Assembly (NCBI RefSeq): GCF_036669915.1
Contig: NC_089325.1
Span: 12,480,735 to 12,544,734 of the forward strand
Source: Pocillopora verrucosa
Lineage: Eukaryota > Cnidaria > Anthozoa > Scleractinia > Pocilloporidae
DNA length: 64,000 nt
Reading direction: 5' to 3'
Position 1 is the first letter of the stretch. Each line of letters begins with the position of its first letter. Both the position numbers and the translations under genes were made by a program. The notes below the pieces were generated by a model, which ran no database searches, was not told the DNA's origin, and worked only from the letters and a program-made list of their open reading frames with translations. Positions 1 to 64,000 of this stretch are shown piece by piece.

Positions 1-479
1 TCATTTTAATTGGTCAAATATTTTCTCTTATGCACCATTAATCACGTAACTGAATATAGGTGGCAAAAAGCAAGGAAATGGCATCAATGTTCCACTAGTT
101 CTGATCCCAAATTTCATCCAATACCATGAAAGTCTTCTTCATGAGTTGATTCACTTTACGAGAATGTGTTGCTGTCATTACAGAAGATAAGGAAAACCTG
201 TTTGTTTGGAAAGCTGCTTTGAATTCCGTAGCCAATTTCTATTTTCAATGCTTGCTGCTTCTTAAGGAAGAGCTTCTTTGTCTGGTTGAGGTGTGGATAA
301 AGAAAAACTTTTGAGTCCTCATAAAGAATGGAGCCTCAGACTAATGGTTTTATTTTTTAACCATAATTCTTGTTACCAGGATATCAACAATACTATTACT
401 TTTTTTGAAAACAATACCATTGTTGGTGGTGTAAAAAGAGGTGGTGAATTTTTAAGGCTGGTGTACCAGTGAAAGAAGA

Positions 480-890
480 TATAAATAACACAGACATAAT
501 CAGAGAAAAAGAACTCGAAGTGCTCCCATTAGGAGTCAGTCCTCTGACTTTCCATTAGTACTTTGGATGCTCTTCCCACTGAGCTGTGGGGGACTTATCG
601 CAGGCTAGGCCATTTAACTATAGCCAGTGTGACAAACTTATTTCATACTCCATTCATCCATCTTCATTTACATCATGATTGTGCACAAACATCACATATT
701 GATATTCTTATCCTAGCAGTATGCAGAATGTTTGTCACCATAGACCCAGTTAAAGGGCCTAGCCTTCCACGAATCTCCAATGGTCCAATGATAGAGCGTC
801 CGAAGTAGTAATCAGAAGGTGTAGGTTTGACTCCTAATTTGCAGTACTCAGAGTTTTTTCTTTGAGTATGTCTGTGCCATTCACTGATTA
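480..890. repeat. Imperfect foldback element with tRNA-like (SINE-like) arms
   Basis: The left arm (about 480-637) and right arm (about 730-890) are inverted copies of each other. For example, GGCTAGGCC near 603 reads as GGCCTAGCC near 757, and GACAAAC at 631 reads as GTTTGTC at 730. Each arm holds tRNA-like promoter boxes: an A-box-like ATAGAGCGTCC and a B-box-like GGTTTGACTCC on the + strand of the right arm, and the same elements on the - strand of the left arm. A roughly 90-bp spacer separates the arms. It reads as two tRNA-derived SINE copies in opposite orientation, or as a hairpin element, inside the intron before the first visible exon of gene A. Confidence 0.6.
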
Positions 891-952
891 ACATCATCTT
901 TTGATGCTATTGTTGATTTTAATATTATAATTGTTTCTGTTCTTTTTTTCAG

Positions 953-2601
953 CGAATGTGGGACCCTGCAAACTTGATGGATTTGACAATGTTATTCAAA
1001 TGACAGGCAGCAAAGGGGAAGTTTTTTCGCCCAAGTTTCCTCCGGGGACCCCTCCCAGAGACATGATGTGCACATGGACAATCACAGTTCCTGAGAGACA
1101 CTTTGTCAGGTTCAACATGATTTTATTCAGGTTTGATGGCGACTGTGGGAAATGGAACACCAGCCTTGAAATTCGCGATGGAGGGAGTTCAGCCAGCAAT
1201 TTGTTAAAGTTATACTGTGAATATATCTTTTATGGACGAGAGCTCTTCTCTAGCGGTCGGCAACTTTGGGTTAGGTTCAAATCTCCCAGGGCTGATTGGT
1301 CGTTTTTGCCTCGGTTCAGAGCAGTTTTTGAAGCAGTGAAACAATGTAAGGCTTTATTTATTGAGTGCTGTTGAATTTTTCTCTATGTTGTGTTAGTTGC
1401 CAATACGAAAGAGACAGTATTTGCAAGGAAAATCATCTTTGCGGCGTCTTAACTATTATTGTATTGTATTGTAATGTTTTATTTCACTCTACGGCCCGCT
1501 AAATTCAATAATTTGTTTGATATGAAATATTCCTCCTATATTTGAACCCAGAGATATCAAATACCCTTGCTACCCTTATTTCTCGGTCTGCACCGTAAGT
1601 TACGGAAACTCGTTTTTTTCGCTCCGTGTTAGCCTGCGCGCCCCGCGTTGGGGCCGTACATCCGTGTTGAAAAAAACTCGGTCCGCGAACTCGGTTTGTA
1701 AGATGTACTTAAAAGCGAGATTATCCTATATTTAGGGGGCTTGTAAATAAGGGGTCGTGAATACTGACCTTTAACAGAACGAAGGTAAATATTACACACA
1801 GAGACGTTAGGAACTGATGTGCATTCATGCATACAGCCGCTAGCGCGGGAAAACATTTGCAACCAAGTCACGTTGGTTTTGATTTTGCTTCTAATTGGTC
1901 GAGAGCCTGTGTCACTTTTCTGGAACAGTAATGCACTGCAGTGATGAAAGGAAATGCATTACAATGAAATACCAGATACTTCTACACTCGATTTTAATAT
2001 TGCTCTTTAGTGTTACCTTTTTAGAAAGGAAATTTTTTTAATTTTTATTTTCGTATTTTCAGTACCAGCCCCCTATTCTTGCGTGACAGATAAGCGCGAC
2101 TTTGATCTGTCGTCGGAGACTGGTGCCCTAGCCAGCTACAACTACCCTCTGCCGTATGATCTGCCGTATACAGTTGACTGTACCTGGACAATTAAGACTG
2201 GGAAACTGAGAAAAATCCAACTGTGGTTCGACTCGTTTAATCTAACAGACACCAATCCAGAGTGTTCGCATTCTGATGTCGTCGAGGTCGGAGATGGCGA
2301 CTGGTCTCTGGGTGGGACACTGATTGGAAAATTCTGTGGATCACAGATGCCTCCAGTTATAAACTCAAATGACTCCACCATGTGGGTCCGGTTTATTACC
2401 ACTGGAAAGACGAAACATCCCGGATTTAAAGCGAGCTACAAATCAGTTGGTCAGTATGAGTACCATGTGTGCGTGTGGCATGGAAATTCTTTGGATTTGA
2501 GTTTTGCGTATTTTACGGACAGCGGAGACGTAGCCAGGGGGAGGTCCAATGTTACTTGTGCGCCCCTTACCCCCTCCCTCCCCCCCCCACTTTGTGAGAT
2601 G

Positions 2602-2638
<37 letters not shown>

Positions 2639-3289
2639 ACTATTTCAAAACGCTCAACCTATATAATTCAGGTGGCGAAAAAGTGCAAATCTGCAGAATC
2701 TACACGGCACGAAAAATATCCCTTATGGTGAAACAAAACCTAGATGTAGACATAACGTTGGGGTGGATAATCTAAGTGTTATTTGCCTGAACCGCCCCCC
2801 TCCCCCCCCCCACCCTTTTAAAAAGTAACATAGTCACGCCGTTGGTTGGTCTTCGACCCTTTTTGGGGATGACAGGAGATTTTAAACTTTCATTCAACAA
2901 AAGGGTGGATTCTCGAGCGTATATTTATTTTGCTCTGTACGCGCAAATGAAGTGGTTGTAACTTTCCCCATATCTTTCTCTCGGGGCCTGAAAGTTTTCC
3001 CCTCCCCCACCCCCTCCCCCCTCCCCCCTCATCCCCTTTCTCCTTCCCCTTCTTTTTTCCCTCTTTGTTAGAACGAAGCCGTAATTTATTGTTGTTATTG
3101 TTACTCTCCCCAGTGTCCACTCAAGGCATTCTGGTGATACTGGCCGGTTGTCTCGGTGGGGTTCTTCTTTGTTTAGTGATTGGAATTGGATGCCACAGAT
3201 ATTGCAGGTCACGTCGATATCGAGCTACACGCGGTGACGAAATTTTAGTTATTCCGTTGCGCGAAGAAGATGTCGCCACTGAATTGTAA
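953..3289 (+). CDS. CUB gene A: 3' part of a multi-CUB single-pass membrane protein
   Basis: Three visible exons: 953-1345, 2063-2449 and 3114-3289 (stop TAA). Junctions use TTTTTCAG, GTAAGG, TTTTCAG, GTCAGT and CCCCAG, and all introns are phase 1, so frame is kept; the visible part is 318 codons including the stop. Exons 1 and 2 each encode one CUB domain: C..W pairs (CTWTI), a DG acidic site, FCGS, and an F.A.Y ending. Exon 3 encodes a transmembrane helix (residues like ILVILAGCLGGVLLCLVIGI), then a basic CHRYCRSRR stretch and a short acidic tail ending VATEL, a class I PDZ-ligand pattern. CUB domains are extracellular protein- or glycan-binding beta sandwiches, so a surface receptor or adhesion role is inferred. 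Earlier exons, including the signal peptide, must lie left of the window. The two CUBs closely resemble exons 5 and 6 of gene B, so A and B are tandem paralogues. Confidence 0.85.
2601..2638. repeat. (TA)n microsatellite
   Basis: An almost pure TA run in intron 2 of the visible part of CUB gene A. It follows a C-rich tract at 2560-2590. Confidence 0.9.
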
Positions 3290-6032
3290 ATGAGCCTGTT
3301 AATATGAACCATGAATTCTTAGACCAGTGTTGCTTCAGTAATACTAAAGCTGCACGTGATTTTGAGGTCAAATGAAGGGTGACTCTCTTGCAGCAATTAT
3401 AAACTCCAAGTCGATTTTTGCTCTCCATGCATTGCAAGAACATTGGTGGAAAGAAGAGACTTCTCCTACTTTAGAAATCACCTACTGGTGCTCAGAGAAA
3501 AAAAGGAGAAAAAAAGATGAACTTACAACAGGGGGTTGCTATACCAAACCTAGGGTAAAGCTGGGTTAATTTTGGTGGACCATATTCTGAAAAATATTCA
3601 GAAAAGTGATATAACTTTATTTGTTTTGAATTGTACACATCACTGAATTTATAACACGCTGATACCTTGGACATTGTTAACTACAGTTAAACTGTAATAT
3701 TAAATGAGGTGCTGGCTGTAGTTACACATAAGATGTCCACAAAACGTTTGGTTATGAGTGAGATTGTTATTAAGGACAAGTCGTAAAGTATAATGGTCGA
3801 AAAATAGATTGCTCCCGGCCTTCCAATCCCCTTTACACGTGAAGTGCCTTGTTGAGTCACACAAACAGCACCCTGAAACGTTTGTTTTTATTATTCCCAT
3901 GGCCATCTTCGACTTGTTCCACTTGAACGATAAGTATTGGATGTTAATTGGGGTTAATGAGGGTTTTTTGGTGCCGTTTTCTGAAGCCAGAAGTTGTACA
4001 GTTTCATGCTCTACAATTAGGACCAGCAATATCAACCGTGGGTATCTTTTTGCTTCGCAATAAAATCGGTTGAGCCCGATTTACGAAGTACGGCGAAGCA
4101 CTAATCCTGAAACATCTGAAAGTTGAAAATGTCGCGAACACTCGCTGAATTTGTAGGGTTGTGATTCACGCGCGCGCAACTGCGACCATTGCGTATGCGC
4201 GCAAAGTATGCGCCATAGGAAAAGCAAGCACTATGATGAGAGCGCAAGTGGCTACTACAATCGCGAGCTTTGATCCAAACTTGATCCAAAAACCGAAAAA
4301 CCTACCTAGAGCTCATTGTGGCTGAACCATAAAGTCCAGATTTGTGTAAAGTTAATTATCACTCCATGCAGTAATCTTTAGACCATAATTGGCTCGTTTT
4401 ACATCCCTAGAGCTAAGTGAAGAGGCAGGAAAGGAAGAACGCGCGTGACCGTTAAGCGTGACACACCTCTCACGTCCTTCTCTCGTCCCAATCTCTTCTT
4501 AGACGTTGGTTTCCTCAGCTAAATGAGAGTGGAGTAACCAGCAAGCCAAGTAATTGGAAAAATTCTATTTATTATCCCGGGCTACACTCGTTGTTTAAGT
4601 GGATGTTGTTCTTCTGTGGTGAGTAGGCATTTTTAAAGTTAAGCAAAAAATGTCAACACGTTGTGTCTTGTCCAAGGCGGCAGATCTGTAACGGGATGTT
4701 CTATTATTCAGCTGTAACGCCACACGCCAGTATGAAAGCTGTTTACGTACTTCAGCAATTAAGGTTTCTTCACATGATGAGAGAAAGTTCGATGAAAAAA
4801 AGTGGCCATGCTGCATTTTATTGACACGTTATTTTTCCTTTAATTAATTTATTTATCACGCAAGTACTTTGCATCTGAACTCGTGTCTCTTGTTTTTGTC
4901 TGAATCGAAGGGCATGTACGTTTTCTTCTCTAAGGTCTAAGGGTCACGAGGCCATCAGTGTTTTTACTACTGTCGAATGAAACCTCTTTAAAGAAAGCCT
5001 TTGCTATAATTACAGTACACCGAAATGGTAAAATTTTGGAGAAAAATTACTCAACCATAATCAATATCGGAAACAAAGGCGATTCCATTTTGTATTGTAG
5101 ACTTCTACTTCGGTTTTTATTTACACTAGATCGTAGAGATTTCTTTAAGATTCTATTAACTACGTAGGCTTCCCAATGGTGCCTTCAGAGTCAGTCGTGT
5201 TTATTTGAAAATATTTAAAAATAAACGAAAACGCTTATTTTCAATCTTATCTTTGATAAATTGATGGTTTTGGCTGAACAAAAACTCTGATGCAACTTTC
5301 TGGTCTCGAATAATAAGTATTTCTATGTTTACACAGGCTGATGTATGAACTATATAATATCAGTACAGAGTGGGTAAACTGAAAGATTTTTGGGTGGGGG
5401 GAAGGGGGTCTTCTTTGAGGAACTTAACATTGATAATCTGTAATCCAAGGTGTTTGAGATGGGGGGGGGGGGGAGGGGTGGTGGTTATAAGTTTCAACTG
5501 TGGCAAGGCATCATATTTTATAGCATGATATGTAAGTAAATGACTAGATGTCAACCCTCGATGTTTGGTAAATATGTATGTCAAATCACTTGCACATGAT
5601 TTATACCAGAAGAGTAACATTGCAGGTTAGTGTCAGTCAATCAGTCAGTTTTTTTTTATTATGAGCAATTTAAGAAACTACACCATTGAAGCTTTTCTAT
5701 ATCCTCAACTACTGAAGAAGGGAATGCTATCTTACTTGGGCTGTCTAGGGGTGTGAAGCACCTCAAGGGGTGTAGTTTGGACCCCATTCAATATGAAGTT
5801 GGGTGCAGATTTAGCCATTGGCTTTGAAATTGGTTGAAATGTTACGCACTGTCCAGAATTGGGTTCATGAGTTAGCTATGTCTAGAAATGTACATAGCTT
5901 TTTAAGTTATGTGGGTTGAAAAGAGGTCTTGGAAATTGCCTATTTTGTTGTTAAATGAGGGTATTGTCTTTGGCTGAATGACAGAGGTCAAAATTATTTA
6001 TTATTTTACAGTTTCTTCATGATCATTTTCTG

Positions 6033-6241
6033 AACCCTTTATCTCCTAAGATCTGATTGTTAATTCTCCCTCTGGCTGCTCAACTTTTTCTCATAAATTA
6101 GTTACAAGAATTTGGAATCTGAGTAAGAAAACAATTTTAGCTTGATAAATTTTAGTTTTCTCATTAACCATGTGCTGGAGAATGTAGAGATATTACAAAG
6201 AGAATTTGCATCTTAATCACTTCTGGGAGTTACAGGGTTAA
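6033..6241. repeat. MITE-like element, family 1, copy 1
   Basis: It begins AACCCTTTATCTCC and ends GGGAGTTACAGGGTTAA, which are inverted ends. The interior shares AATTCTCC..., GAGAATTTGG-like and TATTACAAAGAGAA-like segments with copies at 15509, 20429 and 57554. It has no coding capacity, so it is a short non-autonomous DNA element by structure. Confidence 0.6.
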
Positions 6242-6294
6242 CTCTGGAACAAAAAGTTACTTTAACCCTATACAACCTAACATCAGGATGCATA

Positions 6295-6352
6295 TTCTCT
6301 ATACAGTTCTCTATACAGTTCTCTATACAGTTCTCTATACAGTTCTCTATAC
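6295..6352. repeat. 12-bp tandem repeat, about five copies
   Basis: The unit TTCTCTATACAG is repeated head to tail about five times with almost no divergence. It directly follows a MITE-like element. Confidence 0.9.
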
Positions 6353-8703
6353 ATTTTTTAAGGAGCTGGCAGGAGGTTTAGCAATCAACAACTTCTTTAT
6401 TTTGTGATCATTTCCTTTATTCTCATTACCTTAAAGTGTGATTCAGGGGTGATATCATAGGGGAAAATTAGATACCAGTCTCCCTTGGGGTCAAAGGGTG
6501 AACACTCATAATCATGTTTACAATGTGTTCTATCAGAAGATGTGTTTATAAATAGGTGAATGTTACTATCCAGCTGCACTATGTAGAATAAAAATAATCC
6601 ACGAATCAAATACAAATATCATGCAATATTTGGACAGTTTGTTATTATGTATTGTGTAAAAAACCTGTTTAACCAGCCAGCTGTGCATGCTATAGTATTC
6701 TACATATCTGCTCTACTTTTCCTGCCCTCTAAGAAATGCATATAAAATAAAGCAGTTGGGTAATAAATAACTTATTAAACATTTTGGTGCATATATAGTA
6801 TGGTTCAGTATTTTTACTTGTTGTTTGAATTTTGACTAGCCCTGTGGGCTCATCAAAATATGGCACAATTTTTAAAAATACTCAGCAATACTACACACCA
6901 AATTTTTAATAGGTTATATAAATTTAACCCCTTCTATTTTGGACTTTCAGGTTTGTGTGTCCTGTTAAAGGCATTGACTGCTGAAGGTACATAGAGTTAT
7001 ATTTTAATAAGTAGACAATATATTGGATATACCTTTATATAAATTACAGTAAAATTTATTGAACAATTTTTCCCTGACCTGATGAAAATAAGTTAATTGT
7101 GCTAACCAAGGTGAGGTCAGTATTGTAATAACGACAGACTGCAATTATGCGCAGAATTATGTCTCAATTGCGAAGTGCACAGGCAGTAAATCTGAGCAGA
7201 AAAACAAGGTCCCTTTACACTCACAATAAACACTGAAAAAACAAAGTTAGTAAGATATTTATTACATCTTTGGGTTCAAATAGAGGGCAAAGATTGCAAT
7301 TGAAACAAAATATTGAATTTAGTAGTCTGTGCATACTAACTGAGAGATCTGATGATTTATATGATAATCATATATTTGCTTTCAAACCCTTGCTTGACAT
7401 CAGCAGATTTCTGTTTAAGCCTCTGTTTTATATGTTGTTTTTTTGTTTTTGTTTTTGTTTTACAAAACCAAGACTTTACAGAGTAGCAATTATTTGCTCA
7501 GAGTTAGGGTGACTGTGATGCAGTCATTCATTTCATTGAACCTTTTTACTAGTCTTCTTTTTAAGTATTAGACCTCTGATACTTTGTCTCTAATCCCTTC
7601 TGTCCATAATTGGGAATTCTATCTGCCTTCTCAAGTTTTTTTCTTTTTTTTTTCAATAGATTGGTATCAATCCAATTTATTTTGTGTATTTGTGTATCAA
7701 GTCTCTTCTTGAATGCATCGTCAATCACCCCTGTTTCTTCCAATTGCAACTTCCCCTCCCCTCCCCTCCCTTGTTACATTTGTCACTTCTGGTTGTTCAA
7801 CTACCAGTTGAAATCTAGCAGTCGTGTTGAAATAGTGCCATCTTATAAATGGTATATTGTGAGGTACTGAAAAAGGAGATCCGGCTTCTTTGTATAATCA
7901 GCAAGAGGGGGGGAAGGGAAAGGGGTGGTAGAAGGTGGCTAGATGTCCATGGCAGGAGGAGTTTTGTCCTCTCCCAAAAGTTTGGATAAGTAATTCAAGT
8001 TGTGGCTCACTGATAGGCTCGGCTTACGTTGTTTTTTAGAGCCCAGACTTCACTCCACTAAATAATGGGAGGAGCGTTGGCTCGTTTATCGACCAGCGGT
8101 TGTCAGTCGAGCCCAACTTGATGATGAAGTATCCCAGTGTGACCTCTGACCCAACTTAGTCTAGACCACTATCTGTTTCTTTTATATTTATCTGTTTTTA
8201 ATTAAATTTTTGTTAAATGCTTCTTTATACAACGGAAAAAATCCGGGTGCGTAACAATGTGATTAAATGCGGGCAGATTGCCCAGCGAAAGATCTCTTTT
8301 TAGTACAAACAATCTTAACTTTCTCTTCTTTGAAGCTTTAACTAACATTCGGTACTTCAAACAAGAGCGACTGTTTAATTTTAAGCAAGTTTTTGTTCTC
8401 TGGTTTTTAGGATGTCTTGATTGAGGAGTTGTTTTATGTGATTATTTTGTTATAAGTTCTAAAAACTTTGATTACGAAGAAAATTGCAAGACAGAAGTGA
8501 GAATTAAATTACACAGTCGATAATAGGATTTACCAGTTCGTTAAAAAGGTAAACATTGCGGGTGAGGAGCCGAAAAAAGTAATCTGGAGGTCACTGAATC
8601 GTTACAAAGCGGCTTCAGGTTATCTTTGGTAAATGTTTTGATTGGAGGGGCAACGTTTTGTTATCAAAGGGACGATGACAGCGGTTTGTTTTGTGTAACC
8701 GCA

Positions 8704-8806
8704 CATAGATTACCTCAATTGGGAGAGCGACGGACTTCCGTGTGGGAGGTCGAGGGCTCGAGTCCCTCATCGGAAAAAAAAGGAAAAAACACTCAGCGCC
8801 TTAAAA
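8704..8806 (+). repeat. tRNA-derived SINE-like fragment
   Basis: It has an A-box-like TACCTCAATTGGGAGAGC at 8711-8728 and a B-box GGGCTCGAGTCCC at 8754-8766 inside a perfect GAGGG/CCCTC T-arm stem. An A-rich stretch follows. The flanks do not form an acceptor stem and the anticodon arm is not clean, so this is not a working tRNA gene. A Pol III-derived SINE is the best reading. Confidence 0.55.
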
Positions 8807-9419
8807 ATAACTCAGGAGTAAGAGCCGCTTTCGAAATGGTGTCCGTAGATACTTAGAAGTTTTTCTCTACCCGGAAAATGTCTATATACCAATAGTAGAA
8901 GGGCATGAGGAGGGCACGAGGAGGGTACGAGTATGTCGTTGTTAAGCCTGATCTTTGTGTAAGTCAGCAGGTCCACAACAACGAATCGCTGCCAAATTTT
9001 CGACCTGACACATAGACAAAGCAAAGCAAATAGAAAACAGACGTCTAGATTAAAAATAAGGAAGAAAAGCAGGGCTAGTAGTCGCCGTCATTTTCCGGTG
9101 GGCGCCTAGACCACGCCACTTTTCATGCTCCAAATAAATCAAAGAGACGACCAGACGATTATAACGGAAAAGCATTTGAAAACTGTAAATTGCTGGTGTA
9201 AATTTCTCTAGCTACGTGCCTCAATCCGTACGTTCGACGTATTCCCATTGAAGTTTAACGTTTGGTCAGTAGACCTTGATAAATCTTGTTATCGATCACG
9301 CAATGATTGACCGTGCGTAACAATTGCGAACAATTTCATGTAACTGCGCTTTGTGCTCTTTCTGTGTCGTGAGCGAATGTTGGGATTATAATCGTTATAC
9401 TGGGTTGTCGTACCTGCTA

Positions 9420-10184
9420 ATGGAGTTAAGGCGTCAACGATCTGATTTGACCGATACGGCCAAAAGAGCTCTTGCGACGAACCGAGGCCAGTTGGAGTGT
9501 TTGAAATCAACTTATGGATTACTAGAAAGCGAGTATAAGAATAAGTGCTGTAACCTGAATGCTGAGCAAGCACGATTTCTTCGATTCATGAAAACCAAAC
9601 TTCCAGCGATCAAAGTTTCTACGGATGAAAGTGAGTTGCCCAAGCCTAAGTTCTTAACAACGACGGATTCTCCACACATAGGGAACCGTAGTAGCGTGAC
9701 ATTGCCAGTTTTACTCGACAGAAGGAGGAGGTCGAAGTCGTTCTCGGATTTGTCAGAGGCGCTGAGCTTAAACGAACTGGAATCACCTCGCGATAAGACG
9801 ACGGGAAGACAAAAGTCTTGCGAGAACTTGTATAATGAAAAGCTAGGCGAGAGTCGGATTAACGCTAACACAACTCTCTCGAGAAGTTGGACAGCTTTAG
9901 ACTCATCGTCGAACTTACCGGCCAAAAGGAGAACTGAGAAACAATTAGGACAACCGTTTGGAAGTGCTGCAAACAAAACTTCCTTTAAAAACTTTGTGGA
10001 ACCTTCAAGAAAGGTCTCCTCCCCGGCAAGATTGGTTCCATTGGACATCAACCGCGTTCATGAAACACGAAAGTCAACAAGTAAAAAGCCAATTGAAAAG
10101 CAATTAGGAGATGTTAAAGATTTAAGGTATCTTAGAAGTGGAAAATATACCACTGAAGATGATGTTTCTGAAGAGACTATTTAA
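9420..10184 (+). CDS. Intronless gene for a basic, serine-rich protein of unknown function
   Basis: An open frame of 254 codons plus stop. ATG at 9420 is the first true ATG of the frame. I do not recognise the family. The first 65 residues (MELRRQRSDLTDTAKRALATN onward) are charged and helical-looking, with a CC pair near residue 41 and likely coiled coil. The rest is low-complexity, rich in Ser, Lys and Arg, with phosphorylation-like patches (RRRSKSFSDLSEALSLNELESP) and a repeated EKQLG motif (RTEKQLGQ and PIEKQLGD). No signal peptide or membrane segment is visible. ATTAAA at 10227-10232 could be its poly(A) signal. Its length without stops and its biased composition favour a real gene over chance. 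It might instead be a single-exon piece of a larger transcript. Confidence 0.55.
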   Translation: MELRRQRSDLTDTAKRALATNRGQLECLKSTYGLLESEYKNKCCNLNAEQARFLRFMKTKLPAIKVSTDESELPKPKFLTTTDSPHIGNRSSVTLPVLLDRRRRSKSFSDLSEALSLNELESPRDKTTGRQKSCENLYNEKLGESRINANTTLSRSWTALDSSSNLPAKRRTEKQLGQPFGSAANKTSFKNFVEPSRKVSSPARLVPLDINRVHETRKSTSKKPIEKQLGDVKDLRYLRSGKYTTEDDVSEETI

Positions 10185-12394
10185 AATGTGAAAACGGCTT
10201 GAGAAAAGCGGTAGAAAACCATCCTTATTAAATATAACAAGATTAGTTCACATATTCGTGAGAAACTTTTATGGTTAAAATGTGCGGTAATTGGCTTAAA
10301 GGAGCTTGCTCACTGGCTCGGAAAATAATTACATGATCTTTTTGAACTTGTTGATTATCCAACAAAATTTTCTTGTTTCTCGCTATTATTGGGAATTCGT
10401 CTCGTTACAGAGGTTGGTGCGATATCTAATAGCTACTTTTTTAAAATCTCTATTTTTAATTTGTGACCACATTTATCCGTTTCACTTTCCAGTTTTCAAA
10501 CGGAAGTTTCCCAAAATAATCATGATTGTCTACAGCATATAGACTGATTCCGTAAACCGATAGGTATTTTAATTTGTTGGGTCGCAATGGCAGGGAAAAT
10601 AGCTGCAGACCGCAACGTGCTTTTACGAAATCATATAGGACTCTGGAACCGTAATTTTTTAGTCTTCTTGAATCTTTCGGTTGTCAAATACATCAAATTT
10701 ACTTCACTCTGGCTTACTTTTGTCGTCTGACTCTAAAGCTCTTTCCTGTCTCTTGCTCTTTGACTCTCACTGACTACTAAGTAAACTCTAAAGTACATGC
10801 TTATATACATTCCCTATCGGTAGGCATGTTTGGGCATGCTGGCCAACTGACCTCGGTAAGAACACGAACCCAACTGAAAACTCTTAAAAGAATTTATAGC
10901 TGATTTGGCTTAAAATGCGTCAACAGAATAACAGTCATTGAGGAACATGGTATATCACCCGGTGTTTAAACTCCCATAGACGGCGGTGAATGAGGGTAAG
11001 AGGTTCTAACTTATCAAAACGAAAATTTTGGCAGACGGGGTTTCGGCAGACCCGTACCCCACCAACCCACGTTTCGATGTGAATGATATCGCATCGTGAT
11101 AGTGTAGTCTGATCGTTCAGGTGAGGTCAGTCTTGAGAAGGACTGTTGTTGGTAGTGGTGACTGACGTTTCGACAACCTGAGCGGAAGTCATCACCAGTC
11201 AAGTGAATAGTTGTTGTCAGGCTGTTGGATGTTTTCAGGGCTTGTTTACTTTTCGAGCAGTAATCTCTATGTTTAGGTTTTGCGATTGACCTTTCTCTTA
11301 AGGTTCTCGTTCAAATATGGATTGTTTAATTGAAAGGATGAATTACATGTTGTCATTTGGGAGAGTGTCCTAAAATTGTGAAGGTTAATTTTCTGTGGAA
11401 TATGTTTCATCCTCCAAGTTCAGTAAGCCAACATATCCACTCATGCTTACCATACACAAAAAAGCGCTTCACTAGTCATTCTTGTTAGATTAGCTGACGA
11501 AGAATACAAGAATTTAAAAGAAAGCTGCAGACCATTGGTGCTTTGCCTTGTGTTTTCCTCAAATGTTCTCTACATTTGACAAATCTTCTCACTAAGGCCG
11601 CGCTCGTCCAAATACAATATTGAAGGACTTTTTATTGAAGAACTACCCCCTGATGAATTGAAACAAGTCGATTTTGGTCACACTACTCGCTGTTAAGATT
11701 GCAAAGAGGTTTGCCTTTGCCAGCAAACTGTGCAGGGTACATTTGGGATGTTTGAATTGGTGCTTGCTGTGGATTGGAGTGCGATTCCCCAGCTCCCCCC
11801 ATCCCCCCCATCCCCTCACTAAATGTTTCAAACGCCGCGCAGTCCCTGAAAACATGTTGAAATAACACTCTGATAGCCAAGAAATTTGGTGATCCTGATC
11901 TCCTTATGGTATAAAGATAAGCTTGTCATCACAAATTTCTGCAAAGTTTTGAGACGAAGTTTGCAGTATGACTAGTATGCCTACTTATGATGTCTAATAT
12001 AACTAGCAAAGTGAGTGTTAAGACTTTTTGTAAACCCTGTATTAGAATACTCATAGATAACAGACCACGGTGTCATTCCCTTTTCGGAAACCTATCCACT
12101 GGTATTGAGTCAAAACAGTGGTGCTGCGTATCATTTCCCCTTTGGACAGGCTTATGGAGTAGAGTCAGGGGTTGATAATTTTCAGTTATCTCTCGGCAGA
12201 AGCGAAGCTGAGAAAAAAAATTAAAGTGCGCTGGCAATTTTTGATCAAAGTTACTTTAGTTAAACAACGTTTCCATCTATCCTTTTCTTGTAATCATCTG
12301 TTGTAGCCCATGCATCTATTAATCCCATTAATCCTTATAATCCTAGCCCATGTTCTCTTCCATCTTCCTAACCCTTCGTTTTTTTATTTTTTAG
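10185..12394. other. Interval before CUB gene B; repeat copy, no supported coding exon
   Basis: The 5' exon(s) of gene B, with the signal peptide, should lie here or further left. I found no ATG exon with a phase-1 donor like those of genes C-E. A dispersed repeat copy lies at 11095-11200. The sequence at 12310-12394 reads in frame as a hydrophobic stretch from an ATG straight into the first CUB. That stretch is mostly the polypyrimidine tract of the 12395 acceptor, so I do not count it as coding. Confidence 0.5.
11095..11200 (-). repeat. Dispersed repeat with AACGTCAGTCAC core, copy 1
   Basis: Read on the - strand it runs from CGCTCAGGTTGTCGAAACG through GTCAGTCACCACTACCAACA to CCTGAACGATCAGACTACAC. 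The same order of words recurs on the + strand at about 21660-21770. Confidence 0.6.
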
Positions 12395-15300
12395 CTTGCA
12401 GGGAAAACCAGCAGTCGACAGTCACGTTAACGAATTCAAATGGCATAATTTCCCCTGGATATTTTCCGAAAAATGCGGTATGCAACTGGATTCTAACAGC
12501 TCCCATAGGAAGTGTGTTCAGAATATCACTCAACGTCTATGTTAACAGACAAAAGTTACCCTGCAGTGGTAATTATGTGAAGATCTACGATGGAAGCGAT
12601 GTTGGCAGTGACGTTATGTTTGAACATGACTGTAGCGGGAAAAAGGATTTCTCAGGGTATTTTTTCTCTTCTGGTCGTCGCGTGTTACTGGAGGTAAAGA
12701 CAGGAGCAGAGGAAAAGTCTACGGGATTGATTTTGAAATATGAAACCTTTGCTAAGCAAGGTAAACTTTAACCTAGAGGAAGGGTACTCTAATGTAGATT
12801 ATTAGAGTATATGCCTCTTTTTAGGGCCTTAGTTTGCTCTCGAGCCCAGTGCTTCATAATGCTTGAGCTTACTACTTCAAAAACCATACCTCTCTGAGCA
12901 GTTCTCGCGTAAGATGGCTTGCGATAGTTATAGAGGTATGGGAGACAACGATAGTTTTACAGCACCACATCTAGAAAGAGTTGTAAAATACAACTGAGGG
13001 TAGGCCAAGAAGGATCTCGTAATCCCACTGGCAAACACCCATCTAAGACCTTAAGTGTACCTGTCATCGCCAGAGAAATTGGTCCTCCTCAAAAATCTCT
13101 CAGCTGAATCATTGTTTATGATACTCTCTGCTACCCCCCCCTTCCAAGGGGGGGGGGGTAGGTGGCAGGGCAGGGTAGGGCAGGGCAGGGCTGAAGCTGA
13201 GGCCACCACCCAAGATAGACTCTTACTAAGGGGGGAAGTAACTCTGAAGGTCGTTAAACCACTGGTAGAAGAAATTGAGGGAATCGAAGTGAGAATTCCT
13301 CGGAGAAATCGTAAGGTGAGGTGCGAGGAAACTATACAGCGTCTTTCTCATGAAAGGTGGTAGCTATTTGCTTTGAGTTTGTGCGGGATAAGGGTTAAAT
13401 CCCCCTGTGAGTTTAGAGATCGATTTCCTTTAGTGTGGTAAAACGACGACAAATCAGGAAATCGTAAAATGGGAAATTTCTCAAATAGCCAGTAACAACT
13501 CAAATTAAAAAAAAGGACCAACACCTGATGTGCGAAAAACATCAGCGAGCCAGTTGCGAATGGTTTTATTTTGGCCAAACCAATTACAATGCAAGATAAG
13601 GCAAATTCAGTGCAATGCCGAATTTTTTTGCGACATTTAGTTGGAAGTTTCTATTGTTAACCGTGACATTAAATCGTGTTCCCTTTTCTAGAGCCATGTT
13701 CTATAAACAGTACCTTGGATGCTCCACTGTCGCCAACTGAACGTAACTTCACAAGCCCTTACTACCCTCATGGCTATCCCTTAAATACAACTTGTGGATG
13801 GCACATCACAGCTCCTCGGAACCACGTGGTTATGCTTTTGATAACACAACAGCTGGATCTTCGTGACAGTGTGGAAATTTTCGATGTAGATGGCGCCCAA
13901 CTCATTCCCATTGATATTCCAAAGAATGAGCTTTACTCGAAGTTTCAATCTGTCTACGTAGTCTTCAAGAGCGATCAGAGGCCACGAACGTTTCTAAACC
14001 AAGAGAAGGGGATACTTGTTCGTTACTCCGCAGTAAGGAAAGGTAAAGCTTTGGCGGAGTATGAAGGGACGAAGGTGGCGGTTTGGGTTGAACCACAAAA
14101 CTCTAGTGGGTCGTAAAAGTCTTGGCACGTTCTTCTAATTATTGAATTTTCCCTTTGACTTTTGTTATTTCTCCCTTCCCCCCCCCCCCCCCCCTTCCCC
14201 CCTTTCAATGTTGCTTGGTGCTAACAAAATAGTCACACATTTCAGGAAATATTGTATGGGGGGAGAGGGTAAGGGGGGACTCGAAAGTAACTTACTAGAG
14301 ATGAATTGCAAGATTTCTGTTTATTATGTTGAGTGGAGGGTTGTTCCAACCTCCTTTGCCACTCATTGTAGATCTTGCAGGATCATCAATGACCTCCATT
14401 TTTGTGATAATCTGAATTATGACCGACCTTGCTGATTGTCTAACTGACCAACTAAATGACTTAATGGCTGGCTAGCTGTGTGATTAATCATTTGATGACT
14501 GTTTTTTTTTTTGTTTTATTTGATTATTTTTTCCATAGTAACCACCTGTTCTTTTGGAAACTCCTATGACGAGAACATGAATATCTTCTTCGAGGATTCT
14601 TCAGGAACAATCGAAACTCCCGGGTATCCAAGTGGTTATAATAACTCCCTGATCAACGAGTGTTCCTGGAAGATAATCGTACCCACTGATAAAGTGGTAC
14701 GAATAGAATTCACATCTTATCGGCTTGGACAGTACGATTATGCTGAAATCGCTGATAGAATAAATGGGTTACTCCCAATTTCTATTTTACTTTCTGGCAC
14801 AGAACCATCGTTTAAATTCTATTCAACTGGACGCGAGCTTAGTATAAAGGTGACAGCTCGTTCAGATCAAAAGAGTGGTCCAGGATTCATTGCAGACTAC
14901 ACTGCAGTGCCTGCGGGTGAGTCGGTCAGTCTGTTATACAACGTGTCCGTTAGTCTTTCCGTCAGTCAATCTTAGTCCATATGTCTGTCTGTTTGTTTGT
15001 AAGAAAATCGTATTGGTGATCATGTTGTCAGTCTTTCAGTCAATCAGCTACCGAGTTAAATTTGTACTGTGGTATCCAATCACTCTGGCTCTTCATGCAG
15101 GTCAATGGGTCAGTCTGACAGTCAGCCAATCAGTCAGTCTGATAGCCTGTCAGTGAGTTAGTCAGCCAGCCAAACAGGGGGTCAGTCATTTAGTGAGTTA
15201 GTTAATCAGTTTGCTAATCTGCCAGTTAGTCAGTCAGTTAGTCAGTCAGTCTGTTGGCTATACATACCGTCCGAATCTGTTTATCAGTCTGTTCGTCGGC

Positions 15301-18136
15301 TATTGAGTTAAATTAGGCCAATCGGTCTGTTAATCAGCCATTTCAGTCAGCTCGTTAGTCGCTCAATCGTTTTCCCAATTTGTCGTAATGAGTCAAAGTC
15401 TTAATGAATAAGTTAGAAAGTCAGTCAGTCAAGCAGGAGATGAGTCTTTCCTTGAGTTATTCCATCAATAAAGAGGCCCACCAATCAGAGAGACCTTGTA
15501 GTTTTTTTAACCCTTTCCCTCCCAAGATCTCATCGGTAATTCTCCTTACTCTCTGCCACACAATTCTCATAATGTTAGTTCTGAGAATTTGGTATTGAAT
15601 CAACTATTAATAAACCCCTAGTTTATATTTCATGTTATTATCATCACTTTCCTGCTTGGTAGTGTATCGATATTTTAAGGAGAAATTATGTCTTGGTCAC
15701 TAATAGGAGTTAAAAGATTATCTGACCTAGAAAGAAAACATGGTTACCTTTTTTAGTGACATCGGGAGCCTGCAATTTGGGAAAGAACTCAGTGGTAAAT
15801 ATGACTGGTGAAGGGCGAAGCTTCTCAACGCCGGGGTATCCTTTCATTGTGGAACAAGGAACTTGTACTTGGAACGTCATAGTGAACTCCGGCGAGTTCA
15901 TAAAGCTTACATTTCGGAATATTAAGGGAATATGCGCTCAGAACTTTATAAAAGTCTTTGATGAGACAAATTCCACTCGGATTTCCCTAGGAAAGTTTTG
16001 CACAAAATACTCCGACGTAGTATACTCGCGAGGCAACAAATTAAAGGTGGAGTATACATCTCTCTCTTCCAAAAAGTTTTCTGGTGGTTTTTTCGCCACA
16101 TATCAGTCCATTCAAGCAATCCCAGCTAATTACTCCGGTCAGATAACTAGATATGAATCAAGACGTATTGAAATGAAAGACTTCGCTGGCGAATTCGCCA
16201 GCTACAATTATCCGCTGCCTTATTCCAACGACGTCAAGTGCTTGTGGGAAATTGAACGGCAGGCTGGTCACGTGATCCGTTTGACGTTTCAATTCTTTGA
16301 CTTACAACAATCTGAAGATTGTGAAAGCGATTACGTGAAGATCGAGCAAGGATCTTATTTTTGGAGGACTCTGATTGGAAAATTCTGTGGCTCCTCGCTC
16401 CCTGATGCCATTCTGGTGAATGATTCAAATATGTACGTGGACTTTGTGAGCGACAGCTCCGGAAAATACCCAGGATTCCATGCAAGTTACCAAATACTTC
16501 CTGATCGTAAGTATGGAAAAATTTAAGGTGCTGAGTCGCTGTTCTTTTATTTATTTTGAACTTGATGATGACGAAATGATAAGACAGATAGTTTCAACTG
16601 TCATTCCCTTTGTTAAATATATATATATTTCTTTTCTCTTCTCTTTTTCCTTTTTTCTAAGCCGCAATGGGACCATGCAAGAACCCCTTTCAAGACAACG
16701 TGATTCCTCTGACTGGAGAAAAAGGAATTATCTTTTCGCCTGTTTATCCGCGTAAATTTATCGACAGCATTACGTGCACCTGGATAATAACAGTTCCTGA
16801 GAGACATTTTGTGAAGCTGAAAATAAAGTCTTTCGATTTTCGCGATTGTTCGGAGTCCATCCTCACTATTCGCGACGGCCGAAGTTCAAGGAGTGATTTA
16901 CTTAAATCTTTTTGCAGCATATCCTTTGAGAGCTCAGTGTTTTCCAGCTCTCGTCATCTTTGGGTTCAGTTCGTTGCTGTTCAAAATCGTATTGGAGCGA
17001 GCTTCTATGCTGAATTCGAGGCTGTGAATCAAGGTAGTGATTATTTACTCCCCAACATATCTACAATTTTATCATTTCATATGAATGGTACATTAACTGC
17101 GCGAGGTGAAGATATAGGATTAACTCTGATATTCATCAATATTTGTATAATAAATGTTATTTATTCTCTTCTTTTCAGTACCAGCCCCTTTCGCTTGCAC
17201 TGCAAGTAACCAACGCGTCGCTTTTACGTCAGAAACAGGAAGTCTGGCCAGCTATAACTACCCTCTTCCTTACGATGACTCTGCCGAATGTGTTTGGATC
17301 ATTCGCGTGGACAGTGATAACAACATTAAGCTATCCTTCGACTCCTTTAATCTGTCTCAGTCCGACGAATGTTCTGAAGATTATGTGGAGGTACGTGACG
17401 GCCAGTTTGACACCAGTGATTTGGTAGGAAAGTATTGTGGATCACAGAAACCTTCAGCAATTACTTCGGATGACTGGGAGCTTCGCGTGGCGTTCAGGTC
17501 CAGTGGAAAGACGAAATATCCCGGTTTCAAGGCAACTTTTGAAACAAAAAGTGAGTGCAAATGTTTGTAGGTGTCAATGCGATGTTTTGATGCGACATTG
17601 GGCGTTCCTCTCAGAAATCATCACTTAGCTGGGAGGGGATGCCCAATTAGACTTGGATAGGGTTTTGAAACCTTGGCGAGCAGCATCAGAAAGGCAATCA
17701 ACAACAGTAGCTATAGAGGGTCAATTATTGTGCTACTTTTTGAAACATTGGTTAATTTACGTAACTGCTGATCAAAATAAATATTAAAACAACAAACTTA
17801 ATTTCCACTTTTGAAAGGGGACACAATCTTCTCCATTCTGTAACACTCTAGTACCCGTTTCTTTTATTCTTGTCTCTATGGTGTTTGTCGACCCTGGCTA
17901 ACTTGTACAAGGAACAAAGTAAACTTTGATTATTTTCTCCCCATGCAGAATCAACTGGAGCCATTTTAAAAATCGTGGGAATTTGCGTCGGTGCACTGGC
18001 AGCTGTATTTGGAATCACTGGAGCCTGCATAAAGTACGGCAGCTGCTGCAAGAGCGATGAAGATAGAGTTGTTCAAGGAACTTTTGACGACGAGGTAGAA
18101 GGTGTCCCTTTAAAGGAAGAATCTTCTAAAGTATAG
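12395..18136 (+). CDS. CUB gene B: seven-CUB single-pass membrane protein (5' exon not found)
   Basis: Exons: 12395-12760, 13692-14042, 14539-14916, 15757-16506, 16662-17033, 17179-17550 and 17949-18136 (stop TAG). All introns are GT-AG, phase 1, and in frame (925 codons including stop). Exons 1, 2, 3, 5 and 6 hold one CUB each; exon 4 (250 codons) holds two with no intron between them. CUB hallmarks are SP.YP, C.W.I.AP, a DG or YV.I acidic site, FCGSS/YCGSQ, and PGF.A.Y. The CUB in exon 2 is degenerate and lacks FCG. Exon 7 gives a TM helix (ILKIVGICVGALAAVFGITG), then KYGSCCK and an acidic tail ending EESSKV, a class I PDZ-ligand pattern. No protease, EGF or Sushi domain is seen, so this is not a tolloid- or C1r-type protease. 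A surface recognition or adhesion protein is inferred. The signal peptide exon is missing; see the interval 10185-12394. Confidence 0.85.
14920..15430. repeat. Degenerate CAGT/CAAT-rich satellite in intron 3 of gene B
   Basis: About 500 bp of interrupted tetranucleotide repeats (GTCAGTCAGTCAGT, CAATCAGTCAGT, AGTTAGTCAG). It starts right after the exon 3 donor and is interspersed with TCTGT-type words. Confidence 0.75.
15509..15718. repeat. MITE-like element, family 1, copy 2 (intron 3 of gene B)
   Basis: It opens AACCCTTTCCCTCCCAAGATCTC and closes TCACTAATAGGAGTTAAAAG. It shares AATTCTCCTTACT, GAGAATTTGGTATTGAATC and GGAGAAATTATGTCTTGGTC with the copies at 20429 (reverse) and 57554. It ends about 40 bp before the acceptor of exon 4. 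Confidence 0.75.
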
Positions 18137-19350
18137 CAGCAACTGTTATCGTCAAAGAAGTTGTGACATTCCCATTGGGGTCGCAATATTCTCGAAAGGA
18201 TTTTAATTCCCCTTATTTCCTTACTTCCTTGCGTTTAATTCTTCTCTCACCTGAGGGCCAATGTTCCTGTAAAGCTTCTCTGATTCTAGAGGTTGTTTCA
18301 TTCATCCATAGGCCACAAGAACACTATGTGTCAATTGATTTGGTCGACATATTGTGACTGTCGAATGGCTGCCTGATATTAATGTCTTGCAAAGGCGTCA
18401 ACAGCCTTGCAGACACTTGAAAATGCTGATGAAATCCTCGCTAAAACTTGGTTACAACAGAAATCTTCCCGCTCTCAATCACCGCAGTGAGAGAGAAAAA
18501 AAATAACTTACAAAGAACTCGAAAATACCTCTCATGTAACTGGGCTCCTAGTCTGCAAATTTTTAAGGTACATTCTTATTTTTTGCACCAGAAAACTCCA
18601 GCAAATATTAGTTTGAGATATTTATTGAAGAAAAATCTCCTTCCAAAGGGTGATATCAAGTGATTCACTTGAGATTGTATGATATCAGGAGAGTAGACAT
18701 GACTTCTGATTCGCTAATAACACACGATACTTAACAAGAATAAACTAACCCTATGATCTCAAATTAAATTTTTGATTGTTGATTTATGCGATGAAAACAA
18801 CATCTTAAAAGTGCAACAACAACAAAGTGCTAAAAAGGCACAGCTAAGTATGTCACTGATGTTCCTACCATATTATGACGTCTACGGTGATCTATTAGAG
18901 AGATTTAGCGACGCGTCTGCGTGAAACGGCAAACGTCAGCTTTCCCTTTCACGTAAAATAGCGTGAACTATACTACTTTAGCTTCGCGTGAGCTCACGTC
19001 ACTTCGGAATGGACTGGCACTAGTCAACACTAGCAATTTGCAACATTTGCAAAATGGCGGCTGAAAGACGGTAAGTACAATGTCTAATTGTTACAACTTT
19101 ATTAATTGCAAACTTTAAAATGGCTTTTCCTCTTTTTGTAATGTTATTTGAAATATAACTTTGCTCGTTTATCTTAATCTCGTTTACAGGCGACAAGTTT
19201 GTAAACAACTTGAGCTTATGATAGGGTGGTGGGGGGAGGGTTCTGTAGAAAACTGACTGCAAATTAACTGTCAATGAAAATGAAAATATCACATAGCCTT
19301 AGGGGGAAATTACATAAAGTTTACCGAGACAACAAAATCCTCCGCCGCCA

Positions 19351-19373
19351 CCACACACACACACACACACACA
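19351..19373. repeat. (CA)n microsatellite
   Basis: A dinucleotide run of about eleven CA units in the interval between genes B and C. Confidence 0.9.
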
Positions 19374-20428
19374 AGCGCTAAATAACGACCAGTTTTTAGT
19401 AATTTTATTAGTCTGCCTTCTCTTACTGTAAGGAGACCCTTAGTTCTTTACTAAACAACAAAAAGTTTCGTAGGAGAACAACTTGATACCGCAGAAGCCA
19501 ATTTAGAGAGAATATTGGGAAGAAGGTTGTGTTTATAGATATAACACCGGTGGAGACGTCATTGAAGCATTTTAACATCGATGTTGGTCCTTATTCATCA
19601 AATTCTAAAATAAACTTGCGTTACAACCGAGAAGGCGTAGAGTCCAAAGCATCCTATTATTGAAGAGGCCAATTGAAATCCTGCAGCAAAAAGGCAGATT
19701 TTAGAATTACGTAGGTTGGGATTTACCCGTCGGGATTATTGATGGAGCTATATCATTACAGAGGAACCCAGGGATATGACGGCCGTTGATGCGAGGAACA
19801 TAACGATCTTGAACTCAATAATGCCAAATGGAGCTCGGTCTCTCAGAAGCATAACTTGATTCACATAAGTCGCGGCTTTCAAGACAAAGACTTACTTGAA
19901 ACAACAAATTAGAGCTCAGGTGTAAAGGGCGCAGGCCATAAATCCGAGCGGAAAAAACAAGGTTCTGTAACTTATAGTATGATATTAAATATATAATTTT
20001 ATCGCTGCGTTCAACTTAAGCTGGGGGGGGGGGGAGACTTTAATTCTGATAATCTTTTGGATTCAGCTGGCCGTTCAGTAAAAAACGGCTTAGCTTGGCG
20101 AGCGATCTTACGAAACGAACTTGTGATTCTAACAGCTCAAGCTTGCATTTAGAAACCAAGAATTAATGATTCTAAATTATCATGACGCTTGCTTTAGTAC
20201 ACTCCTGATCCTCGCTCTTTCTGCAATCCGACTCATTCGAGAAATGTCGAATTTGAAAGATTGCGTCTACGTTGAGACACTCTTAAGATGAAAATCATAT
20301 TACAACACGACCTCGCCCTTGTGTGGGAGACCCGCTGGCCAAATTATTTGTGCGCTGGCCGGCTCAGTGTGTTGTGTTTTTAGGCAAGACACTTCATTCT
20401 TACCGTGTCTCTCTCCACCCGGGCGTAT

Positions 20429-20638
20429 TAACCCTTTAGCTCCCATGAGTGACCAAGACAGAATTTCTCCTTACAATATAAACACAATATCAAGCAGACT
20501 AGTGATGAGAATATAGAAAAATATGAACTAGGGGATTTTTGGTTAATAATACCAAAATTCTCTAAACTAACATCATAAGAACTATATGGCAGACAGTAAG
20601 GAGAATTACTAATGAGATCTTGGGAGTTAAAGAGTTAA
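20429..20638. repeat. MITE-like element, family 1, copy 3
   Basis: It starts TTAACCCTTTAGCTCCCATG and ends CTTGGGAGTTAAAGAGTTAA, clear inverted ends. Its interior is the reverse orientation of copies 2 and 4 (GTGACCAAGACAGAATTTCTCC near the start, ACAGTAAGGAGAATTACTAA near the end). Confidence 0.75.
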
Positions 20639-20894
20639 CGGGTAAAGGGAAGCCTAATGAAATGCGTTGGGGGGGGGGGGAGAGTAACCTTGCGTTAGAC
20701 AAGCATCCCATCTAGGGGGGAGTGGTGATACTCCTAGTCCAGCGCTTCATGCCATGGAAACCTGGACAAGCCTTAGCTGGATGAGCCACTCGGCCCGAGT
20801 ACAGACTTAACCTTCCTTAGTTTATTTCGCTCTTGTACTCACCGCCGGAGAGTTTTACACAAATAAATACCTTCGTTGATCTCTAAATTCTTAC

Positions 20895-23800
20895 CTCTAT
20901 TAACAGCCTCATATTTTATGACAAATCCTTTCTCGCGTCCTTGAGAATTGGAAACAAATCGCACGTCAACTTCTTCACCGGCCGACGTGGTGTCCGGAAA
21001 ATTTCCGCAGTATTTACCCCTTGAGCGGGTATCGTCTGCAGTGACGTCACTAACTTCAACAAAGTCTGCGCCGCAAGGTTTTGCCAACTCAAATTTATCA
21101 AATTTCAGATTCACTCTCTTTCCTTCAGGGGCCTGAAGTTTCCAAGTGCAGTCCATGTTGTTAGGATACAGTCCGGGTATCCACGGGGAAGAAATGGTAC
21201 CTGGAACAGAAGCGTTGATTATTTGGTTTTTTCCTCCAGTACAGTGGTCGGTAATCTGGCCTTTAACTGCAAAACATCAAAAAAAAAACTCAATTAAGGA
21301 CCAGTTATGATTTAGCCATGGGGAGAGGAGGGTGGAGGATTTTGGGGAGAATCACATGGTTTTCAGGGGGGAACGGAGGGGAGATCAGTCGTCGTCAACA
21401 GAGTCCAAGTGGAGGACTATAGAAAACTGACCGGGGAAATCATAAGAATATCCATAGAGTCTTGGGGGAGGGGAGGGGAGGGGGGAATAAGGTAAATTTT
21501 ATCGTGTTGCATCCAAAATTCTCCAACTCCCTCCCCCCCGTGCGAAAAAAATTGACCAGTACTGCGAAAAAGGCACACACCCTGTCATTCGGGCGAGAGC
21601 AGTTTGAAGGCGACTGTTGACTGTTGTCAAATTTCAACAGTTGATATATTCACTCTGATGAAGAATTTCGTTCAGGTTGTCGGAACGTGAGTCACAATCA
21701 CCAATAACAGTCCCAATCAGGACTTCTCCGCGCTCGACCGATCAGACTGCATAATCAATCTTTACTCTAAGGTGAAAACATTTATGGTGAAACATTTCTG
21801 ATAAAGAGGTTTGAACTCACGTTAACTGAGCCGTGAGGAAGAAATGAATACAGGCAAAATAATTACCTCTAATAAAGTCGTTGGACTACAAGGAATTGTT
21901 TAAAAATAAAGAGACCTTCACGGATTGGAAAGTTTTCGTTGAGAAAAAAATCAACGTAGTCATAGTAACACCACGACATAAAAGATACGTTAAGACAGAA
22001 TCAAAAGTTAATGGTATAGGATGCAGAAGCTTGTTTTCGTTGGCTCTTGAAAAATTTTATTTCTTATCAATAAAACATCAAAGCTCGTTTCTTTCAAATA
22101 TCTTCAGGAAACTGCTTTTTAAATCGTTGATATTTGCCCTAAATTCCTGTCCCGAGCGTTCACCCTTTGTCAGAGCAAATGACAAGAGGCTAACGCTCGA
22201 AATGTCAGCTCAACAAACTCTTTGTGGTGGCTGATTTACACTATCAACTCAGTTGATGGAACCAAATTATCTTATAATACCTCATCGACGCAGCACCGCA
22301 GTCTTATGTTAAAAACTTACCCCCTTTATTCAAATTATGAAAGTTTCGTCGCCCCTCACTGACGAGTGGAATACTTACAAGGTAGTGATTCGAAAGTAGC
22401 ATTGAAGCCATTTTCTGCCGAGGCAAATGATCCATCAGATTTGAATGAGACCCACAATTTTCGACCGCGGAAGACTGGTAGTTCACGCTCACCACAAAAC
22501 TGACCTAACAGCTGGCCATTTTGATCGCCATCTCGAATGACAACTTTATCGTCGGGGCACTGGGTTTGAAACACACGGAAGACCAATGTCATGAAGTGGC
22601 CGGCTGGGGCCTGGAGAGTCCACGAACATTCTCTGTTTGGCGGATACTTTCCTGGAAACGTCGGGGAAGTGAGGTACCCCCGTGTGAAAAGTGGGGGAAT
22701 TGTTTTTCCTTGGCTGCATTTGGCGATCTCAACTAGGAGAGATATTCAAGCCTCTAGTTAACCCTAAGAGAGATTTATATCCAAATTCTCCTCACATTAC
22801 CACCCCTGAATCAAACACGAAAGCCTGGGAATAAAGGCAATTATCAACAACTAAAGAAGCTGTTGTTGTTACCAAATTCTCCTTGTTAGCACCTCAGGAA
22901 ATTTATGAAGAACAGTTTGGAGAATATGCATTCTGATGTTAGGGTGTAAAGGATTAAAGGCGTTTGAATTTTCTGTGAAGAGTAGAGAAGAACTAAAAAC
23001 TTCAAAATATGAAAAAGGTTTTCAACTCAAAGCCAGGCTTGTACTTTAACCCTAACTGTTTGTTTCTTTGAGGAGAAAATTTTAAATAAAATCGAGAAGT
23101 CCAGAAAGTCCCTTAGGAGCCATGGAAACTTCGAGATAATATAAAATCCATGATTACTTATACAGTCAGCATTAATATTTACGAATTTCTGGTGATTTCA
23201 TTGTGTGCACCAATTACTCAATTATTCTTTCAATTTCGTCATTCGTTTGTTTTGTTTTCTTGTTCTGACTTTTTTAATTGGCTCGTTTGGTTTTTTCTTT
23301 CTACTCAGATCAGTGAGAAAGTTACTTTTCGATTCTAAGAAAGCGATTATTCAACAACCCAGGTTTTCGAGTTATTACCATGCGCACTTATCACTCGGTA
23401 ACTTGTGCAGCGTTAATGTGCGCATATGATGAATCAAATATGTTAATTTTACACCACACGAACATATTTTATGCAGAGACAAATCACCTGGCACTTAAAT
23501 ATAAAGCGCTGTTCGACTAGGTGTCACAAAAAAAAAAGTACCAATGGTAACGTTAAGTGAAAACAACCAAATTGCCTAAAGCGCTGGGAAACGCGGGCGA
23601 CCAAGTCGTGATTGGTCTAAAATTTGTATCTGATTGGTCGAGAAAGTGGCGCGAGTTTTCTGGACAAATCACAGTGCGAAGTAACGCAAACCAAAACAAT
23701 ACCTGATTGCTTTCGACGTTCAATTGAAAATTATTCTATTTAGAATTACCTTCATCAATAACTCGGTAAAATCCACTGAATCCATCAAAGGGATCTTTTT

Positions 23801-25943
23801 CATTGGAAACGAAGAAAAAGTAGAGTGAATTTTCAGAAGAAATAATTGGAGCTGGCTTGTTTGATCCACAGAACTTGCCGATCAACGGACTCTCCCCGCT
23901 TGATCCGTCTCTGACAGCAATGTAATCACTCCCACATTGCGGAAATGCACCCTCTAATTGAAAGGAATCGAAGGACAACTCAATCCTATCGCCCTCTGGG
24001 GCCTTAAACAGGTAGGTGCAGTTGAGATTCACAATGTATCGGCTCGGATAAGAGGGGCTTTGGAAGATCATTGATGAGCCATTTGCGTTGAATGTGATAT
24101 CGCTCTTAAAACGGCTGCAACTCTTTCGTTGTGCTAGAGATGAAAAACGGAAATGAATTATCAGATGCTCAAGGTGCTGTACATAATTGATAAGAAACGG
24201 CTTTGAAAAAGACAACTTTATGGTAGTTCATAAACCTGCACTTACCTGAAGAACTTGTTGTTTGCAAGATTACAATGAAAGCTGTGTGAAAAAATAATAA
24301 ACACATTCCATTTCTAGAGCAAAACAAAATTCTTACTCGTTATTTTAGAGAGTAGCTCAGTAGGTTAGTATAGCCAATATGAGTTTAGATTCAAGTTGAA
24401 AGTATACAAAATGCTGCTGAAACCGTTTTATTTTTTATATCCAAAAGCGATGTTCGAAGTTATGACACTGACTGCGGTTTTAGCTCTCAGAGAGCATCCA
24501 ACCTTTCGAAATTTGCCTGCAAAAGCGCCTGAATTTCGTTGACAGACGCCGCCATATTGAATCTTGCTAAACGGCTTGGCTACTTATCCGGGACGAAATA
24601 GTCTCGATCCTCTTTCTTCCGTCTGAAGAGAAATTTTTCGAACAATTGTCAGCCTTGCAAAAAGGCATGTCTGATCAAGATTATAAATTTTTGTTTGTTC
24701 TTTTTCTCTTTTACATCAAGTAGTTGATTTCAAAATGGCGGCCTCCAAAGTTGAATTTTTTCGAATTTTTTTAGGTTACTCTTGGCGATCTTAACACGCG
24801 GTAAATATTAAATTCTTATAAATAATGTGTAATGTAAGCGATGAAGAAAGGATGATAATTTGCATATTCAGTGAATTAGACGGTCAGGGTTCTGCTGGTA
24901 CTTAGTGGAGAAGTCCGCCAACTTTCGCCACTTAACACCTCACCTCTTTCTCAACTACAAAACTAAAATAAATATTCATTTATCCAAATGTACTTTCCTT
25001 GCCCAAACAACAATGGAAAGGAAAGACAAGTGAAATTAGTCGAGTGAATATTCAAACCGGAATTTGGCTATCTATTAGTATGAATTTGTTAATGTCGCAC
25101 ATTTCAGGGTAAAATTTAATTGAAAACCTTTTTTTTTTACAGTATTTTATGACGTCAATTTAGCACTTCCACGAAATATATATTTTTACCAAGTGTTGTA
25201 CAACTTCAAAGTTTTCGCGGAAGTGCGTACAATTACCCCCATGGCTTTTTAGAGAGAAAGATATAATGAGAACCTCGACGACAACACTCGAAGATATTAA
25301 ACTGATTAAACCGCGACATGAACGAAACCGAAAAACCTCTTTGGGTCTTAATAAAACGTGGATATAACTGTAGTCTCTCGATTGCAGTTAAATTGCTTAT
25401 AGAAATTACTACGAAATTACTCATTCAATAGGTAAAGAAATTGCTTATCGATAGTAAAGCGTTAATGAATTCAAAGTGGGAAATCGTAAATCGAATGTGT
25501 CGGTGAAAATGGATTGCCAATCTTCTGCTAGTCGAAATCTGGAACGAAGCTGAAAAAATTGCTCAGATCAATTTTGTCAACGTACTATTTTTAACTGGAG
25601 TGAATAACAACTAAGCTTGCCGGAATCTTCACAAATGTTGACTGATTCTTCTGTGTATTAGCCGAGGGAACTGGCCCATATTCTGAAAAGTTTCGGTAAA
25701 GATTTCTCTTCTTGCTCAACCAGTTTTAAAAGTTTTAGAACAGGCCTTGGGTATCAGGGTATTTATATTCTGTACTTTACGTCGATATATTAAGACTGTG
25801 ACTTGTGTGATTGTTTACACTTTGGCCACGGTCAAACAAGTAGCAATCCTGTGTTGTACGCAGAGCACTACGGTGTCCAATGTAATAATAAAGCACTCAC
25901 CACATAAAGAGGCCAGGAAATTTACAACTGTTTTGGTTTTCAT
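20895..25943 (-). CDS. CUB gene C: secreted or membrane three-CUB protein, 3' end unresolved
   Basis: Exons on the - strand: 25943-25901 (43 nt, ATG), 24281-24246 (36-nt microexon), 24133-23750, 22732-22379 and 21266-20895. All introns are GT-AG and phase 1, giving 396 codons so far. The first two exons together make a signal peptide (MKTKTVVNFLASLC then AFIVILQTTSSS). Each later exon is one CUB: CUB1 (SPSYPSRYIVNLNCTYLF, FCGSNKPAP), CUB2 (SPTFPGKYPPNRECSWTL, FCGERELP) and CUB3 (SPWIPGLYPNNMDCTWKL, YCGNFPDT). The last exon ends at donor GGTAAG, so at least one more exon is expected, but none with a TM segment was found down to 18140. If the donor is skipped, the frame runs 18 codons to a stop and would give a secreted protein. 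An alternative ATG at 24306 reads through the microexon acceptor and is less likely, because the 43-nt exon matches genes D and E. Confidence 0.75.
21300..21430 (+). repeat. G-rich dispersed repeat (ATCACATGG...ATCAGTCGTCG), copy 1
   Basis: It contains GGAGGATTTTGGGGAGAATC, ATCACATGGTTTTCAGGGGG and GATCAGTCGTCGTCAACAGA. The same word order recurs at about 44925-45070 (+) and 54848-55000 (-). Its G-runs could form quadruplexes. Confidence 0.7.
21655..21775 (+). repeat. Dispersed repeat with AACGTGAGTCAC core, copy 2
   Basis: CGTTCAGGTTGTCGGAACG, GAGTCACAATCACCAATAAC, CAGTCCCAATCAGGACTTCT and GACCGATCAGACTGCATAAT match, in order, the reverse complement of the copy at 11095-11200. Confidence 0.6.
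22140..22320 (+). repeat. Dispersed repeat (CTAACGCTCGAAATGTCAGC core)
   Basis: It includes GAGGCTAACGCTCGAAATGTCAG, TTTACACTATCAACTCAGTTG and GACGCAGCACCGCAGTC, ending AAACTTACCCCCTTTA. A fragment with the same right end (CAGCACCATAGTTCCTTTAG ... CTTATCCCCTTTA) occurs near 63708-63745. No coding capacity. Confidence 0.5.
23590..23735. repeat. Dispersed repeat with GATTGGTCGAGAAAGTGGCG core
   Basis: A compact block (GTGATTGGTCTAAAATTTG, CTGATTGGTCGAGAAAGTGG, CACAGTGCGAAGTAACGC) ending a few bases before the 3' end of CUB exon 3 of gene C. A partial relative (TCTAATTGGTCGAGAGCCTG) is at about 1890. It carries CCAAT-box-like words on both strands. Confidence 0.45.
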
Positions 25944-27278
25944 CGTTGCGCAAACGACGATAGGATCGCGGTTTCAATCAGGAGCTTCAAAATATCAATC
26001 ACGCATCTTTAGTATTAACGCGTTCCGCATCATCAATTTTTCAAGCACTCGGTGCGTGTTTTACATATTTTGAATAATCTTTTTGTTCGTGTTCCGTATA
26101 TTTGACGCTTATTAAGATCACTAAAGCCACTTTAGTTCTATTGTTAGTTCATTACAAAATAACAACATAACCAGTAAACTTGCGTTGCTTTGTACCCCTA
26201 TTGTTAAAAGAAAAGCGACTCGATTGTAGTAAATAACTTTCTTCTAAAAGCTCTCCCCAGGAGGGAGGGGAGGGGGGGACCTCTCATTTGCAGAGAATGC
26301 GATATAGTTTATAAATATAAAATATGCAAAAGGCGCCAAAGAATATTTAGTTCCAGATAAAGCTCGCTATAGACTATGTTATCTTGTGTAAAAAGTTCAA
26401 TAATCTTTTTAAGGACCTCTTTAAGGAGGACCCAACTCTCTTTTCCCCGACCAAAACGCTAAGCCATCGCGCAATTTAATTTAGGTAGAACAAACATCTG
26501 ATGCGGTTTTGACGACTTCGTCCAGCGCGTGACAGCTTCGTCTTTTGACGGATTTCCGCGCATTCATACTAATATATTTAATGTCTCCGCTACCCTCCCA
26601 CGCGGCCAGCTCAGTGCGCCGGCTAAAAACATGCAATTATCCATTTATTTTTTTCAGTGAGATTCTTTAAAACTACATTGTCTGGATCGGGAGAGAAAAA
26701 TTTGCTTTATTATAATGAATAATAATATGCAACTATCTGCGAGCCGCTTTGGATAGTGCGACTCCCGTATCATATATATTTACAGAAAATATTTACAACA
26801 AAATATGCAACCAATTTCAGGTTATTCAAACTACAAATGTACTCATTTGTCGTTTCAGGGTAAGCCAGTCCTTTTATGAGTGCGAGTTATTTTGAGAGGA
26901 AAATTTTCCCTCAGTTTCAAATACTGGTTTTTGGCAGTTCACACCTCCTGTTTGATTCAAGATAAGCGCGCGGTATTTTGGTGCAGACAGATTTAAAAAT
27001 GTCTCAATCGTTATCTGCATCGAAGAACGATATTCCTTTGTACGAGATCGTTTGCATTAACCATAATCAAGAAAGTCTTTATGAGTGTTCTTTGCGCTCC
27101 AGCCAGAAGAAATTAAGCGTTGTTTGGATGGGAAAGATTTGTGCTCCTGAACCCACCAACTGAGCGTATTACTAATTGCTTGCAAGATATATAATCCTAA
27201 ATTTTTTAACCTGCTTGTGACATTGGGAAGCCGACCGTAATTTGTTATTGGCGATTTTTAATTGGTCCGCTTTATCGT
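25944..27278. other. Interval between CUB genes D and C
   Basis: About 1.3 kb from the 3' end of gene D to the start codon of gene C (both - strand), presumably including the gene C promoter. The base composition is A+T-rich. I see no coding exon and no clear TATA box. Confidence 0.5.
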
Positions 27279-30200
27279 TTACTCCGCAACAGGCGTGAGA
27301 TTTTCCCGCGAAAAAGTGCCATGTGACTGCGATTGTTTCCTCTCATTTCTGTCGCACGACGTCCATTGCGATGTGAGCAATTCCTGCTCTGATAATGACT
27401 CCTTACGTGTGTCTGAATTCTCCATTACAGGAGAGAACTGAAGGTCTATGTGTTCCCCGGATGAGGAAGCCGTGCCACCTGTGCAGTTCTGCTCGTTTTC
27501 TTGGTTTTCACAGCCAGGTGTCAAAGTATTTTCTTCGTCCGAATTTCTTTGTTTTCGTTTAAGGTAAAGAGTTAATATTAACAAAATCATCATCAAACCA
27601 AGCATAGTTGACACACCTGTGATGACCAGTATCAAAGGAGGAGAGTCTGGGTTAGAAAAACAAACAGAAATAAATCAGTAAATTCGAAATGTTTCCTCGT
27701 TGTAAAACTTTGACTTGACTTAGCGAGTCGTCTGGCCTCTTCGACTACAAATCATGCAAATAGTGACAAAAGGCTCTGAAATCAATATTATGGGGGTATT
27801 AGGGACTTAATCAAAGCACGAAGCAGCATTAACAATAAGATTCAAAGGTGAATCATACTCCAGAAACCATACAAATTTTATCTCTCCGTGTGACGTCAAA
27901 GGTAAGTGGCCAGGCTGCGAAGCAGGATCTCAAAATGGCGACTTTCATAGTCGAATTTTTAGCACATTTAAAAACGATTTCCAGGAGGTTTAGTTTATCA
28001 TTGGAAAACGAAAACACCTTAAGTGACATAATTTTCAGGATATTTTTGTCATGTCTCACTATATATGCACAGTTCCATAGGCGCGTTGGGCACCTTTTGC
28101 CGGGCGCACGACTCCGTAATGAAATTTAACTTGTTGTGTTACTGGACTGGAATCTTCAGTTTTCGATCACTCGCAACGCCAGTGCATTACAAATTTGTCA
28201 AGACGAAGATGAAATTTTTATGGTTTCTTGTTTTTACTCCTTCAATGCACAGAACAATATCCCAGCGCGTACGACAGTCGAGAGCCCGACAGCAGTGTAA
28301 TAATAGTCCATTTTACTGCGTGCTTGGTTGCCAAGCCTTTGAACAGGAGTGAGGTAAAGGGTGACCTTGTTATGATACAAACCTTGCTGCTTTTCAGATG
28401 TAAATTACTTTGTTATCATACTTATTAGATACTGATCTCTATCACGACATGGTCACCTTTAGTCTCACTCCAAATCAAAGGCTTGGCAATTAAGTACACA
28501 ATTGTAAAATGGCTTATTCCTTTGATGGTTATTCAACGCAGCTTTCGTTTGTAATGCTGTAATGCTGAAGGGAGCACAAGCAAAGCCACCTTTGAAGTAT
28601 CCATAATTGAAACAGCGCTTTCATTTCCCAAAGACATTTATGACCTCTTCAACTATAACACACTTTTAAAACTACAACTGTGGTCTGAAATAAGTTACCC
28701 TTTGCGTCAGGAATGGGAATTTATTCCCATCTCTTCTAGGACAACACCTGCAGTATAAACTAGACTTACCTTTAACAGCTATATATTTCGCTTTGAACTT
28801 CACAGATCTGTACGGGTTTGCCTTAAATCTCACCCACATTTCGTTACTAGTGGTAGAGATCTTCTCAGGTGTTGCGTGGCCACAGAACAAACCGAGCCGC
28901 TTACTGTCACGGTGGACTCCGTCACGCACCTCTAAATAAGGAACCTCCTGATTGGCTAAACACGGAGGGGAATCTCCCAGATCAAAGAACTCAAATTCGA
29001 GATTGATAGAGTGTCTCTTCTTGACGGAAATGTACCAAGTGCATTGGATGTCATCCATGAAGGATTCAGGATATCCTGGGCTCGAAAGCTCACCTCTCTG
29101 TTCACTGATCTCAATTCTATCATTCTCGTCCGTTGTGCAGTTCGGCGAGCAGCCTTCAGTACTCTTCCTCACTGAAAATATGAGAGAAATTTGTTGAGAA
29201 AAAGAGTCCTGGTAAGATTACGAACTTGGAAACAGAGACCATGAGCTCAGTTCACTACCTCTTGCTTGGATATTACATCATGAAAAAGAAATCGATGGTA
29301 TTCTAATTTTTGTAAATGTTAGTTTGAGTGTATTTCTATAGTTAAAGTGGTTACATTTCTATCTGAACGATAAAAGAGGTCGTCATTCCCCAGCTCAATG
29401 TTTTGAAAAAACTTACACCACAAAATGAGGATTCCTCAGGAAAATTATGGCAAAAGCAAAGCAATTTTTCACCATTCCAAACTTTCATTCAGAATAACAA
29501 ATTTCTCTTATCTTTTTTTCTTTTTTTCACCAGATCCAAGAGAAGTTAATCTTCAATGCTTAAAGTTAAAGAGTATTATGCAATCTGTTGTTTGAAGAAC
29601 GGTTACTCATCTTGTGTGTTTGGATTTTTATTACTCTGTTCACAGTTATGAAGTCGATTGCATACTTTCGTGCCTCGGCTTATCTCTGAGAGTCACGTTA
29701 TCACGAGTCTTCTGACTCTGTTGGTGTGAAGGCATGGATGTATTGGTCGGTGAGCGCTACTAGCTCTCTACGGTTGTTGATTGGAGAGGGGGGGGGATCT
29801 CGTACCTGTCTTTTCGTGTGTCAATACGGGTATGTCCTTCGCATGAAAATGAATGTGGTACGGGTACGTTGTTTGAGGAAGTTGATGTGTGTTGCGCGTA
29901 TGATCGCATTTTGGGTCACTAGTTATGTCCTACTTTATTGAGAGCTTTGCTTTCAGATCTCCTGCTGTTCTGCTCCTCTCTTTCCTAGGTTAATTCATGG
30001 TCAGCTATACGACACCTTTCCTCACTCCTTCCATCTTCTCCTCACCTTTTTTCACAAGGATTCAAGAGAAGTAATCTTCAATGCTTAAAGTTAAAGAGTT
30101 CTTAGACAATCCTGTTGCTTTGAAGAACTTCAGATTCAGACAAGTAGTAAAAATCTAAGGATATGTGATTGAGAAGATGGGGGGGGGGATAGTCGGGACG

Positions 30201-32168
30201 AAATCTGAACTCCCGCCCCCGGATCCCTCCTTTATTTCGCCCAGCCGAGTTGTCAGCCGAGTACATTGCACCCAGGATGATCAGTGCATCAAAAGGCCCT
30301 CCCGTTTCTCAAAAGCGCTAGTAGTTACGAGGTTTACCCCCACCGCCCACCCTCCCACCCCCCCCCCCCCCCCCCCCAAAAAAAAAGCGACAAAACAGCA
30401 AATCCAAAACAACAACAACAAGGTTGGCTAGCATTCCTTACTTTTAGATCCTAAGATTTGGTTCAGATCCGTAGACCTTTTTTTTACCCGAAACTTTCGT
30501 TTTTTTTTGATTGAAAAGGCACGTCTGAGGACCATTTTATGTCTTCAGACCAGACCATTCTCGTTTCTAAGATAATACCATGTCCTGATGTGATCGGGAA
30601 TAAATAGAGAGAACAATTTCTGGGTTTGCCCGATTCCCTACCCCTCACCCCTTGCCCGACTTAGCCCCAAACGCGTAACCTGAAGCCGCCCGCCTGGCAA
30701 GATTTTGATGCGATCATTGATTAGATAACAGCTGCCACTTAGACACAGCAGTACACGATTTTTAATTAAATAGCATCATCAAGTTCGCTCCTCTCAATTA
30801 ATTGAAGAATAACCAATTCCATTTAAGTCATTATTGAGTCAAAAATTATCATCAGGATTAGAATAAAACATTTAACGACTTAACTTTGAGATGAATATTA
30901 TGATAAATAGCTCAATGATTCCTGTTGACACCACCTAAAGTTTAGGCGCCCAAAAAGGCCAAAATTTGACTGGGAACAAAGAGCAATTGGATTCTACTTA
31001 CACGACGAATGTCATCAAAACAGTACGATTTCAACTGGTCAACCTGTTTTATTGTTTTAAAACGAGTTAGATTGAAAAACATATGAAAATAATTTGCAGC
31101 TTGGATCGGCCAATGCGACAGAATAATATTTCTGTCCGTTCACCGGCGCTAGATCAAGTTTTTTTGTAGGACAAGGCAGAGTGATTCCTATTAAAGTTTA
31201 TTTGGCTTTTTTTAACAAAAGGTTAGAGATATTAACGTCAGTTTAAAACATTTCTTTGACTTTTTGACGTAAATCTAATAAACCATGAGTCAAGTCTGAC
31301 AGAATTTAAAGTGAGTGGAGTCTCGACTGTCTTTAGATTATTACAGAGGAATGACTACATTTAACCTTTAAAAGTGCCTTACAAACCTCAAACATCCACG
31401 AAGAAAGGGTGAATATTATCGATATTTTTTGATACTGTTCATGGCATAGCGGAAACATTCCCCAAAGTAAAAAATATGTTTTAACCAGTGACTTTCAGTG
31501 TACTTCATTCTTGCCAATTTTATTTTGTTGAGAGGCTGTATTTGTTTATACGTTCGGCGAACGCACGCAAGTGAGCCACTTTGGGGGAAATGAGCTAATA
31601 ATCTGCGTTGTTTCCTGTCTCGAATCCCTTTGAAACATTTGTAGACCACAAATTATCACATAAGCTATGAACGACTAGGAGGATTCTACTCGTTCAATCA
31701 CGAGGCGAGTTACATAATATCACAAATGCCCCAGCCGAACTCGAGAAAATGCTCGCCTTGGTTTGACTGAGAAGTGACACTTGAGTTCGGTTTAAAAAGG
31801 AAGCTGACAACACACTGGTTTCTGTTCTGTCTTCATATTCAAAGACAGCCGGGCCTTGAAACGAAATTAGTGCGTCGTTGTCTAAATCCTTTGTTTGCCC
31901 ACGAAAATACCAAGAACATTAGCTTAACTAGGCCAGCACAAAGTGTGCGGTTACTCGCAACAATGAAACGGGTCTCGGTTGAGCGACAAAGAATGGCTTC
32001 TAATCGGTCTCAGCAGATTGGAAATTATGTCAGACTGAAGGAACTTTTCTACCTGAGAACGGTGCAAGTTTAAGTCACGTCACACTCAAAACGAAGTAAA
32101 ATTATGAACAGCTTGAAGTACTTACGTAAAACAATCGCCAGGAGAACAAGAGAGAAAGGAGAATCCAT
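27279..32168 (-). CDS. CUB gene D: single-CUB type I membrane protein
   Basis: Exons on the - strand: 32168-32126 (43 nt, ATG), 29171-28770 and 27646-27279 (stop TAA). Introns are phase 1 and GT-AG, giving 270 residues. Exon 1 encodes a signal peptide core, MDSPFSLVLLAIVL. Exon 2 is one CUB with an ELSSPGYPESF start, CTWYISV, a DG site (LEVRDG), FCGHATPEK and MWVRF. Exon 3 starts with SPPLILVITG, a 22-24 residue TM helix ending LTLYLKRKQR, and then a roughly 90-residue polar tail rich in Ser, Glu and Gln, with no catalytic domain and no tyrosine signalling motif that I can name. An extra tiny exon may hide in the 3-kb intron 1: GA...GGT at about 29420-29437 keeps frame and is hydrophobic. I did not include it. 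Confidence 0.8.
29521..30132 (-). repeat. Intronic direct duplication, two copies, in intron 1 of gene D
   Basis: Positions 29521-29605 and 30049-30132 share CAAGAGAAGT(T)AATCTTC, AATGCTTAAAGTTAAAGAGT and GTTTGAAGAAC-type segments in the same order. Both follow a CACCAGATCC- or CACAAGGATT-type start after a pyrimidine-rich run. The roughly 440 bp between them is not duplicated. Confidence 0.65.
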
Positions 32169-34445
32169 GCCAAGGAATTAGTTATTCTGGAGAACTGCGG
32201 TTTGAAGACTCCGTAAAAATCATATGGCACCAATATTGTGCTTTCACAGACTTGAGGTGACACAGAAGGTCACAGAAACTCGATACTCATCCATGTCGGC
32301 CAAAACGTAAATGAAGTCTAAAAATAACTGCTTTACCAAGACAACAAATCAAGGTCAGATTGTTGCCAGACCACCACCGAGCGCCAGACAAGTGTAAGGG
32401 TTGTGATTATGTTCAAGTTGATGTTTACAAAGTAGGGCTCCAAAGTAAACATGACTTTTTTTCGAAATTCAGGATTTTGAGGAGTTTTTAGGAAAACACA
32501 CACCTCTGATGATCAATCACCCATATGTAAAATATTTTTTTCAGTTTCGATTTCCGACCAAACGATAAGTGAGAGGCGATACAAAAAATGATTCGGTTTT
32601 TGACCTCAATTTACAAGTAAAAGTTTTCATCGAATTTTTCTCTGTTATCGATCTAGGGTCTTACGGCGGATATTTGCGGTTGGGTCATTGGGTTTTTGCG
32701 ATCAAAGCTCTTTAATTTTCAAGGATTTTCTGATTGAATTTTGTAGCTAATGGCACGGAGAATAAAACTTAAACATGCTGAACTTATACAATCCAAGCTT
32801 CTAAAAACAAACGTTTCAACTAAACATCTCATTTTTGTGAGGGGACTGTTTAGTCTTCTCATGGGAATTCATAATCGTTTCAGAGATCTATCCATTCTGT
32901 CTACATGTCTTTCCTGGGCGTGCCTGGTAATGTTGCCTTCTGGAGCTTTCGGCGAAAACTGGGCAATAAAATCCTTGTGGCAAAGGAAACACTGAGCAAT
33001 CTAGGGAATCTGAAACATTCCCACAATAATTGTTCTCTAGCGTGTTTTTGCTGTCTTAACCTAAATAAACATATTATTCACCTCGAAAGGCCGTTTGGAG
33101 TGCTGACATTTCTGTTGTCACTCTTCCGATGAAAGAGGGCAACGGACCTGCGGAAGATTCGATATGAATGGTTTCTTGGATATCGGTGGATAACATTTTG
33201 CCGAAAGCTACATCCCTGAGAAGCGACCGGTTGGATTGGAAGCCCTTTTCGGATGAAAAGTACATTACATATCAATTCTGATTAGTTAAGGGGGAAGTCC
33301 GACATTTGGTCTCCATGGGCAATGTGTTTTAAACAGGACAGGCGAGAAAAAATGCTGACAGATTTTACGAACAATCAATTGTTCATGCATTGACATAACC
33401 GCAAGGAAAATTAACATCTCGTTCACCAGTGACAGGACAGATTCCTTTAGATATTTCATCTTCAAAACCAGAAGGTAAAAGATTTTGACATTCACAGCAC
33501 TACCGCTGTCTGAAATGAATGCGTATCGGGGACTTGTCATTAGTATAAGGCCGGAAGGGGGGGGGGGGGGAAGGTAGGATTTTGGTAGTGTTACGGCAAA
33601 ATTTACCTGATACCTCCCTCGGGCTCTGTAATATTTATGATTCCCCTTTCCCCCAAACCCCATCCCATAAAAAAACCGTGTATCATTCATATTTAAAATA
33701 ATTTTACAATGTAAAATATACTAAAGTTCACGTGGCAACCAGGTGGACAATCAGACATGGTTTGATGCTACTCTGGTTTAAAGATTTAATGAATGTAACC
33801 GAGAAGTTACGATTCATAGACCCAATGTTTTCGACACTCCTGTCTAGTGCCTCTAATTTTACACTGATTACCGTGCACGTGAAGCAGAAAAAACTTTTCA
33901 GTTTGAATCAGGAGCCCATTACTTAACACCGACTCACAAAACATGTTTCATGAATTAATCGTTTGCTTGAGACGCCTTTGTTCACACGAATCTTTACTCG
34001 AACTATCGCAAGAAGCCTTGCCTCTCTCTGCTGTTTTTCCTTCGATATTTTAACGAGTAAAGTTAGAAATTAACCACGCGCTAATCTTGATTGGTCGATG
34101 TGCTCTCGTGGAGAGTCTTAGTTCACGGTAAATTCAAACTAAAAATTGACTTGTCTGTGAAAATGCTGTGACAAAAGTACAGGGCAGTTGAAGGCTCCTT
34201 TAACGTTATTCTGACCCTCTTGTAGCAGAATATAAACATCATTATAGCATGAGACAATTATCTGTGAAACATCAAATACACCCTATGTTTCCCGTTTACG
34301 CCGTTTCAATCCTTCCATTAAAATAAACTCAACAGCTCTTAATTCTTGTCCAGTGCCATCCTCTTTGATTTTCTCGCCTTTTTCCGCTCACTATTTTCCT
34401 GCATTTTACACCTTTGTTCCTCGCAGGCGCTCACGTTTTCCCGCC
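32169..34445. other. Interval between CUB genes E and D
   Basis: About 2.3 kb, presumably with the gene D promoter. A G-rich run lies at 33558-33573. The - strand frame 33690-33286 (134 codons) has no recognisable domain, signal or splice context, so I do not annotate it as a gene. Confidence 0.5.
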
Positions 34446-37327
34446 TTATTCTCTTGTCACCAGTGTCCATCCGCGTTTTATCCAGGACGGGAATTTCCGC
34501 GTTTCCTTGGGAAGAACTAAATTACTATCTGTAACTGTGTCACTGTGTAACGATGCTTTACTCCGATTTTCTATGGGTGTAGCAGGAGAAACCTTGATTG
34601 TTATTCCCGGCCTGGTTTTATAGACTTTGACGCGGGTTGATGAAAGAGAGTTTCTCCTTTTTATTGCCGAAGCCACAACACCAACTAGAATTAAAATGAA
34701 AACTACGACGGCCGATGCCACAAGAAAAGAAACAGCTGATAGACCTGGAGCAAAGATAAAAAATGAAACATTCACATCAGGCCATGCTTAGATGACCCTT
34801 TTAGATATTCTCAAAGGTGAAGTACACCTTAGAGCATTACGTTTAAGGGCCGATCTTTATTTATCGCCTGAGAGGGGTCTCAGGATTTTGGTTGTGTCAC
34901 CATTGAATGCGGAAAAGGCAAAAGCGCAAACGCTTCTGGGTCGTATTGATTTTTTTGTAGGCTACGTACGATTTTCTTAAACGCGAACCTGTGTCTAATG
35001 CTTTCTAGCAAACTTCGAGGTAAAAAATGGTGGAAAGTTATATGACTGCTCCACCGAAAAAATCCGCTTCGACCAAGGCTTGTTAGGTCATAACCGCCTG
35101 CCGCCTGCCCGCCGTCTCAGGTGGGATATGATTGAGTGAACTTACCATTCGAAGTATCATATGTGGTATATGACATCTTAAAGCCTCGCTTCTCCACAGA
35201 CCCATCTGAACGGAAGTGAATCCACATGTGATTTCCGGTTGAGAGGACGTCATTAGGTATTCTGCTACCACAAAACGTTCCAATAACTGGACTATTTGAG
35301 TATTTCCCGTCCCGAACCGACACAAAATCGTAATCTTGGCAAGCAGGACTGGCGTTTTGAAGATCAAATGTTAGAAAAGAAAGCTTTATCCTCTTCTCTT
35401 GAAGAGAAATAACCCATGTACAGGTTAGATTTCCGGGATAGGCTTCAGAAGTGTCGTAATCAGGGCTACAAAATGTGTCAGATGATTTAGTCAAAAATAT
35501 GTTATTGTTCAGATTTGAAGTTTTGTTTCTGGAGCATCTTGTTTCTGTAAGAAGAGGATAAAACTATTCATTGTTTGAATCTGTTAGTATTTGAGCAACT
35601 TCGCACCCACCCCTCCCCTAATCCAGCATTAACTCTAACTTGTTATCATTTGACCATTCTTGGGTTCAGGGAGGGGTGGGTGCGCATTCCATTAATTTCG
35701 GACTGTAGTACATTTACGTAGACAGTTCATGTAGATAGGATGACAGAGGCCTTGAGGAACCGGTACCATCAGGTATTTGACTTGTTTGTTTGCATTGTTC
35801 GTTATTTAGACCTCGAAAACTATCCTCCAGTTTAAACAAAGCACAAAAAAAACATAAACACGAGAACAATGAAAATGTTTAAGAAGTAATGATTTATGAC
35901 CCGTTTAGTTTTCAATAAGTCGTTGCGGAGTGTTAACATCCTCTATATGATGAGCTGAATTATACACGTATTTTGACTGGTTCTTGCTTTTGATCCATTG
36001 CATAGAGGATAGACGCAAGGATAACGTTACTATTAATTTTTTTTCCCACCAATTCTTCGTTATCACATAAAACAAATTGAATCCATGTTTCCGTGGGTCT
36101 GTACAGTAATAAATCACAGACGACTAATAAATGTGGTAAGGATCTGTTTTGTTCCTGCCTTATTTTGATGTCATATGTGATCAATTACTGAACAGACCTA
36201 AGGCAGCATAAAATCTATTTGGTATTAAAGTATTTAACAAACAATTATTTTCAACTCACCGCTTAAAACAAAGATGCGTAACAGGTTAAAGAAATCTGTG
36301 AAAAAAAGTTTTATATCAAAATGACTCATAAAATCTACCAGTTTATAAATTTAGTGATTGAAAGCATATGAAGTGAGTCGAAGAAATAGGATGGAGCGAG
36401 GTGCTCATATTCTCATAAATCTATCAAGATGCTAACGCACTGGTAGCCAACAGAAGAGGTTCCTTTTTGTGTGTGTTTACAGTCGGTATGAATTTAGTGC
36501 AAAGCAAGCGCAAAGGATGGATGTACGAATGAGGGACGCCACACAAGTTTTCAAGCTTCTCTTCTCGCTTTGACCCACGCTTCGTGTACGTCTCGCTCTT
36601 TTTTCCGCTCGCCTGGGAAACGATGTACTGGAGATAAATGTGTGGTGGCCTTTCTAGACTCGGTGAATCAATTATTGATCACCAAAGTACTCGCGAAATG
36701 ATTGTTATAACAGTTTTAACGACCTCCAATTTTTTTTTTTTTTCACCGATTTTAATTGAAAGAAAATCAACTTGGTCCATCATTAGTAGCTTTGCGATAT
36801 AAATTAAGGGATCAAGTTTTTAATTAAAAGACTGATCACTGAGTTCTTAACACTGATTTTGTGTACGTACCGAATTGAAGTTTAAACGGAGGAGTACATC
36901 CGGTCATGTATTGAAATGCTGTGCGGATGTCACGGTACTTTTTTAACAGGATTAGAAGCTATTACCGTTATTCCTCACAATTCGGTCACGATCGTATGGA
37001 ACCCTGGTTTTACAGCTAACAGAAATTAAGCCTGTTTCTTACTTTGAAACACACTCGAGCTGATTGAAGTTTAACAACTTAAAGCCGAGAGCAAGTGGCG
37101 AATATTTCCAGGAAAATATCATTTTGTGGAAAGGTAGTCATATATAATTGGCGGCCAGAGAGTGAAAGTCCGCACGAGAACTGATTAGTTTGAAATGTTG
37201 AATTATCATCACTGATGATTTCACAATCGAGGTCCACAAAATGCCAAAAGGACTGAATATACAAAGACACAATATTATACTCACGAACAAGCCTGAGAAG
37301 AAATGATCTTTCTAACCAGGTCGCCAT
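34446..37327 (-). CDS. CUB gene E: single-CUB type I membrane protein
   Basis: Exons on the - strand: 37327-37285 (43 nt, ATG), 36295-36260 (36-nt microexon), 35544-35146 and 34744-34446 (stop TAA). All introns are phase 1 and GT-AG, giving 258 residues. The split signal sequence is MATWLERSFLLRLV plus HFFNLLRIFVLS. The CUB exon has SPDYDTSEAYPGNLTCTW, FDLQNASPAC, VSVRDGKYS, FCGSRIPND, MWIHF and GFKMSY. The last exon gives a TM helix (SAVSFLVASAVVVFILILVG), a basic stop-transfer AIKRR, and a roughly 70-residue basic, Ser/Thr-rich tail ending LVTRE. Its layout is the same as gene D but with the extra microexon seen in gene C. It is inferred to be a surface protein; no ligand can be named. Confidence 0.85.
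35593..35692. repeat. Hairpin element, family 2, copy 1 (intron of gene E)
   Basis: The arms CGCACCCACCCCTCCCCTAA and GAGGGGTGGGTGCGCA are inverted repeats around a spacer containing CTTGTTATCATTTGACCATT. The same arms and a GATAACAAGT spacer word occur at 41010-41097. Confidence 0.75.
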
Positions 37328-39294
37328 TTGAACGTCTCCCAGCCGTTTAACCCAATTCAGCTGCAGGAACGATAATTATTTCCAATAAACACAAGGTCAA
37401 TATATGCAGACTTGGAGTAAAGGAATAAACAGTTATTTCTTAATTTTTTTAGAACAAAAGAATCCAGTAATTATCTTGGAAAAACGATCCGACCATAACA
37501 AAAAGAAACTAATCAAAGCAGGCTGAACGCGTTCGAAAAGGATTATCAAGGGCACATTTCTGACAATGACTCATTGTAGGTGTCAGAGAATGGTTCACAA
37601 CGGATTTAAGTCCTGTGGTTATTTCGGCAACCATCATTGTAGGCTTTCTTTGTTGAAGCCGATATTTGGTTGTCGTAGTTACTCGAATGGATGTTGGGAT
37701 GTCAGATACGCCGTTAAAAAACACTCCTTTTTGAGCAGGTGTGCTGTGACTGTTAAATGTTCTAGAAAAATGATGACAGCTTTGTTTTGTTTTGTTTTTT
37801 TTCTTTGCTCAGTAAGGTTATATTTTTAATTGCTATCAGTTCTAAAACATTTTACTACTCAAGTTCATTTTCGCAAGTTTCGACTAAAGAAGGTTGGCCC
37901 ATCTTAAGTTCAGTTGCAATCCTTAGATAACTATGAGAGCGAAAGGTTTTCTCAATTATCAATTTCTGATTCTTAAGCTTCCGTTATATCGCTCTAAAAT
38001 CACAATTACAGGGTATTGCTTCAAGATTTATTCATTTTCAACTAGCAATCAGGCACTGACCGGAGACCAGGGAAATGTAAGATGGCGTTTGGCCAGGAAG
38101 GAAGACTGAAAATCAACAGACGTTAGCAAAATTTCACTCTTAGCCACGAGCACACGAGTATTATTGACTTAAGAAGACACATCTTGCTGATAAATGATAT
38201 TCTGTTAATTTAGACAGCTTTTACTGCATCAATAAATTATGATTCACTTCTGAGTTTATTTTTATAACTATTACCATTCCTCTCATTTCGATTCTTACCT
38301 TTAACGAAGCCGACGTTGTTACGACAAAAGGTTCTCATGAGGTAATGATAGCCTTTAAACTTTTTTCTTCACCACATTACTACTTTCGTGCAGTCAGGCA
38401 ATACATTAGCAGCTAAAAAGCATTTTTCATTCTAGAAAAACCCAACGCCAGGTGAGAGGCAGATTTTGTGGCCTTAAAATGGGATTTTTATCCGCTTTTA
38501 CGTGTAAGACCTCAGGCAATATTCTCTAATGGATCGGCGCTCTGTAAATTGGAGGCATATGTTTTCCATTTCCATTAAATAACACAGTACCGAGAGTATT
38601 CTTAGCACAAAGTAATACGCTCAGCTACATTTATAACTTGTCAAGATCCCATTTTGGTTTTTCAAAAAAAGGATGTTACTTAATAGTTTTATTTAAGCCT
38701 TGCAGTAGACAATTACTTTGTCTCATTTGTCAGCCGAACATTACATAGACATCTTGAGGTAAAGCATTTGAGATGTTACAATGATTTGGGATAAATCGAT
38801 TAAAAATATAACCTAAAATTGGGCGGACATGAGAGCTTCGAAAATCAGCTTTAGATTCATCCAGGGAACAGTTTTAATCTTCCGTAAGCCTTGGTCTATC
38901 ATAAAGACATTTTACAGGGATTTAGAGTAATTGCTGAAAATTATAAAAGATTTTAAATTTTATAAATTGCACTTTCCTGTTACAAGAAAATGTAAACAAA
39001 AACGGGAATTTACAGCAAAGATGCACCGATCTAAATTGCTTGCAAATGGCTTACGAAATACCAACATTTAGCAAGTTCTAGATAAATACAATTTATCCAA
39101 AATATAATTTTACAGCAGGTGCTAAAGAAAGCATCGCGAGATGGAAAAAAACGATAATTCAGTTTCTTTGTATATGCTAGAGGGCATTTTAGAGCGTTTG
39201 CAGTAAGCATCTGACCGATAGAGGTTTTATTTAAGATTTTAGAACCTTGCGATGTCATTCTTAGCTTTTCCTTACCGTTGCATTAATAGAAAGT
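37328..39294. other. Interval between CUB gene E and the first ammonium transporter gene
   Basis: Divergent start codons about 2 kb apart, so it should hold both promoters. I see no supported exon, TATA box or long repeat. Confidence 0.5.
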
Positions 39295-40582
39295 ATGAAT
39301 CACTCGAACATCACATTCGTGTCAGCGGCGTTTCGTGGTGTGACGTCAACGCCGTATGACGCTCCGCTCCATTACGAAGAGATCCAATCAGATGACGCCA
39401 CGTGGATTCTGACGTCAGCGTTTATTATTTTTACCATGCAGTCGGGGTTTGGTCTCCTCGAAGCAGGCATGGTATCCAAGAAAAATGAAACGAACATCAT
39501 GGTAAAAAACGCTGTTGATGTCATTTACGGCGGCTTCGCTTATTGGCTGTTTGGATTCGGTCTCAGTTTTGGCCGGGATGAGGGAACGACAGCTTTCAAC
39601 GGCTGTGGTAAATTTTTCACCGACGCAGATGATGACGAAATGGGTCACGTGTTCGCCAAGTATTTCTTCCATTTGTCATTTTCCACAACTGCGACCACAA
39701 TCGTCTCAGGGGCGATGGCGGAGCGAGTCGAGCTTAAAGCCTACATTTTGTTCTCGTTCATCAACACCTTGACGTATTCTTTACCAGCACATTGGATGTG
39801 GGAACCGAAAGGCTGGCTTTATGAGCTTGACGCCGTAGATGTGGCTGGTTGCGGTCCGGTACATCTGGTCGGCGGCTTTAGTGGTTTGGTAGCCACGCTC
39901 TACCTTAAGCCTCGCTTGGGAAAGTTTGACGAAAATAATCGCCCCAGGCCTAACATAATGGCTTCTCCGACCAATGCTATGCTTGGGACGTTTATGCTGT
40001 GGTGGGGGTGGCTTGGGTTCAACTGTGGAAGCACGTTTGGGATCACAGGAGGAAAGTGGAAGCTTGCATCCAGGTCAGTGACATATACATCCCTTTCGTT
40101 ACGTCTCTGGTTCGTATAGTAATAGAATAGGTAAAGCGTGACGCATTTAATACATCCGCTACGATCGAATCGTATAAAAGATACCTTGGTGGAGACCACG
40201 TTTTGTGTCCTACATGTGAATAGAGCAGAGAGGGCAATTTGTAATTTGTTCTGTCTTTGGCTTTTGTGGTGCACGTGCGCACCATGTGATGATATGCTTT
40301 CCTTTTTTTCTTTGCCACGGTCAAGTGCCAAAGGCCTTTAGGAACTTTTAACCATGAAAAAAGTCTTTGTTATTTGCAGAGCTGCCGTCGTTACGCTCAA
40401 CGGTGCAATCGGTGGAGGAATTTTTGCAACAGGGTTTAGGTGAGAAAAGTGATTTTGCAGATGATAGATGCTGACAAACAAACCATCCCTCTTGATGACT
40501 AGCAACATTTTTTACCAATCTGATCGTTCAGATTGGCTACCAGCACGCAACTAATCCTAGCTGTATTTCATGCCTATAGATG

Positions 40583-40635
<53 letters not shown>

Positions 40636-41909
40636 GCATGCGTTGGAACTGCTAAACCAACAACAAAATTTAATCACGTCAGGAAACGATTTTAGGATTC
40701 AATGTCTGCATGATAGAGAAGGATTATCAAAGCCTCGTCTTGCGTTATCCGCCTTAGTGTACGGCTTCAACAGCTGAAAACAGCTTCCGCCTCGATAATT
40801 CTCGAAATCATGCTCAACCTCATCCAATTATGATTATTAAATGGCTAATCACATGCTAACACTGTCTAGGCATGTTTTCTTTTTCTCTTTAGCTATCTGA
40901 AATATAAGAACAAGCTCTTTATTGATGTTTTTGTAACTGGCATTATTTCTGGACTCGTTAGCATTACAGGTGAGAACAAAAACAAAATTGGGGATCAGTA
41001 TCAGCATCCGAGCAACAGCGCACCAACCTACCCATCCCCTAACCCAACATCAGTCAACGGATAACAAGTCAGGGTTAGGGGAAGGGTAGGTGAGCAAAAT
41101 TTCAATCAAGACTAAGGGGTGGTGGGTGAGTGTAGAGCGCTCATCCTCATGACCATCTTTTGTTTTATCTTGTCATAGTAAATAATTATGATAATTCTGT
41201 AAGGTTAGTCTTATTGGTGTGCCACGACCCACCCCCCCCCCCCTTGCTTTACCCCTGTCCTAACAAAGATGTAAATGGAGTGTAATACTGAGTGAAAGGT
41301 GACAAATTGTGGTATTTTCATATGCTTGGTAGGCAATATATCTCTATTTGTATTTTATTTTCCATATTTCATTTCTTAGCCATTTGTCCTGTTGTAACGC
41401 CATGGGAAAGTGTACTGATCGGCTTCATTGGAGGCGCGTTTGGTTGTTTTGGCAACATCCTCCTCGAACGCATGTGCATTGATGATCCGGTACATTGTAT
41501 TTCAACACACGGCATCACTGGCCTATGGGGGATCGTAGTGGTGGGACTTGTTGTGGAGAGGGACCCATTGATGTCCAAGCACTATGGTGTTTTTAAGGGA
41601 GGCAGTTGGAGAGTCCTGGGTGTTCAAATACTTACCGCTGTCACCATTGCATCGTGGACACTAATCACTACATTTTTAGAGCTTTATGCTATTGATAAGT
41701 TGACCTGTTTGCGCATGTCAGGTGAGAAGGAGCTCGATGGTGCTGACAAATGGGAACATGGGATCTTTGCAAACGAAGGCGATGATTTCTCATGTCTGAC
41801 GTTTGAAAGAGACAGACTTTTTTCTGAAGAGGATACCGTGCGATTGCCTAATTCTTCCTCTCAGCACAGTGGCATCCAGAGTCAAGAATCGGCGGTCGAA
41901 AAAGTTTAA
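39295..41909 (+). CDS. Ammonium transporter (Amt family), paralogue 1
   Basis: Exons: 39295-40073, 40380-40439, 40893-40969 and 41380-41909 (stop TAA), with phase 2, 2 and 1 introns, giving 481 residues. It belongs to the Amt/Mep/Rh family of channel-like ammonium transporters in the plasma or vesicle membrane, usually about 11 TM helices and trimeric. Visible signatures: DDATWILTSAFIIFTMQSGFGLLEAG (TM1), FSTTATTIVSGAMAER, Asp182 in AVDVAGCGPVH (equivalent of the essential Amt aspartate), the pore histidines His190 and His349 (STHGITG), MLWWGWLGFNCGS, and the C-tail LRMSGEKELDGADKWEHG typical of Amt allosteric tails. The length is normal for the family and no key residue is lost. N-glycosylation sites (NHS, NIT) sit in the short extracellular N terminus. 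AATAAA lies at 42083-42088. Convergent with the next gene. Confidence 0.95.
40585..40636. repeat. (TA)n microsatellite in intron 2 of the first Amt gene
   Basis: A roughly 50-bp run of TA dinucleotides with one TG interruption. Confidence 0.9.
41010..41097. repeat. Hairpin element, family 2, copy 2 (intron 3 of the first Amt gene)
   Basis: The left arm CACCAACCTACCCATCCCCT and right arm AGGGGAAGGGTAGGTGAGC are inverted. The spacer shares GATAACAAGT with the copy in CUB gene E. Confidence 0.75.
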
Positions 41910-42082
41910 AAGAGGCCACCATTATGCTAGACGAAAGGTCGTGAATATGTCTTGGAGTTTCTCAAAGCTTTGACTGTTAATTGTTGACTAATCAGCGCAT
42001 ACTTTTTGATAAACTGTTTTTTGTTTTGTTTTAATATTTGAATGTGACATTTCTGTGGCGAGCAATTAACTAGGTAATTTTT

Positions 42083-42088
42083 AATAAA
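42083..42088 (+). terminator. Poly(A) signal AATAAA for the first Amt gene
   Basis: Canonical AATAAA about 175 bases after the stop codon. Confidence 0.55.
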
Positions 42089-42755
42089 CGCTTGAAGTAG
42101 AAGTGTAACTAGGTCTCAACCCGTTTTAATTTCAAAAAGGCGTTCTGGTATTAAAACCTTTTCGTAAATGCAAGCTTTCAGATTTCAATCGAGACCTTTC
42201 AAACTAAGATGTACACATAGTATAAACGAGCTAATGAGGACTCAAAGAAAGTCATGTCACCAAATTTAATTGGTCGAATATTTGGCGCGTAATTTTTTAA
42301 CTGATTACAATTACAGAGCGTCGAGAAATTAAACCGATACAATTCCGAATTACCTTTGATTATACCGCCTTATAATAAGATGATAATAATAATAATAGTA
42401 ATGTTATTAATCCAGGAAGTTCACATCACCAAAGGTGTCATTCAGTGAGACCCTGCCCACCCACCTACAAAGAAGCGTTTGGGACAAGCTGCCCCCATAT
42501 ATGTAATCAATAGGGTTATCCATCCCAATAAGGCGTTGGTCCAAGGCTTTCATTAGGAGAAATGGGTGAGGTTCAGCTCCAAATATCACAAACCAAAACG
42601 AAATTCATATTGAGCTTCTTTGACTACAGCTCAGCTCTCTCGAGCTTTTATAACCCTTGTATTTTTAATTTTTATCTTTATGTTAAGTCAGACCTTTGAG
42701 GTTAAAGGATTTATTTGATTAAAACATTCAGCCCCCGATAGACAAAACGTTCTTC

Positions 42756-42761
42756 TTTATT
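42756..42761 (-). terminator. Poly(A) signal AATAAA for the second Amt gene
   Basis: TTTATT on the + strand, about 140 bases past the stop on the - strand. A second copy at 42710-42715 is an alternative. Confidence 0.5.
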
Positions 42762-42901
42762 CATTTGTCTATTTACTTATTTTAATTCGTAGTTGTACGA
42801 ACTGCTTGATTGGAAAACGTTCTCCTAAATTTAATAAAGCAGACAGCGGGGTTTAAAAAGCAGCCCCTTCACTTCCGCTTTTAAGTTTTCTGCTTCTAGT
42901 C

Positions 42902-45900
42902 TTAGCTTGTATGAAAAACACTACTGTTCGTCGTGGAAGTCGGCAGATTTCCGTTTTCTTGAGCAAGCTCGCCGTTACTATACCCGTCTTTTAATGAAAA
43001 TGTACCCTTGCCAGAGTTCTTGGTTGCAGAGCTTCTCAGTGACACAGCTCTTCGCCAATTCAGTCGAGGGAGTTTCCTTCGGGTACGGATTATTTTGCGC
43101 GAATCTTTCCCTCCGTTCTCTGTTTTGGACAAAGTGGTGCCAATCTCACCTTTTTCCAAGGCGCTTAGATCCAGTTCTACTATTGTCATGTTGTTGTCTC
43201 CTTCCCTTTCTTTCTCCTCGTGATTCGGGTCGGGAATGTCATCGTCAATTCCATGCTCAACTTTATCAGCGCCCAGTAGCTCATCCTCAACGCTCATGCG
43301 TAGTCCAAGCAGCCGATCGACCAATAGTAGCTCTAGTAATGTTGTGAGACCGGCCCACGCAGCCATTACAACGGACATAAGCAATTGAACTCCCACGAAT
43401 TTCCAAGGACCACCTTTGAAGAGTCCAAACTCGTTGGAGAATGTACGTTCCAGTATGTCTTTCTCAGCAAACAAGCCAACAGCCAATAGGCCCCAGATCC
43501 CTGCCAAGCCATGTGTAGGTACACAGCTGACAGGATCATCGATTTTGAGCCTTTCAAGAAGAGCACATGTGGGACATGCCAACATGGCGCCGATTGCACC
43601 AATAAGAAGAGCTTCCCATGGGCGAGCGAGGGAACAGATAGCTGAGCAGAGCATAAAGGACAAGGATTTAATTACATCATTCTTCACGGGAAGAGGGTCA
43701 CCAGTTTATTTGCAAAAGTGTTAACCTTTTTAACGACTATGCGAACATGATTAAATCTTAAATTTTACAAGTTTTGTGCATTTCTAATGGTAATTTTCAA
43801 AGACTTATCCGCTGGTATCCTGGAAAATAACTCCAAGACTTGAGTCACATTAGTAGTACCGCCAGAGCTTCTCGAGGTAAAGCAGGTTGTTTCCATCATG
43901 TTTGTTTTGTCAAATGTCGTAATTTATTCTATTGTCAAATTTCTAATTTAAATTCATCTTGTCAGAGAGAAATCATATACACCTGTAAGCTTCACATTGT
44001 GATTGGCCAAGTTCTAGCATTACAGTTGTGAAATCATGAAGCATTTCAAACCTCACTGTCTTGCTGTTTTGTTATTGTTTGTTTGTTTTTAATGAGATTG
44101 AGCCTCCATTGGAGTTCATTGTAGATTATCAGTTTTAAAAACAAATACCTGTAATACTGACGAGCCCTGCTAAAATCCCCGTCACAAACGTCGGAATATC
44201 TAACTTCTTTTTGAAGAAAATGTAGCTGAAAAAAATAATAACACAGGGCTTCTTATTGGTTGTATGAAAATTTAGATCAACTAGTGATCCAAAGGCAGAG
44301 GATCAGGCCAAGAGACTGAACTCCTCCTGCGATGAAGCACGCTCCAGTATCCACATAATTATCATCTCCGCCATCAAAAATTAATATCAAGACTGTAACA
44401 CTAGCTGACCGAGTTTTCAGACGAAACCAGTGATCTAACCGCCGCCATTTTGAATTTTTTCTAAACAGCCAAGCCGCGTACCTGCGGCGTTACGATATAT
44501 CACCCTCTTTTTTCCGTCTCTTAATAACCCGTTTGTACAATTAGGAGCTACAAAAAAAAGGAATTCTTGAATCAAATAATGAATTATTAATATGTTTGCA
44601 ATAAAAAGGGCAGCAGTTGTTTGTAAATTGCTCGTTGTGGGACTGCATGAGCAGCCAGGTTACCTAGTTGGTTTCAAAATGGCGGCGTCTGAAGGCGTGT
44701 TCTTGGCACATTTATCGGTATTCATTTACCTGTACATCATGCCCATTATCCCTCCGCCAATAGAGCCGTTGATTGTAACTACAGCTGACCTGTTTGATAA
44801 AATACACCAAGATGTAAAAACGACTGGTTATAAACTTTTGGGAAGATTTAAACTTTATACGCGAAAAATACAATATATTTTCGTCTTCCCTCTACCTACA
44901 GACGTAGGTGATTAGAGAACAATCATCGCTTGGGGGGAGGGGGGCCCCCCGGAAGATTTTTTTTGGGGGTGGAAATCACATGGCTCCGAGGGGGAACGGA
45001 GGGGGGAATCAGTCGTCGCCAACAGAGTGTAAAGAGGGGGGGGGGGCTGAAAAAACCTGACTGTAAATCGTAGAGACACGACCAAAATCCACCGACCTCT
45101 TCTAGGCGATAAAAAATATGACTGATCCGTTATTACACTACATTATATGAGATAACTGTCAAATTTTGAAGGGAGAAAATTATCATGTTTGCGGTATATA
45201 GGTACGAATGTATTTAACATGTCTGGATAAATGTTTATTTAGAGACACGTGAATATTTGTACCTTGAAGCAAGTTTCCATTTCTTGCCACTTATTCCAAA
45301 TGTGCTGCCACAATTGAAACCCAACCAGCCCCACCATAACATGAAAGTTCCCAGGAGAACATTTGTCGGAGAGGCCATTTGCAGTGGCGGAGAATTTGTG
45401 TCAAATCTTCCCGTTCGAGGCTTCAATATTATTGTCGCCACCAGACCACTAACACCTCCGACTAAATGCACTGCTCCGCAGCCGGCGATGTCTACGGCCC
45501 CCATTCTCCGAAGCCAGCCATTGTCAGCCCAAATCCAGTGAGCTGGGAGGGTGTAAGTCAAAGTGTTCAAAAACGAATAAAGTGTGTAGGCTTTTAAGTT
45601 TGTTCTTTCCGCCATTGCTCCGGAAACAATTGTTGTCGCCGTCGTAGAAAAAGAGAGTTGAAAAAAATATTTTGAGAACACCTGCCCCATTTCGCTTTCG
45701 TCTGCGTCCGTCAGAAAATATCCCAAGCCGAGGAAGCCATTCCCAATTTGCTCTTTTCCAAAACTGAGCGCGAACCCAAAAAGCCAATAGGACAATCCAC
45801 CATAGATGACATCCACCGCATTCTTGACCATGATATTGGCTTCGTTTTTTCTTGACGCCATGCCGGATTCGAGGAGACCGAAGCCAGACTGCATTGTGAA

Positions 45901-46086
45901 AATAATGAAGGCACTTGTCAGAATCCATGTCGCGTCATCAGAATCTATTGATTCTCCATCCCTGGCTTGAGTCGTTGGTGGAGATGTAGTTAAGTTAGGT
46001 AAGGCTGAGTTTTGCTCAGACATGATTGCCGATAAGCGTGTATGGTTCAGGAACAGCTTTAAGCCTGAAGGCGTGGAAGCAGTCAT
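42902..46086 (-). CDS. Ammonium transporter (Amt family), paralogue 2, with a long C-terminal tail
   Basis: Exons on the - strand: 46086-45263, 44789-44730, 44225-44149 and 43641-42902 (stop TAA), giving 566 residues. Internal exon lengths (60 and 77 nt) and intron phases match paralogue 1 exactly. Amt features: DDATWILTSAFIIFTMQSGF, FSTTATTIVSGAMAER, Asp199 in AVDIAGCGAVH, pore histidines His207 and His364 (PTHGLAG), MLWWGWLGFNCGS, and LRMSVEDELLGADKVEHG. The cytoplasmic tail is about 60 residues longer than in paralogue 1, Ser/Lys/Arg-rich (RTRRKLPRLNWRRAVSLRSS). Exon 2 reads GGGIMGMMY where paralogue 1 has GGGIFATGF. The ATG at 46023 (residue 22, MSEQNSALPN) has A at -3 and gives an N terminus closer to paralogue 1, so it may be the real start (545 residues). 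Confidence 0.95.
44925..45070 (+). repeat. G-rich dispersed repeat, copy 2 (intron 1 of the second Amt gene)
   Basis: GGGGGTGGAAATCACATGG, GAGGGGGAACGGAGGGGGG and AATCAGTCGTCGCCAACAGA match the copy at 21300. Several G-runs of five or more are present. Confidence 0.7.
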
Positions 46087-49000
46087 ATCATGATCTTTTA
46101 AGTCTTGGCTGTTCGGAAATTGCTGTTCTTAACAATGCGTTGCGCTCTGAAAATCAAGACAAAAATGACATGTCAATGAACCTGTTTAGATAGAAACAAA
46201 TTAAGGCCATTTGCTTATCTTGAGTTTTCAAAAGGATTCTTGAAAAAGAAATGTTTCTTCAAATTAAGCGCATTTCTTACCAGCATTTTTGTCATTAACT
46301 CTTCCTTAGCCCCTGGCTAAACCATTCAACATTTTCGTTCCAAATGGTGTTTGTCGCATTTAAGACGGATTACCAAACGATCAAACAAGCGCACGGCTTT
46401 TCCACATGCGTGACTACTGGATGAAATTGTTCGGTCTACTTCCACCCTCCAGCTTGCCACTGTACGAAAATGTTTGATCGTTAAGGAGCTGTCGGTTTCC
46501 TGTTTTTCTCAAAAAGATTTCGATTGCTAAAACACAGGAATCTTGAACTGGCTCGCTCACACAATTGTAGAGAATTGTTTATAGAGACATGCTGCCTCCT
46601 AATACAATGGATGCTTTAAATTCGTGGTAGTGTCAAATAATAGATTTTCCGTAACAATTATTTGGCGTTTGCCATACTCTCGATATTTTAAAAATTTTAT
46701 TTAATTTATTTTCATATTATCAAATTACCATTGACGATCCTTTTTAGTTCAACGATTTGAAAACGGTGCACACGAAAGAAGCTTCGGTAATGGTGCTGCT
46801 ATTTTTCTGTATTTTCTTTTATCTACGTAATGCTATTACTACTCGAAAAGAAAGTTTTAAAATTATTTCTGCTAGTGATCATTTCAAAATTAATATCTTG
46901 ATCATGCCTGTTCGTGGAGAGTAATAATTGGCGCCTTAGTGTCTTTCTACCTAAAACCCAAAAAGATTTCCATTTATTTGACGTGAAATGACGAGAAATT
47001 CAATTCCTCGTCATTTCACACCAATTAAAGGAAAATACTAACTTTCCCGTGATAAATTGTTTCGTACTTAGCGATATCTGCTGCACTCAATGATGATAGT
47101 TGTCCCATTTTGTAAGAATTTCTCTTTTCTCGTGAAATAGTAATGATATTTTCAGATAAACTTTTTATTTTTCAAAAGATAACCCACTGATAACTGACGG
47201 TGCGCACTCTCTTGTTATTGATTTATAGACGTGTTTTGACGAGAGAGTGTAAACGTGTTTGTTATGTCTTAGATACGCGTGGTTTTCGCGTTTACAAAGC
47301 CTTAAACCTCATCTAAAACACTCGGGGGGGCTAGGGGTGGGTTAAATTTCTCGATAGTTGAGCAAACTCGAAAGCCAGTCGCGGCAGTTTTCATATTAAC
47401 TTCTGTAGTAAAAATTCATCTTTATGCAAAACTTTGAAAAAATGTGTTGCCTTAGAGCCTCCTAAATTGATCATTAATTTATGATGCCTCTGGCCTTGAG
47501 GAAATAATGAGGTATTTTCTCTTGCTCTGACCCAACGTTGCAAATTTTTAGACTCTGCAAAAAAAAAATTAAGCTACAAACTTAAAGGTGTTTTTAAGAG
47601 TACATAATGTTGCCATGGAATTTTTTTTAACCATTAATAATACAACCATGATTTATTCAGCTGTAATCTGGCATGTTTTAGAATTGACGAGATCATTTCA
47701 AAATTGCCTTTGTTTAGTCTGGTATTAGTCCTGTTTACACTATGCAAGGAGATTGCTGAGCTTTTTGCAAAATAAAACACATGGGAGACATACACAAAAT
47801 TTATATATGTTAGACGAGCTGTCGAGCTGAGTGGTGTTTGTTCGGGCAGCTTTTGGTGATGTCCCTTTTAATCAACAATTCAACAATTTCTATGTGGCAT
47901 GAGATTCTTTATCAACAAATGATCACGACTGTCATGAAAAAAAAATCTCACCAAATATTGTGAATGATGATTCGTATACCAGAATTAAATATTCGGAAAA
48001 GATTAAAAAGCAAGTGACCTTACAATCTTGACAGACAATAACAGACGACAATTTCTATAGTGATTCGTTGTTTAAGTATTGTTCGCGGCTTCCAACAAAG
48101 TGTCAACTAGTTAGGAGTTTTTACTCTTCCATTTTAATTATTAGCAAAACGAATATATTATTGTGAAATAAAAGCGTATAGTTTTTAATATTTTTTCCCA
48201 ATAGTTGGTAGCAAATGTTTACTGACCACAAAGAAAAAATCTGGAAAATATAATTATGCTTTTAATCAGTGTAAATTTTTTTTTCGGAAGACATTCATGC
48301 GTATATATGATTGTCAAATAACAGTATGAATTTTTAGAGAAAGATTTAGTTGATTGAAAAATTTCAATCGAACTCATTGCTCTCTAGTGTTACATTTGCA
48401 GTTATTTTCTCATTTTTAAATATTCCTCTATTCTTCTTCTTATAGCGAAGAAAATATACGAATAAAATAAGAGACGATTCTTAGGTAGCTTTAATTGGTT
48501 TTTTTTTTCATGGTACTTACAAAATATTCTGAAAAACAGATCCGTGAAAAAGCCGGTTTTAAAGCAGTAAGTACTTACCAATTTGTTTAAGGGCTTGTAC
48601 GGCAATGTTTCCCGGTTTTAAGTTCCTTATAGAATATCCTTATCGAAAGAGAAAGGTGAAATTAGAGTAAACGTTTTGAGGTACGTTTAATTATTCACCG
48701 GAAAATGATATCGGAAAGATTTTCATTCGCTCCGTGCGCAATAAAAAACTGGCTTGGCCAACAAACGGCAGGTGCTTTGTTATGCCGAGGAATAATTATT
48801 ACTAACACCTTACGACGTTTGCATTTTTTGACATTTTCACAGAGAGTCTGTCAGCACTCTTTATAGGTTTGTGTTACTTTCTCGGGCGACGATTTAATTT
48901 TTCTTCCGTTTTGGTGCGCATATCCCCTGTGTTTATCACAAGTCTGACACGCGACGGGGTTCTTCAAAACATCACGTTTTCGAATACAAATCTCCAGTGA

Positions 49001-49472
49001 GAGTAAAATCGATTGTTTATATTCGTGTTTTCAAAACGTCGATAGGCTGACGTACACAGTAGAAGGTTACAGTTATAAAACTTCCTTTCTCTGTGCGTGA
49101 TCAAATCGTCAAAACAACTTGTAATAAACGTTTCAAAAGATCTGCTTAGTTAGCAATAAATCTTTTCAGATTTCTCAAGTTCTACATAAAGTGAACACAG
49201 CCATAATTGAAGGAACTGTAAGGGAAGCGCTCCAGCGATATTTTGTGTACACTAAAAAGCTAACAACAAAACTAATCAACATTTCCATATTTACAAATTC
49301 AATGATCACAAACTCATAAGCTGGTCTGTCTCCAAACCATAAGAGCACCAGCTCTATTTCTTTTGTATATATTGGCACCCTGTTAAAACTTAACAAGTGT
49401 GTGGATAGTATGCCAAGCTAATTTCGGTTTTAAAATTTACGCCTCGAGTTACAAGAAATTTAACCTTCCCTT

Positions 49473-49520
49473 GTCAATCCCCGCCTCCTCTCCTCGTCAA
49501 TCCCCGCCTCCTCTCCTCGT
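49473..49520. repeat. 23-bp tandem duplication
   Basis: GTCAATCCCCGCCTCCTCTC is repeated twice with a CTC junction. It is C-rich in an otherwise A+T-rich interval. Confidence 0.85.
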
Positions 49521-50972
49521 TACTCCACCTTTTTGTTGACACTAATAGAATGAGTTTGAAACTCAACTGAAAACTGCTGTCACCAGGACTCGTCAGCTCT
49601 TTTGAGAGAACAGGGCATAAACTTCATGATTTAAACATGCTTTTTCCAAGTAGATTACCTTACATGGGAATGGCTGGGTCCTTTGCCACAAAAAAAAAAA
49701 ATAAATAAAATAAAAATAAGTTGAATGATGAAAAACGGTAAAATACTAAGTTATTAGACATCATAGACTGTGCTCGCGTATCCTAAGCTCTAAACTCTTT
49801 AGCTTAACAATAACGTTACATTTGAGAAATTAACCATCTGTTTAGCTCGAGGCTATTTGTGGGGCAACGGATGCTTTCATAGGCGTTGCAAAATTTTAGT
49901 TCCAACTCATTTTTAGTTCTTTAGCGACTATCTAATGTGTAAATTCGTAGATTTCTGCTGATTTGGGCTGCCATGGCGTCAAGAGAACACTTAAGCGTCT
50001 AATTATCAAGTTTAATCTACGACCAGATCAGTAATTTCCACAAAAAGCGCGTGCATCGTTCGTTTTGCAATGATTGTAACTCATTTCCCATAATAATGAC
50101 AATTTAGAGACACAGCTAGCTAAATATTCAAATGTCATTTCGATTAAAAAAGGTAAAATACTTGAGGAATTGTTTATTCATAAAGAGACTCATCGGCTGC
50201 TTACTCCTCAGTCGTACACCGTCCTATCAGATGTAACGCAACACCTTCCCCTATAAAAGAATATTTAGTGTTGGGTGACACTCCAAAGAAAGGCATCAAA
50301 GGAGACTATCAGTATGGCTGTGTCGACAAACATGTAATAATGCAATTTCCTTCAATAGTTGCCATCCTAAAAGGTAACTTACGTAATTGTCTAAAAGACA
50401 TATCTTCAGCCCGTTTGTTGTCAAGGACAACACCAGAAAGTGCGTTTGAATTAAACTTACGTTAATTTCACTCTTGCTTAAAGTTGAATGCTTATAAAAT
50501 ATCTGTCTTTTAGAAAGGATCGTATACGCCAAGGAAAAAGCAGTTAATTAAAAATTCAAAAGTTGAAGTTCATTAACGGCCGGATATGAAAACATCATTT
50601 TAAATAAATTCTGTGAAGTCTCTTCTTGTAAATTTTTATCTGATCGAATATGTCATGCCTCTTCGTTTTACCGGATGAATTATCGTACACTAAATGCATC
50701 ATTTTCGTTTTCACTATCGATGCTAGATAAATTGATTCAGTTGTTATTCAAAATGAGTCACTGCTGTACATAAGCTTTGTTTTTTGGCAACTTCAAATCT
50801 ACAGTCATGACAAAAACTTACCATGCTATCTCTACACTCTTTTCAAATAATCATGAATCAGGAAGCGTCTTTGTAAGCAGCCGAATCTTTGGGATCGCGA
50901 TCTGTTAATAAGCTCCACTTTTCCAGTCCTTGCAATTTCAATGTCAAAAAAGCTATTAATACTACAAATTAC

Positions 50973-51034
50973 TGACAGCTTAGTTACACGACCTACAGCT
51001 TAATTATACGACTGACAGCCTAGTTATACGACCG
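50973..51034. repeat. 20-bp tandem repeat, three copies
   Basis: Units TGACAGCTTAGTTACACGAC, CTACAGCTTAATTATACGAC and TGACAGCCTAGTTATACGAC lie head to tail, with the start of a fourth. Confidence 0.85.
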
Positions 51035-53373
51035 ACAATTGCATCTCATTCATTTGTCAATCAATTCATAGTGATATGTAGAAGTGGGACAGGCAGGTGA
51101 ACTCTTTTTCTAAACTTACCAGTAGGTGATATAACCATTGATCAGTAGAGTTAATTTAACATAGACTGGATAATTATACGAGGATGGCTTCTTCGAAGCC
51201 GAGTCATCATAGTATTTAATAATAGATTAGAGTCGTAGCTGTAATCGCGATAAAAAAAATCAGACAGGAAGACGAAAGATGGTTCCGTCAAGAAACTAAA
51301 AAATATTTTTAACAGACATTTTGGGGCAAACTGAATTGACGAAACTTGTATTTTTGAGAATAAATGGGGGAGCCTTTTTAATTTAACGTTGCTAAGTCAG
51401 ATATTAGTCATCATTTTGTCAGTAAAGACGCTAATCTCCTTATCCGTCGATTAAGTAGAGTGGGCCAAGACGTCTCTTTAGAAGGTGACCAAAGGTTTAT
51501 ACCAGCTGCTTGATTGGGCCCAAAATTAATAGCTGACGCGTGTGTTTTACAGAAAGACAAGGTGAGGTGAGATTAGAAATTTTCCTTTTTAATTCTTGAC
51601 ACAGCAATTTTATGAAATTTGTACGTGAAACAGGACTAGGACCCCTCTTTGCCATCCAAGGGTGAAAAGTCAGTTTTGGTCATGAGCCAAATTCGTCAAA
51701 GGACCTTTCCGTAACCGAACTCTGAGAAGCTAGAAGGTTTATTTATTAGTAATCGATCGTCCTAAAGATTTTTCATTTAGATCTTAAAGGCAACAGGAAG
51801 GCTTTCACAAAGGAAAAGAGCTATGGACAGGAAAAAGTCCGGTATATAGCGCAATTCTTTTCACTTTTTGCAAATTTAATTCGGTCAAATTTCTCCTGGT
51901 GAAATCTAGATAACTTAAGCTTAAATTATGCTGAAAGACGCGAAACATATATTGTTAAGGCTTCTGCAGAGAAGATTTGAACCCCAATGAAATGTTTTTG
52001 ACTCTACCCAAATGATTTGGAGACTTTTAAAATCCAGTAAATGTATGATTTTGCACTTTGTTCTTTTGAAAATGTTGAACACGTTTGCGTCGGTTCTTGC
52101 AAATGGCATTTCTGCGATGTTCAGGATCAACTCATCTAGTTCCGGTAACCGAAAAAAATTTCAGGAAGACCACTTTGAACAAGTATCGTCAAGTTTACCG
52201 TATTGATATTACTATTTCTTCCATGGATCGTTAAGAAAGACCTTCCTTACCTTCTGAACATTGATTTTTTTGCAGTTTCGTTCTTCGTATCTACAGCTTT
52301 CATCAAGTCATAAAACGACAGTACGTCTTTCTCTGTGACATACTCCGGTTGGGTGTTCCACGTACTGTTTGCGTAAAAGGTCTGACAACTAATTCACGCT
52401 TAAAAAGAAGAAGAAGAAGAAGGAATTACGTAAGTGCCTCGCTGTTTCCTGTCTAGCTGGCTTCTCTAATCAATAAGGTTAATCAGAGTCAGAAATGAAA
52501 AAATACACAATATTATAATTTATCTCTTTGACGTCTTTTGCACACGTGGGCTTAAATTGAAGTTAAACTACTTTAAAATCAGTATATTTCTGTCCCTGCA
52601 GATTCTGTAAAAGTTTATTTACGTTTATTCGCAATTATTCACGAAGGCTGCGATGTATTCGCGCATTTCCGGTCCTTGCAAGACGAGTTATCGCGTCAAA
52701 GTTGGTCCCGAAAGTCACGCTAACCTCCGATTGAAAGCATGTCACGCGATAGTAGAAATCCCTTGTATGTGATAATAAAACCACTGTCATAATTCACTTT
52801 AAGCTAACGGAACTTCTAAAGCGATGTCTTTTAAGATAACTGAAAGGTTTCTGATAAGATTTCTAGCCGGAAATAGACTTATGTCATGCTAGCCAAATAT
52901 CTGATGAATTTTTAAACTCGATAACGCGATAGCGGCAAATTTACCCAAATATTTGTCATCATTTTCCTTCTTAAATAAACATATTACCACTTGCCGGGAT
53001 AACGGGAAGGTTAGAAGAGGATGTGAGAAAATTAAAGGTTCCTTTCCGAAAAATGTGTTGTAATTTATAAAAGCATATCTGATTCTTATAAACTGAGATA
53101 CTACGTGCGCATTGATTGGCCAAAAACATATCGTTTACTGCACCGGGTAGCCCCAAAAAATTGAAGTTTATTTTACAAAAGCAATAGAGCGCACTCTCTA
53201 CACAAGAAATGTTCTCCCAAAATCCCCCGTGGGTTACTTCGCCGGTAAACCGCTTGAAATTGTGATCTTTTGCTTAAAATAATTCATTAAAAATATTCTC
53301 CGATCACTTTATGATCGGCATCTTACTACACTTTAGCTCTAATAACTGGCACAAGTTGTCATCTCCGCAGTAA

Positions 53374-53741
53374 TAGGGAGCTTAAGCAAACCACGACGAC
53401 GACGGCAACGAGAACGTCATCCAACAAAAGGTTTAATGAGCAGAACAATGGCTATGCACGTGCGTTATAAATCTTTGTACATTTCTTTGCCATCCTCTGC
53501 AAAACAACAACGTGAAATGACCAAATTCTACGTCCTGTACGGAACGTGGACGACGACGGCTAATATTTCGTATTTCCATTCGGAATTACACGCCATTGCA
53601 CATTTAGCTCGAGCACGATTTTAGAGCCATTAACGAACCGAACAGATCTAGACAACTGTGAATTTCGCTCATAAAATATAAATTCATTTTTTACTTGGCG
53701 TCGTACCCAGCGTCGTCGTCGTGGTTGCTAAAGCTCCCTAA
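53374..53741. mobile_element. Foldback / MITE-type non-autonomous DNA element
   Basis: The terminal inverted repeats are AGGGAGCTTAAGCAAACCAC plus GACGACGACGG at the left, and CGTCGTCGTCGTGG plus TTGCTAAAGCTCCCT at the right. TAAT/AATTA flanks suggest a TA-rich target duplication. The roughly 300-bp interior has a 62-codon open frame (53436-53624) that I regard as incidental. No transposase is present, so it would have to be moved in trans. Confidence 0.75.
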
Positions 53742-53930
53742 TTAAAACACTCTCGCACAAATGGTTAAGGTAATAGCATAACAAAGAAATAATTCACAGC
53801 CACCCGAATAATTTGGTATACTATCACAGTGGGAAGACAGCTGATCTGCGAAGAGCTCTGTTGTCCGAGCAGCTGAATACGCCAATCTAAAATGCGATTG
53901 ATTCAGCATTGTTGGTACTTGACAGGTTTC

Positions 53931-53985
53931 ATGTATTTTTAAAATTGTTTTTGTATTTTTAAAATTGTTTTTGTATTTTCAAAAT
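53931..53985. repeat. 20-bp tandem repeat, 2.5 copies
   Basis: TGTATTTTTAAAATTGTTTT is repeated head to tail. Confidence 0.85.
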
Positions 53986-54847
53986 CTACTCGCTATATCA
54001 CAAAGGATTTTTCTTGAAATTATTAAGAAAAGAATCTATAACATTCTCTTCAGTTCTTTCAAACCCAACCAGACCAGCCTCAACGATCCACAATGGCGGA
54101 TCCAGACGGGGTCCGGAGGTTATGCACACTCTCTTCCCCCCTCCCCCCTCCCCCCGCGCATCAGACCTGTAGGTTTTTTTACTACTTATACAAATTCCAA
54201 AATTCTCACAATGATAGGATGGTGTATTCCTACTCTATATGAAGTATTTGTTATTCAATTATCTTGCAATATGTCTTGGCTTATTTGGGCCATTACGAAA
54301 AAAACAATTAAAGGTTTTCTCTGTCTTCAGATTGAAAGTTTGGACCTCCTTCCAAAATTTTCTGGACCCCCTCCTCCTTCCAATCCATATCGTTGCTGAG
54401 TTCCACATACTAGATAACGGGTTTTGCGGCAAATGGTGAAAATTAATTCTGATTTTTGTCTCTTTTCCTATAAGATCCTACAACCCCTCAATCACCCAAG
54501 CAGAAATACAACAAAAAGTGTCCTGCGCATAGCTTAAGGAAATATTTTAACTTTATTTACAAACGGCTGAAAGCAAACGGCAAGAAGAACGATTTTTCCA
54601 TAGTCAGTAATGTCTCGGTAAGTAAGAAGTTCTTAAGCATTCATATCCCTTTATTAAAAGCGAATTGAATGACTTTGGCAAAAATTTCAACAGAAGACTA
54701 AAAAATTACGGAGCAAAAAAGGAATTATCTGATGCATGATGAATTATGAAATAAGGAATGGTAATTATCTTTCACTAAAGGGGAGGGAGTGGAGGATTTT
54801 GTTGTGTAAAGGTAACGTTCACCCGATCCCCTCCTAACTTCCTAAGG

Positions 54848-55000
54848 CTCTGTTTTATTCCCATCCTCCTCCCCCCCCCACCCCCCTCAGCAGTCAATTT
54901 TCTATAGTCTCCTGTGTCTATGTCGGCGACGACTGATCCCCCCCTCTCTCTCTCTCCCTGAAAACCATGTGATCTCAAAAATCCTCCACCTCCCTCCACG
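54848..55000 (-). repeat. G-rich dispersed repeat, copy 3 (upstream of TPP1)
   Basis: On the - strand it reads GATCTCAAAA/CACATGGTTTTCAGGG, GATCAGTCGTCGCCGACATA and GGGGGTGGGGGGG-type runs, matching copies at 21300 and 44925. It lies within 200-340 bp upstream of the TPP1 start codon. Confidence 0.65.
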
Positions 55001-55189
55001 CAGGCGATGAGTGAATAATGATTGGTTACTTAGAGCAATTGAATGAAAACCGCTGGTCATGAATAATGCAACAACAATCTGTCCTTGTTTTCCTAAAGGA
55101 CTTCCCACATTGTTTCCGGTTTTTAACCGGAAACCAAACAAACGTCACATGACTTTCACGGGATCGGCATTCAGCTGCAGTGGGGGAAC

Positions 55190-56908
55190 ATGGAGAACGG
55201 ACGCCTCATTTGTGCGGCGTTTTTTCTCGCCTGCACCGGCCTTTGCACCGCTAAACCGCAGGAACTCGTGTTCCTTGAAAGCAGCCACGATTTGGAAGCT
55301 TGGCGAGCGGAGGGTTGGGAAAAAGCGGAAAGACTCTCCCCGTCGGAAGATGTTTTTCTCACCTTCGCTCTCAAGCAAAGAAATTTAGAATCGCTCGAGC
55401 GACATTTCTGGCAGGTCTCCGATCCCAAGTCGTCGGAATATGGCAAACACTTGTCGTTATCCAACCTGACGCAGCTTGTATCACCTTCTGAAGCGACTAC
55501 TTCTACAATCAACTTATGGCTAAGAAGGCATGGCATTCAGCAGAGCGACTGCACGACAATTCTTACCGGAGATTTTTTGACTTGCCGAATGTCTTGTGCA
55601 GCAGCAGAGGCACTTCTTGTTGGGGCGAAGTTTCACCGCTTTAGACATACAAAGCTCACACGGCCCGTGATTCGCTCGACCCATCTATACAGTGTTCCGA
55701 AGACAGTGTCTCCTCATTTGGATTTCGTGGGTGGGGTACTTCATTTCCCAGCGGTGAATGGCCCGTCCTCCCCCAAAGTTAATGAGTACGCGCTCTTCGA
55801 GATTGAGAAAAAACCATCAGTTAGGGGCCAAGTACACATCGGTGTTTACCCGAGTGTTTTACGAGAGCGTTATAATGTTTCTGATGTCGTTGGCACGCAT
55901 CCCAAAAACTTACAATCTGTGGCACAATTTCTGGAACAGTACTACAGTCCTTCTGATCTAAAGGAATTCTTAGCCTTGTGGGGAGGTTCCTTCAAGCATC
56001 TGGAAGAAATGGCCAAAGTTATTGGGCCCGATAGTGGTCGCTCTGGCATTGAAGCTAGCCTGGATACCCAGTACATCATGAGTCTGGGTGCAATGGTACC
56101 TACGTGGTTCTGGAGCACTGGTGGGCGTCATGAGTCACAAGAGCCCTTCCTGGAATGGCTCATTGACATCAGTAATCGCACAGATGTACCGTGGGTGCAC
56201 AGCGTCAGCTACAGTGATAATGAAGACACACTGGATGTCACCTACATGAACAGAATCAATGTAGAGTTCCAAAAGGCTGGTGTTCGAGGACTCACCTTCC
56301 TCTTTGCCAGTGGAGACAATGGTGCTGGCTGTAAAAAGAAGAAGTTTCGCCCCATGTTTCCATCATCATCCCCTTATGTTACTACAGTTGGTGGAACAGC
56401 ATTTAATGATCCTTTCACAGTGTCTGATGAATATGCCTATGACATAAGCGGTGGAGGATTCAGCAATGTATTCGATCGTCCTTCTTACCAAACTGATGTT
56501 GTTGAGAATTACCTGAAGACAGGACCACACATACCTGCGGCATCATACTTTAATCAAGCAGGGCGTGGTTTTCCTGACATTGCAGCCATATGCAATCACT
56601 TTTGGATCGTCAATAATAGGATTCCTGTTCCAGGGGTCATGGGAACATCAGCTTCAACACCAACCGTGGCTGGTATCATTTCATTGGTGAATGATGCACG
56701 TTTTCAACAAGGCAAATCTTCCCTAGGATTTTTGAATCCTTTCCTGTATCAAAATGCAGCGGCAATGTATGATGTTACAACGGGTTATAATGATGGTTGT
56801 CTTGAGGGAGATACAGGATTCTATGCTGCTGCTGGTTGGGATCCTGTGACAGGCTCAGGTAGTCCAAACTTCCCTGATTTGGTCAAGGCTGCCCTAAGCA
56901 ATCAATGA
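55190..56908 (+). CDS. Tripeptidyl-peptidase 1 (sedolisin, S53), intronless
   Basis: One open frame of 572 residues. The start ATG is in strong context (AACATGG) and is followed by a signal peptide (GRLICAAFFLACTGLCTA). TPP1 is a lysosomal serine-carboxyl peptidase, made as a proenzyme, that removes tripeptides from free N termini. The pro-domain spans about 22-205 and the catalytic domain about 210-572. Catalytic residues visible are Glu288 and Asp292 (GIEASLD), Asp376 (ASGDNGAG, oxyanion) and Ser487 (GTSAS). Calcium-site residues are Asp528-Val529 (YDVTTG) and Asp551 (GWDPVTG). The length is close to the human protein (563). Vertebrate TPP1 genes are split by many introns, so the intronless form suggests a retrocopy that stayed intact, or lineage intron loss. 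AATAAA lies at 57114. Confidence 0.97.
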   Translation: MENGRLICAAFFLACTGLCTAKPQELVFLESSHDLEAWRAEGWEKAERLSPSEDVFLTFALKQRNLESLERHFWQVSDPKSSEYGKHLSLSNLTQLVSPSEATTSTINLWLRRHGIQQSDCTTILTGDFLTCRMSCAAAEALLVGAKFHRFRHTKLTRPVIRSTHLYSVPKTVSPHLDFVGGVLHFPAVNGPSSPKVNEYALFEIEKKPSVRGQVHIGVYPSVLRERYNVSDVVGTHPKNLQSVAQFLEQYYSPSDLKEFLALWGGSFKHLEEMAKVIGPDSGRSGIEASLDTQYIMSLGAMVPTWFWSTGGRHESQEPFLEWLIDISNRTDVPWVHSVSYSDNEDTLDVTYMNRINVEFQKAGVRGLTFLFASGDNGAGCKKKKFRPMFPSSSPYVTTVGGTAFNDPFTVSDEYAYDISGGGFSNVFDRPSYQTDVVENYLKTGPHIPAASYFNQAGRGFPDIAAICNHFWIVNNRIPVPGVMGTSASTPTVAGIISLVNDARFQQGKSSLGFLNPFLYQNAAAMYDVTTGYNDGCLEGDTGFYAAAGWDPVTGSGSPNFPDLVKAALSNQ

Positions 56909-57113
56909 AATTTCAGAAGAGGTAGAAAAAAGTCATATAAAGTTATTACAACATTGAGATGCTAGGGAACTGAAACAAACATTGAAAGATAGGGCTTTTT
57001 AGATATATCACTTTGTATCATGTCACATTTGTGCTAAGAAAATTGCAATCCAAGAATTCGGGTTTTGTTTTTGAACACTGTTAATCAAAGTTTTTGGATT
57101 AAGATTTTTGGTA

Positions 57114-57119
57114 AATAAA
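57114..57119 (+). terminator. Poly(A) signal AATAAA for TPP1
   Basis: Canonical AATAAA about 205 bases after the TPP1 stop codon. Confidence 0.6.
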
Positions 57120-57553
57120 ATTCATTTTTGAAACTGCATCTGTATTTTGTGATGAGTTCTAACAAGAGTTAATTTCATTAAGGTTTTCAACTGTAAACAA
57201 TTCCATCACCTCTTAAAGTGATGAGCATCTACAAGGTTGTGCTCTAAGAAAAATTGAAGGGAGCCCAGAGTTCTGAAATTGTGAAATTCAGGGTGCCCAG
57301 CATATGCTTTTTATGGAAAAACTGAAATTTGTAAGTCACCCATAAGCAAAAGTTAGGCACCAGGGGCCACCAGGTGCTGCTAGACCACAGCCATGATCTA
57401 ATTTTTCCCAATAGTATCACTGCTGGATCAAACCTACTGTAAGGTTGTGAGAATAAAGCAAATGATCTTGAACTTGAGAAGCTCTTAATCCTTTGACTAC
57501 TAAAAGTGACTTGCATCTAATTTCTCCCTTTACTGTTTTCCCCAAATCATTCT

Positions 57554-57750
57554 TTAATCCTTTAACTCCCAATTCTCCTTACTGTCTGCCAAATGGTTCT
57601 CATTATGTTAGTTTGGAGAATTTGGTATTGGATCAATTAGTAATCCCATGATTGACATTTTTCTTTATTCTCATTACTTGTCTGTATGAGATTGTATAGA
57701 TATAGTAAGGAGAAATTCTCTCTTGGTCACTCATAGGATTTAAAGGTTTA
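57554..57750. repeat. MITE-like element, family 1, copy 4
   Basis: It opens TTAATCCTTTAACTCCCAATTC and closes CACTCATAGGATTTAAAGG. The interior GGAGAATTTGGTATTGGATC and AAGGAGAAATTCTCTCTTGG match the copy at 15509. Confidence 0.75.
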
Positions 57751-59273
57751 AGTTCATGAGAATAAAGGAAATGATCACCAACTTTAAGAACTCTCAATTG
57801 TTTAACAAATTCTCCTTGTCAGCACCTCAGGAAACAGAGAGAGAACAGTATGAAGAACATTCTTACTGATGTTAGGGTGTAAATGGCTAATTGAAATTGT
57901 AAGGAAATGTATACAGAATAGTTAACAGAACTTGCATGCAAATGTTTGGGTGTAAATGGTTACTGATGGGCTGTTGCCCTTTGTTCTTTATACAGAGTAC
58001 TTTATCAACCTGTGAGCCCCTCTTCTGTTACTGGGTATTCATATTAGACTGAATTGCTTAACTGCTCGCATTTATCCCTGTTTCTTTGGCATTAACCAAC
58101 CAGATGCATTGTTGCTTCTCCTGGACACTAGAAGATGGAAGTCCATTACAGACTACATTCCCCCCACCTCCCCCAACTCTGTCAGAATTTCATAGGATTA
58201 ACATGACTCATGTACATCCTGAGCGCAGAGGAGTAATGTCTGACATACGTGTGACCACTAAAACCACAACATGCATACAGTTAGACCTTGAACCAGACAC
58301 GGCAGTCCAACAGGCAAACCTAAGGCCAGCACCTTTACAACCCTTTCTCTACTGACAGGTAATGGTAATAGGACTGAGTGGAGTCCACTTCCTGTGCAGT
58401 GGGAGTCTGATTTGTTTATCATGAGTATGATCACAGACTGACTTGGAGGACACAAAGTCTTATCACCAATCACTCATAAAAATTACAATTTTGGAGAAAA
58501 AGAGAAGAGCCAAGTTATGAAAGAGAAAATTTGCTGTAAAAGACTGACAGGGGAGGCATAACTTGTTTAATGTCCCTCTGAAATTGACTACAATCAAAAT
58601 GAACGTGATTGTTTGATCTAAAACCACAACTTTGAATGTGATTGGCTTATTAAACTGTCTGGTAACAAACTTTCTGATAAAAAACTGTCCAATAACAACT
58701 TGCAAGTGAATTACTGGAAAATAGGACTTTTTTTAAACCAATCACAGTTGAGAAAATTGTAAATTTTTTTATTATTCTAAGTGTTTGCACACTTTGTTGT
58801 AAGCTGAACCTTACTAGGAAGTATAGCAGATGTACAACGAGAACCTCACAATGATCAGGAAATTGTCGTTGTCCCCCTTCTTACAGCACTGTGTGAACAA
58901 CTGATAAGAATATTAGAAAATCATCCACAACAAAAAGTCTCTCAAACAATTACTTTTAAAAGGCACCCTCATGCTGCTTTTATTAAAATGCATTTTGCTT
59001 CACGAGAAAATTAGTAACCACAACTTAAGACACAGGAATCTTTGAATCCATGACTTTCCCCAGTTCCTTAAGCCACAATGTACTAGGTTCATCCTTGGAA
59101 ATCACTGTAAAATATTTACTCTGTAGTGAACTGTGAAAAATCCAACTAATTTTAAAAATACCAATGCCAAGGAAACAACTTGAATCATGAGTGTTTTTCA
59201 TAGATGAGACTGCTTTAAATACTGGTAATTCTGGAAGTGTTCAAAACAGATTACTTCCATTTTTTTATTTCTC

Positions 59274-59279
59274 ATTCTT
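59274..59279 (-). terminator. Poly(A) signal AATAAA for RRP8
   Basis: TTTATT on the + strand, about 160 bases past the RRP8 stop codon. Confidence 0.45.
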
Positions 59280-59439
59280 TCACTGGTTAAAAAAAAATAG
59301 TTCACAGAAAACAGTATTTTTTGAAATAGGGAAGTCCCTGTTTTCATCATTCAGATTATCTGGTAGAGATCTGATTGAGATGAGGTATTGAGACCTCAAT
59401 GTTTCTACAAGGAACTGTCTTTGTTACAAATTTGTAGTA

Positions 59440-62400
59440 TCATCTTTTTTTGTAAATACATGGCCTAAGTTTTAAGCCCTTCAGTTTGCTGGATGAAACT
59501 GGCATTTTACTGTCCTGAACCTTTACAAAATCAAACAGAATGAACATCTTGTTGGTAGAGTCCTAGGGGATAAAATAAATTGTTATAAATACAGAAACAT
59601 GCATGGTAGTGATCATTTAAGTATATCATAACCTACAACCAGTTCTTCATTTTTTCTCTCTAACCGAAAACAAAGAGCTTTTGCAGAGAAGGGATTGGGA
59701 GAAGTCAGCGTAATCAGACAGTGTTACAACAACAACGATAACACCACCCAACTTTTGATCACCAGGGATTGGAATAGACTTTGCAGAAACTGTTGGGAAT
59801 GGTGTATCAATGCTGGGTAACTATCCAAATCCTGGTTTTTAATAAAAATTACCCTTGGATTTGGAGAATCTTGATGACTTATCTCCAACATAAATGCAGG
59901 AGGTAAATTATCAAAATTATCTGAGCCTAAAGCTAATAATAATGATAATAATAACAATGATAGTAATATATAGTAGCAACAGTAATAGTAATGATCTTCA
60001 GTGTAGTTACTCAAGATTTGGTTTTAAATAATCTTTTTCTGCATTTTTGCCTCCTTTTCATTTAGGAACATAAAAAGAAAATATAATGAGAGAAAAAGTA
60101 TTGAAAAATCTTCAACCAACTGGGGTGTACTGCTGTCATAATAACCTGTTTAAAAATAATTTCATACCAAAGAATAATTTTACTGCCGACTGAAAAACAT
60201 AAAACTAGGGAGTAGAAATAAAGTTACCATAGTGAATATCACACCTCATTCTCCAGTTTAAATCCTAGTCTAAGTAGAGACCTGACAAACTCTGCTGTGT
60301 CATTGATACGACTTGTCACCTCTGCCACTTTCAGAATACCTCTACAATATAAATTATACAAACTATTGTATCATAAGGCATGTAATAAGGTTGTACTAAG
60401 GTTATAGATTAAAAATACAGTAATGTAATTTTTATGGCAATATGAAACTCCTAGATGCCCTGATCCTATGCACAATAATTGGGCAGTCCAAGCTGTAGTC
60501 AACTCTGTGATGAAGACTTCAACCTATTTTATAAAATTGTACTAAAACCTAAATTATTAAAAATATGTAGACCTTATAAAATTCTTGCTTTTGAAAATAG
60601 GAAAAAGTTCCTTGTGACTGGAGCACTCAAAATTATCATGATATAGAGGTTATCTCTTTTACAGTTACAATATATTACTTAGTGTTACCTGTAGTACATA
60701 TAAATACAGTCAAATTAAAAAAAAGGTAATGACTGAGTCTGTACCCCAGTTTAAGGACTCTGTGGGCTTCTCTCAAGAAATCGACAAGGTTGGTTCCCAT
60801 TAGTGAAAGACAGAAGACAGCAACATCAACACTTGCAGGGCTTAAGGGGACCTGAAATGTAGGAGACATGAGTTTAAAGCCACTACAGATGAATCAGAAA
60901 TAAGTCTCTGCAGAAACAATAAATCACAAACCTGAATGACTCATGATTGACACAAACCTTTGCCATATCGCATGCTGTTACAAACTTATTTTTGGCCACA
61001 AGATCAAATGAATGTACTTTGTTTGCAACACTCTGGGCAATTGCTGCTTCTCCACAACCAAAATCTGCAACCACATCGGATATTGGTCTACAAATAGGTA
61101 ACACTGATGAGTAAGTAAATATTATAAATTACTACAAATGTAAACAAGCAGTTACCATCAGCATTGTTTGGGAAGAAACACTAGCCAAAAGGACAACCTT
61201 CATGTGAAATAAATTCAGTGTTCACACTTAAGCCTGTAAGATCTGATAAGAAATTCTCCTTTTCTTCTCCAATATATTTTCTAGTAAATAGGTTTAGAGA
61301 TATTGGCATTAGATCAAAACAACAACCTCAAGCTGATAACCTTGCACAATGTATATGTATTGTAAAAGGAGCTACATGGCGTAAATGTTTGATTCATAAT
61401 AAAAAGGCAAAAATAGATACTAGTCATTCTAGTTTCCACAGTGACCAAGCCAAGGAAAATTGTACAGTATTATAAAAAAAAAATCAAATATCACTGGCTA
61501 CTGTAAATCACAGTTCATTGTATTCAATACCTTTTCTTCAACCACTCTATGATTTTGTCAACAGGATTAACTGGCCATAATCTGACTTGATTGTTGAAAC
61601 CTTTGTGATAAATATCAAACAGGTTTGGATCTTCAGAGAACATTTCAGCTGCCTCCTTCCCTGTTGTAGTGTAGAGTTGTTCATTTATCCACCTGAATCG
61701 AGAAGATTCCAATTGCTTAGTCATCTTTTCATGAAGACTTGACTTACTTTGAAGAGCAGAGAGAGAATGAATGTTTTCACTTGTGACCTGGGGGTTTTCA
61801 AAGTTTTTTCCTGCTACTGATTCTTCATAAGGGCTATGGAGGTCTTGTTCCCTGTCTTGTTTTTTCTTCTTTCTTCTTTGTTTTTGATTTGCCTCTGGAG
61901 CAGTTTGCTCTGAATTCGTTATAATTGTAGAATTGTCTACATGACCATTGTCATCCCCTTTCTTTTTCTCTCTTCGCCTCTTTGTCTTGGCTTTATTAAT
62001 TCCAGACTGATTTACCCCTGCTGTGGTTTCAAGATCTGAAGCGATCCCTTCATTATCTGTACAAGCCTGACAAGTGGGATCAGTACTTTTACGACATCGA
62101 TTGTCACTAACACCCTTTATTTGATCCTTCTTCTTGTGCTCATTGCTATCTTCCTCGTCACTTTGACTCATCAATATGTCCTTCTTTTCTTTCCTGCTCT
62201 TGCGGCGATTTAATTTCTTATTGCGTTCTTGTTCTAGAGCCTTTTCCACGGGTTCCGTATAATTTGAAGTCGCTTTATCAACCTCGAGATCTTGCTCTTT
62301 CATGACATTGGCATCACTTCTTTCGTTTTCTGGACACTCTGAACCTAACCTCTGCTCTGTCTTAAATTTATTATTATCTCTCTTCTTCTTCTTTCTTTTC

Positions 62401-62657
62401 TTTTTTAATTGTCCCGTTTTATTGTTGCTTTCAGTAGCTTTTCGTTTCTTACTCTCTGAAGCACCCACACCATTCTTGAGTGATCCATTGCTCGCCAGAG
62501 AAGTAGAATATTTGTCATTTTTTGAGGATATATCCCCGAACAAATGATGAATGAGAGAATCCTGTTCCTTTGATGTGCTTTCCCACTCCAAAATCTCGAA
62601 AGAGTCTTGCATTTCTGTCATCTTAAGCTGTAATTTGCCAGATTTGTATATGGCCAT
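59440..62657 (-). CDS. RRP8: Ribosomal RNA-processing protein 8 (nucleolar SAM-dependent methyltransferase)
   Basis: Exons on the - strand: 62657-61531, 61087-60958, 60851-60745, 60341-60245 and 59562-59440 (stop TGA). Phases 2, 0, 2, 0 all keep frame, giving 527 residues. RRP8 methylates N1 of an adenine in large-subunit rRNA and works in the nucleolus; the animal protein is also called nucleomethylin. The first 320 residues are Lys/Glu-rich and disordered with nuclear/nucleolar signals (KKKRKKKKR at 85-93). The catalytic part starts at [19 protein letters not shown] and [20 protein letters not shown]. It continues with SAM motif [11 protein letters not shown] (about 381-390), [26 protein letters not shown] (427-440), [17 protein letters not shown] and FILFDFVKV, and ends LRPCIYKKR. 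All expected motifs are present. ATG 62657 has weak context; ATG 62621 (residue 13, [10 protein letters not shown]) has A at -3 and may be the true start. Confidence 0.95.
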
Positions 62658-62670
62658 GCACGTCCGCCAT
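62623..62670 (-). other. Upstream ORF overlapping the RRP8 start
   Basis: ATG at 62670 begins a 15-codon frame ([15 protein letters not shown], stop TAA at 62625-62623). It overlaps the first in-frame RRP8 ATG (62657) and ends one base before the second (62621). It is a candidate for start-site control by reinitiation, if transcription begins upstream of 62670. Confidence 0.4.
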
Positions 62671-62766
62671 GATTGAAAAACAATTGTTATGGTCAGCGTG
62701 AATCCAAACTGACTTACACCGGAGTGAGGCTACAGTCGACCTCTTCAGCTCGATCCACGATCCATC
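62658..62766. promoter_or_regulatory. Divergent promoter between RRP8 and RPS3A
   Basis: Only 109 bp separate the two start codons, so both 5' UTRs and the core promoters must share this segment. No TATA box is seen. CCTCTTCAGC at 62740-62749 is a possible 5' TOP (oligopyrimidine) start for the RPS3A mRNA. CCGCCAT near 62664 and ATGGCGG at 62767 resemble YY1-type motifs. Confidence 0.6.
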
Positions 62767-64000
62767 ATGGCGGTGGGAAAAAATAAGAGACTGACCAAAG
62801 GAAAAAAGGGACTAAAAAAGAAGATGTGAGTGTTATAATTAAAACATATTTCCATGGAACTGTTTGTCTTTCATGTAAGACTCACTCTATGAAAGTAGAT
62901 GTCGTGGATGGGGAGAATTGGTCAAGGATTCGAGCGGATGCATACTTTGTGTTTTTATTTCAATTCTGCGAATGGATACTTTTAGTTGGATGTTTGACAT
63001 TTTAAAGTTTTTAAAGTGTCGTGGAAATTTAACATTCCGATAAATGCTTTATATGGAGGTGACTCTCAGGTGTGGTTCTGTAGAAATTATGCGATAGTAA
63101 ATAGCTTTTTTTTGTTTTTATTAGCGTTGATCCCTTCACCAAAAAAGATTGGTACGATGTCAAGGCTCCGTCGATGTTCACCATCCGACAGATCGGCAAA
63201 ACCATGGTGACCAGGACTACTGGAACCAGTAAGTCACTTTGTTTAAAGCGCTATGCCTGAGATGGGCCAAATTCAATTTTGTGTAAATCAATTCGGTATT
63301 CTGTAACTCACACAAGTTGTCCACTTTCGACATGTAATCCCAGTCTCCTACCTTTTCCTTTCGTAAGATTCGAAAAATGATTCTCCTAGCTGACAGGAAT
63401 GCACGTCTTTGGTGTTCGTTTGTCAGAATTTAGCTTAACGTGGAAACAATATCTCAAAGTTGATAATTTTCATAACTTTAGCTTGCCTTACATGCAACAT
63501 AGAAAACTGCACTGTACTACTCACAAACACGAGACCATAATATTGCCTTATAAAGGCATGGACTCCAGAAAGGACTTTTCCAAGCCACTTGCTCTGGAAA
63601 AGGGCTTATGCTGGAAATATCAGCTGTAGAAAATATTTGCAGTGGGCAATTTATGCGAGCAACTCTGCAGATAAAATTAAATTGTCTTTTATACTCTCCA
63701 CTGATTCAGCACCATAGTTCCTTTAGAAACTTATCCCCTTTACTTTCCAAGGTACTTACTTCTCACCAACCCAGTTCAAGGTCTGTACTGTAAGCTGCAT
63801 TCCAAGTTTTTTCCTCTTGGATTTTTGACTCAAGGGCAAAACTAGTGGGCCAGAAATCCAAGTAAAAAAAGGAGGTTTGAGAAATTACAGCACTGACCAA
63901 GAAAACAAGGGTAGTATTTTATTTTATATATCTCTAGGTTCACAAAATTTACTTATTATGACTACCCTTCATTCACAAAAATTCTGTCATTTCTTTTTGT
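62767..64000 (+). CDS. RPS3A: 40S ribosomal protein eS1 (RPS3A), first two coding exons
   Basis: Exon 1 is 62767-62825 and exon 2 is 63125-63228. Introns are GT-AG, phase 2 then phase 1. The visible protein begins [19 protein letters not shown], continues [19 protein letters not shown] and [16 protein letters not shown], and is 54 complete codons long. This is the conserved N terminus of eS1, a small-subunit protein of about 264 residues, near the mRNA exit. The remaining exons lie beyond the right edge; 63229-64000 is intron 2 as far as visible. I saw no clear box C/D snoRNA in either intron, although ribosomal protein introns often host them. It shares a short divergent promoter with RRP8. 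Confidence 0.95.

Follow-up and report, generated by a model that had tools for sequence, protein, structure and literature searches.

CUB genes A and B, together with two further genes, X and Y, form one family of predicted CUB-only transmembrane (TM) proteins, as judged by sequence comparison. A and B lie in the window, the 64-kb stretch of DNA analyzed here (C14:12480735-12544734), and X and Y lie outside it; the genome searched was the 353 Mb assembly of 52 contigs. The initial annotation had taken all five CUB genes of the window, A to E, as a family. This grouping was not borne out, and C, D, and E appear to be other CUB genes lodged in the same array.

Gene models and extent of the array

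The Pfam CUB model PF00431 (cut-off 21.4 bits) was exceeded by 13 of 13 candidate CUB ORFs of the window, and the E-values of the CUB matches excluded chance. One ORF contains two CUB stretches, giving 14 CUBs in 13 exons and five gene models on both strands, much as the initial annotation had counted them. All 10 further proteins tested (nine from A, X, and Y, and D1 repeated) also exceeded the cut-off. An HMM built from the 13 ORFs was run on the window translated in six frames (fragments of ≥20 aa); it recovered the same 13, and no additional ORF rose above the inclusion line. In all five models, every internal junction is predicted to be phase 1 with AG/GT sites, and the frame stays open when the exons are joined. 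This agrees with the earlier description of the genes as built from phase 1-1 CUB exons, although one exon is shared by B4 and B5, so that a CUB does not always have an exon to itself. TM-plus-tail exons are predicted to be terminal in A, B, D, and E, as had been proposed for four of the five models.

Read-through Pfam scans covering the three coding-strand frames (plus strand, 1-18200; minus strand, 18136-39302) gave only CUB-type models above cut-off. Protease, EGF, Sushi, lectin, and LDLa models stayed below it in these frames, in which a short or split exon could escape detection; the reported absence of the first four was confirmed to this extent. Matches to YesK, InhA-like_MAM, bCoV_S1_RBD, SKA2, Gram_pos_anchor, and DUF7592 were all sub-threshold and were rejected.

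Gene A is cut by the left edge of the window, and its missing exons were found in the 2 kb just upstream (Table 1). With CUB3 and the fused CUB4+5 located there, gene A reads CUB3-4-5-6-7-TM. A two-CUB gene A was rejected as a window-edge artefact, since three more CUBs lie upstream. Only CUB-type models were above cut-off in the read-through Pfam scan of this upstream part.

The 50 kb to the left of the window contained another 19 CUB domains, spread over 16 ORFs, two of which belong to A. The array extends by about 34 kb into this flank, with two more genes. Both are on the minus strand and repeat the layout of gene B: X is predicted as CUB2-3-4-5-6-7-6-7-TM and Y as CUB1-2-2-3-4-5-6-7-TM, all phase 1-1. 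In read-through Pfam scans of X and Y, only CUB-type models were above cut-off, with no LDLa and no protease. Further left, the adjoining 40 kb gave no CUB wherever the sequence was readable. The whole array thus covers about 70 kb (C14:12446435-12516278). It is flanked on the right by an ammonium transporter and on the left, presumably, by an ORF resembling a TBC domain.

Signal-peptide scans gave a tentative candidate for A at C14:12476150-12476207. The candidates of B (segment LLKALTAE at 6951-6986) and X (ending LLKSLTAE) were reciprocal best non-self matches at 10-11 bits in the scanned 154 kb and are likewise tentative. The scan that gave the A and X candidates found no signal peptide for Y; a stretch upstream of Y also matches the B and X candidates, at 9.5-10.6 bits.

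For gene C, the sole hydrophobic 3' candidate for a TM exon (20562-20653) was rejected as a repeat, because it overlaps an inverted-repeat arm (20555-20638) and a like stretch occurs elsewhere on C14. Gene C may therefore encode a secreted protein or be incompletely modelled. The ATG at 37327, taken initially as the apparent start of E and the end of the cluster, was also rejected, since the scans supported no signal-peptide exon there. An alternative, unproven candidate exon for E lies at 36260-36329.

Table 1. Positions and basis of the predicted features (window coordinates unless marked C14)
Gene	Feature	Position	Strand or location	Basis
A	CUB3 exon	C14:12478660-12479040	outside window, left	CUB scan of left flank
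A	fused CUB4+5 exon	C14:12479956-12480705	outside window, left	CUB scan of left flank
A	CUB6-type exon (initial CUB of the first annotation)	953..1345	+	phase 1-1, Pfam and tree
A	CUB7-type exon	2063..2449	+	phase 1-1, Pfam and tree
A	terminal TM and short tail exon, end ...ATEL	3114..3289	+	predicted
B	tentative signal-peptide segment, end ...LLKALTAE, phase 1 donor	6860..6986	+	resembles ...LLKSLTAE of X
B	CUB1 exon	12395..12760	+	Pfam, junctions, tree
B	CUB2 exon	13692..14042	+	Pfam, junctions, tree
B	CUB3 exon	14539..14916	+	Pfam, junctions, tree
B	fused exon, CUB4 and CUB5	15757..16506	+	fused likewise in A, X, Y
B	CUB6 exon	16662..17033	+	Pfam, junctions, tree
B	CUB7 exon	17179..17550	+	Pfam, junctions, tree, genome search
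B	terminal TM and short tail exon, end ...SSKV	17949..18136	+	predicted
C	signal-peptide exon, phase 1 donor	24246..24306	-	good candidate
C	first CUB exon	23750..24133	-	Pfam, junctions
C	second CUB exon	22379..22732	-	Pfam, junctions
C	third CUB exon, without convincing TM exon 3'	20895..21266	-	Pfam, junctions
D	tentative signal-peptide exon, phase 1 donor, ~3 kb from D1	32126..32168	-	plausible candidate
D	sole CUB exon (D1)	28770..29171	-	Pfam, junctions
D	TM and cytoplasmic tail exon	27279..27646	-	predicted
E	sole CUB exon (E1)	35146..35544	-	Pfam, junctions
E	TM and cytoplasmic tail exon	34446..34744	-	predicted

Family relationships and duplication history

A tree was calculated from 69 CUBs, 33 of the array and 36 others from the genome; seven genome-search loci inside the array and background domains with identical core residues had been excluded. 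In this tree, which has few columns and a bootstrap that had not settled, CUB positions 1-7 each formed one clade across A, B, X, and Y (UFB 98-100). Such position-by-position clades are predicted by whole-gene duplication of a seven-CUB ancestor. The fused CUB4+5 exon and the terminal TM exon are also common to the four genes.

Judging from these patterns, A, B, X, and Y very probably arose by whole-gene duplication combined with gain and loss of CUB exons. The ancestor would have been a type I membrane protein with seven CUBs, one TM, and a short tail; its duplication would have given the four genes, and the CUB number would have changed as phase 1-1 exons were duplicated or lost, a process that leaves the reading frame intact. 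A has five CUBs, B seven, and X and Y eight each. The CUB2 exon is doubled in Y and the CUB6-7 pair in X, and position-HMM searches found neither CUB1 nor CUB2 in A and no CUB1 in X. The range of one to seven CUBs given initially mixed unrelated genes with the edge-cut gene A.

The order in which the genes split varies by CUB position in the same tree. At CUB3 and CUB5, A lies outside B, X, and Y with starred support, and CUB4 concurs at 97/78. A is outermost at CUB7 too, but B7 there joins Y7 weakly (96/50). At CUB6, A6 groups with B6 (100/78), nested among the X and Y copies. CUB5 is sister to CUB7 (98/89), a relationship that we read as an older internal duplication.

Same-position identity among the four genes was 35-72%. 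The dS value was >1 or saturated in 42 of 45 same-position pairs and ≥0.90 or saturated in 44 of them, so that fast evolution or positive selection gets no support. Positive selection was rejected, with dS saturated in many pairs and dN below dS at every pair with measurable dS. The youngest event, Y2a/Y2b, had a dN of 0.19 and a dS of 0.38.

Leave-one-out position HMMs scored the A, B, X, and Y domains above the best outside score at all positions, clearly so at CUB2, 3, 4, and 7. The margin was narrower at CUB5 (lowest 126.5 versus 101.3 outside) and CUB6 (130.7 versus 107.3) and slim at CUB1 (50.5 versus 44.4). A genome search with B7, in which 150 of 416 candidates were scored, gave 61 matches at 1e-10: five CUB7 domains ranked first, B5 was sixth at 97.6 bits, and the best match outside the array reached 76.6. 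No further CUB7 of the family type was present among the scored candidates, a search that could miss distant members.

The tree suggested by the initial annotation thus clustered A and B position by position and left C, D, and E apart, grouped neither with A/B/X/Y nor with one another. A single locus-specific family of five, A to E, could appeal to the common domain and exon phase, the like TM layout, and the shared location. In a phmmer comparison with 63 outside loci, C2 (61.7 bits inside the array, 61.2 outside) and D1 (66.8 and 64.9) also had their best match inside, by a small margin. In contrast, E1 (68.0 inside, 85.6 outside), C1 (68.2 and 83.4), and C3 (53.5 and 62.4) were closer to outside loci. 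On the tree, five label changes are required for C, D, and E, and shuffled labels do no worse; the TM/tail exon of D had no second match genome-wide at E 0.01. A five-gene family is therefore very improbable. A shared domain alone is poor ground for grouping adjacent genes as a family.

Predicted structure, tails, and known CUB proteins

An initial single-sequence model (mean pLDDT 40.5) was discarded. A B4+B5 model based on the aligned fused exons of the four genes had a mean pLDDT of 78.7, and in structure comparison each of its predicted halves matched CUB domains of known structure. Superpositions of the whole pair gave a large rmsd, showing that the domain packing is not fixed by the model. 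SOL-1 and CDCP1 were not among the first 50 structure-comparison matches listed, which excludes nothing.

In sequence searches, cubilin was the best PDB match in six of six cases (B4+5, B6, B7, C1, D1, and E1). Cubilin also has runs of CUBs, is not known to have a TM segment, contains EGF repeats, and uses calcium for ligand binding. The array genes differ from it by their TM exon and by mostly incomplete calcium triplets: in alignments to cubilin stretches, the E/D/D triplet, whose positions we take to be those of the calcium ligands, was complete in 1 of 33 array CUBs (A5). As most CUBs do not have the full set, ligand binding would be mostly calcium-independent.

The tails of A, B, X, and Y end in ATEL, SSKV, LRK, and IRC, respectively. 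The ends of A and B presumably fit the class I PDZ pattern; PDZ tails as a family feature were rejected, being present in only two of the four genes. Given that these tails are short and gave no Pfam domain, the proteins would act through partners or as anchors.

SOL-1 of Caenorhabditis elegans, an auxiliary subunit of glutamate receptors, is described in an excerpt of PMC9083331 as a type I TM protein whose extracellular part has four CUBs. A, B, X, and Y share the CUB ectodomain with a single TM and, by prediction, have the CUB-only type I layout. In this comparison, by layout only, they differ from SOL-1 in having five to eight CUBs, linked duplicates, and the fused CUB4+5 exon. CDCP1/Trask, too, has a CUB-type ectodomain and one TM (excerpt of PMC3084758), and it acts via tail tyrosines, five in number, phosphorylated by Src kinases. 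In contrast, the tails of A, B, D, E, X, and Y have not several but zero to two tyrosines clear of the membrane boundary. Model PF23665 (CDCP1_CUB_6, cut-off 27) scores near its cut-off on some CUB6 and CUB5 of the array. Among single exons, Y6 (29.4) and Y4+5 (28.8) were above it, and D1 (24.9), X6a (23.5), B6 (23.3), A1 (in-window ORF, 20.4), and X6b (20.3) were below. Whole-frame sums were 55.5 and 28.3, and PF00431 was far higher wherever both models scored.

NETO1/2, SOL-2, and LEV-10 resemble the family in their CUB repeats and TM but have LDLa, which was not found in the coding-strand frames of the array, where a short split exon could escape. The tails of NETO1/2 have PDZ motifs (excerpt of PMC9083331). 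Unlike Tolloid/MASP-type CUB proteases, A-E, X, and Y had no protease domain in the scans. Skeletal-matrix proteins of the coral Acropora have CUB as their sole known domain and are lineage-expanded; the excerpt of PMC4890752 presents them as secreted, with a single CUB, a threonine-rich stretch, and no TM, whereas A/B/X/Y are multi-CUB with TM. Other architectures appear in excerpts of papers on cnidarian receptor, matrisome, and pedal-disc CUB proteins (PMC5119243, PMC12549020, PMC8260672, PMC6626399).

The initial annotation had proposed a receptor family not yet described. This proposal is weakened by SOL-1 and CDCP1, as the predicted CUB-only TM layout of the A/B/X/Y family is one already known, though among the papers listed in the open-access literature searched none was recognized as dealing with a linked multi-CUB TM gene family in a cnidarian.

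Possible function and genomic context

We consider it probable that A, B, X, and Y represent a duplicated seven-CUB TM family with a role in surface binding. The proteins would stand as multi-CUB stalks on the cell surface, with proteins or glycans as ligands. Their function may be recognition or adhesion, a tentative assignment: other TM-bearing CUB proteins are channel auxiliaries, so the CUB domain alone implies no recognition. If they are surface recognition proteins, they would constitute a small family with clear limits and cleanly duplicated exon units, and a good system for studying how recognition based on a non-Ig fold is diversified in animals that lack adaptive immunity.

Among the alternatives, cubilin-like endocytic or scavenger receptors, with stalks that capture nutrients or microbial ligands for uptake, are unlikely. 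They would agree with the top rank of cubilin in the PDB searches and with PPxY tails in a neighboring array, as PPxY motifs can recruit Nedd4-type ligases; however, this rank stems partly from the four CUBs in the cubilin PDB chain, and the calcium requirement, EGF repeats, and missing TM of cubilin all argue against uptake receptors of this kind. It is rather improbable that the proteins are SOL-1/NETO-like auxiliary subunits, in which the CUBs tune or cluster ionotropic receptors by binding them on the same cell and PDZ-like C-termini serve as anchors. The four-CUB layout of SOL-1, the PDZ motifs of NETO1/2, the ends of A and B, and the appearance of Neto2 in both the sequence and the fold comparisons with the PDB point in this direction, but no LDLa was found, X and Y end differently, and tandem gene duplication with shifting CUB number would be atypical of such subunits. 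We give still less credence to a self/non-self receptor locus (allorecognition or microbe) with copy number and sequence varying between individuals: the linkage of paralogues in both orientations, the duplications of a single exon and of an exon pair, and more CUB-rich stretches on the same chromosome would suit it, whereas the dS and dN values indicate old paralogues with dN below dS where measurable, and the tails contain no recognized signaling domain.

The neighboring CUB/TM array lies 0.7 Mb from the first (C14:13.18-13.24 Mb) and comprises 17 CUB-matching ORFs and TM/tail ORFs. Two of its CUBs are apparently split over two ORFs each, and PPxY occurs in at least three tails. In the first 20 kb of its coding strand, only CUB-type Pfam models were above cut-off. 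On a wider reading, as doubtful as the self/non-self locus, several arrays of single-pass CUB-only receptors would have expanded independently on C14, with a shared ectodomain fold, differing tails (PDZ-like, PPxY, unique), and exon-unit CUB variation. They could make up a repertoire for allorecognition or for recognition of microbes or symbionts in which CUB takes the place of Ig or lectin domains. Across the genome, CUBs were detected at no fewer than 150 places (150 of 608 candidates scored).

Open reading frames and an inverted repeat in the CUB array

Two ORFs lie between members of the multi-CUB, single-TM family comprising genes A and B in the window and X and Y to its left (see the table). 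A Pfam scan of the 287-aa ORF yielded no match above the cut-off. This ORF would sit in the first intron of B, provided that the gene does start with its tentative signal-peptide segment (6860-6986, +). By its appearance, the 334-aa ORF is a candidate GPCR. The arms of an 84-nt inverted repeat (85% complementary), which is probably an interspersed element, were located in B and near C, a CUB gene outside this family.

Features within and beside the CUB array (coordinates from window start unless prefixed)
Feature	Coordinates	Strand	Position or domain
334-aa single-exon ORF	L035:2407-3408		between Y and A, about 7 kb left of window
287-aa ORF	9321-10181	+	between TM exon of A and CUB1 of B
Inverted repeat, arm 1	15507-15590		B intron
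Inverted repeat, arm 2	20555-20638		3' of C
Ammonium transporter	39265-41909	+	right of array, PF00909; convergent with next
Ammonium transporter	42905-46128	-	right of array, PF00909
Sedolisin/TPP1-like protease, single ORF	55127-56905	+	right of array, Pro-kumamolisin activation domain
RRP8-like methyltransferase ORF	61527-62729	-	right of array, PF05148

Other CUB-rich regions of the contig

CUB exons and TM/tail ORFs at C14:13180001-13240000 (C14 is contig NC_089325.1) form a second array, which is distinct from the A/B/X/Y family. At least three of its tails carry PPxY motifs, e.g., PPPPYPG. Among the PF00431 matches listed, further CUB-rich regions of C14 were seen at 9.11-9.20 Mb and 21.25-21.36 Mb.
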